The translations under genes were made by a program, and so were the position numbers. Of a stretch of DNA of 64,000 nt, positions 1 through 64,000 are shown in pieces. The stretch lies in NCBI GenBank assembly GCA_905250025.1, contig CAJNOJ010000073.1, positions 361,047 through 425,046 of the forward strand. Direction: 5' to 3'. How positions within the stretch are numbered: position 1 is the stretch's first letter; each line of letters opens with the position of its first letter. The notes under the pieces were generated by a model. That model saw nothing but the letters and a program-made list of their open reading frames with translations. It had not been told where the DNA came from and did no database searches. The DNA is from Adineta ricciae (taxonomy: Eukaryota > Rotifera > Eurotatoria > Adinetida > Adinetidae).

Positions 1-23
1 CTAAATATGATGATATATCCAGT

Positions 24-1859
24 ATGGTTCAATTGACATACAATGTTAAATATGACAGCATCGTCATAAAATCAATTCTGAATTTATTGCAATCAGGTCA
101 TGTATCGTCAAGTTTTTTTTCATTGGAAGATGTTCATCGGATCATCAATATCTATTCCAAAAACCATTATTTTCTGACATTCGCTTCATTGCATACGATA
201 AAACCTTTCACATTGACGTGTTTATTTTGTCAAAAGCCGTTAAAAATACTCTTCAAAGAAAGAGTTAACGTTTTTCTCAACGATCGAGTTGAGGGCGGAG
301 TCACATACACCGCTCGATGTTGTTATGTTCAATACTATTCAAATAGTTACGTGAAAGGTTCAAAACGTTATGTTACTCCGCAATCCTTGTACAATCAAAA
401 ATACATTCATTTTGGCGGAAAATCTGTTCTCACTATGGACGTCGTCTTACAATACAACGCAGACTTGGTCAACATGGTAAGCAGATTGAACTTGAAGCGT
501 AGTAGAAGTTTTTCGGATTTTTTCCTTGTTACCTTATTTATTTTCAGTACGCTGGATTTAAAAATTTCTGTGAATATTACAACGATAAAATCTCATCATT
601 CCTGCTTCAACGTTTCGGTAAAAATGATCCAGAAATAAGAAATCAAGTCTTGCTGGGACGACGTTTATTCGAAAATGTTTGGTTAGTTTATTCCACTTGC
701 ATGCTCAAATGGATTTTATGGAAAGCGACAGAAACTGAAATTCCATTGAACATCAGCGATCGCGAACAACGCAACTCTTTTTTTATTGATCTACTAAAAT
801 GTTTGCAACGTGATTTTTCCTTATTCTGGTCGAATCATCAACACAAATATGAATGTGGCGATCAATGCTGCAAAGCCATTGTCCTCGATGGATTTCAGAA
901 ATCTGATCGGTTTGTTTGCCAATTTCATCGCGAAATGATTCGTTCTGAAGAGCTTGGTAAATAATCTTAAAGCATATTTTCTATTTATTTCCTTTTTTTC
1001 AAGGCGATATTGAATGGGGTTGCGGCGTTCGTCCCGAAATGATTCGAGATCAGGAAAATCCAGGCTATTGGAAAAATACCGATTATTGTCCCAAACATGT
1101 TCACCTTGAAAATGTATCGTCAACACCAGATTCGATCGATCAATGTGAATATGATATCATTGATTGTAACGTATCAAGGTAAATGGCTATAACTATAGTA
1201 GTCTATAAAACTTTGATCTTTTCACAGAACTGATCGCTATTCCAGTCGTCGCACTTCTTATGGAATAATAGTAACCATGTATAACTGCGGCATCATCATC
1301 AATTTCGACGAGTTGCACAGGTGCGAAGCACCAACTCGAGTACTTCATCATTTATTCATGACGATTGAAAATTATTCACCACATATGCAGTGAGAACTTA
1401 AAATGAATACTTGGTATCGAAAACAGATAATTTTTTCCAACTTTAGATCGTTACCAAAGTATTTAGTTTATGACAATGCCTGTGGATTATTATTAACATT
1501 TCGCAATCGATTGGAAAACGGTCGAATTCGAGCTACCACTCGAACAGATGCACTGTAAGTTTCTTGTTATTCGAAATACACTCACAGTTCATCCTTGTAG
1601 AAGTAAAATGACATTTCTTGTTGACAAATTTCACATCGGAAACCATCGACGGGCAATCTGTCAATCTCAAACGAATCCATATAAGTACGCCGACGTCAAC
1701 AACATCAATACCGTCGTTTGCGAGCAAAAATTTGCGAAATTAAAAAAGTACCAGAATGCGTTGTCCTCGTTTTCATTTCCCAAAAGTAAAATCTTTTATT
1801 TATTACTTTTCAACGCCATGAATTGTAAGAAAAAAGAAATATCTTTTTACCAGTGTTAA
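24..1859 (+). CDS. KDZ-transposase-associated cysteine-cluster protein (CxC5/CxC6-like), multi-exon
   Basis: Six or seven exons join in frame: 24-476, 548-956, 1004-1178, 1228-1389, 1447-1554, 1601-1859, all with GT-AG introns of 45-71 bp. The frame is open to the window edge, so the true start may lie upstream. The product begins with a cysteine pair (TCLFCQKPL) and a TARCCY...GSKRYV block, as in the CxC5 cluster found next to KDZ (Kyakuja-Dileera-Zisupton) transposases. It continues with a second cluster (YECGDQCCKAIVLDG, then WGCGVRPEM and YCPKH) and ends with YDNACGL and VDKFHIGNHR, acid/His motifs like those of KDZ-related proteins. No internal stop was found, so it is either an active element gene or a host gene derived from one. 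No terminal repeats were recognised. Family assignment rests on motif memory; the 3' end after residue motif SSFSFPK is uncertain because another splice could occur there. Confidence 0.6.
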
Positions 1860-2717
1860 AAATTTAAATAAATCCAATTCAAAAAGTAGTTCAAAGTACA
1901 CCGCCATCAATCAAGTTCTGAAAAACACATGGACAGAAAGAAGCGCTTCCTCGCATGCAGAACTATGCAACATCGTCTGGCATCACATCTTAAATGTAAA
2001 AATATCCGAAACACTTTCCTATCACAGGAGGGTGAGGGTGAGGGTGTCGTCAGTAGGCGCATCACAACATCAGAGTTTTGGGGAAAAGGTTGGTGTGTGC
2101 ACGAAAGCCTCTTCCAATTTCCACTCCAATAAGTGATCCAGCGACGAGTGGTTCGTTCTTTTATTCACTCTAGCTCGGCAACCAAGGCTTAAAGTAACGA
2201 ATTACATTTCCTTCTAGATTGTCATTTCCCGTGCTGCCAGTGATACCGTCACGAGTTGCTATCTCGTTACCCGTTGGGTATCGACCAAATTCCTCCGGAT
2301 TCTGAGTATACTGTTGTCGATTTTTAAACGGATACCCGGGGTAATGATATTATGACATCACTCGCTAATATCTTTAACAGAGTTTGCCGTACGCGTTCGC
2401 ATGAAAATCCAAATAGTGGAAAGAAAGAAAAAATAAATGATGACAAATTCCTTCTTTCTGCGGCGGATTTTTATTCCTACCGACGAAGGTTCTTTTCAAT
2501 TGACTCGAACAGAAATAACGTCAGAATTTTGATTGATGATAGAAATAAGGAGAGTATTATAAAATAGAACTAAAGTAAGATTGTGTTTTTTTGCAGCATA
2601 CAGACAAATATTCAGTTTTCTGTACCTTGAGACCTGCTAAAAGGTACGTTTATGCGAGAAAATCGGTCCTTTTTTGAAACTTTTTATCGTCTTTACTTAA
2701 AATTAGTAGATTATCAA
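1860..2717. other. intergenic region with a short G-rich hexamer run
   Basis: No convincing gene. ORFs of 60-70 codons here lack recognisable features. A G-rich run containing GAGGGT three times in a row lies near 2030-2048. From about 2350 the sequence becomes homologous to the region from about 16000, marking the left limit of the duplicated block. The stretch 2560-2717 corresponds to the 5' leader of the NHL gene. Confidence 0.5.
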
Positions 2718-2814
2718 CTAACTTGAAAGATGCCAGTCACCTTCGGTGAAACAAATGTAACAGTGATCGTTGCAACAAGAATATCGTACGTGTATTCTGA
2801 AAACTGTTAAATCG

Positions 2815-3296
2815 ATGACAAGTATTGAGTATTCTAGACGTATATGTACGCAAAAATCAACTGTGATTCTAGCCTTTGCCTTACTAATTCCAATTCTCAC
2901 GATTCCGATAATCATAACTCTGACACACAACAAACTGCATAGCAGTACAGCTTTAACAACGACTACAATCACGGCGGAAACAACATCGACAATAGTTACC
3001 ACAATGCAGACCCGCGATGTCACAACTCAGTTGATAAGCAAAACTACGACAACAAAAAATCCGTGTAAAAACATGCAAACAATGCGATCGCTTTTGATAA
3101 AATGAATAATTGTTTCTTTTTCTAGGCGCGTCCAGTAGTTTGCGTTGGAAAACAGCAGGTAGCACAGTACGTAGCGATTCATCGTCAACACTATCCTGCA
3201 CACATCTGTTCATTGATTCGGATGATACTCTGTATGGTGTTGATAAAGAACGTGCATATGTTTGGAGGTTACCAACAGGTCATACTAATTCAATAA
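2815..3296 (+). CDS. NHL-repeat type II membrane protein, block B copy, 5' part (cut by assembly gap)
   Basis: Exon 1 (2815-3066) encodes a short basic cytoplasmic head, one membrane segment (VILAFALLIPILTIPIIITL) and a Thr-rich stalk. An intron (3067-3125) leads into exon 2, which breaks off at the 6-N gap (3297-3302) after the first propeller strands. Relative to the copy at 16371 there is an extra T near 2793, so the longer N-terminus starting at 2730 is out of frame here and Met 2815 is the supportable start. The missing part of this gene is very probably 42634-43397, because 3131-3296 is identical to 42468-42633. Confidence 0.75.
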
Positions 3297-3302
3297 NNNN
3301 NN
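3297..3302. other. assembly gap (6 N)
   Basis: Six Ns split an NHL exon from an unrelated exon. Sequence on the two sides belongs to different genes, so this is a contig junction, not a small gap inside one gene. Confidence 0.95.
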
Positions 3303-4145
3303 ATAAGCTTCTATTATCGAACACAATTGTTATCTCTCGAACGAAGTTGAATAAGATTTGCAAAATCAATATAGACGATATTGAGAAAGCATGTAAAGTA
3401 TTGATTGACTATGGTTTGTTGTCACTGGAAACAAATGTTTTGGGAAATAAGCATTGCTATTACGAATCATTTCTCAAACAAATTCCGAAAAGTCAATCAG
3501 AATTATTGGATTTTTCAATGGAATTATCCATATTTGGAATTGATAATGTCAACAACTATTATGCTACGTTAAAAACCAGTAAGTTGCATAACGTTGATGA
3601 TTCGCAAACTATTAGTCACGATTAGTCATTCACTTCATTTTTCGTAAATTGGCTGATTCAAATTGAGAGTTCTTTGAAAGTAATTGAGACAGACAAAAGG
3701 ATCTAAAGATTAATAATATTTCGAATGAGGATATTTTTACATGTATGTTTTTTAGTTGATACTCAAAATGCCAAATATCTAACTCCATATGGACAATCGA
3801 TTTTACAACAAGTATATAGTAATCATAATGTGAAAATCAATGAAAGTGCAATCATGCAACCTGTGAAACAGCATTGCCGTCGTTTGTTCAACTCAGGGAA
3901 TGATCAGCATGATTCGGATGAAGAAAACTGTAAGTCTATAGTCGCTGTTCTATAGTTCATCTAATATGTTAACATTATCCTTTATAGTATCTACATTGAG
4001 AACAATTGAAGCAGGAAATGTCGAACAATCATCGGAACCACCGAGTTCGAAGAGTAAAAGACGACGTGAATTGACTGGAAAAGGGAAAGAATACCGAGAA
4101 CAAAGTCAATCTAAAAAGAAAAAAAAGACGATCAGTAGTTTTTAA
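3303..4145 (+). CDS. C-terminal part of an unrecognised protein with a basic, nuclear-type tail
   Basis: Three exons join in frame: 3303-3579, 3756-3929 and 3988-4145, ending at TAA. The 5' part is lost at the N gap. The first exon reads like a small helical, possibly winged-helix, segment (RTKLNKICKINIDDIEKAC). The middle exon contains LTPYGQSILQQVY, and the last exon is hydrophilic with KSKRRRE and SKKKKK clusters suggesting nuclear localisation. I do not recognise the family. The splice sites (CCA/GTAAGT, TTTTTTAG/TT, AACT/GTAAGT, TTATAG/TA) are good and keep one frame, so this is a real gene fragment. The two upstream introns are 176 and 58 bp. Confidence 0.6.
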
Positions 4146-4641
4146 TATGTGTTTTTTATTATGTTCAATTCGATTTGTTAGGACAACTATTTGAACAAAA
4201 CTTTCATTTTGATTTTACGAGTTTTGTTTCAAATCTTTTGCAGTTTTTCCTATTGTACTATCCTGGCAGTGATTGTTGCGTGATTATACGTTTATTTGAA
4301 TGATTTTGTGTATTCTGATTCTTTCTATTTGATCATATACATGAATAAAGGTTGAACTGTTTACTTCACATACATCTTTATCTTCCAACAGGTGGTGATG
4401 CATACGCATTCTACCTTTTTTGCTTTCGAACACGGCATTACATTAAAGCAAGACCGATGATTTGTATATGAGATACTGTGACAGTGTATAAATTGATTGT
4501 ATCTATGACTGTTCGAAATCAAGAGCTAAGTTACGATCTTTTTGTCAATAGTAATCATCATAGCAATGGTAAAACGATGTGTTAGATGCAAAGTACTCCC
4601 AAACATTATCATTCTTTTTCTGTGCGTAAAAAGATGCATNT
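4146..4641. other. intergenic region with single-N contig junction at 4640
   Basis: No gene seen between the stop at 4145 and 4640. An AATAAA signal occurs near 4344 and could serve the upstream gene. The single N at 4640 interrupts the start of the ART-TPR gene: its reading frame is open back to 4630, with a TAA at 4627-4629 and no upstream ATG, so the junction probably removes its 5' end. Confidence 0.6.
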
Positions 4642-6222
4642 ACTATTAGTATCTTCCAAAAATCGGAAACATCCTCTACTGATCTGAACGGTGATTTTCT
4701 ATGGTTTCAATTATTTATCGAAGTACTTTTGCGCATGAAAGATTTTGACGATTCGAAACAGGAGCTTGTCAATGTGGCTTATCAGCAGTATGACAAAGAT
4801 GGACACGAAAAACAGAAGATTGATGAATTCTCTATATCTTATGTCGCATTAAATGCTGTCAAATGGTATACGCGTAACAGTTTCGTTTACCGAATGCTCA
4901 ACAAAGCTTTAAGACAGAAGGACATGGACACACTCTATGCATTTCGCCGTATTATTATCGATATTCATGATCAGTTGGAAGATATGTATGCCCGAAGGGT
5001 AAATAAGAAATCGGTTATTCATCTTTATCGTGGACAATCCATATCACGAGAAGAAGTGGAATGGATTAAAGCTAATGTTGGTAATTTTCTTTCCATGAAT
5101 AGCTTCTTATCCACAAGTATCAATCGAGACGCAGCGCTTATGTTTGCCGAGGCACAAGAAGGTTTTCAAGGTGTTCTATTCGATTTACAAATCGACGAAA
5201 CCTTAGTTGGTGCAAAACCATTCGCAAATATTACATCATTGAGTTATTATCCAGATGAAGAAGAAACATTGTTTATGCTTGGTACTATCTTTCGAATTGC
5301 TCAAGTTACGTTTGATATCCATACAAATGTTTGGGTTGTTAGTTTAGATCTATGCAGCGACAATGATAGTGAATTGAAGCCATCGCTAGATAGTCTCAAA
5401 GAACAGATTGATGATGAAACAAACTTATATGAACTGGGTCGGATTCTGTGGAAAATGAGCCAGTTAGACGCTTCTGAACGATGTTTCAAACGTCTAATTG
5501 CACAGAACCATCCCAATCCAGTTATAATACCTGGTTGTTATTTGCATCTAGGCAATATTGCTGGCAACAAAGGGAATTATGAGCAGGCAATAGCTTATCA
5601 TCGTTGTGGACTGGAATTAAGGCAGAAAACGCTTCCTTCAAATCATCCACATTTGCCTTATTCACATAATGCGCTGGGCGAAGCGCTACGTAAGCATGGC
5701 GATTTTGATGAAGCTTTACAGCAGTATAAAAATGCTTTCATTTTGTGGCAACAAGAGTATAATGGAGACGATCATCCAAATATAGCTATGTGTCTGCATA
5801 ATATCGGCACGATTCATGCACAGCGCAATGAACTACAACAAGCTGTGAATTATTTTACACGTGCATTGCAAATAATGGCAAGATGTTTACCAACAATTCA
5901 TCCTATGGTAGCATCGAGTCTAAGAAATATTGGGTCTATTTTAGGCCTAATTGGGCAATTGGATCAAGCCCGAGAAGCATTCCAGAAAGTAATATCAATA
6001 CAACGTCAATGTCTTCCATCGACGCATCCTGATCTAGCTGGTTCTTTGAGAGATATGGGTACATATCATTTCAACACCGGAAATTTGTCCCAAGCACTTA
6101 ATTATTATCAAGAAGCATCAACTATCCTCCATCAAACATTATCAGTTGATCATCCTTTATGTGTTGAAATTCGAGAAGACATTGCCGAGGTAGAAGCTTG
6201 CCAAGCTTCTCTTCTTGTATAA
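4642..6222 (+). CDS. ADP-ribosyltransferase-TPR fusion protein (5' end missing)
   Basis: The frame is open upstream of the first ATG (4735) back to the N at 4640, and the upstream residues (e.g. DLNGDFLWFQLFIEVLL) match the head of the related genes at 20267 and 45648, so the gene is 5'-truncated by the junction. The first ~240 residues form an ART domain of the R-S-E type: LYRGQS supplies the Arg, MNSFLSTS the Ser-x-Ser strand, and PDEEETLFM the Glu-x-Glu pair expected for arginine-specific mono-ADP-ribosylation from NAD. The C-terminal half holds about five 42-residue TPRs of kinesin-light-chain spacing (e.g. GNYEQAIAYH, GDFDEALQQY, NELQQAVNYF, GNLSQALNYY), a protein-docking scaffold. No signal peptide is visible. 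Unlike its relatives in blocks A and B it has no internal stop. Substrate unknown. Confidence 0.85.
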   Translation, partial: TISIFQKSETSSTDLNGDFLWFQLFIEVLLRMKDFDDSKQELVNVAYQQYDKDGHEKQKIDEFSISYVALNAVKWYTRNSFVYRMLNKALRQKDMDTLYAFRRIIIDIHDQLEDMYARRVNKKSVIHLYRGQSISREEVEWIKANVGNFLSMNSFLSTSINRDAALMFAEAQEGFQGVLFDLQIDETLVGAKPFANITSLSYYPDEEETLFMLGTIFRIAQVTFDIHTNVWVVSLDLCSDNDSELKPSLDSLKEQIDDETNLYELGRILWKMSQLDASERCFKRLIAQNHPNPVIIPGCYLHLGNIAGNKGNYEQAIAYHRCGLELRQKTLPSNHPHLPYSHNALGEALRKHGDFDEALQQYKNAFILWQQEYNGDDHPNIAMCLHNIGTIHAQRNELQQAVNYFTRALQIMARCLPTIHPMVASSLRNIGSILGLIGQLDQAREAFQKVISIQRQCLPSTHPDLAGSLRDMGTYHFNTGNLSQALNYYQEASTILHQTLSVDHPLCVEIREDIAEVEACQASLLV

Positions 6223-6547
6223 AAAGTATTCGTATTACTATCAAAATATTTTGTTTCCTAACTTGCTTATGCTCAAATTATCAAACACGAATTAAAAAAT
6301 TCATTATATTCTAAGAAAGATGAAATTTCCCGTGTGCGATACCTCCATTTACATAAATGTGTACAAGAGATGATTTCAGTCGTACGCACTAATCGAAAGG
6401 GTATGTGGATATGTGTATTCTCATCCATAGTTAGAAATATTGTGAACAATCGAAATAATCGCTAATTTATCAGAATAATCATAATTTTATCTCATCCATA
6501 GAAATGACAAAATCGCAAGAGTAAGGTTAGTTTGTCTAAACCGGTAT
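6223..6547. other. intergenic region between convergent genes
   Basis: Separates the 3' ends of the ART-TPR gene (plus) and the rhamnosidase (minus). AT-rich; nothing else recognised. Confidence 0.6.
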
Positions 6548-9500
6548 TTACTGCCATACAACTTGAAATTCATACCGCCCGGATCCGATGTGAACTGTCA
6601 TAAAGTCGGTCCTAGTATCACGTTCGACTGCAAAGTTTCGAACATGAGTGAACTCTGCACTAGCTAATGACCAAATAGTTTGATTATCTTCGAGCAATGT
6701 AATGCAACGACTGCCGGGAAATAACGGTTCAAATACAACTTTTGCTTGTGTATTGGGCGGTATGATGACGCTCATCAAAATCGAGTTAGCAACTGTATCA
6801 CGCTCGTCACGTGTGTAAGATACTTGAACAAGACCATAGAGCGTACTTAATTGGCAGTTGATTTTACTTAATAGATGTTTTTTTGTTTCAGATACCATAC
6901 GTGGTCTAATAGTAATTCCTGTGGAAGAAAGGTCAATACCAGCTAAATGTGAATAGAACCAAGCCCCAACACTGCCATACATAATATGATTGCGTGAATT
7001 CATACCAGGTCCTTCCGATGGTGCGTCCCATAATTCCCAGATCGTAGTAGCGTTTTCATATGGATTCGTAAACATGTAACCATACGATGGATATGTTGTA
7101 GAGGAAATCAGTTCGACTGCCAGATCATGATGGCCATTGTCAGATAAAAGTGGATATAACTGTGCAGTAGACACGATGCCAGTAGACACGTGGTTATTTT
7201 TTGCACTAATATCGCTCAGTAGATGATTGAATACGGTTACTCGAGCATTCTCGGGAACGACATTAGGTAATGCTAAAGCCAGAACTTGAGCGGACTGCAT
7301 TCCATCAGCATAGTAGTTCGCTGCTGTATTGAAGAAAACGCGATGAAATTCTTCGGCAAGTTGTTGATAGAATGCTGAATAGGCTTGACTATCGGCTGTC
7401 TTGCCAAGTACTTGCGACATATTAATCAAAATAGACACATCATGAAGGAAAGCAAATGACGCGATTAGATGCTCATTAGTCATCGGTTGTGGTGGTGGTG
7501 GAACCCAATCACCAAATTGATAAGCAAGATTGACGAGACCTGTGTTATTATAGCCACCACGTATATTTTCGACGTATGCACGAACATGATCATAATAAGT
7601 CGATAGAATCTGACTATCATTATAATGGCGATAGAGTTGCCAAGTGATTGTTGGCAAAGCAGTACCCCAATTAGGATCCGCTGGGTAACCACCGCCATTC
7701 GGCACGACATCGGGTATAGCTCCATTACTCTGTTGAACATCGCAGATTAAATTCAGAAAATTTACATAGAATTTGATTAAATCAAAGTTGTACAAGGCTT
7801 CATTGACTGAGAGTGCAGCATCACCCATCCAGCCACGTCGTTCATCACGTTGTGGACTAGTAAAATGCAAAATTAATTATGATATTTTCGACCAAAAAAA
7901 GGTAAGGTTAAGAAAATTTTACCAGTCTGTAGGTACCGACATAATGTTACTCAATTGACCCCATTGAATATTATGTTGAATTTGATTAATAATGGGACTG
8001 CTACTAATAAAGTTTCCTTTCAAAACTGTTTCACTATGCACGACAGGACATTCAACATCATCGACGGTGAGCGGGTTTGGTGCTCCAGAGACTTGGAAGT
8101 ATCGAAAGCCATGTACAGTGAAACTACAATATCAAACAACTACATATATCGTCATCAAAAATTAAACATACGTCGGTTCATAAATTTCACCATTTGGATC
8201 TCCACGTAGGATATAAGTATCAAATTGTGTAGCACCGCGCAGATTCTCAGTGTATATTCCTCCGGTGGACTGACTGAAACGGGAAGATTGAATTCATAAA
8301 TACTAACATATTAATATATATTACTTACCCTGTGGAATGTAGTGGCTGTGCCAAAATCTCCGCATGACGAAAATATACACCTACACCACGGAGACCGCGT
8401 AATCTGACTCGACACCAGCCAACCATATTCTGACCTAGATCGAATGTATGTATTCCTAAAAAACCCATTCAGCACAACAAACAAATGAGTTTTTCCCGTC
8501 AGAATGAAAGCTTACCAACCGTCGGTTGAGATACGCTGATTGGTTTCAATACACTTCCACGTCCATCTCTGAACGAAGCACCTTGAATGTATTTGAGGTT
8601 CATCGATTTCAAATAATCTCTCTCATGGTTAGACATATCTGTTTCAATATGCAATGCATCGAATCCGGCTCGAATCGGCGGCATATCTTGCAATACTAAT
8701 TGACCATTACGTGCTTCACTAACTGGAGATGGTAACGAGTCTGCCATGATCCAAGCAGATAATGAATCATTAAATCCGGGTCGTGCCCAATCGACACGTT
8801 CATTTCGTGCATCGTACGATTCGCCATTGTAGACACTATCGCGTAGAATAGATCCTTGTCGACCAGACCATGTTTGATCACTGAGAACTTGCATCTGTTC
8901 ACCGTTCTGAAACGTAATATTCAAAGTAAAAAGTAAACGAGGCGGACCTACAAATTCAAAATGATGACTTTCATCGTAGAAGAGGTTTGTTACCATAAGT
9001 TGGTATTCCTAGTTGTTCTCCACTATACCAACCGTTTCCAAGTTTCACTCCTACAGCATTCATACCAGCCTGCAATGATAAAATTAATTAAAGATAATTT
9101 CAATTAGAGGAAAAAGATTTCAACCGAAATGTTTGATGTCACATCGAAAGTTGCGACCAATGTACGTATTTCGAACGTTGTCCAACCAGGATCTAATTTT
9201 CGACTGGGGTCAACATTGTAACCATTTATGTAAAACTGATAATAACCAATACCGGATATATAAACAATTGCCGAACGAACTGGACTTGTATTTGGAACTA
9301 GAAATTCTTTTCGTAATTCATTCATATTGATCTTCGTCGAACCAATCCATAAAAGATTTGCATTGTCGGTTAAATATTCGTTCAAATTGAAGATTGCCGT
9401 TCGAAAATAAATCCATTCAGTCCATTCACTGGACTCATTCGGTATACTAGTCCAAATACGCAAACGAAAGCGGTATCGGGCTCCAGCAGATAGATCATAT

Positions 9501-9820
9501 CGACTTGCATATGGCACATGGATAGATTGTGTCGATACAATTCGTCCACTATCCCATTGAAATAAATTATCTTTTGCTGAAACTTTTATCGACTCAAGCT
9601 GGATTTGGTAAGCTATTTGTTCAATATTTCTTTGGGACGGTTCATTATTATTTGAAATTTTCCAAGAAAATCGAGGTCGTGGTGTATTTATTACAAGATC
9701 ATGAATTGATCCTGTTTTGTAATGATCGATGCGAACATCGAATGGAGACGGTAGTTGTGCATGAGCCACACAACCAAGTATGAAAACGAACAAACCAAAG
9801 TTAAATAACAACCGAGGCAT
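6548..9820 (-). CDS. secreted alpha-L-rhamnosidase, glycoside hydrolase family 78
   Basis: Seven exons on the minus strand give roughly 970 residues, a normal GH78 length. Exon 1 (9820-9125) starts with a signal peptide (MPRLLFNFGLFVFILGCVAHA) followed by an Fn3-like region and the N-terminal rhamnosidase beta domain. The exons near 9069-8994, 8950-8508, 8457-8334 and 8275-8173 continue the beta domains. The sixth ends at 7921 and splices to 7861 so that the junction restores TDCPQRDERRGWMGDA, the family's acidic catalytic motif. FGDWVPPPP and TIWELWDAP are further (alpha/alpha)6-barrel landmarks, and a C-terminal beta sandwich ends in VVWQ. It should release L-rhamnose from plant or microbial glycans outside the cell. 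Rhamnosidases are rare in animals, so bacterial or fungal origin is likely, but six introns show adaptation to the host. Confidence 0.9.
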
Positions 9821-10520
9821 TTAGTATTTCATCATTTTGCAAGATAGCGGTGAAAAAGTATAGTAGTTAATTTCTTTTTTCGGCTGCTTTTATATCAAAA
9901 GGTATCAACACTGGCCAAGGTCAAGATAAAAGTATTATTATACTCAGAATAGAAAGTGCTGATTATATGATATACCCTCAACGTTAACAGGTGAATCTGA
10001 GTTTTAATATATTGAGCATGTGCGGTTGTAGATATTTTCTCTGCATGCGTGTATCTTTCAATACAATTCAACTATCGTGATGAAATACCGTACAATCAAA
10101 ACTCACGATAGAGGGTGCTCTATGAATGAAAATATGATTGAACAAAGTAATTCATATAGAAATTAATCAGCAGAGAAAATAAAGTCACTGACGTTCTTTG
10201 AGTATTTTTCTCTATGAGACAAATATTTGTATGAATCATGGATGTTATTACCCAACCGCCGTTGCATCATAAACGACAGGAAGAAAAGAGAAAAAAAAAG
10301 ATATCACTGTGTTTTTTCCCAGTGTAGTAATTTCGCAATAAATACTGTGTCTTCTTTTTCATACGTTTCATTCGACAAATTGCAAACCTACGTCTACAGA
10401 CAAAACCGTCTTTTCAAAGTGACTTTCGGCATTTTCGGCTACAAACCTTCATCACAGCAAGACTCGCCTGTTCCTTCATCAACTTCACATATACTATGTT
10501 GTCATCCGGAATCAAATTCA
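9821..10520. other. divergent upstream region of rhamnosidase and bZIP genes
   Basis: Holds the 5' flanks of two divergent genes. A TATA-like stretch on the minus strand lies near 9890-9897, about 70 bp upstream of the rhamnosidase ATG. An open frame from 10242 runs in frame into the bZIP exon but its composition looks non-coding, so it may be leader or an alternative N-terminus. Confidence 0.4.
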
Positions 10521-11247
10521 ATGTCGTATACACCACAAATGATCAATACCGGAAGGCTTCCTTCCGAAACAAATTCGGTAAGTATCAAACCTTTTTTTAA
10601 AACTAATAGCCAAAATAACATTTGTTCTGTCTATTATTTAGACATTTCAGGCGATAAACTTGCTGGCAGACGACTCTTATACTGAAGCATCGTTTGATCT
10701 ACTATCATCCAACCTAAATATTCTCAGAGACAGCGAATTTTTAGAGACGCTTGATAATGTTGATTTGAACGATCCGGAATTCAATAAGTTTTTAGGTGAT
10801 TTTACTAACGATAATTTACTCGCAGAGCTGCCCAATTCTACTACTGATCCATACACTTATCAATACGATTCGATGCAGATGCCACCAAGTGAAGCCAACA
10901 ACAGCGATACGATCTCATCATTAGACTCCGTTTCAGATGAGTCCAGATCGAATATCGCTTCTGTTTCTCAATGGACTCGATTTGGAAATAAGAAAGTACT
11001 CAAATATACGGAAGAATACCAACGTCGACGATTGAACAACAATAGAGCGGTACAGAAAAATCGAGAGAAAGCTAAAGAAACAAAAAGAACACGAGATTTA
11101 CAATTAGCAATATTGCTCGAAGAAAATCAACGGCTAACTAGTACCGTCGATTCGTTAACAAAAGAAATTGGATTGTTAAAATCATTCTGCGAAGCAAATA
11201 GTCTTAAGTTACCTATCAGTAAAACTCAATCAAATAGATTGCACTGA
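10521..11247 (+). CDS. C/EBP-like bZIP transcription factor
   Basis: Two exons (10521-10577 and 10642-11247) join in frame to give about 220 residues. The N-terminal two thirds are acidic and Ser/Thr/Asn-rich, as in activation domains (e.g. LGDFTNDNLLAEL). The basic region RRRLNNNRAVQKNREKAK has the Asn-x-x-Ala-x4-Arg DNA-contact spacing and is followed by a leucine-zipper-type heptad array (LAILLEENQRL, then further Leu/Ile positions). The pattern is nearest C/EBP and PAR-type bZIPs. It should bind DNA as a dimer in the nucleus. The start is uncertain: ATG 10521 is preferred, though the frame stays open up to ATG 10242. Confidence 0.8.
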
Positions 11248-11540
11248 TTGATATTATTTTCCTTTTGTTTATTTTTCTTGCATCATATTAATAAAACAAA
11301 AAACGACGTGTAATTTTCACGCATAATAAAGCGAGAAAGAACAGAGACGGATAGATATTAATCCTGAATTTCTTCTGAAGTCGTTTCGTTCTAATAAATT
11401 TCAATGCTACTGCGTCCTTTTCTTTCGTTGCAGGAAAAGTGACGGTAAACATTTTTTCCTACTGTCTATGCAGTTCTCACACACCGTACTCTGGACGTCA
11501 ATCAGATGATGGAAATATTTTGCCAGTCCTGAAAAAATCA
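11248..11540. other. intergenic region
   Basis: 3' flank of the bZIP gene with AATAAA-like signals near 11290 and 11322. No gene recognised. Confidence 0.5.
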
Positions 11541-11786
11541 ATAAATCTTTACGGCGAAAATATGCTCCTTTCAGCGAAATTGCTCTCATATTCGTGCACA
11601 AGTATTCGATTTAGCTTCTGACTTTGTTTGTACAGCATTCGACGAAAGAATAAACATAAAGAAGAAAAAGAGAGCACACGTTTCTCTCGCTCTCAGCGAT
11701 TATAAATAGATGAAAGCACTGCATTACATCAACCATCGTTTCATTTTCGTTTTTGGTTCAGCTGTGCAAGTATTCTGGTGAAAGAG
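11541..11786 (+). promoter_or_regulatory. duplicated promoter of caspase-like gene 1
   Basis: About 245 bp nearly identical to 14125-14370 upstream of caspase-like gene 2. Contains TATAAATA at 11701-11708, a plausible core promoter 78 bp before the ATG, and a shared leader (CATCAACCATCGTTTCATTT). The conservation of non-coding sequence with the paralogue indicates duplication of the promoter together with the gene. Confidence 0.65.
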
Positions 11787-13108
11787 ATGTCGGGACCATT
11801 TGGCAACAATCGTTCGCGTCGTAAGGTAGCATTGGTGATCGGTAATGCTGCTTACCGAAAGAATCCGTTGCATAAGCCATTGAATGATGCAGCTGATATG
11901 ACCAATGCTTTGAAAAAAATTGGGTTTCAAGGTGTCACGCGTACAGATATGGATTTTGAAGACATGGAAACATGTAGACGTCAATTTGTTCAAGCGATTC
12001 AACCTAATGATTTGGTTTTATTCTACTTTTCCGGACATGGAAAGCAATGGGAAGTAAGAGAAAGTCACAACGTGAAAAAGATCATGGAAGAATGATATTA
12101 TTCTAGGATCATAATTTTCTACTGCCCTGTAACAATCAAAACATAAATGATAGTAATATTAATCAATATGCGATCAATGCGCAATGGCTTCTTGACGACA
12201 TATCCAAACGTCGTCCACATGCTATTGTGTTTATATTGGAGTGTTCTCGCGAATATGTTTCACGGAAACCAACACATGTTGGTATGAAGAGTGGACGTTC
12301 AGGTAAGTTTGAACAACCGAGATCAGGTATAAATGCATGTAAAAGAACAAGAGACACTGATACATGGCAACCTTATGCAGTACAAGATTGTAAGGCGACT
12401 AACTTTCGTATTCTGTTGTAGACGATCCTGCACCCGGCGTTTCACCAAGTATTAAGATTTGTTACGCCTGCCAAGGTGGCAAATCAACAGTTGAAAACAA
12501 CGTTGATAGAAACAATATGTACACAAAGCATATTCTTCGACATATTGCAACACCTAGAAAACAAATTCAAGATTTGTTTATAGTCATTCACAATGCTGTC
12601 TTTGAAGAAACCCATGAAGCCCAGGAACCTTCCTCAGAAATGTCGCTGAAAGATCCAAACATCTACCTTTGTGATGCTGATTGTGAGGAGCAAAGTGGAA
12701 GTAATTCTGATCGCGAGGAACAAAGTGGAAGTGATGGCGATCATGAGGAACAAAATGGAAGTCATGAAGAAGATCATGGTAAGGATGATTTCTGCTCTTC
12801 TTCTCAGCAGTGTTTTCACGCAACAGAAAAGTGAACTTGACGATATGCATAAATATGCGTTCGATTTGATTTTGACACGTTGTTGTAAAAATACCTTTGA
12901 GAAGAAAATACCTGTTTATCTACTCTCATCTTCAAAACATGTTTTAGGTGGATATCATGGATTTTCACAAGGTAACATTTCTTTCATGCTTTGCTTAGCT
13001 ATAATCTATGGCCGTTATTCTTCAGGTAGAACCTCACATCACTTTCATGAAACAGTGACCGTTATAAAACATAATTATGGCGGATGGACCGGCCCACGGA
13101 GATCGTGA
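11787..13108 (+). CDS. caspase-fold (peptidase C14-like) protein 1
   Basis: Exons 11787-12053, 12107-12302 and 12422-12778 are well supported; short exons near 12949-12971 (YHGFSQ) and 13026-13108 are tentative. The N-terminal domain is a caspase/metacaspase p20 fold: ALVIGNAAY strand, NDAADM helix, then LFYFSGHG with the catalytic-type His. The Cys position falls in FILECSREY, so the dyad is present, but the flanking residues differ from paralogue 2 (LLDCCRNY) and the usual D-x-C context is E-C here. The C-terminal part is acidic with three tandem copies of a EEQSGS/EEQNGS motif. Exon 1 ends at the same codon as in gene 2. The product is probably a cytosolic cysteine protease or a caspase-like adaptor. 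Confidence 0.7.
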
Positions 13109-14124
13109 GCAAAATCTTCCAATGTAAACAAGTCTCATAAGCGATGAGATAACGAATATAAACATTGATCGCACTTATTTTTCATTTTCTGTATTATTCA
13201 TGATATCATAATAAAGTGAAAATGAGAAAGTTTTGCACATTTTTTTCGATACGGTTTCTAATGAATATATGTACAACAATAAACAGATCGCAGAAATACG
13301 ATGTATGAGTATTGCACATACTTTACTTGGACCTTGACAATGCATGTACATTATTCAGAAAAGGACTACTGGTAATTCACTTTAGCAGGTGAACTACGTT
13401 TCGTACCATCTATTTCGAACATCTGACAAAGTGTCCGGATGGTCGGAATCGAAATTATTTTTCGAAAATTTCGTGCCGGAGTTCGAACATTTTTACCGGA
13501 TGTTCAGATATCTCTTGCATAGAAATGGTTTCAAAACTAGCAGAAAAGTTGTCACAAGTGCGCGAAATCTAGAGTTAAATTCACCCTCAAGCAAGACTGG
13601 ATAGGCTTAGGCGCCGTCACTTAATCTGAGTGCCAATTTTACATTCTCATTCACTGAAAAAAACGCTATTGATTTACCTGGAGTTTCACTTTTACGGACT
13701 CCGTGACGAAACCTTCACAATTATTTTTTTTTCACGGGCTTCGTAACGGACATCTACGCTGGAAGTTCGAAAAAATAACGTGGTAAGGAACGTCATGTTC
13801 CCACTTTCGCGAGGATGATTGTTGTTCATAATTCAGTGGAACAAACATATATGAAGAATAAACTTGTTTTTCTTTTTCGATTGTTTCTTCTATATTCAAG
13901 ACAAGTAGTCACAAACAAAAAATATTCTCCTTTTTGAATGTGACATTTACTGGAGAAAAGAAAAGATTCATATTGTAATCTCAGCCATCTAAGAAGAATC
14001 GAAAGATTGCCATGATTACTTGCGCGCACACACGTTTATGTCATCATCAACAATCATACCATTGCTGATCCTAATGGACAAAGAATATACTAAAATTTTC
14101 TTCATTGAGGCAAGCAAACAAATA
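13109..14124. other. intergenic region
   Basis: About 1 kb without a convincing gene. Small ORFs (13389-13604, 13826-14029) show no recognisable domain. AATAAA signals near 13211 could end caspase-like gene 1. Confidence 0.5.
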
Positions 14125-14370
14125 AATAAATCTTTACGGCGAAATATGCCCCTTTCCGCGAAATTGCTCTCACATTCGTGCACAAGTATTCGATTTAGCT
14201 TCTGACTTTGTTTGTACAGCATTCGACGAAAGAATAAACATAAAGAAGCAAAACAGAACACATGTTTCTCTCGCTCTCAGCGATTATAAATAGGCGAAAG
14301 CACTGCATTACATCAACCATCGTTTCATTTTCGTTTTTGGTTCAGTTGTGCAAGTATTCTGGTGAGAGAG
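14125..14370 (+). promoter_or_regulatory. duplicated promoter of caspase-like gene 2
   Basis: Counterpart of 11541-11786, with TATAAATA at 14285-14292 and the same leader. A few substitutions and small indels separate the two copies. Confidence 0.65.
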
Positions 14371-15533
14371 ATGTCGAGATCATCTGACAATAGACGTTTG
14401 TATCGTAAGATAGCATTGCTGATCGGTAATGGTGCCTATCCTGGGGACTCGCGCCTGTACAAAACCGTGAACGATGCGCGGTTTATGAGTGAAAAGTTGA
14501 AAAATATTGGCTTTGAAGTTATCATAGGCACTGATTTGAATCTGGACGGAATGACATCCCGTATAAAGCGATTTATTGATCGGATCGAGCAAGATCATCT
14601 GGTTTTATTCTTTTTTTCCGGTCACGGCTCACAGTTGGAAGTAAGATAGGTTCCATATACTGGTATTTATTATGGAACAGTGATGTTATGCGATTCATTT
14701 TAGGATCAAAACTATTTGTTACCGATTGACTATAAATCTTTACACGGTGCAAGCTTGAGTGATCGATGTATTAATGCACAAAAAGTACTTCGAAGTATAA
14801 GTGATCGCAACCCGTTTGGTGTTGTGTTTCTGCTCGATTGTTGTCGTAATTACAGTTTCCGTCCTCATGAACTCCAGCGTGGTGTCTGTGGCGCCACTAC
14901 AGAAAGCGGAGGGCTCAGAAAAATGGTTGCAAGAGGAAGTACTATTATCGGTTTCGGTGCTACACCTGGTAAATCATCGACGGAATCTTCAAATGATGAT
15001 AACGGGAAATTTACCAAGCATCTCCTTAAGCATATTGCGAAACCCAATCTGCAAATTCAAGATTTATTGGCGATAGTTACCAAACAGGTTGCTGAAGACA
15101 CCGAAGGCAGACAAGAACCTTGGGTGACTGGAAATCTGAGATACGAAAACATCTGTCTTTGCGATGGTGATGCCTATTCGAACAATCGTGGATGTGAGGA
15201 ACACAGTGGAAGTGATTATGACGGTATGTTCTATTCTTTGCGAAAAGCTTGGCGCACGTATACATTCATTGGACGATTTGTTTATATACTAGCCCAACAT
15301 GTCAGTTTTCTGCATCTGATTGACTTTCGAAACATATTTTAGACGTATGCGACGAACAGGACGACACGCAATATGGAAGGTGTCGTGGATATGCGAGAGG
15401 TAACACAGTTGCTTATGTTGCGTTTAGTAATGTTTGTGTGTGCTTTTTTTCAGATGATCTAATGAATGAAGTGAAAAGACGAATGGAACTATTTACTGGT
15501 AGAGATCTAGACGGCGATGGAAAAATCGGTTAA
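14371..15533 (+). CDS. caspase-fold (peptidase C14-like) protein 2 with EF-hand-like C-terminal loop
   Basis: Exons 14371-14640, 14704-15223, 15343-15399 and 15454-15533 join in one frame. The p20-type domain has ALLIGNGAYPG, NDARFMSEKL, LFFFSGHGSQ (catalytic-type His) and VVFLLDCCRNYS (catalytic-type Cys), so both dyad positions are conserved. GFGATPG follows, as in metacaspase/caspase-like proteins. The C-terminus is acidic and ends in GRDLDGDGKIG, which matches the first nine positions of an EF-hand calcium loop but stops before its final Glu. Tandem paralogue of the gene at 11787 with the same exon-1 boundary. A cysteine protease role is likely; calcium dependence, known for metacaspases, is only suggested. 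Confidence 0.8.
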
Positions 15534-15985
15534 TGAACGCACCGAACAAGGCTAATCAAACGGAAATAAATCTCATAACTGACGAGATACGGAACACGGA
15601 CGTTTTTTAAAGTTATTTTGTCTTGATGATAACAATAAACTGAAACTGTACCACTACATGTTCATACTGTTGTTCTGGAATTAATGATTACCATGCGTTA
15701 GAGCGCGAGATTCCGCTTCTTATAGCTGCGTATGAAGAATATATTATCGTTCCTTCACAAGATTCATGCTTATTCTATAATACTATGATAGATCTGGTAA
15801 ATTCGTGAGGATGGAGTAAGGATCTCTGACAAATATAGCAACTGTCTCTATCCGAGTTCTAGCATATTTCATTACTCTGTTTTTTGTATCTATTCTTTGA
15901 GAAAAAAAGGTACTTCTCGATCTCTGTTCTCAAATAACTGACGTCAAACTATTTCATATGCGTAATGATCAATGATATTCTCACA
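15534..15985. other. intergenic region before block A
   Basis: No gene recognised. An AATAAA-like signal near 15631 probably ends caspase-like gene 2. Homology to 2350-2717 starts at about 15990-16010. Confidence 0.5.
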
Positions 15986-16370
15986 TAAGTGAAAACATGA
16001 CTTTTGCTAATATCTATAACAGAGTTTGCTTTATGCGTTCGCATGAAAATCCAAATAGTAGAAAGAAAGAAAAAATAAACGATGACAAATTCCTTTCTTC
16101 TGCTTCGGATTTCTATTCCTACTGATGAAGGTTCTTTTCAATTCGCTCGAATAGAAATCACGTCAACATTTTGATTGATGATAGAAATAAGTAGATTATT
16201 ATAAAAGAGAACTAAAGTAAGATTGTGTTTTTGCAGTATACAGACAAATATTCAGTTTTCTGCACCTCGAGACCTGCTAAAAGGTATGTTTATGCGAGAA
16301 AATCAGTTCTTTTTTTGAAAATTTTTATTCTCTTTACTTAAAATTATTAGATTATCAACTAATTTGAAAG

Positions 16371-17706
16371 ATGCCAGTCACATTCGGTGAAAGCAATGTA
16401 ACAGTGATCGTTGCAACAAGAATATCGTACGTGTATCTGAAAACTGTTAAAGCGATGACAAATATTGAGTACTTTAGACGTATATATACGCAAAAACCAA
16501 CTGTGATTCTAGCATTTGCCTTACTAATTCCAATTCTCACGATTCCGATAATCATAACTCTGACACACAATAAACTGGATAGCGGTACAACTTTAACAAC
16601 GACTACGACCACGATCACGGCGGAAACAACATCGACAATAGTTACCACAATGCAGACCAATGATGTCACAACTCACTTGACAAGTAAAACTACGACAACA
16701 GAAAATCCATGTAAAAACATGCAAACAATGTAACCGCTCTTGATAAAATGAATAATTGTTTCTTTTTCTAGGTGCGTCCAGTAGTTTGCGTTGGAAAACA
16801 GCAGGTAGCACAGTACGTAGCGATTCATCGTCAACACTATCCTGCACACATCTGTTCATTGATTCGGATGATACTCTGTATGGTGTTGATAAAGAACATG
16901 CATATGTTTGGAGGTTACCGACAGGTCATACTAATTCAATAACTGTCGCTGGGATTCCAGGATCAAAGGGTAACGATAGTTTCAAGCTGAACTATCCCGA
17001 AGATGTTTATGTTGATCGACATGGAAATATATACGTAGTCGACAGCAACAATCATCGTGTACAAAAGTTCATAAACGGAACATCAAGTGGGATAACAATT
17101 GCAGGCACAACTGATTCAGGTGGTTGTTCGTTGAACCAAATGTATTATCCTCGGGGTTTCGCCTTCGATCCAAGTGAGACATTTATGTACGTTGCTGACC
17201 GAGGTTGTCAACGAGTTTTACGCTATCGAACAGATTCGAATTCGAGTACTAGCGAATTTGTAATAAATAGAGACACAACAGCAGGTAATTCAGCCAAACA
17301 ATTGAACGGGCCGTGGAGCATTCATATTTCATCATCGAAATCAGATGAATTGCTCATAGTAAACCACGACGGACAGTCCATAACTCGTTGGGCAGTAGGT
17401 GATGTTGAAGGTTCTTTTGTGGCAGGTTTACCGGGTACTTCATGCACCAATTCCAGTTGTTTCCATGATCCGACTGATGTTAAACTTGATATTTATATGA
17501 ACATGTATGTCGTTGACGGAAATAATCATCGAGTCCAGATGTTCTGTAAGAATAGTCGAATAGGCATGACTATTGCTGGAAATGGTACTATTGGTACAAG
17601 TACGACACATCTGTCTTACCCACAAGGTATTGCATTTGATTCGAAAATGAATATGTATGTTTGTGATACGGGCAACAGGCGTGTTCTGAAATTTGACAAG
17701 TTTTAA
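16371..17706 (+). CDS. NHL-repeat type II membrane protein (copy A, complete)
   Basis: Exon 1 (16371-16710) and exon 2 (16772-17706) join as NPCASSSLRW. The protein has a short cytoplasmic head, one membrane segment (VILAFALLIPILTIPIIITL, about residues 47-66), a Thr-rich stalk (TTLTTTTTTITAETTS) and an ectodomain of five to six NHL beta-propeller repeats, e.g. LNYPEDVYVDRHGNIYVVD with SNNHRVQKF, and LSYPQGIAFD with GNRRVLKF. There is no cleavable signal peptide, so a type II topology with an extracellular propeller is inferred. Start could instead be Met 16455, the only in-frame start shared with copy B. NHL propellers bind proteins, RNA or glycans; the ligand is unknown. The downstream neighbour is convergent. 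Confidence 0.85.
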
Positions 17707-17867
17707 AAGTAATTGTACGTTACCTTATGTAACTTTTTTCATTACAGTTTCAAATCATGTTCTACGTAATGAAAATGCTTTTTCTTCTATGTTTGATTCT
17801 TTGCAAATCGAATGAAAGATAAATAAATAGTATGTACAACGTTTCAACGCATGCATCTGGAGGAAAT

Positions 17868-20660
17868 CTTAATCTTGCTGGTCTTCTACTGTTGGAAGTT
17901 TCTTTCGCAGTCCAACCGCTAATGCATGATCAGGTTGCAATGTTCGAGTGACGATGTCTAACCCTGTCTGCCAAGCTTGGAACGCTTGCGCTGTATTTCC
18001 TTGACAACTGTAAACATTCCAGTATGTTCGTGTTAAATCGGAAGAATTTCCAAAGCTTTCAAGTAATAAGTCAATGCTTGAGGATAATTACCTTGTCGTT
18101 TATGAATCAATCCAAAATAATGATCTGTTTTTGCAATGCTCAGAGGTTCACTAGGTGAAGCTCTTAATTGAACTGCAAGTATTTCTTGACAATATTTTAG
18201 ACCCAGATCAAAGTTGTCCTGAACTTGTTGAAAGTTCTCTGCGGAGACATTCATCCGTGTAGTATCTGGAAGTGTGTCAAGCAATATTTCCAAACTAATT
18301 GTTAGCGCTTCAGTATGTTTGCCTTCACTATTATGAACTTCAGTAATATTTTCATATACTAATTCAATATGTAAACGGTTTTCAAGTGAGGATTTTGACC
18401 AGATACGAAGTGCTTCTTGCAAATAATTCAGAACATCAGTATAATTCCCATGTTCTCCATAAGTTGTTCCAAGATTGTTGTACGTCGTTGCCATGTCTGG
18501 ATGATCTATAGATAAACATCTTGTTCCAAATTGCCGTGCTTGCTCGTAATTTTCCAAAGCTTCAACGTAGCTGCCTCGCGCGTGATAAACTCCTCCGATG
18601 TTGTTGTATAACATTGCAATATCTGGATGATCTTTCGGTAAACATGTGAACTGAATAGTAAGTGCTTTTTGATAATTCTGCAAACCTTCATCGTTATTGC
18701 CAAGATGATGATGAATACGTCCAATAGTGTTGTATATCGTTGCAATATTTGGATGGTTTTCAGAGAAATGGTGTAACAGTATGTTGAGTGCTTCTTTGGC
18801 ATAAGTGAGAGCTTTGTCACTATTACTCAGCATTTGATGTGGAGCTGAAATATTGACATACGTGCCTCCTAATTCTAGATTATGCTTAGGTCACGATTTC
18901 AATTGAATCTTAACAGCTTCTTCGTCATAAGTCAAAGCTTTAGTATATTCACTGGTCTAGCCATAAATCCAACCAAGATTGCGATATGCTGTGGCGATCT
19001 TTGGATGATCTTTTGTGAGAATTTCTAAGTTGATCTGAAGTGCTTGTTGAAAAAACTTTAAAGCCTCTATGTAGTTTCCTTGATCCAAATGGATTGCTCC
19101 GATATTATCTAATGTGATTGTAACAGATGGATGATTTTTAGGCAAGGATTCCGAATAAACTCGCCATGATCTCGGTGAACTCTATCAATATGTGAGTATG
19201 TTGTCCCAAGTTTAATATCATTTTCAGGTAATAAAGCTAATTGGATACGAACCACATCGGTTAAACGGATCAGAGCTTCATCGTGTTTGTCTTATGTGAC
19301 AAAAATTGGTCCAGTACTGCTATTGAGTGTCGCTATGTTTAGATGGTTTTTTATTGAGCTTTCTAATTCAATTCAAAGTGAGTTTTGGTAATAGTTCAAT
19401 GCCTCAGCATAGTTGCCTTGTTGGTCAAAGATGTGTGCAATATCGCTATAAAGGGCGCTATGTAAAAAGTGGTGAGGTGGCAAATTTTTACGTTCTAATT
19501 CATAATAATATCTGGCTTTATCATAGTAACCCATTTCTTGCATAAGATATGCTATTGCACATGTATCTGAACGAGTATTGTTAATTCTCATTCTCATAAG
19601 ATCAAGCAGTTGTTTCAGTCCATCCTTCTCTTCATATTGCTCAGTTACAATTAATTTGACTACACTTATTTGATTATTTTCGTTGTCGTTACTCACGGAA
19701 TCGATTTCGAATACATAATCCATCAAGAATAAAATCTCTCCTTCATCCTGCATGTAACTTTCATTTCTCACATCAGCATATAGAGTTGATATACGAGTAT
19801 CGTTTGGAATATTTATCTCAAACAGAACAGGCACAATTTCACTTTCGATCGCACCGAGAATGAACATCAATGCTGATTCTCTATCGAGTATAGTTGATAA
19901 AAATGAATTCATCGATACTATAATCCTCCTTGCGATTATTTCCGATGTTCTAATTCGTCTTTATTTGTCAATTGGCCACGATTCAGATGTTGTAATCGTT
20001 CATGTAGCGCTACGATAATCAATCGAAGTCTTGATAATGAAGTGCTTCGTTTAATAGTCAATGTAAGAAACAATCTCGAGTATATCATCGAATGGCTTGA
20101 TCGGAAGTGTATTGTTGTTGAAATTCATCAATAACTTTCAATTGAGCTTCATTACTACGACATAATTCTCGGCATTTACTCACTAGATCGTCTTTTTCTG
20201 GCTCCGAATCGGAATGTTTCACTAGTATATACATGAAATATTGACTTTGTTCTGATAAATCTTTCAAAGATTTCTCTGTGTGACTATCATCGGTACTCTT
20301 GAAAAAATGTCATCAACGGTGTGGATCGTTTGGAAAGTAAATTAATATCTTTTTTTTGATTTTCTTTACGAGTAATTGTTTATCATCGAATATATTTTCC
20401 TTATTGACATGTTCTTGACAATCATTTTCATTTTCACCATCACAATTCACTGAATAGAAAATGTAAATCGATTTGGTTTGCGCGATAGTTGGTAAATCAT
20501 TGGAATTATGAACAGATGCGGGAATAGAATCAAGAACACGTGTTTATATGGTGAAATGGATGATATTTTACCAATGCATTGATCTTGATCAGAGAAACTT
20601 TTCACATCATTGGTTATATCCAGTAAATCATCAATTTCATTTAGATGATTGCCATCAAGC
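17868..20660 (-). pseudogene. ART-TPR fusion pseudogene, copy A
   Basis: Minus-strand relative of the gene at 4642. From the 5' end: a head with DQDQCI and FLIPS motifs (near 20600), a linker, a degraded ART domain (NRGQLT followed by in-frame stops at about 19915-19990, then MNSFLSTI and QDEGEILF), and about nine KLC-type TPRs. Lesions: TAA at 19292-19294, frame break near 19146-19160, TAG at 18957-18959, TGA at 18891-18893 and a frame break near 18035. The last exon-like segment ends with KKLPTVEDQQD at about 17875. The TAG and the 19150 frame break also occur in copy B, so inactivation predates the split of the copies; the others are private. I see no intron sites that would remove these lesions. 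Confidence 0.85.
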
Positions 20661-21644
20661 TAGTAAATAAAAAGAGTGCTCTCGCTCAATTCTTCGTTCT
20701 TTTTCATATCAATGAATGAGAACGACTTAGTCGATTTCAGTTAGATTTGTCTGAAACAGATATGAAATTATTAACTAATTGTAAAGTGATAATTTACATA
20801 AGAGGAATTCGATTTGGATTGAGATTCAACTAGTATTTTTACCCTTACTCCGACATATCATAATTTGTGCGCGTTCTCTATCTATCAAAGCCTGTTCGCA
20901 GGCAAAGAAATTAGTCGATATAAAACTTTCGGAGTTCATGAAAAGAAGGAAAAGTCAAACAATCGCAGTCTCATTTCGTTCTGAGAACACATATCGATTA
21001 AAATAACTCAAAGTAGCCTATCGTTTATTAGCTGTTTGAGTTGAAAGAACATCACAAACGATATGTATTCTATCTGTATATTGAGTTTATCGATTTTTCT
21101 TTGCGTTCTTTCCAAACAGGCAACTATCTGACAGATGGATGCATGCGCTCGACACCCAAATCATATTTATTTTTTCCAAGATCAAAATACAAGAACAAGC
21201 GCAGTGAATGAAAAAACACGAACTATCTATGGTCACTAACCTAGGAATGTATTATAGTTTCGTACTAGTTAAGATTTGTGTATGCACTTGATCGATTACG
21301 GAACTAGAAAGATGGAGAGAATCGAAGTTAATGGTGACGTTTGGGTGTAAACAGAACGAGAACAACACGCATGTACTGGTTAATTCCAACATAAAAGCAA
21401 AGAAAAAATTCCATATGCATATAACGGTAGAATCCAGTGTCCATATGATGAAGTTTTCCATACCAATATGTATTATTTGAGAGTTTCGACTGCTTCATTT
21501 TTATCAGTATCGATTTTTCTTTATTTTACTCATTAACAAGAGAAGCGATTTTCGTATCCTTTTGCAATAAGATTGAATGGATAATACATGATGAAAATAA
21601 ATCATGGTGTAGTTCATTGAAAATCAAAGATTTTTCACTGTTAG
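20661..21644. other. non-coding region, homologous in block B
   Basis: Conserved with 46036-46980 but without a continuous frame in either copy. The plus-strand frame MKKHELSMVTNL near 21207 is open further in B (46529-46855) than in A, where it meets a stop, so it may be decayed coding sequence. No family recognised. Confidence 0.4.
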
Positions 21645-22090
21645 AGCGTTAAATGGATAACGAAAAATATTCTGCAGTAAATTTTATTCGTTCATATACG
21701 CCTTTCAACATTGATTGAAGAAGAATTTCACACGTTCGATCAATTTTAGCAATGACTCGATTCAAGAAATTGATAGTAAAACCTCGAATACAATGTGTCA
21801 AGTAGCTGTGCCGTGATAACGATACCAGAGTATTCAAAAACAATCCCGGATAATATACTTCAAATTGTTTTTGATAATCAAGAGTTTTGATGACTAATTA
21901 GAAGAAATGGTTGACTTTATGCATACAATATGCAGTTGTTTCAAAGATCATCAGTATTATTGATTCTTCCGCTTTTTCGAAAGCGATGTCATGTTCTCCG
22001 AAATCACAATGAAATGCGTCTCGTTTTATTTCTGAAGAAGGATCTGTTAAAAATTGCTCGATCATATGTAAATTAAATTTTTCTAAAACG
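21645..22090 (-). pseudogene. decayed unrecognised ORF (copy A)
   Basis: The minus strand reads as a continuous protein-like frame from about 22090 (NLHMIEQFLTDPSSEIKRD) through ILMIFETTAYCMHKVNHFF, broken by one TAG near 21899, then continuing to FTAEYFSLSI at 21649. In copy B the same codon is Glu (NHFFELVIK) but the N-terminal part is lost by deletion near 47315. Two copies retaining the same frame with different lesions indicates former coding sequence. Family unknown. Confidence 0.45.
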
Positions 22091-23091
22091 AATACATTGC
22101 TTTTACTTATCTATGAGTTTTCTTCCGACTAGAATTTTCTTCAACGTGCTCGATAAATAATCAAACTAGGTATCGTTAACTTAGATATGAGCCTCCTCCG
22201 TAATGCTCGCTGAAAAAATATGTTTCATTTTTTCTCTGCTTTTCGACGGTCAAGAAGTAGCAGTAGCGAGCAATTTGCAGCAAAGTTCACGCACTGAGTA
22301 TAGATAACTTTCATTCAACGATTACTTGCTCGATTCGATTATTCACTTGTCATGATATTATCGACATCAGTTGTTTTATCGGTACATATACGTACATCTC
22401 TGGAAATTATATCGCAGATGTTCGAATAAAAGCATTTACAGTGCCATATTGTTTTAAATGAAAGTAATCGGCATTATTCTTTGCATGTTGTTTTGCAGCT
22501 AGATTCAGTTTGGGGTAGGATTTATCAGTCGCTCTTCAATATTTTTGTGGGATATACCCGTCTGACATACACCAGTCCTCAATTTTCGAACTTTGTTTCA
22601 CACAATTTTGGCCGTAGAATAGAATAGAGGAGATTTTCAAATGGAATCCAAGCAACCGAATGAAAATAACTAGTAGTTCGAATATGATCCTAAAGCCCTC
22701 TGCTAAGATACATTCTAATTGCAAGTATTGCCATTTCTTGGAGGCGTTCTACGACATCGTTCCATCATAGAATGGCGCTATGCAGGAATTCCATTCGATG
22801 TGTGGAGGCTTTATGAAAGGAATAGAACAAGACAAGCGTATCACTTTGTTATTCTCGTATGTCCATATCATCCACGTTTCTATTAGACTGAAATAAACAT
22901 GGAAAGCATCGCAATTTTAATTAAAACAAATGTTTTTCTATGCCTAAATCATGTTTGAACGTTTTTTGCGATAACCAGTATCTAGTATTAGTTATTTAAC
23001 TTGGGCGATACATCTGCTTCATATGTGTTATTCCATTACTATTTGAAGTTTTGTCAATTCTGAATTACGCACACAGTGTCAAAACAACAAC
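22091..23091. other. intergenic region, site corresponding to the foldback insertion in block B
   Basis: No gene. At about 22381-22400 copy A reads straight through the point where copy B carries the 47431-48656 element, so this is the empty site. Confidence 0.6.
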
Positions 23092-24183
23092 ATGCCCAGT
23101 AGCAATCAAATCGTCATTGAAGCTCAGAATGTGACCTATCACGTTGATGTAGTATCCTGTTAACTGGATTGATTTTTATATTTCAGTGTGATTCAAAAGA
23201 CTCCCAAGTGACACGTCGAACAAGTGTTAAACAAGCGGATGCATCATTCAAGTATGTACAGTAGTATTGAGTAATAGAGGCACAAGATCGCTTTCTTGTA
23301 TGTGTAGTGAGAATCCCAAAAAAAAGGTACTGTGTGTGATATTATTGGTTGTGATTGTATCGATGATAGTCGTTGGCGTTTTGATTCCAACAATAATACT
23401 AAAAAGGAGCAAAATTCATTCATCCATAACAACGACCACAGTAACAACAACAACGACCACAGTAACAACAACAACAACGACCACAGCAACAACGACAACA
23501 GAACCAGGTATAGTTTCTACTCTGAGAATATTGTTGAAGTTCCACCATTTATTGACTTCTCAGTTTCAACATAATTTTTCAATATGTTTCATCCGAGGAC
23601 ATCTTGTAAAGTGCCAGAATTAACTTGCTTTCTAGATCCAATACCATTGGACGCAGTGCGAGGAAACGTTATTGGTATATACAATACATCTGTTGGTAGC
23701 AATAGCAAGGCAGCAACGCCTGGCAGGGAAGAAGGTAAATACGTGCCAGAAGAATCACCAGAGAAAGTATTCGATGGTCTTCTGTCAACTAAATATCTCA
23801 GTTTTGGACCATGCTATGAAGGACATAGGCCGGACAGCGCGTGTGGTTTGTACACGGGTTTATACCTGGAATTAGAACGTGGTCCAACGTTAGTCAACGG
23901 GTTGAAAATTTGCACAGCTAATGACTCTAACGTACGTGATCCAACTGCTGTGTCATTAGAAGGCAGTAATGCTAAAGGAAACAATCTTACTCTTGGTAGC
24001 AGTTGGATTTTGCTTTACAAAGGCACTAGTGGGATAGTTATAGATCCTGGTCGAGGAAAGTGTGGTTCAATACAATATTTTAATAACACAGTCGAATATT
24101 CAAGCTATCGTTTCTTAGTTTCTGGAAACAGAAAGCCGACATATTGTGTTCAATATTCTGAAGTGAAATTATACAGCCTTTAA
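23092..24183 (+). CDS. type II membrane protein with discoidin-like (galactose-binding fold) ectodomain, copy A
   Basis: Four exons fit: 23092-23148, 23187-23251, 23308-23507, 23636-24183. The N-terminus (MPSSNQIVIEAQNV...) is cytoplasmic, followed by a Lys cluster, one membrane segment (VLCVILLVVIVSMIVVGVLI) and a Thr-rich stalk encoded by an ACA/ACG/ACC microsatellite. The ectodomain of ~180 residues has the pattern of F5/8-type galactose-binding-like folds: ESPEKVFDGLLSTKYLSFG, GLYLELERG, ICTANDSNVRDPTAVSLEGS, SSYRFLV and QYSEVKLYSL. Such domains bind carbohydrate or lipid at the cell surface. Architecture parallels the NHL protein next door (head, membrane segment, Thr stalk, lectin/propeller). 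The first two exons are supported by conservation of frame and splice sites in copy B. Confidence 0.75.
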
Positions 24184-24685
24184 CACCACACATTCGAACA
24201 ATTGCATTACTTTGTGACTCGGTGTTTTAAGTTTGAGGAGTTCTCTTTACTTTGGCGTTGTCTGAAAACTGGAATTTTTTGCTTGAAAAACAGTGATATC
24301 AATGTTTTTATATCTTCTACTTCGTTTCTGAGATTAAAATAAATTAAATGTCAACTGTGTTCCAAGTACATTTAAATGTATTGATGTCATGTGTTGAAAC
24401 GTCTCAATTAGTTGTCAAATAAAGATATATTGAGGACGCAGATGCCACTGTTTTGGAGAAGAAAACTGTCGAATAGTTTCTGTGTTCGGAACTATCGGAG
24501 ATTTGCCAATGGTAATCGTTGCGAGACCCTCACAACAGAGGTTACGCATCAAAGTTTGTTTTTCTTCTAAACTCTTTACTTAACAAAGATATATTATCAT
24601 CAAAGTCAGCGCAGGTTATTTTTCTATTCCTTGCTCCATTCGGCGGCCTTATCTCCTCGTGTTGCAGGTGTATCTTAAGACAAGC
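24184..24685. other. intergenic region / 5' leader of secreted-protein gene
   Basis: AATAAA-type signals near 24338 and 24419 end the upstream gene. A pyrimidine-rich tract with TTGCAG at 24661-24666, 20 bp before the next ATG, looks like a 3' splice site with no visible 5' exon; it is conserved in copy B (50842-50848). Confidence 0.45.
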
Positions 24686-25999
24686 ATGAAGATGCTGCTG
24701 CTAGTAGTAATTTATTGGACTGTGACATCATTTGTGGCGAGTGCATCGACTAAACAAAGAATTTATTATGGTGAAGCTGAACTTGTTCAACAGTTGCTAA
24801 CGAACCCTTCTCAATGGATGTATGTTCAAGAGAACGTCGATGGTTTTTACGTGAACTTCATCGAAATGGATGATATCTTAACAGTCGATGAGTTGTCCGA
24901 TTTTTTCAAACTCTTTAAAAATAAATCTGCCTATTATGAAAGTGATGCTGATCCTCATCATCAGCCATTGGAGAAAGACAAGACAGCAATTGATGTGTTA
25001 CATCGTGTAGGATGGAACATAACTTACACTAGTCAAAACTACGGATGGACTGTTGAACGTGATGAAATTTTAGGTTATTACAACTTAACTGAACATGTTC
25101 GTCGTCGACCGGATTGCGTTCAACTTGGTCCATGGACATTATCAGGAAATATCTCGAATAATGCTGGTACTGGACCCTATTCAAATGCACAGTATCGAGC
25201 ATGGATCAATCAGACCGATGGTGTTTCAACAGATGGGCCGTTGGGGTTTTGGCAAATTAATTTTCAACAAGTACGAGAAGGTAGTTATTCTGCCGTTCAA
25301 TTTGCCCATCGTCTAGGTAAATCAGCAGCTGTGATGCTATGCCCATATGGTGCTGGCGTTCCAACATACAATTCAACAAGAGATTTTCTCACTGTTGGTA
25401 TCTCTGCTATTCAAGGTCATGAAGACAATGATGCCGATCCCGATATCTGGATTATTTTCGAATATGCTGATTCATCAATTCCGGCAGTGCCAGAACAAAT
25501 CAATGACTATCCGGCGAATTCAACTACTGGCATGGCATTTTATGCATTGAAACATAGAGATGGAATACCGAAAACTCTAGATTTATACATTGATGAGGGC
25601 AAAGTCGGACAGTACGTGTTCGTAAGAGAATCGAACAGTGTAGACATGACTATCCATTCGAATGTGCCTGTTGGAACAGCTCGAAATTATACACTTCAAG
25701 TAGCCGATTACAGTTCATGGCTCGACTATGCTGCTCAAATTCGAGCCTTTGCAATTGGTAATCCGACGAGCGCATGGAAAATAAGTTATACAATTGATGG
25801 AGTCGATATTACTTCAGATATAGGCAACACCGATGGATTTGTATTCGTTCGAAAGAATCGCCTCCAACCAAAAACTATTCAAAGTATCAATATATCATTT
25901 TTTCGAACATCTACTATTGTTAACAACATGACATTAATTATTGAACTAAGCCCTCATCGCGGAAGCGCTGTAATTGATTCATTACGCATCCTTTGTTAG
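24686..25999 (+). CDS. uncharacterised secreted protein, copy A
   Basis: Single exon, 437 residues. A signal peptide (MKMLLLVVIYWTVTSFVASAS) starts at ATG 24686; the frame extends upstream only to a probable splice acceptor. The mature part is rich in aromatic residues and N-glycosylation sequons (NITYT, NLTEH, NQTDG, NSTRD, NISFF, NMTLI). Recurrent elements are YYGEAELVQQLL, WTLSGNISNNAG, GPLGFWQINF and IWIIFEYAD. I do not recognise the family; the combination of an N-terminal TIM-barrel-like part and a C-terminal beta-sandwich-like part (about residues 300-437) would suit a secreted hydrolase or carbohydrate-binding protein, but no catalytic motif is identified. Intronless, unlike most neighbours. 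The copy at 50868 is almost identical. Confidence 0.75.
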   Translation: MKMLLLVVIYWTVTSFVASASTKQRIYYGEAELVQQLLTNPSQWMYVQENVDGFYVNFIEMDDILTVDELSDFFKLFKNKSAYYESDADPHHQPLEKDKTAIDVLHRVGWNITYTSQNYGWTVERDEILGYYNLTEHVRRRPDCVQLGPWTLSGNISNNAGTGPYSNAQYRAWINQTDGVSTDGPLGFWQINFQQVREGSYSAVQFAHRLGKSAAVMLCPYGAGVPTYNSTRDFLTVGISAIQGHEDNDADPDIWIIFEYADSSIPAVPEQINDYPANSTTGMAFYALKHRDGIPKTLDLYIDEGKVGQYVFVRESNSVDMTIHSNVPVGTARNYTLQVADYSSWLDYAAQIRAFAIGNPTSAWKISYTIDGVDITSDIGNTDGFVFVRKNRLQPKTIQSINISFFRTSTIVNNMTLIIELSPHRGSAVIDSLRILC

Positions 26000-26057
26000 T
26001 AAGAACAAATATTAATAAAGTTAACTACAGCTTGTATATGTGCATACAAAAGAAAAG

Positions 26058-27071
26058 TTATAATTGAATTTTTTCAATAGCTACATCCAAATCTTTGTTC
26101 ACAAGAACAAATGAATTCGGTGGAACTAAATGCCAATCTTCTGCTTTGTATGTATTCGGTTCGCTGGCAACGATAACATGTTTTCCGTGCTCATGAGTAT
26201 CACGTATTGATTTTCGTCGCGTTGCTTTTCCATCAGGATGATCGGAATACTTTCGATTGAGTGTTGGACCAGCTGTTGTTGAATAGTACAATGACGGTGG
26301 TTCGAATTCATCCATCGACGAAAATCGAATTGCCAATAGATGACAATTGTCCGTCACAGCAAAATTCAAAGAGCTATGGAGTCGAGCGTCTTCATTGTTT
26401 TGCATTGTTTCATGAACAAGGGTAAGTAGATCCTGAAGAGTCTTAATCATAGCTTCTTTCAATTGCTCAATTGACAACTCAGCTTCCCAATCATCACCTA
26501 AGTGCGTAAAGAAAAGAGCAGCTGCGTGCTCGGTGTCGGTTGTTCCAAATATGTTTTCATAAGCTTTCGCTGATAATCTGCTCAACAACTTCACTTTAAT
26601 CTGAGAAAAATTCGCTACAACTCCATTATGCATGAACATATAACGACCAAAAACAAACGGATGATTGCTTGTTTCAACAATCGGTGCCATCCCCGTACCA
26701 GCCCGAATGTGTGCGAACATACATTTTGTTGCTGTATGAGCACAGAGAGACGCTAGATTAAGATCGTTGATAGGTGGACGTGTACTTCGATATACACATG
26801 GCTTGTCAACAGCATCGTCATTGAATTCGGCAATAACACCCGTGTAGAAACCTACACCGAAACCGTCGACATTTGTAAAATGATTTGGACCATGCTCATC
26901 AGAAGCTACACCCGAACTACACATTTTTCGACCAAGATGTGGATCATAGGTTGTATGAAGATTTGGAAGAAAATGCGCATCGATTTGTTTGACGATCGAA
27001 TGCTTTGGTTTAATAAGAATATCTTCCAGAAGAGCAGGCTCTTCGCCGATATATGCAAACCATCGACACAT
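26058..27071 (-). CDS. class II glutamine amidotransferase (DUG3/YafJ-like), copy A
   Basis: Single exon, 337 residues starting MCRWFAYIGEEPALLEDIL. Cys2, exposed after Met removal, is the N-terminal nucleophile of Ntn-type glutaminases. Further family landmarks are DGFGVGFY, FAHIRAGTG, SNHPFVFGRYMFMHNG (oxyanion-loop region), TDTEHAAALFF and HVIVASEP. Closest known types are fungal DUG3, part of glutathione degradation, and bacterial YafJ/EgtC-like enzymes. It probably acts in the cytosol on a gamma-glutamyl compound. It is divergently paired with the sirtuin gene (start 27420) with 348 bp between the start codons. Confidence 0.9.
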   Translation of the reverse strand: MCRWFAYIGEEPALLEDILIKPKHSIVKQIDAHFLPNLHTTYDPHLGRKMCSSGVASDEHGPNHFTNVDGFGVGFYTGVIAEFNDDAVDKPCVYRSTRPPINDLNLASLCAHTATKCMFAHIRAGTGMAPIVETSNHPFVFGRYMFMHNGVVANFSQIKVKLLSRLSAKAYENIFGTTDTEHAAALFFTHLGDDWEAELSIEQLKEAMIKTLQDLLTLVHETMQNNEDARLHSSLNFAVTDNCHLLAIRFSSMDEFEPPSLYYSTTAGPTLNRKYSDHPDGKATRRKSIRDTHEHGKHVIVASEPNTYKAEDWHLVPPNSFVLVNKDLDVAIEKIQL

Positions 27072-27419
27072 GTTTATTTTATTTGTTTTGCTTCGTTAAT
27101 CTTCTCTTTTCGCAACATGTTTACTCTTACATAGGCACACATTGTACAGAGCAACAATGATTCATCACTATAGTACTATGAAGGTATTGAATATATACTC
27201 TCTTACTTCTTATTGATGACGTGTCAGTAGTTGCGCAAAGAAATGAAATTTGGTATGAATCATCGCTTATTTTCTTTCTTTATCATCAGTTTTTATTTCA
27301 TATAAATACCTGACGTAGAAAGTAAAGCATGGACGACACATGCTAACATAAATGTTGAACTATTTCTCTCAATGTATAAGCACGTTCTGTTCTGTTTTTT
27401 TTTTGTCAGATCTTTACCA
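27072..27419. promoter_or_regulatory. shared upstream region of amidotransferase and sirtuin genes, copy A
   Basis: 348 bp between divergent start codons, strongly conserved with 53254-53601. A TATAAATA-like site lies at 27300-27307. A run of T followed by GTCAG at 27397-27409 sits about 11 bp before the sirtuin ATG and looks like a 3' splice acceptor, cis or spliced-leader. Confidence 0.5.
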
Positions 27420-28529
27420 ATGGCACATACGGCGCTGAATGACGACGAAATTAAAGAATACTTTGATACTCCAGGTAGAACATTTTGATGTTGCTTTTTC
27501 CTCAGTAATTTCGTCTAATTACCTATGTAGATGAATTGCAAAAGAAAATCAAAACTTTAGCACAATTTATTCGTGATTCGAAACATTTTGTTGTTTACAC
27601 CGGTGCAGGTATTTGAAATCAGTCGTTTTTCCATCGAAATCGAAATCTTCCGTAGGCATATCAACATCTGCCGGTATCAATGATTTTCGTGGACCAACGG
27701 GTGTTTGGACAGCACAAGCTCGAGGTATCGTTTTACCACGACCAACCGTTCAAAATCCTGAACCAACATTGACACATATGGCATATGTGGAATTGATGAA
27801 GCGAAACATTTTGAAGTTTTTGGTTTCGCAAAACTGCGACGGTCTTCATCTGAAAAGTGGAATCGCACCCGATAAAATTGCTGAGCTGCACGGAAATTCA
27901 AATTGCGAGGCTTGTGCAAAATGTGGCAAGATCTATTATAGACAAAAGCATGTCAGTGGCTATGAACATCGAACGTGGTTGACAGGAAATAAATGTACAG
28001 TTCCGGATTGTGATGGCCGTTTACGTTGCACAACGGTCGCTTTTACACAATCAATGCCTGATGTTTGTTTGAACAAAGCAATCCATGAATCACAAATATG
28101 CGATTTGAGTTTATGTATGGGAACATCCATGCGAGTCTCACCAGCGTGTACACTTCCGTGCATGAATCTACAAGGCGGACAAAAGATGGTTATTGTCAGT
28201 AAGTTTTGCTTGTTGTTGTTTTCTGACCGAATATTATATGCGATTGTGTTTAGATTTACAGAAGACACCGTATGATAGTCGGTGTGCGTTGAGAATATTC
28301 GCACGTTGTGATGAAGTGATGAGTATGGTAATGAAAGAATTGAATTTAACCATTCCACCGTATGTGGATTTGAAATTGTGGTCGGATGAGCAGTGGATGA
28401 AGGATTTTGAGAAAAATTGGCCTTTTCGGTAAGAAAAGAAAGAAACATGTTCAATTTGAAAGATCTATTTTCTTTTCTTTTTACTTCAGAACTGCCGGTG
28501 ATAAAGATTGGTTCTCTGGTGAGATTTAA
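27420..28529 (+). CDS. SIRT6/7-like NAD-dependent sirtuin, copy A
   Basis: Five exons: ATG 27420 to a donor at 27475; 27531-27608; 27656-28199; 28255-28430; 28490-28529, all in phase. Hallmarks appear in order: VVYTGAGISTSAGINDFRG and GVWT (NAD pocket; the GVWT form is typical of SIRT6/7), SQNCDGLHLKSG, ELHGN with the catalytic His, a zinc ribbon CEACAKCGKIY and CTVPDCDGRL, then LCMGTSMRVSPA. It ends in DKDWFSGEI without the long disordered tail of vertebrate SIRT6. A nuclear deacylase or mono-ADP-ribosyltransferase role is expected. No frame disruption in either copy. Confidence 0.92.
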
Positions 28530-30031
28530 ATGACTTCTCTGTTTTATATATTTAATAAAGAAAACGAATAGAAGGATAAATATACAAAAAATAATGTTTA
28601 TTAAGCAGTACACTAACGAAGACTTCAATTTGGTGATGAAGAAAGGCGATAAACATAACAATCGCCACAATTGGTTATCGAAATTGATGCAGGTCAGCGA
28701 CACGCATTATAATTATCATAGAAATAAACCAAAACCGTTTTGGTTTGTCCCAATTCTATCCGATGTGTATCATTGATATATTCACGATAAGTTGCATCGC
28801 ATCAGTAAGCTGATGATAGCGGTGTTACGATATGCATTCCTGCATCTCAACTGAAACGAACCCAACGTGGGACAGAAAAGTCAGTTGAGTTTCAAATACT
28901 TGCTGATTGAGTGTAAAGAACATTTCGTGTTTCATCAGTATTGTTACTATAAAAAAGACATTGAGACCGGAAGATTGTTGGAACAGCTAAAATAGCCGTT
29001 GACTTACTAACACTACAAAATGTGTCGCCTAGAGTAATTGGCACGGAAAGAGACTGAGAACAACATGTACTGATTAAACAAACACTGAAATTCGACCGAC
29101 AAGTAAGATTGTCTCCACACGTTTGTAATAGTTCGCAGGAAACAGAAAGAGCACAACATGTCTCGTTTGTCAGAAGTAGTGGGTAAGCATAACATGTCTG
29201 AGTTGATGAGAATGAAGATCTGGTAGCATTATTTGTTGAACAAAGGGGAACGGAACATCCCGATATTGATCGAACAGTTTGTGCTTTGAAGAAAACAATA
29301 TGATAACCTTTTTGTTTAGTCATAAAGGATTATCCATAACTGCTTGAAGAAATAGTATGTATACTACGCAGAACACCAGGTTTGTCGTTAAAATTCTGTC
29401 CGGATTATTTGCGGTTTGTGCAGATATCCAGTCGCATTATACATACATGAATTACATCAATCAATTCCTAATAATTAGGCTCTAAGAAGAATGTACGTTA
29501 TTGAAAATTTCATACTGAATGGAAGTAAACATCTCCCAAGAAGTCGTTCATCCCGAGATGAAAAACAACTGTGCCATTTGCTGAATACATAGTCGATCCT
29601 GTAGTTCCTAATTTCATCGGAACTTCTTACTTCCTCCAATGTTGAATTAGGCTGTTTTGGCCAACATCAGTTATATGTACAGAAAATAACGAGCTACATA
29701 TTTAGACGAATTCCTATGCTTCTGGAGATGAGTCACCCTTTCAATTTATTGCGCAGTAATTACCATATGATTCGGATGGAGCGAAAAGTAGTGATTTTCG
29801 AATATTGTTTCAAAAGGAACTCGTCTGATTGTGACTATTACTGCAGATGTCTCCCTACTTCATACATCTTTGAGCGAAAAGAAACAAATATGTAATCTTC
29901 TGCACTTGATTGGCCGAGAACAATATGGCAATGGTAGATTGAATTTTCAAACAAAATTTCATTTCTTGCGTTCTTGATCAAACGAAAGCCGTCGTAATAA
30001 TCATTTCTAAGTATACTCAGTGTTATTAACA
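28530..30031. other. intergenic region with a possible cysteine-rich ORF on the minus strand
   Basis: 1.5 kb. The minus-strand frame 29323-28892 has a cysteine-rich pattern (LQTCGDNLTCRSNFSVCL, then STCCSQSL) reminiscent of small extracellular modules, but no start, signal peptide or splice support is clear, and copy B has a deletion through this part (near 55175). It may be a decayed gene. Confidence 0.3.
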
Positions 30032-31157
30032 ATGAATCCGGAACCTTCTGCACCACCTCCACCTTACGAATCGGTGACGAACGTAAACCGACAAAATCCA
30101 GGTCAAGAACGTATGCCTAACTTCGATCAGTTTATTAATCGTTATGAAAGTAATTGGAATAGATGATTAAACACACGACTATTTACATCTTTTTAGTTAA
30201 TCCAAGTTTCGCTGAACGATTGTATAAGCTGAAAGGCTATGAAATCGTTTTTATCTGCGATGATTCAGGTTCTATGAGTGCACCTATTGGTAAATGATTC
30301 ATTTCTTATTCATTAAAACAAAGAGAACAGTTTTTTTTGTATAGGTGACGCCTCCAATCCATATGAACGTCAGAGAACACGCTGTAAGAATCCTTTTATT
30401 TTCATAAGTGCCACACTGAAATATATACCTTAGGGGATGAATTGAAACAAACTGTATCGATCGTCGTCGATCTAGCGAGCATTCTTGATTCTGATGGTGT
30501 TGATGTTTACTTTCTCAATCGTGAACCTATGCTGAATGTACGTAATTCATCAGATTTAGAATTTATCTTCGCTATGGAACCAGAAGGTATAATTTCATCA
30601 AAACAATAGTGATTTTCTTTACGAGTAATCACCTTAGGCGCAACACCAATCGTTCCTGTTCTTCGTCAAGTACTTAAAGACAAACGTAATCAAGTCTATG
30701 AGCGAAATTTACTAATTCTCTTAGCTACTGATGGTATACCAACCGATGAAAGAGAACGTACAGACATTCAAACGTTGGAACACGTGTTGAGAAATGAACG
30801 TCAACCAATCGATCGAATTCCAGTTACAATTATTGTTTGTACAGGTAGATTACAAACAATTGAGAATATGTCAATTGTGATGTGATCTATTCTAGCAGAT
30901 GATGATCAATCAATGGCGTATTTAAATGATTGGGATAAAAGAATTCCGAATCTCGATGTTGTTGATGACTATCGTAGTGAAAGACAACAAATTCAAGCAT
31001 GTCGAGGAAAGAATACTCCATTTAGTTTTGGTGATGTAGGTTGCACGATTTCTTTCTTCATTAGTGTCTCACCTTTGCTCTGTTTCAGTATATCGTTAAA
31101 ATTTTACTTGGTAGTATCGATAGTTGGTTTGACAATTGGGATGAAACAAATCGTTAA
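30032..31157 (+). CDS. von Willebrand factor A domain protein, copy A
   Basis: Seven small exons with GT-AG introns of about 45-75 bp join in frame from ATG 30032 to TAA 31155-31157. The N-terminus is proline-rich (MNPEPSAPPPPYESV, with a PPPY motif for WW domains). The vWA domain starts KGYEIVFICDDSGSMS, giving the D-x-S-x-S MIDAS metal site, and continues with VSIVVDLASIL, LLILLATDGIPTD (second metal-site Asp) and VTIIVCTADDD. It ends LLGSIDSWFDNWDETNR. There is no signal peptide, so it is an intracellular vWA protein; many such proteins act in complexes. It is convergent with the G-gamma gene. Confidence 0.85.
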
Positions 31158-31278
31158 TGATCATAATCTGTGATAATTGTGCATTATTTCTCATAAATTG
31201 AATAAATTTATTTACGATCAAAAAGAATAAAGAAAGAAAAATGTTGTTTATTTGTTCGAAAAATGGCCGATTTCAAGC

Positions 31279-31476
31279 TTATGCGATAAGACAGTGTTTT
31301 GATTTTTCATATTCATCTTGTTGGTTTTTGTGGCCAGCGATAAAGGCATCTTTCGATTGATGTTCTTCGCAGTATTTGATTAAATCTTTGCATGCTACTG
31401 ATACATTGATTCGTTGAATCTTCGCTTCAGCGCGTAATTGTTTGACAATTGCTTCGACGTTTAAGTCGTCCGGCAT
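31279..31476 (-). CDS. heterotrimeric G-protein gamma subunit, copy A
   Basis: 65 residues from MPDDLNVEAIV. The helix IVKQLRAEAKIQRINVSVAC, the DLIKYCEEH segment and the C-terminal CLIA box match the G-gamma (GGL) family in order and length. The CaaX cysteine should be prenylated, anchoring the G-beta-gamma dimer at the membrane. It may contribute to signalling by GPCRs such as the one at 36593. Its counterpart in block B is damaged. Confidence 0.9.
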   Translation of the reverse strand: MPDDLNVEAIVKQLRAEAKIQRINVSVACKDLIKYCEEHQSKDAFIAGHKNQQDEYEKSKHCLIA

Positions 31477-32290
31477 CTTCACGTCTTACGGCACTTTCTT
31501 TCTCTATCGAAGGAAATAAATAAATATACACGTTCATCAATCATCGTCCGTCATTTCATATTTTTCTAGAGAAAAAAAAAGTGTTCTAATCATTGATATT
31601 AACCACATGTGCATCGACTATGACTAATCGATGTCACGAACACGAGACTAAAGGCCAACTGAGGTCTCGTCATGTGCTGAAGAGAAAACGCATCTTGATG
31701 AAAGGGATAACTAAATGTGAAAACTAAAAATCAGTAAGATCGCGATTATCGTAACAACACGTGTCACTATTTTTCATCCACGTCGTGCGCATGCAACAAT
31801 ATCAAAACATGCTATATTCATATCCATTCGTTTGACATGACAAATTAATTTATAGATAGAATAAATCATCATTACTATAGAATTGGGAATTCGATAAGCA
31901 CAACTAGCCGTATAATACGAGCTGAATGAACTACAGGCATACATAAAATATAACACAAGTTTGAATTTATTAAACATCATTTCGAAACGTGAACACCGCT
32001 ACACTGAGCATACTGTACTACAAGATGTATTGGTAACTTGATGCAACTCATATTTGAAAACCACACATCTTCTTCTCTGTATGGTGTTTCCTGTTGTGAA
32101 AGGAGTTTCATACATATTTGCATGATTAAATGTGCGTAAAGACAAGTACAAATGATTGCTATGCATTTAACTCGCATAGATGACGAATTGTCATACGATT
32201 GACGAAAGAGAATGTATATAATCGTCTGATTCGAATAAGATCAGGTATTATTATTGTGGACTCTGCTCGCGTATTAGTTAAAAGAAGTGA
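31477..32290. other. intergenic region
   Basis: About 0.8 kb with no recognised gene; part of it (31570-32160) is missing or rearranged in block B. Confidence 0.5.
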
Positions 32291-32640
32291 AAAATGTCGA
32301 CTACAAACGTCATTGCACAGTTCGCGAAACTCGACCGTATTTTCCAAGTCTTCGCGCGTAAAATGATCTGGTCTCGTTGTATTTTCATTTTCTTGGCTGT
32401 GTTTATCGTCATGAAGAAGAAGATTTCGAACCAATTGATTTCGGTAGAGATGGTGACGGCAATTGTGCGTGCAAAACAATGGGTGGAATCTGATTTGGTG
32501 ATGGTGAACAACAATGTTATTTTATCGGTGGTACTCGTATTGTTGAGTGTGTATCCGGTAGAAAATGGGAATTGGCCAAGAAATGTCGTTGAAATTGTGA
32601 TTCGAGAGAGAGAGAGAGCGGTCGAATTCCTTTCTGTAAA
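32291..32640 (+). pseudogene. degenerate cysteine-rich secreted protein (third family member)
   Basis: In the frame containing DFGRDGDGNCACKTMGGI the strand encodes the same cysteine module as 33258 and 34335: CACK, QQCYFIGG, VECVSG, KWELAKKC. Two stops interrupt it (TGA after GGI, about 32488, and TGA after KKCR). The longer open frame at 32294-32665 is in another frame and unrelated. The copy B homologue begins at about 57440 and is interrupted by the hAT insertion. Confidence 0.6.
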
Positions 32641-32665
32641 CTATGAAATCGATTTTGATGTATGA

Positions 32666-33257
32666 ATTGTATACAGTGTTATATCTTGAGAAATTCTTCT
32701 CAGTTTAGAAGTTACGTGTACGTAAATGCAAGATTTTGAAATAGATGAAAAGAAAATAAATTAATTTACGAGGATAATTAAGCTTTTTAATGAAAGTATC
32801 GTCAGTGGTATTTGATTCAATGAGAAGAAGAGCAAATAAAATCGTGTTTTTGCATATTGTCGAGGACAGCAGATTGGAGAATGATTCCGCTGTTCATGTG
32901 TTAGACTTGGATGTTTCTAAATCGCATTTACACTCATTTATTTACTATTTCATCTACCAGTGTAACACATGGACTGAATATATCGAACATTCACATATAC
33001 GTTAAAGAGTAAAAATATAGATAACAAACATATCGGACTGAAGTCGAAAGAAAAAGAGTGTAACTGAATTTTCGTTGTTTTTATCGACTGAAACTATATG
33101 AAATCTAATCGCGTAGTCTTTGTATACATCGTGTATAAAGATCATCGAGAACATCGCTGATTGCATTTTCATCCTTAGTAGACGAACCAAGTCGTAAAAG
33201 CAGTATGATGAAGACGGACATTCATTAAGGATTTTTCTATGGAAATTTTATTTAGAA
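32666..33257. other. intergenic region
   Basis: AT-rich; small ORFs only, none supported. Nothing recognised. Confidence 0.5.
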
Positions 33258-33774
33258 ATGATTTGCTGTCGAGGAGATGGTTTTGCGTACTTACTAGTCG
33301 TGATGGCATGTTTTGTTTTGTCAGAATTTCAAGTTCAATCCATGCAAATAACATCGACAGATATTATGGATGTTACTATTTCGAGCAAAGGTATGTTTGA
33401 GCTAATACTGATTGCTATATAGATTGAAATTTGTAGAAAATGGAACGGAAAGTCATTCTGATGTTCATAAATTAGCGCGACGAAGATCCAACTCGGACTA
33501 TGGTAGAAACACACAGGAAAGTTCTGACTACGGACGAACAACTGACGACAATTCTGACTATGGTAGACCATATTCAGAGACGAACAATCGTGATGATGAT
33601 TGTGCATGCAAATCAACCCAAAACATTTGCTTTCCAATTGGCTCCCGACAATGCTTCTTCGTCGGCCATCCTCAAGTTGTTACATGTCAACGTGGTGGAA
33701 AATGGGAGCTCTATACGAAATGTCGAAAGACATGCGAAGCGCGATTAGGAAACCTTGCTGTTTGTGTAGATTGA
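33258..33774 (+). CDS. small secreted cysteine-rich protein with SDYGR repeats
   Basis: Exon 1 (33258-33390) encodes a signal-peptide-like N-terminus (GFAYLLVVMACFVLSEFQVQS). After a 46-bp intron, exon 2 (33437-33774) begins ENGTESH. The middle has three imperfect SDYGR-type repeats. The C-terminal module of about 57 residues has eight cysteines: CACK, C in NICFP, RQCFF, VTCQR, TKCRKTC, AVCVD. Its spacing is shared with 34335 and the pseudogene at 32291. I do not recognise the module from other phyla. Secretion is likely; function unknown. Confidence 0.75.
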
Positions 33775-34334
33775 ATTAATCAAATTTATGTTTTTCTGTA
33801 TCTGTGTGAATATTAAATGAGATGACAAAAAACAATCGAATACAATTTTTTCTTTATGTGTGTGTGTAGTATCGTAACATTGGAGGAAATGAACATCGAG
33901 AATCTAATATACCGACTGGAAAAGTCTTTCTACAAATATTTGATTCCGTGCCTTCACGCAAAATTCAGATCGAATTGAATATGGTTTTACAGAGGATGAT
34001 TGCTGGTGTAAGTTGTGTTGATGTTGATCTATTTTATACATAACAATAGAACAGAAAGAAAGGAGAAAACTTGCTGTGTACATACTGGACTATAATCGAA
34101 CGAAAAAGAAAAGTGAATATGACTGGATAAAACTACATATAGATGTACTGTTGTTTTGTTTCCACCGACTGAAATGATATGAAAATCAAAATCATATGAT
34201 CTTTGTTTACATATCCTATAAAGATCACCAAGAATGTGATTGATTTCATTTTTATCTTAAACATACAAGCCAAGTAACAGTAAGCCCAAGAAGAATATTT
34301 CATATGAATTTTCCTTTTGAAATTATGTTTAGAA
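33775..34334. other. intergenic region
   Basis: 3' flank with a TG dinucleotide run near 33858-33868. The part before 34335 resembles the part before 33258, as expected for tandem duplicates. No gene. Confidence 0.5.
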
Positions 34335-35341
34335 ATGACGTCTTATTGTCGTGATATTTTTCTATGTTTGATCGTTGTAATGGTATGTTTTACCTACCCA
34401 CAAGCTCAGGTCAATTCAATGGAAACGTCATCAACCGATATGATGAATATTACTATCTCGAACAAAAGTATGATTTTGTTGCTTTGATCGTTCTAATGGT
34501 TATCATGGGGAATTTTGCGTTTGTAGACAATGGAACGGAAAAGCATTTTGACGTTGAAAATGCAACAAGAACTAATATGAGTGAGTTAACACGAAGATAT
34601 GACGATACTGACGTCGAAGAAACTGAAAAGAAACCAAAAGCCAAAGAAGATCCTTACACGAAGAACTTATTGGAAACACTCAAAAGTATGCGGGAAAATC
34701 CTCAAGGTTTCAATATTAAAAAATTCTTGGCAGCAGTCAACAAGACAAATGAATTGAGGAAATCGACTGCCACCACCACCACCAAACCAGAGAAGATCGA
34801 TAAGAGCGATGATCATGATGACGCTGACGAAGTGAAGACCTCTACCACAACAGAAACGACTGACAATGAACATGAGGGTGAAGATACTGACGAAGAGAAG
34901 ACCTCGACTACAGTACAAAGTATCGACGATGAACATGAGATTGAAGGCACTGATGAAGAGAAGACCAGCACTACAACAGAAACGGTTGATGATGATCATG
35001 ATCGTGAAGATACCGATGAAGAAAAGACTTCTACTACAACAGAAAATACCGACGATGAGCATGACCATGAAGGTACTGATGAAGAAACGACCTCTACAAC
35101 AACAACAACAACAAGTAAGCCAAACACGAACGGTGAATATTATTATGGTGGCAATGATTCAAGTGCTTGTACTTGCAAAACAAGTCTTGGTGTTTGTTAT
35201 CCTATTGGTGCTCATCAGTGCTTATTCAACAATGGTGCTCAAGTGGTCCGATGTGATCTTAGTGGAAACTGGTTATTTTTCAAAGCATGTCCAAAGTCAT
35301 GCGAATGGAAAGGAGGAAATATCGCTGTTTGCATTGATTGA
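34335..35341 (+). CDS. secreted cysteine-rich protein with expanded acidic/Thr repeat stalk
   Basis: Exon 1 (34335-34467) starts MTSYCRDIFLCLIVVMVCF, a signal peptide. A 59-bp intron leads to exon 2 (34527-35341). After a charged region comes a stalk of five repeats of about 21 residues built on DDEHEhEGTDEEKTSTTTE-like units (63-66 bp in DNA, about 34830-35110). The same eight-cysteine module as in 33258 ends the protein (CTCKTSLGVCYP, HQCLF, VRCDL, KACPKSCEW, AVCID). The stalk is likely extended, acidic and O-glycosylated, making a mucin-like spacer with a terminal binding module. Tandem paralogue with unequal repeat expansion. Confidence 0.8.
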
Positions 35342-36592
35342 AGTCTATAAGTTATTTATCCCATGAAAATGACTAATTAATATAGATTCTCTGATATTGA
35401 ATATTAACTGAATTCTTTGGATGTATTCACACAAATATTTATTGAATGTAATAAAGAATAAAACTTTCACTTAACAAATCATTTGTTTGTCTTTACTAAC
35501 AACAGCAGCAATTGAATACACGTCAGTAATGTTGTTGAAAGCACCGATTGTACTATTGTACAAAATTCAAACCAAACGGTCAATTGATAGTCTGACTGGA
35601 GTCGACTTTGTATTATTCGTAGTACTATTTCTTCTCACCGTACAACACGAATGTAAAGTGGGTAACGGTTCATTTATTCCTTGATTAGTTCACATGTATT
35701 TTTCATTCAATCGTTACGCGGAACACAGGTGACTCTTCGATTGATTTTCCAGAGTACGATGGATTAAAATTACTTATCTCATTGAAACAAATGAATGTAA
35801 GAATTAAGAGATCGTCATATGAAGTCGTCTTGACAATATTGCCAGTATCCATTCTTTGTTTGCAATCTGCGGTCCATAACTACTTCCGGCTAATACTTTG
35901 AATCTAGAAATCCCTGAGAATGTTTGTGTTCCTCATAGTTCGATGTTGTGACGGAATTGTTAAGTAAGCAGCATCTGTTGTATTATACAACAGACGTTTT
36001 TGCTTACTTTGCTCTATCGCGGTTATCTCAATAACTATCAATGCATTACTATAATGTTGAAGCCATTTTAATGACTTCTGTGAAATTCGAAATGGTTTTT
36101 AATATTATGCTCATGAATATGAGAAACGGAAATATGATAAGAATAGTTTCTCATTTACGTACCACATACATGTCGGATGGAAATCATCGACTACTGACGT
36201 AAATCTTTGCCCGTGCAAATGTTTAGGAATGAAAAGAAGCTGGCTTTGTCATTTGTTGATGATCAGCTCATCAAATAATTAATATATTCTTTTAACATGT
36301 CATAGCAGAGAGGATTAGAAAGAGCAAAGAGTTTTCTTTGTTTTCTCTCACAAGTTTAGTTCATTTGCTGAAGGTAAAGAGGACTTTAGGAAAAGAGACA
36401 TTAGAAATTTCCTGGATAAGTTCTCTTTCTCTCTCTAAGGATAAACATTTTGCCGAAATCTGAAAACAATTCCGGCCATCTTTCACAATCATTCGCGTCG
36501 AATGTTTTCCTGTGCATTATTCATTTGCAAGAACTCATTTTATTTCATACACGTACTTTCTACAATAATTAATCCGTATACACACTAATACT
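35342..36592. other. intergenic region containing a two-stage hairpin
   Basis: 1.25 kb without a supported gene; the ORF at 35487-35684 has hydrophobic stretches but no homologue in the window. It contains the hairpin at 35962-36009. Confidence 0.5.
35962..36009. repeat. nested inverted repeat (hairpin)
   Basis: Inner arms of 10 bp (TCTGTTGTAT, 35974-35983, and its perfect complement 35985-35994) around one base; outer arms AAGTAAGCA (35962-35970) and TGCTTACTT (36001-36009). The unpaired parts are 3 and 6 bases. It could fold as RNA or be a remnant of a small foldback element. Confidence 0.6.
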
Positions 36593-37660
36593 ATGCCATC
36601 CGACGATATTTTAATTCAACAACTCAGTACAGCCGCGGTAGTAATCTTCATGGTCTCATCAGTGGTTAATTTTATCTTGGGCATCGTCGGTCTGACGTTT
36701 AATGTCTTTGTCTTCGCTCGACCTACCCTGCGCGGTCAACCGTGTTCATTCTATTTCTTATCCTCAACACTCTTTAATTTCTTTGTTATATTAATCATCA
36801 TTCCATTACGTATTCTTTCGAATATTTACAATATCGATCCAAGTATATACAGCGAAGGCTACTGTAGAATTCAAACATATGCATTTTATTCTACTCGAGC
36901 AGTATCTTGTTGGCTGATTACCTTGGCAACAATCGATCGTTATTTACACAGTTCATCGAATGTATCATTTCGTCAAATGAGCTCGTTGAAAATAGCAAAA
37001 TTGGCAAGTGGATGCACGAGCTTATTTGTTTTCATTGCTTACAGCCACATGATCGTTTACTACAGCATTAGTACTAAAACAGACCGATTCGGTAACATTT
37101 CGTCACAATGCAGTGGCCCACCAGGCTCTTACAGTGTATTTCTAAGCATTTGGCATATGATATTTTATTCGGTTATTCCATCATCTGGCATGCTCATATT
37201 TGGCTTTTTAACAATAGCGAACGTTCGTCAACGTCGACAGATTCTTCCGAGAGCGATAGAAAATCATAAAAATACAAAACGGACCGATTCGCAGCTTCTA
37301 CGTATGTTAACAGCTCAAGTATCAATGATTATTGTATGCACTCTACCAGTCTCTGCATATCGAGCATATTCGGCGTCGACTGCGAGCGAAACAAAAGGCG
37401 CATTGCGATTGGCACAAGAGAACCTCGCTGCTCAGATTGTTGCCGGAATAACTTACTTTGCACATTCGACAAGCTTTTACATGTATACACTTTCCGGTAC
37501 GATGTTTCGTAAGGAGTTTCTGAAAACAATTAGACGCAGTCAACATTCCAGTCATAATCAACCGCAAATGAATGATGTCCAAATACAAGCACGATCTACT
37601 TTACAAGAGTCAACAAAATGCGACTCCGTCAAACAATGTCATCGTCGTAAAAACAAATAG
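36593..37660 (+). CDS. rhodopsin-like G-protein-coupled receptor, single exon
   Basis: 355 residues with seven hydrophobic segments: FMVSSVVNFILGIVGLTFN (TM1, with the N-V position), FYFLSSTLFNFFVILIII (TM2), the TM3 end at LATIDRYLH (DRY motif), FVFIAYSHMIV (TM4), HMIFYSVIPSSGMLIFGF (TM5), LTAQVSMIIVCTLPVSAY (TM6) and GITYFAHSTSFYMYTLSG (TM7). The second extracellular loop and TM3 carry the conserved cysteines (CRIQTYAF and QCSGPPG). Closest in style to the large bdelloid set of intronless peptide-receptor-like class A GPCRs. The ligand is unknown. Tail basic and Cys-containing. Confidence 0.88.
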   Translation: MPSDDILIQQLSTAAVVIFMVSSVVNFILGIVGLTFNVFVFARPTLRGQPCSFYFLSSTLFNFFVILIIIPLRILSNIYNIDPSIYSEGYCRIQTYAFYSTRAVSCWLITLATIDRYLHSSSNVSFRQMSSLKIAKLASGCTSLFVFIAYSHMIVYYSISTKTDRFGNISSQCSGPPGSYSVFLSIWHMIFYSVIPSSGMLIFGFLTIANVRQRRQILPRAIENHKNTKRTDSQLLRMLTAQVSMIIVCTLPVSAYRAYSASTASETKGALRLAQENLAAQIVAGITYFAHSTSFYMYTLSGTMFRKEFLKTIRRSQHSSHNQPQMNDVQIQARSTLQESTKCDSVKQCHRRKNK

Positions 37661-38442
37661 TGCATAATAAGTGTTTATGCTGACAGTGACTGAAATATTC
37701 CAGCAACTCGTATCGGTACTCAAACCATGAGAGAGATGATTTTGCAATTATTATTTTTCGGAGTTCGAAAACTTTCGCGTTACTTATCTGATTATAATTT
37801 GCATAAGAAAGTTTTTAATATAAAATATCAGGTTTGAAGTAGTACACGATTCACTTGGTGCTTTCCCTTCTTATCGACTTTGAAGTTCGTAAGATGCAGC
37901 ACTAGAAACAAGAACTTGATGAAGATTTCGATTAGTATTAATTTCTTCGTTTTTTATGGAAATTGTATCCGCAGCTCGACACGGAACGAATGTTACATAT
38001 TTATTATCGCGTGTGAATACTATCTCTGCATCATATTAGCACTATTCAGTGAACCGTCAGATAAGTTAATCGATCAGTAATCATTCATACCTTTCTTCTT
38101 TCGTTTTCGGATTAAAAAAAATACGATAAGTCTCATATTATCAGTATTGAAATATCAGTAATTACGCATAAGCTTGACATTCTTACAGATTTAATCTTTC
38201 TACTCATGACTACTAGTTTCACCGTGTCACGAACACATGCACGTCAGTATAGCCCTAATTGAAGGTTTATATCAATTACTCTGATAGAATCATGACAAGG
38301 CTTTTTTCTGCCTGTTGATGATGGATCACAAATTACGCTCGCACCAGCATAGTATGACAAGGCATTTTGCTTTAGTCATATATATAAATCGGATTCATCT
38401 GTCTTAGCTTCCAATCCATTTATTTCTTCTTACTTCAAAGAC
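37661..38442. other. intergenic region / GST promoter
   Basis: No gene recognised. The last ~70 bp contain a TATATATAAAT stretch near 38379-38389, about 55 bp upstream of the GST start, a plausible TATA element. Confidence 0.5.
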
Positions 38443-39430
38443 ATGGGTAATTCGACGAGTAGCACAACATACTCTGAGTCAAAATCAAGATCAAGTAATT
38501 CAGAAGTAAAAATTTGTATATTCTGCTACCATTTGATTCCACACATCATATTTCAGCCGTCAACGAGGGATGGAATTGTTCTATATGGTCTACCATTATC
38601 ACCGAATACACAGCGCGTGTTAGCAGTGCTCGCGGAAAAGGATTTGAAATATGAGTTTAAATCGATTAACTTCATGGAGAGTGAGCATAAAGTAGGATAA
38701 ATTGAAAATAGATTAATATTGAAATGAGTGCAAGTTTAGTCACGGAAATATTTGGAAGGATTACAGCCGTTTGGCCTCTTTCCTGTGTTGATTGATGAAG
38801 ATGGCTTCAAAATCTATGGTAAGTCATATAAAAGTGAAACAAAAAGGAAATATATGTCAAATATCCAGAGTCACGGGCTATCTGTCGTTATCTCGAAGAA
38901 AAATACAAAACGAAAGGCAATCAATTGATTCCCGATGGGGATATCAAATCTCGATTTCTCTTCGAGCAAGCGGTCAACATCGAAGCATTCAATTTCGAAC
39001 CAGCAGCGATTGGTATCGTTCGAGAGAAATTCGTGAAAAAGTAAACGCTTTTCTATACACGTTATAAACATTTTCAGAAGAATATTCATTTAAAATAGAC
39101 TGCTTGGACGAGGAGAACCTGATGAAGGCAAAGTAGCAGATTTCAGGAAAGAATTGAATGGGAAATTGAGTGTTTACGAAAATATTCTCAGCAAACAACC
39201 ATATATGGCAGGACAAGTAAACAACAAGTTCTCATGCTATTCATTCTTTGTCTTGATATTAATTCTGATGATAGGTGTTTACTTTAGCTGATCTATTCCA
39301 TTTACCGTGTATGGCCTTGCTATTCAAAATGGGCGATGGGGATTTGATTGAATCGAAACCTAATATTAGAAAATGGTGGGAGAAAATTTCAGCAAGACCA
39401 TCATGGAAAACTGTTGAAAAGATGATTTAA
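38443..39430 (+). CDS. cytosolic-type glutathione S-transferase with putative N-myristoylated leader
   Basis: Six exons in phase: 38443-~38503, 38557-38691, 38740-38819, 38869-39042, 39099-~39218 and ~39284-39430. The leader MGNSTSSTTYSESKSRSSNS precedes the thioredoxin-like domain (IVLYGLPLSPNTQRVLAVLAEK, then PFGLFPVLIDEDGFKIYESRAI with the cis-Pro and glutathione-binding Ser of the ESRAI type). The all-helical C-terminal domain ends TLADLFHLPCMALLF (ADL N-cap box) and RPSWKTVEKMI. Similar to phi-type GSTs of plants and fungi rather than the usual animal classes. The MGNSTS start fits a myristoylation site, unusual for GSTs. Detoxification role inferred. Confidence 0.8.
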
Positions 39431-40060
39431 GATATAAATCAAAGAGTATGAGAGTTGTTGTTGTGCTTCCTAGTCGTGTGATGTCATAGTTCGTACTTGT
39501 CTAATGAATGGATTCTTTTTTTTTTACAATAAATATTTCACTTTCTTTGACTATTCCGTTCATCAAATCTGTTCATTTAGTAATAACCATCTCATTAAAG
39601 TTTTCAAAGGAAAATGAACAGATTCATTTCTGATATTGTTCCTTTTGTCTGTATGGGCGATGAAGACTGAGATTTGAACACGCAGCATGTTCATAGAAGA
39701 AAATATGAACACAACAAAGAAAAATACGATCTACCATGCACTTCATTTACTTGACAGTGTCGGAAACGCGGTGATGATTTCATCTCTACAGATCTAATAT
39801 TACTACTCTAAGCATTCGTATAGTTTCACTGAAGAAATTGTACCGACTACAAAAGTTTCTCGCTAAGCAACTCAGTAAAGAGTATTTCCGTTGACAATCT
39901 TCAAGCGAAAACATATTAACTATTTCTACCTGAATTTATCGCTCGTTTCAATTAATCTTGCAGCATTGCATCGTTTTCACGTGATGAAAAAGAAAGCTTG
40001 TCTATCTTTTATTAATTATAAATAGTAAATGTATGCAAAAAAGATTGACAATATTCATGT
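39431..40060. other. intergenic region between convergent genes
   Basis: AATAAA signal near 39529 for the GST. Nothing else recognised. Confidence 0.5.
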
Positions 40061-40569
40061 TCACCATCGTGTCTTAATTAACCGAATTGCGATATCTTCA
40101 TCACGATCTTGTTGAAAGAAGTCCTTGAGATTATAGTTTACATAACCATTTTTACGAGCAATGGCTAAGACTTCAATCAACCTATCCACTTGGTCATTTC
40201 CGTACAACTAAATTTATCCATCAATCTTTCGTATGTCTATAGTTTCCTGTGCACTTACTGGTATTAATTGACCAAATTTAATTTCCATAGCGAAATCACC
40301 TTGTTGTCCATGATTTTTAACGATCTGATGAATACGCTTAATTTCATCTAAGACACTATATTCATTTCCTTGTTGACTAGAGAAACAAAAGAATATCCAT
40401 GAATGTATTTGAAATTTATAACAAACTTCGATGATGATGAAGCAGTTGCCGATGGCATTGGTGTGTGCATTTCATCTAACTTTTTCTGAAACTCCGGATG
40501 ACATTTCACTAAACGAGTTTTCGGTTTTTGATCGTTTTCATTAACATCTTCTGTGCTCGACGAAGCCAT
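40061..40569 (-). CDS. Costars-domain protein (ABRACL/ABRA-like)
   Basis: Three exons on the minus strand: 40569-~40428, ~40379-40261 and ~40208-40061. The N-terminus is Ser/Glu-rich (MASSSTEDVNENDQKPKTR). The C-terminal ~80 residues match the Costars fold: LDEIKRIHQIVKNHG, IKFGQLIPVLYGN, VLAIARKNGYVNY and DIAIRLIKTRW. Costars proteins (ABRACL in vertebrates) affect actin dynamics and cofilin activity, and related ABRA proteins activate Rho/SRF signalling. Exon joins keep the frame. The short linker between head and domain (HTPMPSATASSSS) is low complexity. Probably cytosolic. Confidence 0.75.
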
Positions 40570-41015
40570 TACAGTATTACGGACAGTATAGTCAATGCCA
40601 AAGATAATGTTAATATGTGTGTAACATACAAAGATATTTTTGTATCATGAAAGGAAGAAAAGGACTTGAGAATATATGTCTTTTCCTGTTTAGATAAACT
40701 GTCTTTTGCTTTTCTTTTCTCTTCTCTTTCTAGATAACACGAATAAGTATAACTCAGTCGAATAAAAAAACTCATGTGTGTCGTCATTCATAAGCGACAT
40801 CTCTTGTATATCTACAATTGTTTGATTATGTTTCACACTGATAAGTATGTTTAAATTAAAAATTATAATCAATCAAAAATATCTATGATTCGCAGAAATA
40901 AGATTGCCGACCGCCTGTTCGAAACCAATCAGTATTTAGAGCCAACAGCGAATCAGAATTGCTATTAGCCTAATAATTCACCACATAAAGAACTGAGAGG
41001 AAAGTACCCACGAAA
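40570..41015. other. divergent upstream region of Costars and histidine phosphatase genes
   Basis: About 445 bp between divergent starts. No other gene recognised. Confidence 0.5.
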
Positions 41016-41822
41016 ATGTCAACAACAAAAAATATTTACTTTGCTCGTCATGGTGAACGTATAGATCAAATTGATCCATCATGGTGTAAAACAGCACAAA
41101 ATCCATCTGATCCTCCATTGTCACCTGATGGTATTCAACAAGCAAAGGAACTTGGAACATACATTGCTTCGCTTCAACCACGTATAACTCATATTTATGC
41201 TTCACCATTTGTGCGCACGATTCAAACAGCATTGGAAATCGTTAAACTAGTCAACAAAGACTATTCAGCACCGGATCAAATCGTTAAACTTCTCATCGAG
41301 CCTGGATTTGCTGAGTTTTACATAAGTAATCCCGAATGGACGGAAACGAACATCTTTCGAACTTTAGATCAATTATCTGAGATTGTTCCGAATAGAGATT
41401 ATTTCAATGAAAATTATCGTAGTGTATTCGATGCGAAGTATTATCTCGATTTAAAAGTTGAATCTCGTGAACGCTTACGTGATCGATTAAAACGAGTTTT
41501 ACAAAAAATATTAGACGATCATAAAGATGACTGCAATATTTTGATTGTTACGCATGCAGCTGCACTGATTGAAGGTGTACGAGCATTTATTACACTTAGT
41601 AAAGAAGAACAAATGAAGATTACGGCAACGGACGAGAACACGAAATCTTTGACTTGGGATATGACTTCAGTTCGACCTGGTGTGTGCAGTCTAACACATT
41701 TTGAATTCCTAGATGATAAATGGAATTTGAAAGCTAGTGGACTTACTTCATATTTGTCCAAAGGTGAACAACGCGTATGGGTCTTTCCTGATGATGAAAC
41801 AATCGATACACAACGGAAATAG
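41016..41822 (+). CDS. histidine phosphatase superfamily protein (phosphoglycerate-mutase-like)
   Basis: Single exon, 268 residues. FARHGER at residues 9-15 carries the phosphorylated His of branch-1 histidine phosphatases; SPFVRTIQTA gives the second Arg, EPGFAEFY the acid, and IVTHAAALIEG the second His. Length and the EPGFAEFY form resemble UBASH3/Sts-type and fungal PGM-like phosphatases rather than glycolytic mutase. Cytosolic, substrate unknown. No signal peptide. Confidence 0.88.
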   Translation: MSTTKNIYFARHGERIDQIDPSWCKTAQNPSDPPLSPDGIQQAKELGTYIASLQPRITHIYASPFVRTIQTALEIVKLVNKDYSAPDQIVKLLIEPGFAEFYISNPEWTETNIFRTLDQLSEIVPNRDYFNENYRSVFDAKYYLDLKVESRERLRDRLKRVLQKILDDHKDDCNILIVTHAAALIEGVRAFITLSKEEQMKITATDENTKSLTWDMTSVRPGVCSLTHFEFLDDKWNLKASGLTSYLSKGEQRVWVFPDDETIDTQRK

Positions 41823-42109
41823 TTGGTCACGAATAATTGCCTTCGATATTTGTGAAATCATGTTTTTTGTACTTTTAGCATTCCAGAACGTTTATTAAGC
41901 TTATTCTTTTATAATTTAGTGGAATTATTTATATGCGATAACACGTCATTGTAACTTAGATATATTTTTCAGTTACTGAAATATCACTGCAGTTATTTGA
42001 TATTTTTGCAAAAAGGTTAAGCTCAAAGTGATGACACGAACGAATCTTCCATCCTCAACAAAATACATCATGAAAAAACACTATTTCGAGTACATTGAAA
42101 TAATTCGTG
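41823..42109. other. intergenic region
   Basis: Convergent 3' ends; nothing recognised. Confidence 0.5.
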
Positions 42110-42466
42110 TTAGAAAAATGGTAATTTGATCATAAAATGACTTTCATCATCTAATGGAATAAGTTCTGTTTTACATGAATTTGTGTATTGTTTCAAAATT
42201 GACACAGCATGTTGAAATTCTTGATTAAAATGTTCACCATAAATTAAATCAATCGAACAATAAACTCCACTAAAGATCAAATTTGTTAATACAATCGAAT
42301 CATGTCCTTCGATATCAGTTTTCATCATAATTTTCGATAATGGTAAATCTGATGGTATTTTTCGAGTTAAAACTGTTCTTTGAATCCATGAAGCAATGTC
42401 AATACTTGAAACTATAATCTTTGTTTTATTTCTATTTGGTATTAAACTTGAACCCCATTGATTATA
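42110..42466 (-). CDS. FkbM-type methyltransferase, C-terminal part (cut by contig end)
   Basis: The frame enters at 42466 (next to the single N) and ends at 42110. SIDIASWIQRTV, then SKIMMKTDIEGHDSIVL is the diagnostic SAM-fold segment of FkbM methyltransferases (K-x-D-I-E-G), followed by YGEHFN and a C-terminal FMIKLPFF. The N-terminal half lies beyond the junction. An apparent extension into the NHL sequence across the N is an artefact of the join. Confidence 0.7.
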   Translation of the reverse strand, partial: YNQWGSSLIPNRNKTKIIVSSIDIASWIQRTVLTRKIPSDLPLSKIMMKTDIEGHDSIVLTNLIFSGVYCSIDLIYGEHFNQEFQHAVSILKQYTNSCKTELIPLDDESHFMIKLPFF

Positions 42467-42467
42467 N
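42467..42467. other. single-N contig junction
   Basis: The N separates a minus-strand methyltransferase exon from a plus-strand NHL exon. The 166 bases after it repeat exactly those before the gap at 3297. Confidence 0.9.
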
Positions 42468-43397
42468 TCCAGTAGTTTGCGTTGGAAAACAGCAGGTAGC
42501 ACAGTACGTAGCGATTCATCGTCAACACTATCCTGCACACATCTGTTCATTGATTCGGATGATACTCTGTATGGTGTTGATAAAGAACGTGCATATGTTT
42601 GGAGGTTACCAACAGGTCATACTAATTCAATAACTGTTGCTGGGATTCCAGGATCAAAGGGTAACGATAGTTTCAAGCTGAACTATCCCGAAGATGTTTA
42701 TGTTGATCGACATGGAAATATGTACGTAGTTGACAGTAACAATCATCGTGTACAAAAGTTCATAAACGGAACATCGAGTGGGATAACAATTGCAGGCACA
42801 ACTGATTCAGGTGGTTGTTCGCTGAACCAAATGTATTATCCTCGGGGCTTCGCCTTTGATCCTAGTGAGACATTTATGTACGTTGCTGACCGAAGTTGTC
42901 AACGAGTTTTACGCTATCGAACAGATTCGAATTCGAGTACTAGTGAATTTGTAATAAATAGAGACACAACAGCAGGCAATTCAGCCAAACAATTGAATGG
43001 ACCGTGGAGCATTCATATTTCATCATCGAAATCAGATGAATTGTTCATAGTAAACCACGACGGACAGTCCATAACTCGTTGGGCAGTAGGTGACGTTGAA
43101 GGTTCTTTCGTGGCAGGTTTACCGGGTACTTCATGCACCAATTCCAGTTGTTTCCATGATCCGACTGATGTTAAACTTGATATTTATATGAACATGTATG
43201 TCGTTGATGGAAATAATCATCGAGTCCAGATGTTCTGTAAGAATAGTCGAATAGGCATAACTATTGCTGGAAATGGTACTGCTGGTACAAGTACGACACA
43301 TCTGTCTTATCCGCAAGGTATTGCATTTGATTCGAATATGAATATGTATGTCTGTGATACGGGCAACAGGCGTGTTCTGAAATTTGACAAGTTTTAA
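42468..43397 (+). CDS. NHL-repeat protein, block B copy, 3' part
   Basis: Starts inside exon 2 (SSLRWKTAGST) and runs without disruption to FDKF and TAA at 43395-43397. It differs from copy A (16772-17706) at few residues, e.g. Arg for His in DKERAYV, Ser for Gly in ADRSCQRV and Phe for Leu in DELFIV. DKERAYV is shared with the fragment ending at 3296. Propeller motifs as in copy A. The 5' part is most likely 2815-3296. Confidence 0.85.
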   Translation, partial: SSSLRWKTAGSTVRSDSSSTLSCTHLFIDSDDTLYGVDKERAYVWRLPTGHTNSITVAGIPGSKGNDSFKLNYPEDVYVDRHGNMYVVDSNNHRVQKFINGTSSGITIAGTTDSGGCSLNQMYYPRGFAFDPSETFMYVADRSCQRVLRYRTDSNSSTSEFVINRDTTAGNSAKQLNGPWSIHISSSKSDELFIVNHDGQSITRWAVGDVEGSFVAGLPGTSCTNSSCFHDPTDVKLDIYMNMYVVDGNNHRVQMFCKNSRIGITIAGNGTAGTSTTHLSYPQGIAFDSNMNMYVCDTGNRRVLKFDKF

Positions 43398-43559
43398 AAG
43401 CAACTGTACGTTACCTTATGCAACTTTTTTCATTGCAGTTTCAAATCACGTTCTATGTAATGAAATGCTTTTTCTTCTATGTTTTATTCTTTATAAATCG
43501 AATGAAAGATAAATAAATAACTAGTATATACAACGTTTCAACGCATGCATCTGGGGGAA

Positions 43560-46035
43560 ATCTTAATCTTGCTAGTCTTCTACTGTTGCAATGTTTGAGT
43601 GGCGACGTCTAACCCTGTCTGCCAATCTTGGAACGCTTGCGCTGTATTTCGTTGAGAACTGCAAAGATGACCAAGATTCCAGTATGCTCGTGTTAAATCG
43701 GAAGAATTTTCCGGTGGATTTTGCAATGCTCAGATGTTCACTAGGTGAAGCTCTTAATTGAACTGCAAGTATTTCTTGGCAATATTTTAGAGCCAGATCA
43801 AAGTTGTCCTGAACTTGTTGAAAGTTCTCTGCGGAGACATTCATCCATGTAGCGTCTGGAAGTTTGTCAAGCAATATTTCCAAACTAATTGTCGACGCTT
43901 TTTTTAAACTTTTCAACGCTTCAGTATGTTTGCCTTCACTATGTTATAAACTTCAACAATCTTTTCATATACTACCTCAATATGTGGACGATTTTCAAGT
44001 GGGGATTTTGACCAGATACGAAGTGCTTCATGCAAATAATTCAGAGCATCAGTATAATTCCCATGTTTTCCATAAGCTGTTCCAAGATTGTTGTACGTCG
44101 TTGCCATGTCTGGATGATCTATAGATAAACATCTTGTTCCAAATTGCCGTGCTTGCTCGTAATTTCCGAAAGCTTCAACGTAGCTGCCTCGCGCATGATA
44201 AGCTCCTCCGATGTTGTTGTATGACATTGCAATATCCGGATGATCTTTCGGTAAACATTTCATTATTGCCAAAATGACGACGAATACGCTCAATGGTGTT
44301 GTATATCGTTGCAATATTTAGATGATTTTCAGGGAAATGGTGTAACAGTATGTTGAGTGCTTCTTTGGCATAAGTGAGAGCTTTGTCGCTATTACTCAGC
44401 ATTTGATGTGGAGCTGAAGTATTGAAATATGTGCCTCCTAATTCTAGATTATGCTTAGTTAACGATTTCAATTGAATCTTAACAGCTTCTTCATCATAAG
44501 TCAAAGCTTTAGTATATTCACTGGTCTAGCCATAAATCCAACCAAGATTGCGATATGCTGTGGCGATCTTTGGATGATCTTTTGGGAGAATTTCTAGGTT
44601 GATCTGAAGTGCTTGTTGAAAAAACTTTAAAGCCTCTATGTAGTTTCCTTGATCCAAATGGATTGCTCCGATATTACCTAATGTGATTGTAACAGATGGA
44701 TAATTTTTAGGCAAGGATTCCGAACAAACTCGCCATGATCTCGATGAACTCTACCAATATGTGAGTATGTTGTCCCAAGTTTAATATCATTTTCAGACAA
44801 TAAACCTAATTGGATACGAACCACATCGGTAAAACGGATCAAAGCTTCATCGTGTTTGCCTTGTGTGACAAAAATTGGTCCAATACTACTGTTGAGTGTC
44901 GCTATGTTTAGATGGTTTTTTATTGGGCTTTCTAACTCAATTCGAAGTGAGTTATGGTAATAATTCAATGCCTCAGCATAGTTGCCTTGTTAGTCAAAGA
45001 TGTGTGCAATATCGCTGTAAAGGGCGCTATGTAAAAAGTAGTGAGGTGGTAAATTTTTACGTTCTAATTCATAATAATATCTGGCTTTATCATAGTAACC
45101 CATTTCTTGCATAAGATATGCTATTGCAGATGTATCCGAACGAGTATTGTTAATTCTCATTCTCATATGATCAAGCAGTAGTTTCAGTCCATTCTTTTCT
45201 TCATATTGTTCAGTTACAGTTAATTTGACTACACTTATTTGATTATTTTGGTTGTCGTTACTCACGGAATCGATTTCGAATATGTAATCCACCGAGAATA
45301 AAACCTCTCGTTCATCCTGCACGTAACTTTCATATCTCACATCAGCATATGGAGTTGATATACGAGTATAGCTTGGAATATAGAATCGAAGTCTTGATAA
45401 CGAAGTGCTTCGTTTAATAGTTGATGTAAGAAACAGTCTCGAGAATACCATCGAATGGCTTGATCGAAAGCGTATTGTTGTTGAAATTCATCAATAAATT
45501 TCAATTGAGCTTCATTATTACGACATAATTTTCGGCATTTACTCACTAGATTGTCTTTTGCTGATTCTGAATCGAAATGTTTCACTAAGATTTCGATGAA
45601 CAAATGCATATACATGAAATATTGACTTTGTTTTGATAAATCTTTCAAAGATTTCTCCGTGTGACTATCATCAGTACTCTTGAAAATGCCATGAACGGTG
45701 TGGATCGTTTGAAAAGTAAATTAATCTCTTTTTTGATTTTCTTTATGAGTAAGTGTTTATCATCGAATATATTTTCCTTGTTGACATGTTCTTGATAATC
45801 ATTTTCATTTTCACCATCAAAATCCACTGAATTGAAAATGTAAATCGATTTGATTTGCGATAGTTGGTAAATCAGTGGAATCGTGAACTGATGCGCAGAT
45901 AGAATCAAGAACACGTGTTTATTAGGTGGAATGGATGCTATTTTGGCAATGCATTGATCTTGATCAGAGAAAAGTTTCACATCATTGGTTGTATTCACTA
46001 AATCATCGATCTCATTTCGATGATTGCCATCGAGC
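43560..46035 (-). pseudogene. ART-TPR fusion pseudogene, copy B
   Basis: Counterpart of 17868-20660. The head is better preserved (DQDQCIAKIASIPPNKHVFLI, then QIKSIYIFNSVDFDGENE). About 220 bp covering the ART core are deleted near 45382, joining RYQDFDS to PSYTRIS and removing the NRGQ and SFLST motifs. Further lesions: TAA at 44990-44992 (private), the frame break near 44715-44725 and TAG at 44526-44528 (both shared with A), a deletion near 44262 that merges two TPRs and shifts frame, and a premature TAG near the end (LQQ-stop). The private stops of copy A are intact here (LTKHN, TQGKHDEAL). Confidence 0.85.
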
Positions 46036-46980
46036 TAGTAAATAAAAAGAGTGCTCTCGCTCAATTTTTGTTTCTTTTCCATATCAATGAATGAGAACGC
46101 CTTAGTTGATTTCAGTCAGATTTGTCTGAAACAGATATGAAATTATTGAATCAACAAGTACTTTTATCCTTATCCCGACATATCATAATTCGTGCGCGTT
46201 CTCTATCTAGAAAAGCCTGTTCGCAGGCAAAGAAATTAGTTGATAAAACTTTCGGAGTTTATGAAAAGAAGGAAAAATCAAACAATCGCAGTCTCATTTC
46301 GTTCTGAGAACACATTGATTAAAATAACTCAAAGTAGCCTATCGTTTATTAGCTGTTTGAGTTGAAAGAACATTACAAACGATATGTATTCTATCTGTAT
46401 GTTGAGTTTATCGATTTTTCTTTGCGTTCTCTCCAAACAGGCATATATCTGACAGATCGATGCATGCGCTCGACACCCAAATCATTTTTACTTTTTCAAA
46501 GATCGACATACAAGAACAAGCGCAGTGAATGAAAAAACACGAACTATCTATGGTCACTAACCTACGAATGTATTGTAGTTTCGTACTAGTTAAGATTTTT
46601 GTATGCACTAGATCAATCACGGAACTAGAAAGATGGAGAGAATTGAAATTAATGGTGGCGTTTGAGTGTAAACAGAACGAGAACAACACGCGTGTACTGG
46701 TTAATTCCAACATAAGTAAAGAAAACATTCGACATGCATATAACGGTGGAATCCAGTGTCCATATGATGAAGTTTTCCATACCAATATGTATTGTTCGAG
46801 AACTTCGACTGCTTCATTTTCATCAGTATCGATTTTTCCTTGTTTTACTCATTAACAAGAGAAACGATTTTCGAATCCTTTTTCAATAAGACCGATTGGA
46901 TAATACATGATGAAAATAAATCACGGTGTATTTAATTGAAATCAAAGATTTTTCACTGTTAGAGCGTGAAATGGATAACG
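46036..46980. other. non-coding region, homologous in block A
   Basis: Counterpart of 20661-21644. A frame at 46529-46855 is open here but broken in A; no domain recognised. Confidence 0.4.
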
Positions 46981-47233
46981 AAAGATATTCTGCAGTAAAT
47001 TTTATTCGTTCATATACGCCTTTCAGCATTGATTGAAGAAGAATTTCACACGTTCGATCAATTCTAGCAATGATTCGATTCAAGAAATTGATAGTAAAAT
47101 TTAGAATACAGCCGTGCCGTGATAACGATACCAGAGTATTCGAAAACAATCCCAGATGATATACTTCAAATTGTTTTTGACAATCAAGGGTTTTTATGAC
47201 TAATTCGAAGAAATGGTTGACTGATACATACAA
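46981..47233 (-). pseudogene. decayed unrecognised ORF (copy B)
   Basis: Counterpart of 21645-22090. Minus frame from NHFFELVIKTLDCQKQF to FTAEYLSLSI. Copy B keeps Glu where copy A has a stop, but a short internal deletion (RHG-CILN) and loss of the upstream part (after 47315) leave it incomplete. Confidence 0.4.
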
Positions 47234-47439
47234 TATGCAGTCGTTTCAAAGATCATCAGTATTATTGTTCCTTCTGCTTCTTCGAAAGCAATGTCACGTT
47301 CTCCGAAATCACAACGAAACAGCAAAGTCCACGCATTGGCGTGAATATAAATGATTTTCTTTCAATGATTAGCTGCTCGATTCGATTATTCACTCGTCAT
47401 GATATTATCGATGTCAACCGTTTGATCGGTATATATGTC

Positions 47440-47740
47440 GTATCGAAGTTAGCTTTTTGTCGAAGTTAATACTTCGATAGAGATTGACATCGAAGTTAAT
47501 ACTTCGATAACGTGTAATGTCGAAGTTATTACTTCGACAACACGTTTTGTCGAAGTTGCTACTTCGATAAAATCAGCCATCGAAGTTCTCGTGTCGATGA
47601 AAAAACTTATCGAAGTTATTACTTCGACAAAATTCTCTATCGAAGTACTGTAATTGCTCAAACAACGGTTATCGAAGTTTAACTTCGATAAAATCAGCTA
47701 TCGAAGTTGTTACTTCGACAGAAATTTTGTCGAAGTTGTG
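47440..47740 (+). repeat. left array of CGAAGT-N-ACTTCG hairpin units
   Basis: Roughly nine short palindromic units such as CGAAGTTATTACTTCG, separated by 12-20 bp spacers of differing sequence. Spacers, not only cores, are mirrored in the right arm (e.g. the CTGTAATTGCTCAAACAACG spacer), showing that the arms derive from one another. Confidence 0.85.
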
Positions 47741-47895
47741 GAGGTGGCGCTATTTTCTGAGTGGTAGTAAAACGAACTATTATACATATAATAATGCTAA
47801 CAAAGAATACAATAGAATCGATAATCAGTATTATTTATCTTCTTCGACGGTTATTTCTATTCATTCACAATCATTTGAAACGTTTTAATTGAACA

Positions 47896-48228
47896 ATGTC
47901 TGAATCAAGCAAATCACCATTATCAACAACAAGTGTTTTAGGTGATATTTCCAGTCGAAAAGAGCGATTTAATACTGAATTATCGAAATTGAAAAATGAC
48001 TCGTCAAACAATCCATTGTTTACAGCAGACCGATACGAAAACACTGTTTTGTCAGTACAACAAGCAAAGAAGAAATGTTTTGCCGATCGAAATGTGAAAG
48101 AAATAGCACTTTTGAGAACCTACGATGTCGTAGTCTTTGGTAATTACTCAAAATTAGTGAAAAAATCTAGTTCAGCGGTCGAAGGCATTGCAAAATATTA
48201 TGTGGTTCTCGTTGTCACAATTCTTTAA
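47896..48228 (+). CDS. 110-residue protein of the foldback element, possible integrase-like N-terminal fragment
   Basis: ATG 47896 starts MSESSKSPLSTTSVLGDIS. The C-terminal half (VKEIALLRTYDVVVFGNYSK then EGIAKYYV) resembles the segment preceding the zinc finger of integrases related to Ginger/KRBA2 (rYdv...g...KLi...yYv), but the frame stops at once after it (VVLVVTIL). No catalytic region is present. It is either a truncated transposase gene or an unrelated element protein. The resemblance is weak and from memory. Confidence 0.4.
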   Translation: MSESSKSPLSTTSVLGDISSRKERFNTELSKLKNDSSNNPLFTADRYENTVLSVQQAKKKCFADRNVKEIALLRTYDVVVFGNYSKLVKKSSSAVEGIAKYYVVLVVTIL

Positions 48229-48357
48229 CTTGCGATAATAAATGATGATCATTTGTTGAAATACAACTTTACTGACCTCTTTAATTGCTAGGAATAACTT
48301 CGACAAGATTTTCTGTCGAAGTAACAACTTCGATAGCTTGTTTTATCGAATTTAAAC

Positions 48358-48424
48358 NNNNNNNNNNNNNNNNNNNNNNNNNNNNNNNNNNNNNNNNNNN
48401 NNNNNNNNNNNNNNNNNNNNNNNN
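48358..48424. other. assembly gap (67 N)
   Basis: Lies within the right hairpin array, as expected where short palindromic repeats defeat assembly. Confidence 0.95.
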
Positions 48425-48656
48425 TTTCTGTCGAAGTAACAACTTCGATAGCTGATTTTATCGAAGTTAAACTTCGATAACCGTTGTTTGAGCAATTACA
48501 GTACTTCGATAGAGAATTTTGTCGAAGTAATAACTTCGATAAGTTTTTTCATCGACACGAGAACTTCGATAAGTTGCTCCGTCGAAGTTGTAACTTCGAT
48601 GTCAATCTCTATCGAAGTATTAACTTCGACAAAAAGCTAACTTCGATACGACATAT
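48425..48656 (-). repeat. right array of hairpin units (inverted copy of the left)
   Basis: The reverse complement follows 47431-47740 closely except for a missing stretch of about two units between GACATCGAAGTT and GAAGTTCTCGTGTCGATG. Confidence 0.85.
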
Positions 48657-49313
48657 ATACGTATATCTGTGGAAATTATATGCCAGATGTTCGAATAAAA
48701 CCATTTACAATGCCATATTGTCTTAAATGAAAGTAATCGGCAGTATTCTTTGCATGTTGTTTTGCAGCTAAATTCAGTTTGGGTAGGATTTATCAGTAGT
48801 TCTTCAATATTTTTGTGGGGTATACCTTTTGGCCGTAGAATAGAATAGAAGAGATTTTCCAATGTAATCCAAACAGCCGAATGAAAATCACTGGTAGTTC
48901 GAATATGATCCTAAGGCCCTATGCTAAGATACATTCTAATTGCAAGTATTGCCATTTATTAGAGGAGTTCTACGATATCGTACCATCATAGAATAGCGCT
49001 ATGCAGGAATTCCACTCGATATGTGGAAGCTTTATGAAAGAAATAGAGTAGGACAAGCGTATCACTTTGTTATTGTCCTATGTCTTTATCATCCACGCTT
49101 CTATTAGACTGAAAGAAACATGGAAAACATTGCAAGTTTTATTAAAACAAATGTTTTTGTATGCCTAGATCATATTTGAACTTTTTTTTGCGATAACCGA
49201 CATCTAGCATTAATCATTTAGCTTGGGCGATACATCTGCTTCATGTGTGTTATTCTATTGCTATTTGATGCATTGTCGATTCTGAATTACGCACACGGCC
49301 TCAAAATAATAAC
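48657..49313. other. intergenic region
   Basis: Homologous to 22400-23091; no gene recognised. Confidence 0.5.
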
Positions 49314-50365
49314 ATGCAAAGTCACAAGCAAATCGTCATTGAAGCTCAGAATGTACCATGTCACGTTGATGTAGTATCATGTTAATTGGATTGATTTTTA
49401 TGTTTCAGTGTAATTCAAAAGACTCCCAAGTGACACGTCCAACAAGTGTTAAACAGGAGGACGCATCATTCAAGTATGTACAGTAGTGCTGAGTGATAAA
49501 ATCACAAGGTCGCTTTCTTATAGATGTTGCCAGAATTTCAAAAGAGAGGTACTGTGTGTGACATTATTGGGTGTGATTATCTCGATGGTAATCGTTGGTG
49601 TTTTGGCTCCAACGGTAATACTAAAAAAGAATAATTATTCGTCCACAACAACAACAACAACAACGACCACGGCCACAACAACAGAACCAGGTATAGTTTC
49701 TACTCTGAGAATATTGTTGAAGTTCTATCATTTATTCACTTCTCAGCTTGGACATAGTTTTTCAATATTTCTGTTCGAGGACATCTTTCAAAGTGTCAGA
49801 AATAATCTGCTTTCTAGATCCAATACCATTGGGCGCAGTTCGAGGAAACGTTATTGGTGTATACAATACATCTGTTGGTAGCAATAGCAAGAACGCAACA
49901 CCTGGCAGAGGACAAGGTGGATACATACCAGAACAATCACCAGAGAAAGTATTTGATGGTCTTCTGTCAACTAAATATCTCAGTTTTGGATCATGCTATG
50001 AAGGACATAAACCGGACAGCGCGTGTGGTTTGTACACGGGTTTATACCTGGAATTAGAACGTGGTCCAACGTTAGTCAATGGGTTGAAAATTTGCACAGC
50101 TAATGACTGCAAAATTCGTGATCCAACTGCTGTGTCATTAGAAGGCAGTAATGCTAGAGGAGAAAATCTTACTCTTGGTAGCAGTTGGATTCTGCTTTAC
50201 AAAGGCACTAGTGGGATAGTTATGGATCCTGGTCGAGAAAAGTGTGGTTCAATACAATATTTTAGTAACACAGTCGAATATTCCAGCTATCGTTTCTTAG
50301 TTTATGGTAACAGAAACCCGACATATAGCGTTCAGTATTCTGAAGTGAAATTATACAGCCTTTAA
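49314..50365 (+). CDS. type II membrane protein with discoidin-like ectodomain, copy B
   Basis: Same four-exon plan as 23092-24183: head exons from ATG 49314 (MQSHKQIVIEAQNV), a second exon after TTTCAG, the membrane exon (VLCVTLLGVIISMVIVGVLA) and the ectodomain exon to 50365. The Thr stalk is shorter than in copy A because the ACA-type microsatellite has contracted. Ectodomain differences are few (e.g. DCKIRDPT for DSNVRDPT, adding a cysteine). The acceptor of exon 3 appears displaced a few codons upstream relative to copy A (after CTTATAG), giving a slightly different juxtamembrane sequence. Confidence 0.7.
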
Positions 50366-50867
50366 CAGCACACATTCGAGCAATTGCATTGCTTTGTGAT
50401 TCGGTGTTCTAGTTTGAAAAGTTCTCTTTGTTTTGGTGTTGTCTGAAAACTGGAATTTTTTGCTTGAGAAACGGTGATATCAATGTTTTTATCTCTTCTG
50501 CTTCTTTTCTGAGATTGAAATAAATTATATGTCGACTGTGTACCAAGTACGCTTAAATGTATTGATGTCATGTGTTGACACGCCTCAATTAGTTGTCAAA
50601 TAAAGATATATTGAGGACGCAGATGCCACTGTTCTGGAGAAGAAAACTGTCGAATAGTTTCTGTGTTCGAAACTATCCAAGACTTGCTAATAATAATCGT
50701 CGCGAAACTCACACAATAGGGTTTACGCATCAAAGTTTTTTTTTTGTTCTAAACTCTTTATTTAACGGAGATATGTTATCATCAGAGTCAAAACAGATTA
50801 TTTTTCTATTCCTTGCTCCCTTGGACAGCCTTATCTCCTCGCGTTGCAGGCGTATCTTAAGACAAGC
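50366..50867. other. intergenic region / leader of secreted-protein gene, copy B
   Basis: Homologous to 24184-24685, including the pyrimidine tract ending GCGTTGCAG just before the next gene. Confidence 0.5.
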
Positions 50868-52181
50868 ATGAAGATGTTGCTGCTAATAGTAATTTATTGG
50901 ACTGTGACATTATTTGCAGCGAGTGTATCGACTAACCAAAGAATTTACTATGGTGAAGCTGAACTTGTTCAACAGTTGCTAACGAACTCTTCTCAATGGA
51001 CGTATGTTCAAGAGAACGTCGATGGTTTTTACGTGAATTTCATCGAAATGGATGATATCTTAACAGTCGATGAGTTGTCCGATTTTTTCCAACTCTTTAA
51101 AAATAAATCTGCCTATTATGAAAGTGATGCTGATCCTCATCATCAGCCACTGGAAAAAGACAAGACAGCAATTGATGTGTTACATCGTGTAGGATGGAAC
51201 ATAACTTACACAAGTCAAAACTACGGATGGACTGTTGAACGTGATGAAATTTTAGGTTATTACAACTTAACTGAACATGTTCGTCGTCGACCGGATTTCG
51301 TTCAACTTGGCCCGTGGACATTATCAGGAAATATCTCGAATAATGCTGGTACTGGGCCCTATTCAAATGCACAGTATCGAGCATGGATCAATCAGACCGA
51401 TGGTGTCTCAACAGATGGACCGTTGGGGTTTTGGCAAATTAATTTTCAACAAGTACGAGAAGGTAGTTATTCTGCCGTTCAATTTGCTCATCGTCTAGGT
51501 AAATCAGCAGCTGTAATGCTATGCCCATATGGTGCTGGCGTTCCAACATACAATTCAACGAGAGATTTTCTCACTGTTGGCATCTCTGCTATTCAAGGTC
51601 ATGAAGACAATGATGCCGATCCCGATATCTGGATTATTTTCGAATATGCTGATGCATCAATTCCAGCAGTGCCAGAACAAATCAATGACTATCCGGCAAA
51701 TTCAACGACTGGCATGGCATTTTATGCATTGAAACATAGAGATGGAATACCGAAAACACTAGATTTATACGTTGATGAGGGCAAAGTCGGACAGTACGTG
51801 TTCGTAAGAGATTCGAACAGTGTAGACATGACTATTCATTCAAATGTGCCTGTTGGAACAGCTCGAAATTATACACTTCAAGTAGCCGATTACAGTTCAT
51901 GGCTCGACTATGCTGCTCAAATCCGAGCCTTTGCGATTGGTAATCCAAGGAGTGCATGGAAAATAAGCTATACAATTGATGGAGTCGATATTACTTCAGA
52001 TATAGGCAGCACCGATGGATTTGTATTCGTTCGAAAGAATCGCCTCCAACCAAAAACTATTCAAAGCATTAACATATCATTTTTTCGAACATCTACTATT
52101 GTTAACAACATGACATTAATTATTGAACTAAGCCCTCATCGCGGAAGCGCTGTAATGGATTCATTACGCATCCTTTGTTAG
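50868..52181 (+). CDS. uncharacterised secreted protein, copy B
   Basis: Near-identical to 24686-25999. Signal peptide MKMLLLIVIYWTVTLFAASV. Differences are scattered and conservative (e.g. PDF for PDC at the residue after RRRP, removing a cysteine; RDSNSV for RESNSV). Intact frame in both copies suggests continued selection. Function unknown. Confidence 0.75.
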   Translation: MKMLLLIVIYWTVTLFAASVSTNQRIYYGEAELVQQLLTNSSQWTYVQENVDGFYVNFIEMDDILTVDELSDFFQLFKNKSAYYESDADPHHQPLEKDKTAIDVLHRVGWNITYTSQNYGWTVERDEILGYYNLTEHVRRRPDFVQLGPWTLSGNISNNAGTGPYSNAQYRAWINQTDGVSTDGPLGFWQINFQQVREGSYSAVQFAHRLGKSAAVMLCPYGAGVPTYNSTRDFLTVGISAIQGHEDNDADPDIWIIFEYADASIPAVPEQINDYPANSTTGMAFYALKHRDGIPKTLDLYVDEGKVGQYVFVRDSNSVDMTIHSNVPVGTARNYTLQVADYSSWLDYAAQIRAFAIGNPRSAWKISYTIDGVDITSDIGSTDGFVFVRKNRLQPKTIQSINISFFRTSTIVNNMTLIIELSPHRGSAVMDSLRILC

Positions 52182-52239
52182 TAAAAACAAATATTAATAA
52201 AGTCAACTACAGCTTGTATACGTGCACACATACGAAAAG

Positions 52240-53253
52240 TTATAATTGAATTTTTTCAATAGTTACATCCAAATCTTTGTTCACAAGAACAAATGAATTC
52301 GGTGGAACTAAATGCCAATCTTCTGCTTTGTAGGTATTCGGTTCGCTGGCAACGATAACATGTTTTCCATGCTCATGAGTATCACGTATTGATTTGCGTC
52401 GCGTTGCTTTTCCATCAGGATGATCGGGATACTTTCGATTGAGTGTTGGACCAGCTGTTGTTGAATAGTACAATGACGGTGGTTCAAATTCATCCATCGA
52501 CGAAAATCGAATTGCCAATAGATGACAATTGTCCGTCACAGCAAAATTCAAAGAGCTATGGAGTCGAGCGTCTTCATTGTTTTGCATTGTTTCATGAACA
52601 AGAGCAAGTAGATCCTGAAGAGTCTTAATCATAGCTTCTTTCAATTGCTTAATTGACAACTCAGCTTCCCAATCATCACCTAAGTGCGTAAAGAAAAGAG
52701 CAGCTGCGTGCTCGGTGTCGGTCGTTCCAAATATATTGTCATAAGCTTTCGCTGATAATCTGCTTAACAACTTCACTTTAATCTGAGAAAAATTCGCTAC
52801 AACTCCATTGTGCATGAACATGTAACGACCAAAAACAAACGGATGATTGCTTGTTTCAACAATCGGTGCCATCCCTGTACCAGCCCGAATATGTGCAAAC
52901 ATACACTTGGTTGCTGTATGAGCGCAGAGAGATGCTAGATTTAGATCGTTGATGGGTGGACGTGTACTTCGATATACACATGGCTTGTCAACAGCATCGT
53001 CATTGAATTCAGCAATAACACCCGTGTAGAAACCTACACCGAAGCCGTCGACGTTTGTAAAATGATTTGGACCATGCTCATCAGAAGCTACGCCTGAACT
53101 GCACATTTTTCGACCAACATGTGGATCATAGGTTGTATGAAGATTCGGAAGGAAATGTGCATCGATTTGTTTGACGATTGAATGCTTTGGTTTAATAAGA
53201 ATATCTTCTAGAAGAGCAGGCTCTTCGCCGATATATGCAAACCATCGACACAT
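52240..53253 (-). CDS. class II glutamine amidotransferase (DUG3/YafJ-like), copy B
   Basis: 337 residues, six differences from 26058-27071 by my reading (V for L in YDPHVGRK, D for E in AYDNIF, K for E in SIKQL, A for T in LLALV, P for S in RKYPDH, T for A near the C-terminus). Cys2 and all catalytic landmarks are kept. Confidence 0.9.
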   Translation of the reverse strand: MCRWFAYIGEEPALLEDILIKPKHSIVKQIDAHFLPNLHTTYDPHVGRKMCSSGVASDEHGPNHFTNVDGFGVGFYTGVIAEFNDDAVDKPCVYRSTRPPINDLNLASLCAHTATKCMFAHIRAGTGMAPIVETSNHPFVFGRYMFMHNGVVANFSQIKVKLLSRLSAKAYDNIFGTTDTEHAAALFFTHLGDDWEAELSIKQLKEAMIKTLQDLLALVHETMQNNEDARLHSSLNFAVTDNCHLLAIRFSSMDEFEPPSLYYSTTAGPTLNRKYPDHPDGKATRRKSIRDTHEHGKHVIVASEPNTYKAEDWHLVPPNSFVLVNKDLDVTIEKIQL

Positions 53254-53601
53254 GTTTATTTGATTTGTTTTGCTTCGTTAATCTTCTCTTTTCGCAACAT
53301 GTTTACTCTTACGTATGCACACATTGTACAGAGCAGCAATGATTCATCACTATAGTACTATGAAGGTATTGAATATATACTCTCTTACTTCTTATTGATG
53401 ACGTGTCAGTAGTTGCGCAAAGAAATGAAATTTTGTATGAATCATCGCTTATTTTCTTTCGTTATCATCAGTTTTTATTTCACATAAATACTTGACATTA
53501 GAAAGCAAAGCATGGAAGGCACATGCTAACATAAATGATGAACTATTTCTCTCAATGTATAAGCACGTTCTGTTCTGTTTTTTTTTGACAGATCTGTACC
53601 A
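53254..53601. promoter_or_regulatory. shared upstream region of amidotransferase and sirtuin genes, copy B
   Basis: Counterpart of 27072-27419 with few changes. The T-run followed by GACAG ends at 53591, about 10 bp before the sirtuin ATG, again acceptor-like. Confidence 0.5.
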
Positions 53602-54710
53602 ATGGCACATACGGCGCTGAATGACGACGAAATTAAAGAATACTTTGATACTCCAGGTAGTACTTTTTGGTTTCGTTTTTCGTCAGTAATTTCATCTAAT
53701 TACCTATGCAGATGAATTGCAAAAGAAAATCAAAACTTTAGCACAATTTATTCGTGATTCGAAACATTTTGTTGTTTACACTGGCGCAGGTATTTCAAAT
53801 CGGTTATTTTTCCATCGAAACTGAAATCTTTCGTAGGCATATCAACATCTGCCGGTATCAATGATTTTCGTGGACCAACGGGTGTTTGGACAGCACAAGC
53901 TCGAGGTATCGTTTTACCACGACCAACCGTTCAAAATCCTGAACCGACGTTGACACACATGGCATATGTGGAATTGATGAAGCGAAACATTTTGAAGTTT
54001 TTGGTTTCGCAAAACTGTGACGGTCTTCACCTGAAAAGTGGAATCGCACCAGATAGAATTGCTGAACTACATGGAAATGCAAATTGCGAAGCTTGTGCAA
54101 AATGTGGCAAGATCTATTATAGACAAAAGCGTGTCAGTGGCTATGAACACCGAACCTGGTTGACAGGAAATAAATGTACAGTTCCGGATTGTGATGGCCG
54201 TTTACGTTGCACAACGGTCGCTTTTACACAATCAATGCCTGATGTTTGTTTGAATAAAGCAATTCATGAATCACAAATATGCGATTTGAGTTTATGTATG
54301 GGAACATCCATGCGAGTCTCACCAGCTTGTACACTTCCGTGCATGAATCTACAAGGCGGACAAAAGATGGTTATCGTCAGTAAGTTTTGCTTGTTGTTGT
54401 TTTCTGACCGAACTTTGTATGTGATTGTGTTTAGATTTACAGAAGACACCGTATGATGGTCGGTGTGCGTTGAGAATATTCGCACGTTGTGATGATGTGA
54501 TGAGTATGGTAATGCAAGAACTGAATTTAACTATTCCACCGTATGTGGATTTAAAATTGTGGTCGGATGAGCAGTGGATGAAGGATTTTGAGAAAAATTG
54601 GCCTTTTCGGTAAGAAAAGAAAGAAACATGTTCATTTTGAAAGCATTTCTTTCTTTTCTTTTTACTTCAGAACTGCAGGTGATAAAGGTTGGTTCTCTGG
54701 TGAGATTTAA
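53602..54710 (+). CDS. SIRT6/7-like sirtuin, copy B
   Basis: Same five-exon structure as copy A from ATG 53602 to TAA 54708-54710. All sirtuin motifs are retained (GAGIST, QNCDGLHL, ELHGN, zinc cysteines, GTSMRVSPA). Substitutions include R for K in APDRIAEL, A for S in HGNANCEA, and DKGWFSGEI at the end. No disruption. Confidence 0.9.
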
Positions 54711-55738
54711 ATGACTTCTCCATTTTTTATATATTTAATAAAGAAAACGAATAGAATGATAAATAAACATATAATCGTCACAATTGGTTATCGAAATTGA
54801 TGTAGACCAGCGACACGCATTATATCTATCATAGAAATAAGCCAAAACCGTTTTGGTTTGTCCCAATTCTATCCGATCTGCATCATTGAGATATCCACGA
54901 TAAGTTGCAGCGCATCGGTAAGCTGATGATAGCGATGTCACGATCTGCATCCCTGCATTCCAACTGAAACGAACCCAAAGTGGGACAGAGAAGTTAGTTG
55001 ATTTGCAAATACTTGTTGATTGAGCGTAAAGAACATTTCGTGTTGCATCAGTATTGTTACTATAAAAAAGACATTGAGATCAGAATATTGTTCGAACCGC
55101 TAAAATAGCCATTGACTTACTAACATTACCAAATGTGACGCCTAGAGTAATCGATACGGAAACAGACTGAGAACAACACTCACGCTCTAAGGAGAATGTA
55201 CGTTATTGAAAATTTGATACCGAATGGAAGTAAACATCTCCCACGAAGTCGTTCATCCCGAGATGAAAAACAACTATGCCATTTGCTGAATACATAGTCG
55301 ATCCTATAAGTTCCTAATTTCATCGGAACTTCTTATTTCCTCCAATGTTGAATTAGATTGTTTTTTGCCAATATCAGTTATATGTGCAGAAAACAACGAG
55401 TTCTATATTTAGAAGAATTCTTATGTTTCTGGAGATAAGTCACCCTTTCTATTTGTTGTGCGGTGATTACCATATGATTCGGATGGAGCGAAAAGTAGTG
55501 ATTTTCGAATATTGTTTCATAAGAAACTCGTGTGCTTGAGACTATTACTACAGATGTCTCCCTACTTCATACATCTTTGAGCGAAAAGAAACAAATATGT
55601 AATCTTCTGCACTTGATTGGCTGAGAACGATATGGCAATGGTAGATTGAATTTTCAAACAAAATTGCATTTCTTGCATTCTTGATCAAACGAAAGCCGTC
55701 GTAATAATCATTTCTAAATATACTCAGTGTTATTGACA
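54711..55738. other. intergenic region
   Basis: Homologous to 28530-30031 but about 0.47 kb shorter; the deletion at about 55175 removes most of the possible cysteine-rich ORF of copy A. Confidence 0.5.
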
Positions 55739-56865
55739 ATGAATCCGAAACCTTCTGCACCGCCTCCACCTTACGAATCGGTGACGAACGTAAACCGACA
55801 AAATCCAGCTCAAGAACGTACGCCTAACTTCAATCAGTTTATTAATCGTTATGAAAGTAATTGTAATAGATGATTAAACACACGACTATTTACATCTTTT
55901 TAGTCAATCCAAGTTTCGCTGAACGATTGTATAAGCTGAAAGGCTATGAAATCGTTTTTATCTGCGATGATTCAGGTTCTATGAGTGCATCTATTGGTAA
56001 ATGATTCATTTCTTATTCATTAAAACAAAGAGAGCAGTTTTTTTTTGTATAGGTGACGCCTCCAATCCATATGAACGTCAGAGAACACGCTGTAAGAATC
56101 CTTTTGATTTCATAAGTACCACACTGAAATATAAACCTTAGGGGATGAATTGAAACAAACTGTATCAATCGTCGTCGATCTAGCGAGCATTCTTGATTCT
56201 GATGGTGTTGATGTGTACTTTCTCAATCGTGAACCTATGCTGAATGTACGTAGTTCATCAGATTTAGAATTTATCTTCGCTATGGAACCAGAAGGTATAA
56301 TTTCATCAAAGCAATAGTGATTTTCTTTACGAGTAATCACCTTAGGTGCAACACCAATCGTTCCTGTCCTTCGTCAAGTACTTAAAGACAAACGTAATCA
56401 AGTCTATGAGCGAAATTTACTAATTCTCTTAGCTACTGATGGCATACCAACCGATGAAAGAGAACGCACGGACATTCAAACGTTAGAACATGTGTTGAGA
56501 AATGAACGTCAACCAATCGATCGAATTCCGGTTACAATTATTGTTTGTACAGGTAGATTATAAACAATTGAGAATATGTCAATTGTGATATGATCTATTC
56601 TAGCAGATGATGATCAATCAATGGCGTATTTAAATGATTGGGACAAAAGAATTCCGAATCTCGATGTTGTTGATGACTATCGTAGTGAAAGACAACAAAT
56701 TCAAGCGTGTCGAGGAAAGAATACTCCATTTAGTTTTGGTGATGTAGGTTCCACGATACTTTTCTTCATTATTGTCTCACCTCTGCTCTGTTTCAGTACA
56801 TCGTTAAAATTTTACTTGGTAGTATCGATAGTTGGTTTGACAATTGGGATGAAACAAATCGTTAA
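55739..56865 (+). CDS. von Willebrand factor A domain protein, copy B
   Basis: Same seven-exon structure as 30032-31157, ATG 55739 to TAA 56863-56865. MIDAS DDSGSMSAS (Ser for Pro after the motif), LLATDGIPTD and IIVCTADDD are conserved. All splice sites are preserved; no disruption seen. Confidence 0.85.
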
Positions 56866-56989
56866 TGATCATAATCTGTGATAATTGTGCATTATTTCTC
56901 ATAAATCGAATAAATTTATTTACGATCAAAAAGAATGAAGAAAGAAAAATGTTGTTTATTTGTTCGAAAAATGAACGCTTTCGAGCTTA

Positions 56990-57165
56990 TGCAATAAGAT
57001 AGTGTTTTGATTTTTCATATTCATCTCGTTGGTTTTTGTGGCCAGTGGCAAAGGCACCTTTCGATTGATGTTCTTTGCATGCTATTGATACATTGATTCG
57101 TTGAATCTTCGCTTCAGCGCGTAATTGCTTGACAATTTCTTCGACGTTTAAGTCGTCCGTCATTT
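56990..57165 (-). pseudogene. G-protein gamma subunit, copy B, degenerate
   Basis: From MTDDLNVEEIVKQLRAEAK to KSKHYLIA. Compared with copy A, 21 bases are deleted in frame, removing DLIKYCE from the conserved helix, and the CaaX cysteine codon TGT is now TAT, giving YLIA. Without that Cys the protein cannot be prenylated. The frame is otherwise open, so it may still be transcribed. Confidence 0.8.
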
Positions 57166-57525
57166 CGTATTTTTCTAGAGAAAAGCAAAGTGTAATAATC
57201 ATTGATATTAACCACATGCGCGTCGACTATCACGAATCGATACCACGAACACGAGACTAAACGTGAAAACTAAAAATCAGTAAGATCACGATAATCATAA
57301 CAACACGTGTTACGATTTTTGCATAGATGACGAATTGCCATATGACTGACAAAAGAGAATAGATATATCGTCTGATTCGAATAGGATCAGGCATTATCAC
57401 TGTGGGCCTTTGTTCACGTATTAGTTAAAAGAGGTGAAAAATGTCGACTAAACGTCATTGCACAGTTCGTGAAATTCTACTGTAGTTATCACTCGAATCG
57501 TATTTTCCAAGTCTACAGTAGGGGT

Positions 57526-57695
57526 GACACTTTAACTTTAACTTTACTTTATCAAAGTAGGTAAAGTTTAAAGTAAAACTTTAACTTTAAAATTTTAAAG
57601 CAAAGTAAAGCACTTTAACTTTAACTTTAAAGTTAAAGTAAAATCACTTTTCAACTTTACTTTAAAAATCAAAGTTAAAGTTAATATCTTAAAAT
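57526..57695. repeat. subterminal AACTTTA/TAAAGTT repeat cluster
   Basis: About 170 bp made almost entirely of CTTTAACTTTA and TTAAAGTTAAAG words in both orientations. hAT transposases such as Ac bind clustered subterminal motifs, so this is a candidate transposase-binding region. Confidence 0.65.
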
Positions 57696-58130
57696 GTGCA
57701 TTTTGATTCTCACCATTTAGTTACTCAATATAATTCTCGGTATTGCACTAAAAAGTTTACTTTTCTAAAACACTACAAAATCACAATAAAGAAAATAAAA
57801 ATAATAATACTTTCTGTTTGTCAGAGGAGGATTCGATATCGATTTTTAAACCTTATCTTTTCGAGCGAGTACGATCATATTTTGCGATTCATCCGCATGT
57901 AATACCAAGTCCTTCTGTAGTCTAATCATATCCATTTGTCATACATCTCGACATATTACATAGATAACCCTTAGTATATCATAAACTTATTTGAATGGAT
58001 GTTCACAAAAGTTTTGAATAGGTGTGAAGAAGATTTTAAATCTGTGTAATGAATGAAAGATCAAGAAATATGTGCAAAGAAAGCGAAAAGTATATACATA
58101 TATATAAAGCAACTAATGTTTACTCCATCG

Positions 58131-58250
58131 CGAAACGTTATCATTACAGAGAGACAGACGAAAGTAGATAATAGTAAAAATTGCGTCGCAGTGACTGGTT
58201 TTGTCAGAAGAAGAAATAATTCACAATCAATGTGAGTTTCACATTTGTCA
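58131..58250 (+). repeat. long inverted repeat, left arm (visible part)
   Basis: 120 of 120 bases match the reverse complement of 63881-64000; the match stops at 58251. Outward it presumably extends to the terminus at 57516. Confidence 0.95.
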
Positions 58251-58991
58251 AGATTAAATTAAATATAGAATTGATGTAAGTACATCCAGATTTCATTAAA
58301 GTATTTGAAGGGACCATTGTCAAAAAGTCTATTGTAAGGTATTAGATTGAGAAAATATTTACTCAGCACGAGCTTTCTGCTCGCTGATCGATGATTATGG
58401 ATTTAGTTTATTCCGCAAATTAAGGAGAACTCTTTCTCTGGCTTTATCTAATCAATCTAACAATTAATGCGGCAAATATTAGTGTGTGAGAGTACCTTAA
58501 ATAGATACCGACAGGAGAAGAAAATTGCAGATTTACAAAACCATAATATTTAACAGGCAAAGATTGTTCTATACAGCCGTGATATTTAGCGAGAAAATAA
58601 TGAACAGATATTTTATCATCAATGCAAACATGCAGTCAGTGAGTTGCATAGAGTTTTGTTGCACGAATAGCAGATACATGTTCTGTATAGTGCTTTTTGA
58701 AACAGTTTACATTTATGTAAAACACCTTGTTGAATTTGTCGGGCTTAACAAACGCATGATGACGAGCACCGTTTTTGTGGAATTCTAAAACAGTGGTTAG
58801 ATACGGTGATAATTTTGTACAGATTTATTGGATGGATGGATGTTAAACGACAATTGAATATACTACAGAAACAGCATAGATTGATTCATTAACAACTTTC
58901 TTAAATGGAAACAAGTCTGTATCTTCAGTTAACATTATCATAACGAATTCGAACATTCAACGTAATTTCGTACAAGAGACACTGCTACATT

Positions 58992-61900
58992 ATGGATAAG
59001 GACAAGTTACCTACAGAATCTACATCTCGTCCGACACTTCGTCAAAACGCTCGGAAAAACTCAACATTAATGAACACACATAATTTATCTTCAAAAATTC
59101 AAAGTGAAAAAAATAAACGCACCACCACCACCATGACGAAAATCACCAAACAGATTGTCAAATCAACAAAACAATCCCGTAAAAGAAAAAAAAAGACCGA
59201 TAGTCATATAAACTCCAAGTCGAAATCAAAAAGATCAAACACAGTTGCCAACCGATTGGATAGTACAGATCTTGAAATCAATGATGAACATGATCGAACA
59301 ACGGAAGAACGATATGATTCGAATCATTCTGATCAACATGAACACGACGCTGAGGACGAAGGAGCTGATTATGCAAAAGAAGGTGTAGATGAAGGAGATG
59401 ATGAAGAAAAAGAAGAAACATCTATTGCATTGAATCATTCTTTTGCCAGCGACGATACGCGTAACAATGATCCGAGTGAACAGCAAAAGAATCTGAAAAG
59501 AACAACAACTCAATCGAAGTACGATGTTTTACAGCATTTCACAACGTTGACGTCTGGTGAATATATGTGTAAAATCTGTCCAAGTGGATCTAAAGTAAAT
59601 ATTTATTTGAATTACATGCAAGTCATGTCCGACAGAGTTTTCTCTTGAAAATTTTTTTTTGATTGTAAGAAATACTTTCTCTACAGATCACATTGCTCGA
59701 AATATGTAATTTTTTTATTGTTTGTCAATATTATCAATATTTAAAATGATTCTGACATAAACACTTAGCCAAGGTTTATATGCATATATTAGGGCTTCTG
59801 CAACTATTTTGAATATAGACTCACTTGGATCACTTCATCTTTAGACCTATCACTAAGTTCAGTTCGCCTATTTTTATGGCAGTAGTCAACAAGGATTTAT
59901 CTTCTTAGAAAAATCATGCGTGTAATATAATAAATTATGTTACAATTTAAACTGAGGCAGGTCATCAATACCTCTTCGTAATAACATAAAAATCTAAAAA
60001 ATGACCAGCTTTCTATATAATATAACATTTTCTTCCGTAATGTCACTTGATGATTATATGTGAGTTCCATTTATATCGAGAATTTCTCTTCTAAAATAAT
60101 ATTTCGCTTATTAAAAGCAATCAAAATTTGAGAATTTAAAAAAAAAATAAGAGAATAGTGCGTGTTTTTTTCGAAACAGAACGCATCGTTTTTACATGTC
60201 TCATATATGAAATTACTCAAGATTCTTGGTCAAGTACAAATAAATCGTATGCGCATGATAGATATACATACGAGCCAGAGATTTGTTACTCATCGCAAAA
60301 TGTCAAGAAGCATACACGTATATCTCTTTTATTTCAGGTATTTCCTGCTTCGAATAAGCTATCGGATACAAATCTTCGAAGTCATTTAGGACGTTTCCAC
60401 AAATTGGAGAAATTTCTTTACCCTTCTCAACGAATTCGACAGCCAAGAAAAGAACCAACCATATCCGTTCAACAAAAACAAAAGCTGGATGCTGCTGCAG
60501 TAAATGCAATTGTACAAGACGCTCATGTTTTCAATGTTTTTCGCAAATCCGGAATGAAAGGTTTTTTAGCAGAAGGTGTGCCAGGTTATCGTGGTCCGAA
60601 TCGACGAACAGTCGTTAAACGTTTGAAAGTCAAGTATAAACAACGACGATCATCCATTCGAGAAGAATTGTCAACAGTTTCTGATATAGCTTTGTCGGTG
60701 GACGCATGGCAAAGCAATAGGAGAGACCACTTTATTTGTCTATCAGCTCATTACTATGATAAGAATTTCAAATATCAATCCAATATAATTACGTTTCGGC
60801 GTTTCGTTGGAACTCATTCCGCCGACCGAATCAACAAGTTTTTAGTCAATGAAACCGAAAAACTGGGAATTCGATCGAAAATATGCTCAATAACAACAGA
60901 TAATGGGCCTGATGTGCGTACAGCAACAAGATCAGGATATGGAGTGAAACTTTCTTGCTTTTTACATGTTTTAAATTTGGTCATTCGCAATGGTCTTTGG
61001 TTGTTCGAAATGCCTGCCACACAAAGGTAAGAAAATCATTCATTTGCTCAACTGACAGAAAAAGAAACGCAGAACTGTAGGAAATATGGATAGCATGTAG
61101 ATTTATCTTAACACTGAATATCTCTTTCTCAATGGAAAATGCATCAATGCAGTCATAATTCCACAGCAATGGTTTTTGACAGCATTTACATAAAATATTT
61201 CAAAACTAAATATATGAATTATTCTGACCCTTTCTACAATGAAATTAGTGATAAAGTAATGAATTTAACTTGGATCAGTTCAATGAAAACATGTCTATAT
61301 CTTATACGCTAGTGCTGACACAGGAAGTACGATCACAGGATACTAGGAAGAGTCATATCAGTGGGATGTGTATAGTCTAATTGAGTTTTTTCCAGTTCAA
61401 CAGCATCGACAAATTCTTCGATTGCACGTTCAGCAACAACAACAGCATCAACAAATTCTTCGATTGCACGTTCAGCAACAACAACAGCATCAACAAATTC
61501 TTCGATTACACGTTCAGCGACAACAACAGTGTCAAACTTAAGCAATTCTGCCCCGGAATTAACTTCATTTGTATATTCTTCAATAGATGATGATGAACAC
61601 GATTTATTAATTAATGTTGATAAAGTTTCAGAAGAATTAAGTGATGATAGTGCAAGTAGTACATCATCAGATCAAGATGGTACTGTTACAACATCAATAT
61701 CTTCATCAGAAGATGAATCAGTTTTGTCATCTTCAGAAAGTGAAACTGAAAATGATTTGCATTCGACAACATCACAGGTTATGGATGAAGAAGATTTCTT
61801 TTATCGAGCATCTCATGATATAACCTTTTTATTGAAAAAAGTTCACATACTTCTTAAACGTGTTCGAAAATTAGTAGGATTTATTCATCGATCAAGCGTG

Positions 61901-63430
61901 TTACATCGCTATGTTGCTAAACAAATGAAATTGGAAATAGATAATTATAATCAAAATATCGCATCGAATGATCCATCGATGAAAAACATGAAATTCAAGG
62001 AACTCACGCTCGATATGAAAGTTCGATGGTCGTCCACGTATGCTATGTTATCTCGATTTATTTTTTACAAGTCTGTCATATGTTCATTAACTTACGATTT
62101 GACAAAGCGAATGAATTTGACTCCACGTCAAAATCAGAAGCTGAAAAAATTAACTTTCACATCGTTTGAATGGAGAATCCTCGAAACACTTCAAACAATA
62201 CTTCTTCCTTTTTATAACTCAACAATGGCTCTTTCAACTCGAAAGCGGCCAACTTTGTCATGCAACAAGACGATCATGATTGCTTTAGCAAATTTTTTCA
62301 CTGTGGACGAAAACGAACCAACGACTTTAGAGATTTTATTGAAACAACATTTGTCGACTATTTATCAGTTTTACATGGAGAAGCATATTACCGATGAACA
62401 ATTACGTGCAACACTGGTACGTATCAAGTAGATATTTCAAACTAAATAGCATCAAGTCTTCAATTGATTGACGCGGATTCACTTTTCAGCAGTATCCCAA
62501 ACTTAATTTGGCAAACTTTTCTAGTCTCACTCAAATAGCAAAAGATGAATCCATAAGTAAGAGATATATCAAAGGAATAATAAAATGTTCTTTGACTGGG
62601 AAGATTTTTTATAAAGTTTCTTTCTTCGTCCATGTATATGCATTAGTTTTCACATGTTTGATTCTGAAATGTAATTTCAATTCATTTGAATTTTGTTACG
62701 AGAGCTTTTATGTAAATCTGAACGGTTACGTTGTACATCAACGTTTTGAATATCATCAAGGATTTCTAACTTAATAGAGTTGATGATACAATATTCTTAT
62801 CAAAGAACGCATACTAAGTTCAATACACTCTACCTACCAAGAGCTGCTTCAGAACAAAAAATAACGTTAATCAATTTTGTTGTTTTCTTCTAGGTGGCGT
62901 CATTTCTCGATCCAATGACATACCACTATTTAACATGTGCTGATAAGAAAGAAGCGGAGGCTATTATCTGTACCATAGCCACAGGACATCTTGCAAAAAT
63001 CAATTCTCAACCATTATCATCAACCAATCCTTTATCAATATCTATACGAACAGCTTCAACTGTTAAAGATCCAAATGATCGACTCAATCCAATAGAAAAT
63101 CTTTTGATTTCATGTGGTATACCAGTACGAAAATTATCATCAACAAATACAAATTTGCCTAAAAAACCATCGGCAATTAAAGAAGAACTAGCTCAATATG
63201 TTGCTAACCATGGAACGTATGGGGATTTTACAGAATACTGGGAAAAGAACCAATCTCGACTACCAATTTTAGCATCAATAGTCCGCAAATACAACATCAT
63301 GTGTGCTACATCCATTGAATGCGAAAGTGCCTTCAGTATTGCTGGCTATATACAGCGCAAGAATCGATCAAGCTTGGCACCAGCAACATTACGATATTCA
63401 ATGATATTACGTGAGAAGTCACAGAACTAA
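58992..63430 (+). CDS. hAT transposase with BED zinc finger
   Basis: Exons 58992-59594, 60338-61026, 61396-62416 and 62894-63430 total 2850 bp in one frame (949 residues). The N-terminus is basic then acidic. A BED-type finger is split by intron 1: CKIC before, LRSHLGRFH after. The catalytic core shows LSVDAWQS (first Asp), ITTDNGPDV (second Asp) and SCFLHVLNLVI. Exon 3 opens with a Ser/Thr 14-residue repeat (three copies) and an acidic insertion, then DMKVRWSSTYAML. Exon 4 is the dimerisation region: YWEKNQSRLPILA, then ATSIECESAFSIAGYI and LAPATLRYSMIL. A small extra exon near 62491-62610 is possible. No stop or frameshift, so the element may be active. Confidence 0.88.
61399..61524 (+). 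repeat. 42-bp tandem repeat, three copies, inside transposase exon 3
   Basis: Units at 61399-61440, 61441-61482 and 61483-61524 differ at a few bases. In the transposase frame each encodes a Ser/Thr/Ala-rich 14-mer (TASTNSSIARSATT). The length is a multiple of three, so copy-number change keeps the frame. Confidence 0.85.
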
Positions 63431-63880
63431 TTCTTTATTTCTATCACTTTTTCGATTTGATTCCTCTTTTGTATATTATATACTCTTTATGATTACTTAT
63501 GAAACTTTTATTAGTGAGATATGCAACAGCATGTACATATGTATTGTTTTCTTGTATACTGAGAGAGAAGGTGGGCGTATTCGAACGATATTGATTTGAA
63601 AATAAAGAAGTAGTCAAGAGAAAGAATGTACTTTTTTCTGGATAGTCACAACAGATATTCTCATTAAAACATTTATCCGTGATACTACTCCATCTGATCG
63701 CAAGCGATGGTATCAGGTAAATGAGTATCAGGTGCCCTCGGATACAACTTAACAAACAGAAATCTAATTATCATTGAGCTTTTCATGTACATTTCATTTC
63801 CAAAAAGTATCTACTGTTTCTTCTCACTTACTCCTAGCTAATATTAAATGTCCGAGCTCACTATGAACAAATTATTCCAT

Positions 63881-64000
63881 TGACAAATGTGAAACTCACA
63901 TTGATTGTGAATTATTTCTTCTTCTGACAAAACCAGTCACTGCGACGCAATTTTTACTATTATCTACTTTCGTCTGTCTCTCTGTAATGATAACGTTTCG
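63881..64000 (-). repeat. long inverted repeat, right arm (inner part)
   Basis: Reverse complement of 58131-58250 without mismatch; truncated by the window end. Confidence 0.95.

Follow-up and report, generated by a model that had tools for sequence, protein, structure and literature searches.

The window, a 64,000-base stretch of the Adineta ricciae assembly, carries two copies of one region, A and B. With a probability of about 0.95, these are the two haplotypes of a single locus laid end to end, with B nested in a break of A. Both the apparent duplication and the order of genes across 3297-42467 most likely arose in assembly, and 3296 should join 42634. The duplication itself would most likely belong to a recognised class of artefact, the false (haplotig) duplication, rather than be a real feature. 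We consider A and B haplotypes because they are colinear, because the join restores an exon of 316 codons, and because an insertion site is filled in one and unfilled in the other. They are probably alleles on homologous chromosomes. Otherwise, the stretch would be readable as a 15-38 kb duplication with doubled, truncated genes. The gene counts and gene order in the stretch would not be trustworthy because it most likely contains a misplaced piece of the partner chromosome.

Contig tips and junctions

The window corresponds to C73:361047-425046, its right edge being the end of scaffold C73. Upstream coordinates are negative, with 0 at C73:361046. Genome searches were performed on the 130.46-Mb assembly of 1033 contigs. 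Runs of Ns occur in the window at 3297-3302 (6 Ns), 4640 and 42467 (one N each), and 48358-48424, and upstream at −3253, −4657, −19169 and −20607. The G+C content by segment was 32-38%; the value given for A. ricciae in PMC5916493 is 35.6%. For a telomere-like pattern, the reversed control of the pattern is the same repeat. The contigs, overlaps and junctions are as follows.

2364-3296, plus strand: haplotype A, end of the left contig, with the 5' part of an NHL-repeat exon; 92.2% identical to B 16006-16942
3131-3296, plus strand: 166-base overlap, first copy (contig suffix), equal to 42468-42633; the sole overlap found for tip 3296
3297-3302, no strand: 6-N junction, judged false; its sides share no overlap, and the NHL exon is cut
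4640, no strand: single-N junction, judged false; its sides share no overlap, and the contig ending at −19170 closes with exactly the bases of 4641-4764
4641-42466, plus strand: haplotype B contig (haplotig), probably misplaced inside A; 36,090 of 37,826 bases lie in order on A-left, A-right and C949 at 91.4%
16777-16942, plus strand: haplotype B version of the 166-base overlap; 2 of 166 sites differ
42467, no strand: single-N junction, judged false; C949 passes the point equivalent to 42466 without a match to 42468 onward (E 1e-6), and a frame of 273 codons in C949 is cut
42468-42633, plus strand: 166-base overlap, second copy (contig prefix), equal to 3131-3296
42634-57487, plus strand: haplotype A resumed, continuing 2364-3296; colinear with B 16943-32342, the exon being open across 3296|42634

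Contig tips were compared over 114 kb of C73 and the start of C949. Of 342 pairings, 18 of a tip with itself were skipped and 324 were compared; one 'tip' is the edge of the stretch compared and no contig end. Four distinct overlaps were found in total, each on both strands. Two were exact dovetails of at least 15 bases: 3296 to 42468 (166 bases) and −19170 to 4641 (124 bases). The other two were near-exact and lay across their own gaps, −20608 to −20606 (221 bases) and −19170 to −19168 (218 bases). Similarly, in a table of 21 gaps, those at −20607 and −19169 had overlaps at 99% across the gap itself, and weaker ones were present at 48358 (48 bases, 94%) and at one gap on C497 (245 bases, 94%, off the tips). 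Gaps 3297, 4640 and 42467 had no overlap across their own gap, and the tips of the small contig at 3303-4639 overlapped none of the tips compared.

The 166-base overlap runs from the last base of one contig to the first base of another. The earlier note had reported 3131-3296 and 42468-42633 to be identical; indeed, they match letter for letter, at 166 of 166 positions. Its further observation that the homologous block differs at two sites was likewise confirmed: 3252 is G where B has A (16898), and 3274 is A where B has G (16920). By itself, this identity is weak evidence because it falls in a conserved exon in which A and B differ at just these 2 sites; its tip-to-tip position is the stronger point.

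B also has better neighbours than those it was given. On its left, its first 124 bases (4641-4764) are an exact suffix of the contig at −20606 to −19170 (C73:340440-341876), and the match includes two of the last three contig bases, at which haplotype A differs. At each of its ends, this 1.4-kb contig overlaps both haplotypes. On the right, B is paralleled by C949:165-10234 as far as 42466, beyond which C949 continues without a match to the 114 kb compared, 42468 onward included; C949 argues against the 42466|42468 junction. C325, whose first base falls at C949:10594 in an alignment at 83% identity, may continue B, C68 being about equal at 82%.

Colinearity of the copies and the genes at their edges

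Haplotype B was aligned to A-left, which ends at 3296, to A-right, which begins at 42468, and to C949 (positions 1-11734 of 13,830), using the plus strand only and dropping pieces that overlapped better ones by >30%. Fourteen ordered pieces cover 36,090 of the 37,826 bases of B at 91.4%, with 1,736 bases outside the kept alignments. The identity was 93.2% between A −19071 to −10325 and B 4641-13448, and 85.6% in a 2.5-kb stretch, A −10338 to −7821 and B 13496-16013. On B, A-left ends at 16942 and A-right begins at 16777, the 166 bases between these points being common to both. Thus, B bridges the break in A without a gap.

Searches with the B block and with 41500-42466 listed no third long copy near 90%, one of them having scored 39 of 64 candidates; the exceptions were short, chiefly 294 bases on C68 at 99%. 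Absences from the earlier, longer queries are weak: a 16-kb query, with 38 of 87 candidates scored, missed a 93% upstream match that was later found by local alignment. Later queries were 0.97-1.5 kb. A third partial copy at 2364-3296 was considered and rejected, because it would call for an exact tip-to-tip match to A that stops at a contig break.

We next consider the frames at the contig edges. With 3296 joined to 42634, the NHL exon is open across the join and comprises 316 codons bounded by stops. The exon of B also has 316 codons and is recognised by Pfam NHL (E 6.1e-22). The contig edge at 4641 cuts an ART/TPR frame, which counts 526 codons in B alone against 551 in A; placing the contig that ends at −19170 before 4641 yields 551. 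A minus-strand frame cut at 42466 has 118 codons left in B and 273 in C949. The claim that the junctions cut genes therefore stands for the open frames at 3296, 42466 and 4641, including the NHL exon and the ART/TPR frame, while the FkbM label attached to one of them was not confirmed: the frame cut at 42466 had no match to a family of Pfam or NCBIfam at E values up to 10.

These observations bear on whether the duplication is real. A haplotig duplication should have an assembly gap between members of a pair on one scaffold, and gaps are present at 3297-3302, 4640 and 42467. By a criterion of our own, its copies should also be colinear with common outer flanks; the copies are colinear and a flank is shared, this sharing being seen on the left side only. 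A real duplication should have gap-free sequence across the copy junctions, yet all three junctions are Ns. Nor, again by our own criterion, should a gene broken at an edge be made whole by other neighbours, yet the frames cut at 3296, 4641 and 42466 each become whole with a different neighbour or are intact in the other copy.

The misplacement first proposed in the earlier note, with 3296 joining 42634, was upheld by the tip overlap, by the colinearity of B with both flanks and by the restored exon of 316 codons. Its nested-haplotype explanation likewise agrees with 36,090 of 37,826 bases of B lying in order and with the better neighbours on the left (−19170) and right (C949). Its treatment of the 39 kb as one misplaced contig held in part: 4641-42466 is misplaced, but the interval comprises two contigs of different origin, 3303-4639 and 4641-42466.

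Insertions and alternative arrangements

The remaining parts concern two insertions in haplotype A and one small contig.

1-2363, plus strand: right end of an insertion into haplotype A that spans 10,161 bases, −7797 to 2363 (C73:353249-363409)
16006-16014, plus strand: single copy in B, GCTAATATC, of the target site of this insertion
57519-64000, plus strand: insertion in A at the scaffold end, with a 164-base perfect terminal inverted repeat whose partner is C949:1-164
62894-63427, in the insertion at 57519-64000: hAT-type C-terminal dimerisation region (Pfam Dimer_Tnp_hAT, E 1.4e-10)
3303-4639, plus strand: small contig that intrudes here and nearly repeats a part of A's insertion, with 98.2% identity over its full length to −1734 to −397 (C73:359312-360649)

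The 10,161-base insertion has a 28-base terminal inverted repeat, matching at 26 of 28 positions, and is flanked by a 9-base target duplication, GCTAATATC, at −7806 to −7798 and 2364-2372. Dispersed copies of it end at or near 2363. The insertion site is not perfectly clean in that 22 bases to the left of the first GCTAATATC in haplotype A are absent from B. A site filled in A and unfilled in B is the picture that would be expected of two alleles. Five frames of this insertion matched no family at the curated cut-off. Three frames of the insertion at 57519-64000, other than the one with the hAT-type region, similarly matched no family. The link from 57487 through this element to C949 is suggested by the order of B and by the common 164-base terminal repeat.

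The contig at 3303-4639 is separate and lies outside the haplotig. A genome search with it listed itself, the copy at −1734 to −397, and C497, which matches its first 413 bases at 95%, and it would be either another copy of A's element or an assembly variant of it. Its resemblance to sequence just 3.7-5 kb upstream in the same contig might suggest that it is a genuine neighbour of 3296, an extra copy of a piece of the insertion, and that only B is misplaced. We regard this as highly improbable: the contig interrupts an NHL exon that is whole when 3296 is joined to 42634, and its tips match none of those compared.

Equally, it is very unlikely that A and B are paralogous segments of one chromosome in the assembled order. 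Such a segmental duplication would explain why both copies share one scaffold and one orientation with about 91% identity, and further direct pairs occur within single scaffolds, gap-free in the parts compared (C226, 94.0%; C212, 92.1%; C395, 91.5%). However, it would need A to be broken in an exon exactly where two tips have 166 identical bases in common, as well as an accidental match of the start of B to the tip at −19170, and C949 speaks against its 42466|42468 junction. The overlaps between tips, the open frames that become whole and C949 led us to reject a plain tandem duplication. It is extremely unlikely that A and B are homologous and truly in series on one chromosome in some other order, for example with B after C949. 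The data do not fix the place of B beyond its neighbours, and PMC5916493 describes homologues linked in the 2013 assembly of A. vaga, but A and B have the contig C73:340440-341876 in common on one side, as the arms of a bubble would, and so do the two arms on the other side of that contig.

The preferred reading, in which A and B are haplotypes of one locus, may be explained as follows. In a strongly heterozygous genome (about 91% identical at this locus), the assembler would have built both arms of the bubble and broken arm A at 3296/42468, leaving the 166-base overlap unmerged. The scaffolder would then have filled this break with arm B (4641-42466) and the transposon-derived contig (3303-4639). 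Mis-mapped read links may have caused this layout, and the small contig may have been drawn in by read pairs from the near copy 3.7-5 kb upstream. The proposed order of A is C73:341878, to 3296 (equal to 42633), to 57487, to the inserted element, to C949. That of B is the contig C73:340440-341876, then 4641-42466, then sequence equivalent to C949 beyond 10234.

A second case upstream and known systems

A second case lies on C73 approximately 58 kb upstream. A contig end at 267997 overlaps a contig start at 306808, tip to tip, at 175 of 176 bases, and 38.8 kb, compared in part only, lie between these tips. Within the inner sequence, 270668-273036 matches 265630-267997 at 93.7%, and 272858-276051 matches 306805-309999 at 90.4%. 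The inner sequence ends at 306806 and overlaps the contig starting at 340440 over 287 bases, 285 of them identical. Based on the overlap offsets, the homologue of the outer arm was predicted about 33.8 kb upstream. Two 1-kb outer-arm probes matched at 289.3 kb (94%) and 281.2 kb (91%), about 1 kb off the prediction, and an earlier probe matched at 305.8 kb (96%). The prediction of a contig end at about C73:262.96 kb, in overlap with the start of the inner sequence (267999), failed: the 701 bases there are without an N and gave no good alignment with the initial 120 bases of the inner sequence. Overlapping both haplotypes at each end, the contig 340440-341876 looks like one shared between two heterozygous bubbles.

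Seventeen loci, hand-picked from earlier searches and not random, were compared in 136 pairs, leaving out rows below 78% or 150 bases. Direct pairs at 91-94% occur on three scaffolds, at spacings of 26.5 kb (C226), 23.3 kb (C212) and 7.3 kb (C395), and a further pair is split between scaffolds C14 and C38 (94.9%). The three direct pairs may be nests or real tandem copies. Bubble arms placed in series could be systematic in this and like assemblies, so that much of the linked-homologue signal would be artefact, although we put the odds of this slightly below even. If so, tip overlaps between distant gaps would reveal the artefact from the assembly alone, without reads. The tip-overlap test itself is applicable to any gapped assembly. 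Two nests of 37.8 and 38.8 kb would make up about 18% of this 425-kb scaffold, raising gene counts and falsely linking homologues. Such linkage in bdelloids has served as evidence on asexual genome structure (PMC5916493). The linked-homologue architecture was once proposed for ameiotic bdelloids.

In the passages of PMC5916493 that address this architecture, the A. vaga 2013 assembly has 25 homologous blocks on the same scaffold (2 tandem and 23 palindromes) and A. ricciae has 2 tandem; many collinearity breaks span scaffold gaps. An excerpt of PMC7953838 states that artificial palindromes can come from erroneous scaffolding. The arrangement in the window resembles the tandem cases: homologous copies follow each other in direct order on a single scaffold. 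The class named false heterotype duplication in PMC9516828 is recognised there by a read depth of one half, assembly gaps separating the pair, discordant read pairs and one-copy k-mers. Our case is like it in that divergent haplotype copies lie on one scaffold with gaps between them and with genes split or falsely gained. It differs from the cases described in that part in that the haplotig is nested in a break of the other haplotype, and the true neighbours are indicated, without reads, by tip overlaps left unmerged.

Insertions in haplotype A

Haplotypes A and B are most likely alternative arms of one locus. In A, a 10,161-base insertion (window -7797 to 2363, negative coordinates lying upstream) is flanked by a 9-base target duplication and bears an imperfect terminal inverted repeat of 28 bases. 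Further copies of its right end were found at other loci, and scaffold C546 (L014:145-737) carries matches to both ends, near each other. A search of five frames of the insertion returned no family at the curated cut-off.

Approximately 1.2 kb of A (window 47437-48654) has no counterpart in B. Within it, inverted repeats of 100% identity (47579-47724 and 48425-48570) flank a 67-N gap. This segment looks like one more insertion.

A hAT-type element, whose terminal inverted repeat is perfect over 164 bases, occupies window 57519-64000 plus C949:1-164 in A. One end lies on C73 (contig CAJNOJ010000073.1) and the other forms the start of C949. Its site in A lacks about 70 bases that B has, and no matching target duplication was seen. 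Separately, window 58131-58251 and 63880-64000 form a perfect 121-base inverted repeat, the latter arm being the scaffold's final bases.

Other contig arrangements on C73

A 38.8-kb segment of the same scaffold, C73:267998-306807 (window approximately -93048 to -54239), has a layout resembling that of the main nest, in which one haplotype arm was most likely placed within a break of the other. The flanking contigs overlap tip to tip (175/176 bases identical). On the left side, the predicted contig end near C73:262.96 kb was not found in the 701 bases examined.

Both ends of a 1.4-kb contig, C73:340440-341876, overlap each of two haplotypes. This contig is likely the common link joining two bubbles, pairs of haplotype arms between common flanks.

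Matches on other scaffolds

Window 42073-42366 matches C68:82056-82349 at 99% identity across 294 bases, beginning directly after an N at C68:82055. Either a further misplaced contig tip or recent copying may account for the match.

Pairwise comparison of 17 chosen loci (136 pairs), not a random sample, yielded, among others, three further direct pairs on single scaffolds, which may be either nests or genuine tandem copies.

Direct pairs within single scaffolds (identity range over the three, 91-94%)
C226, 76.6/103.1 kb
C212, 149.6/172.9 kb
C395, 44.1/51.4 kb
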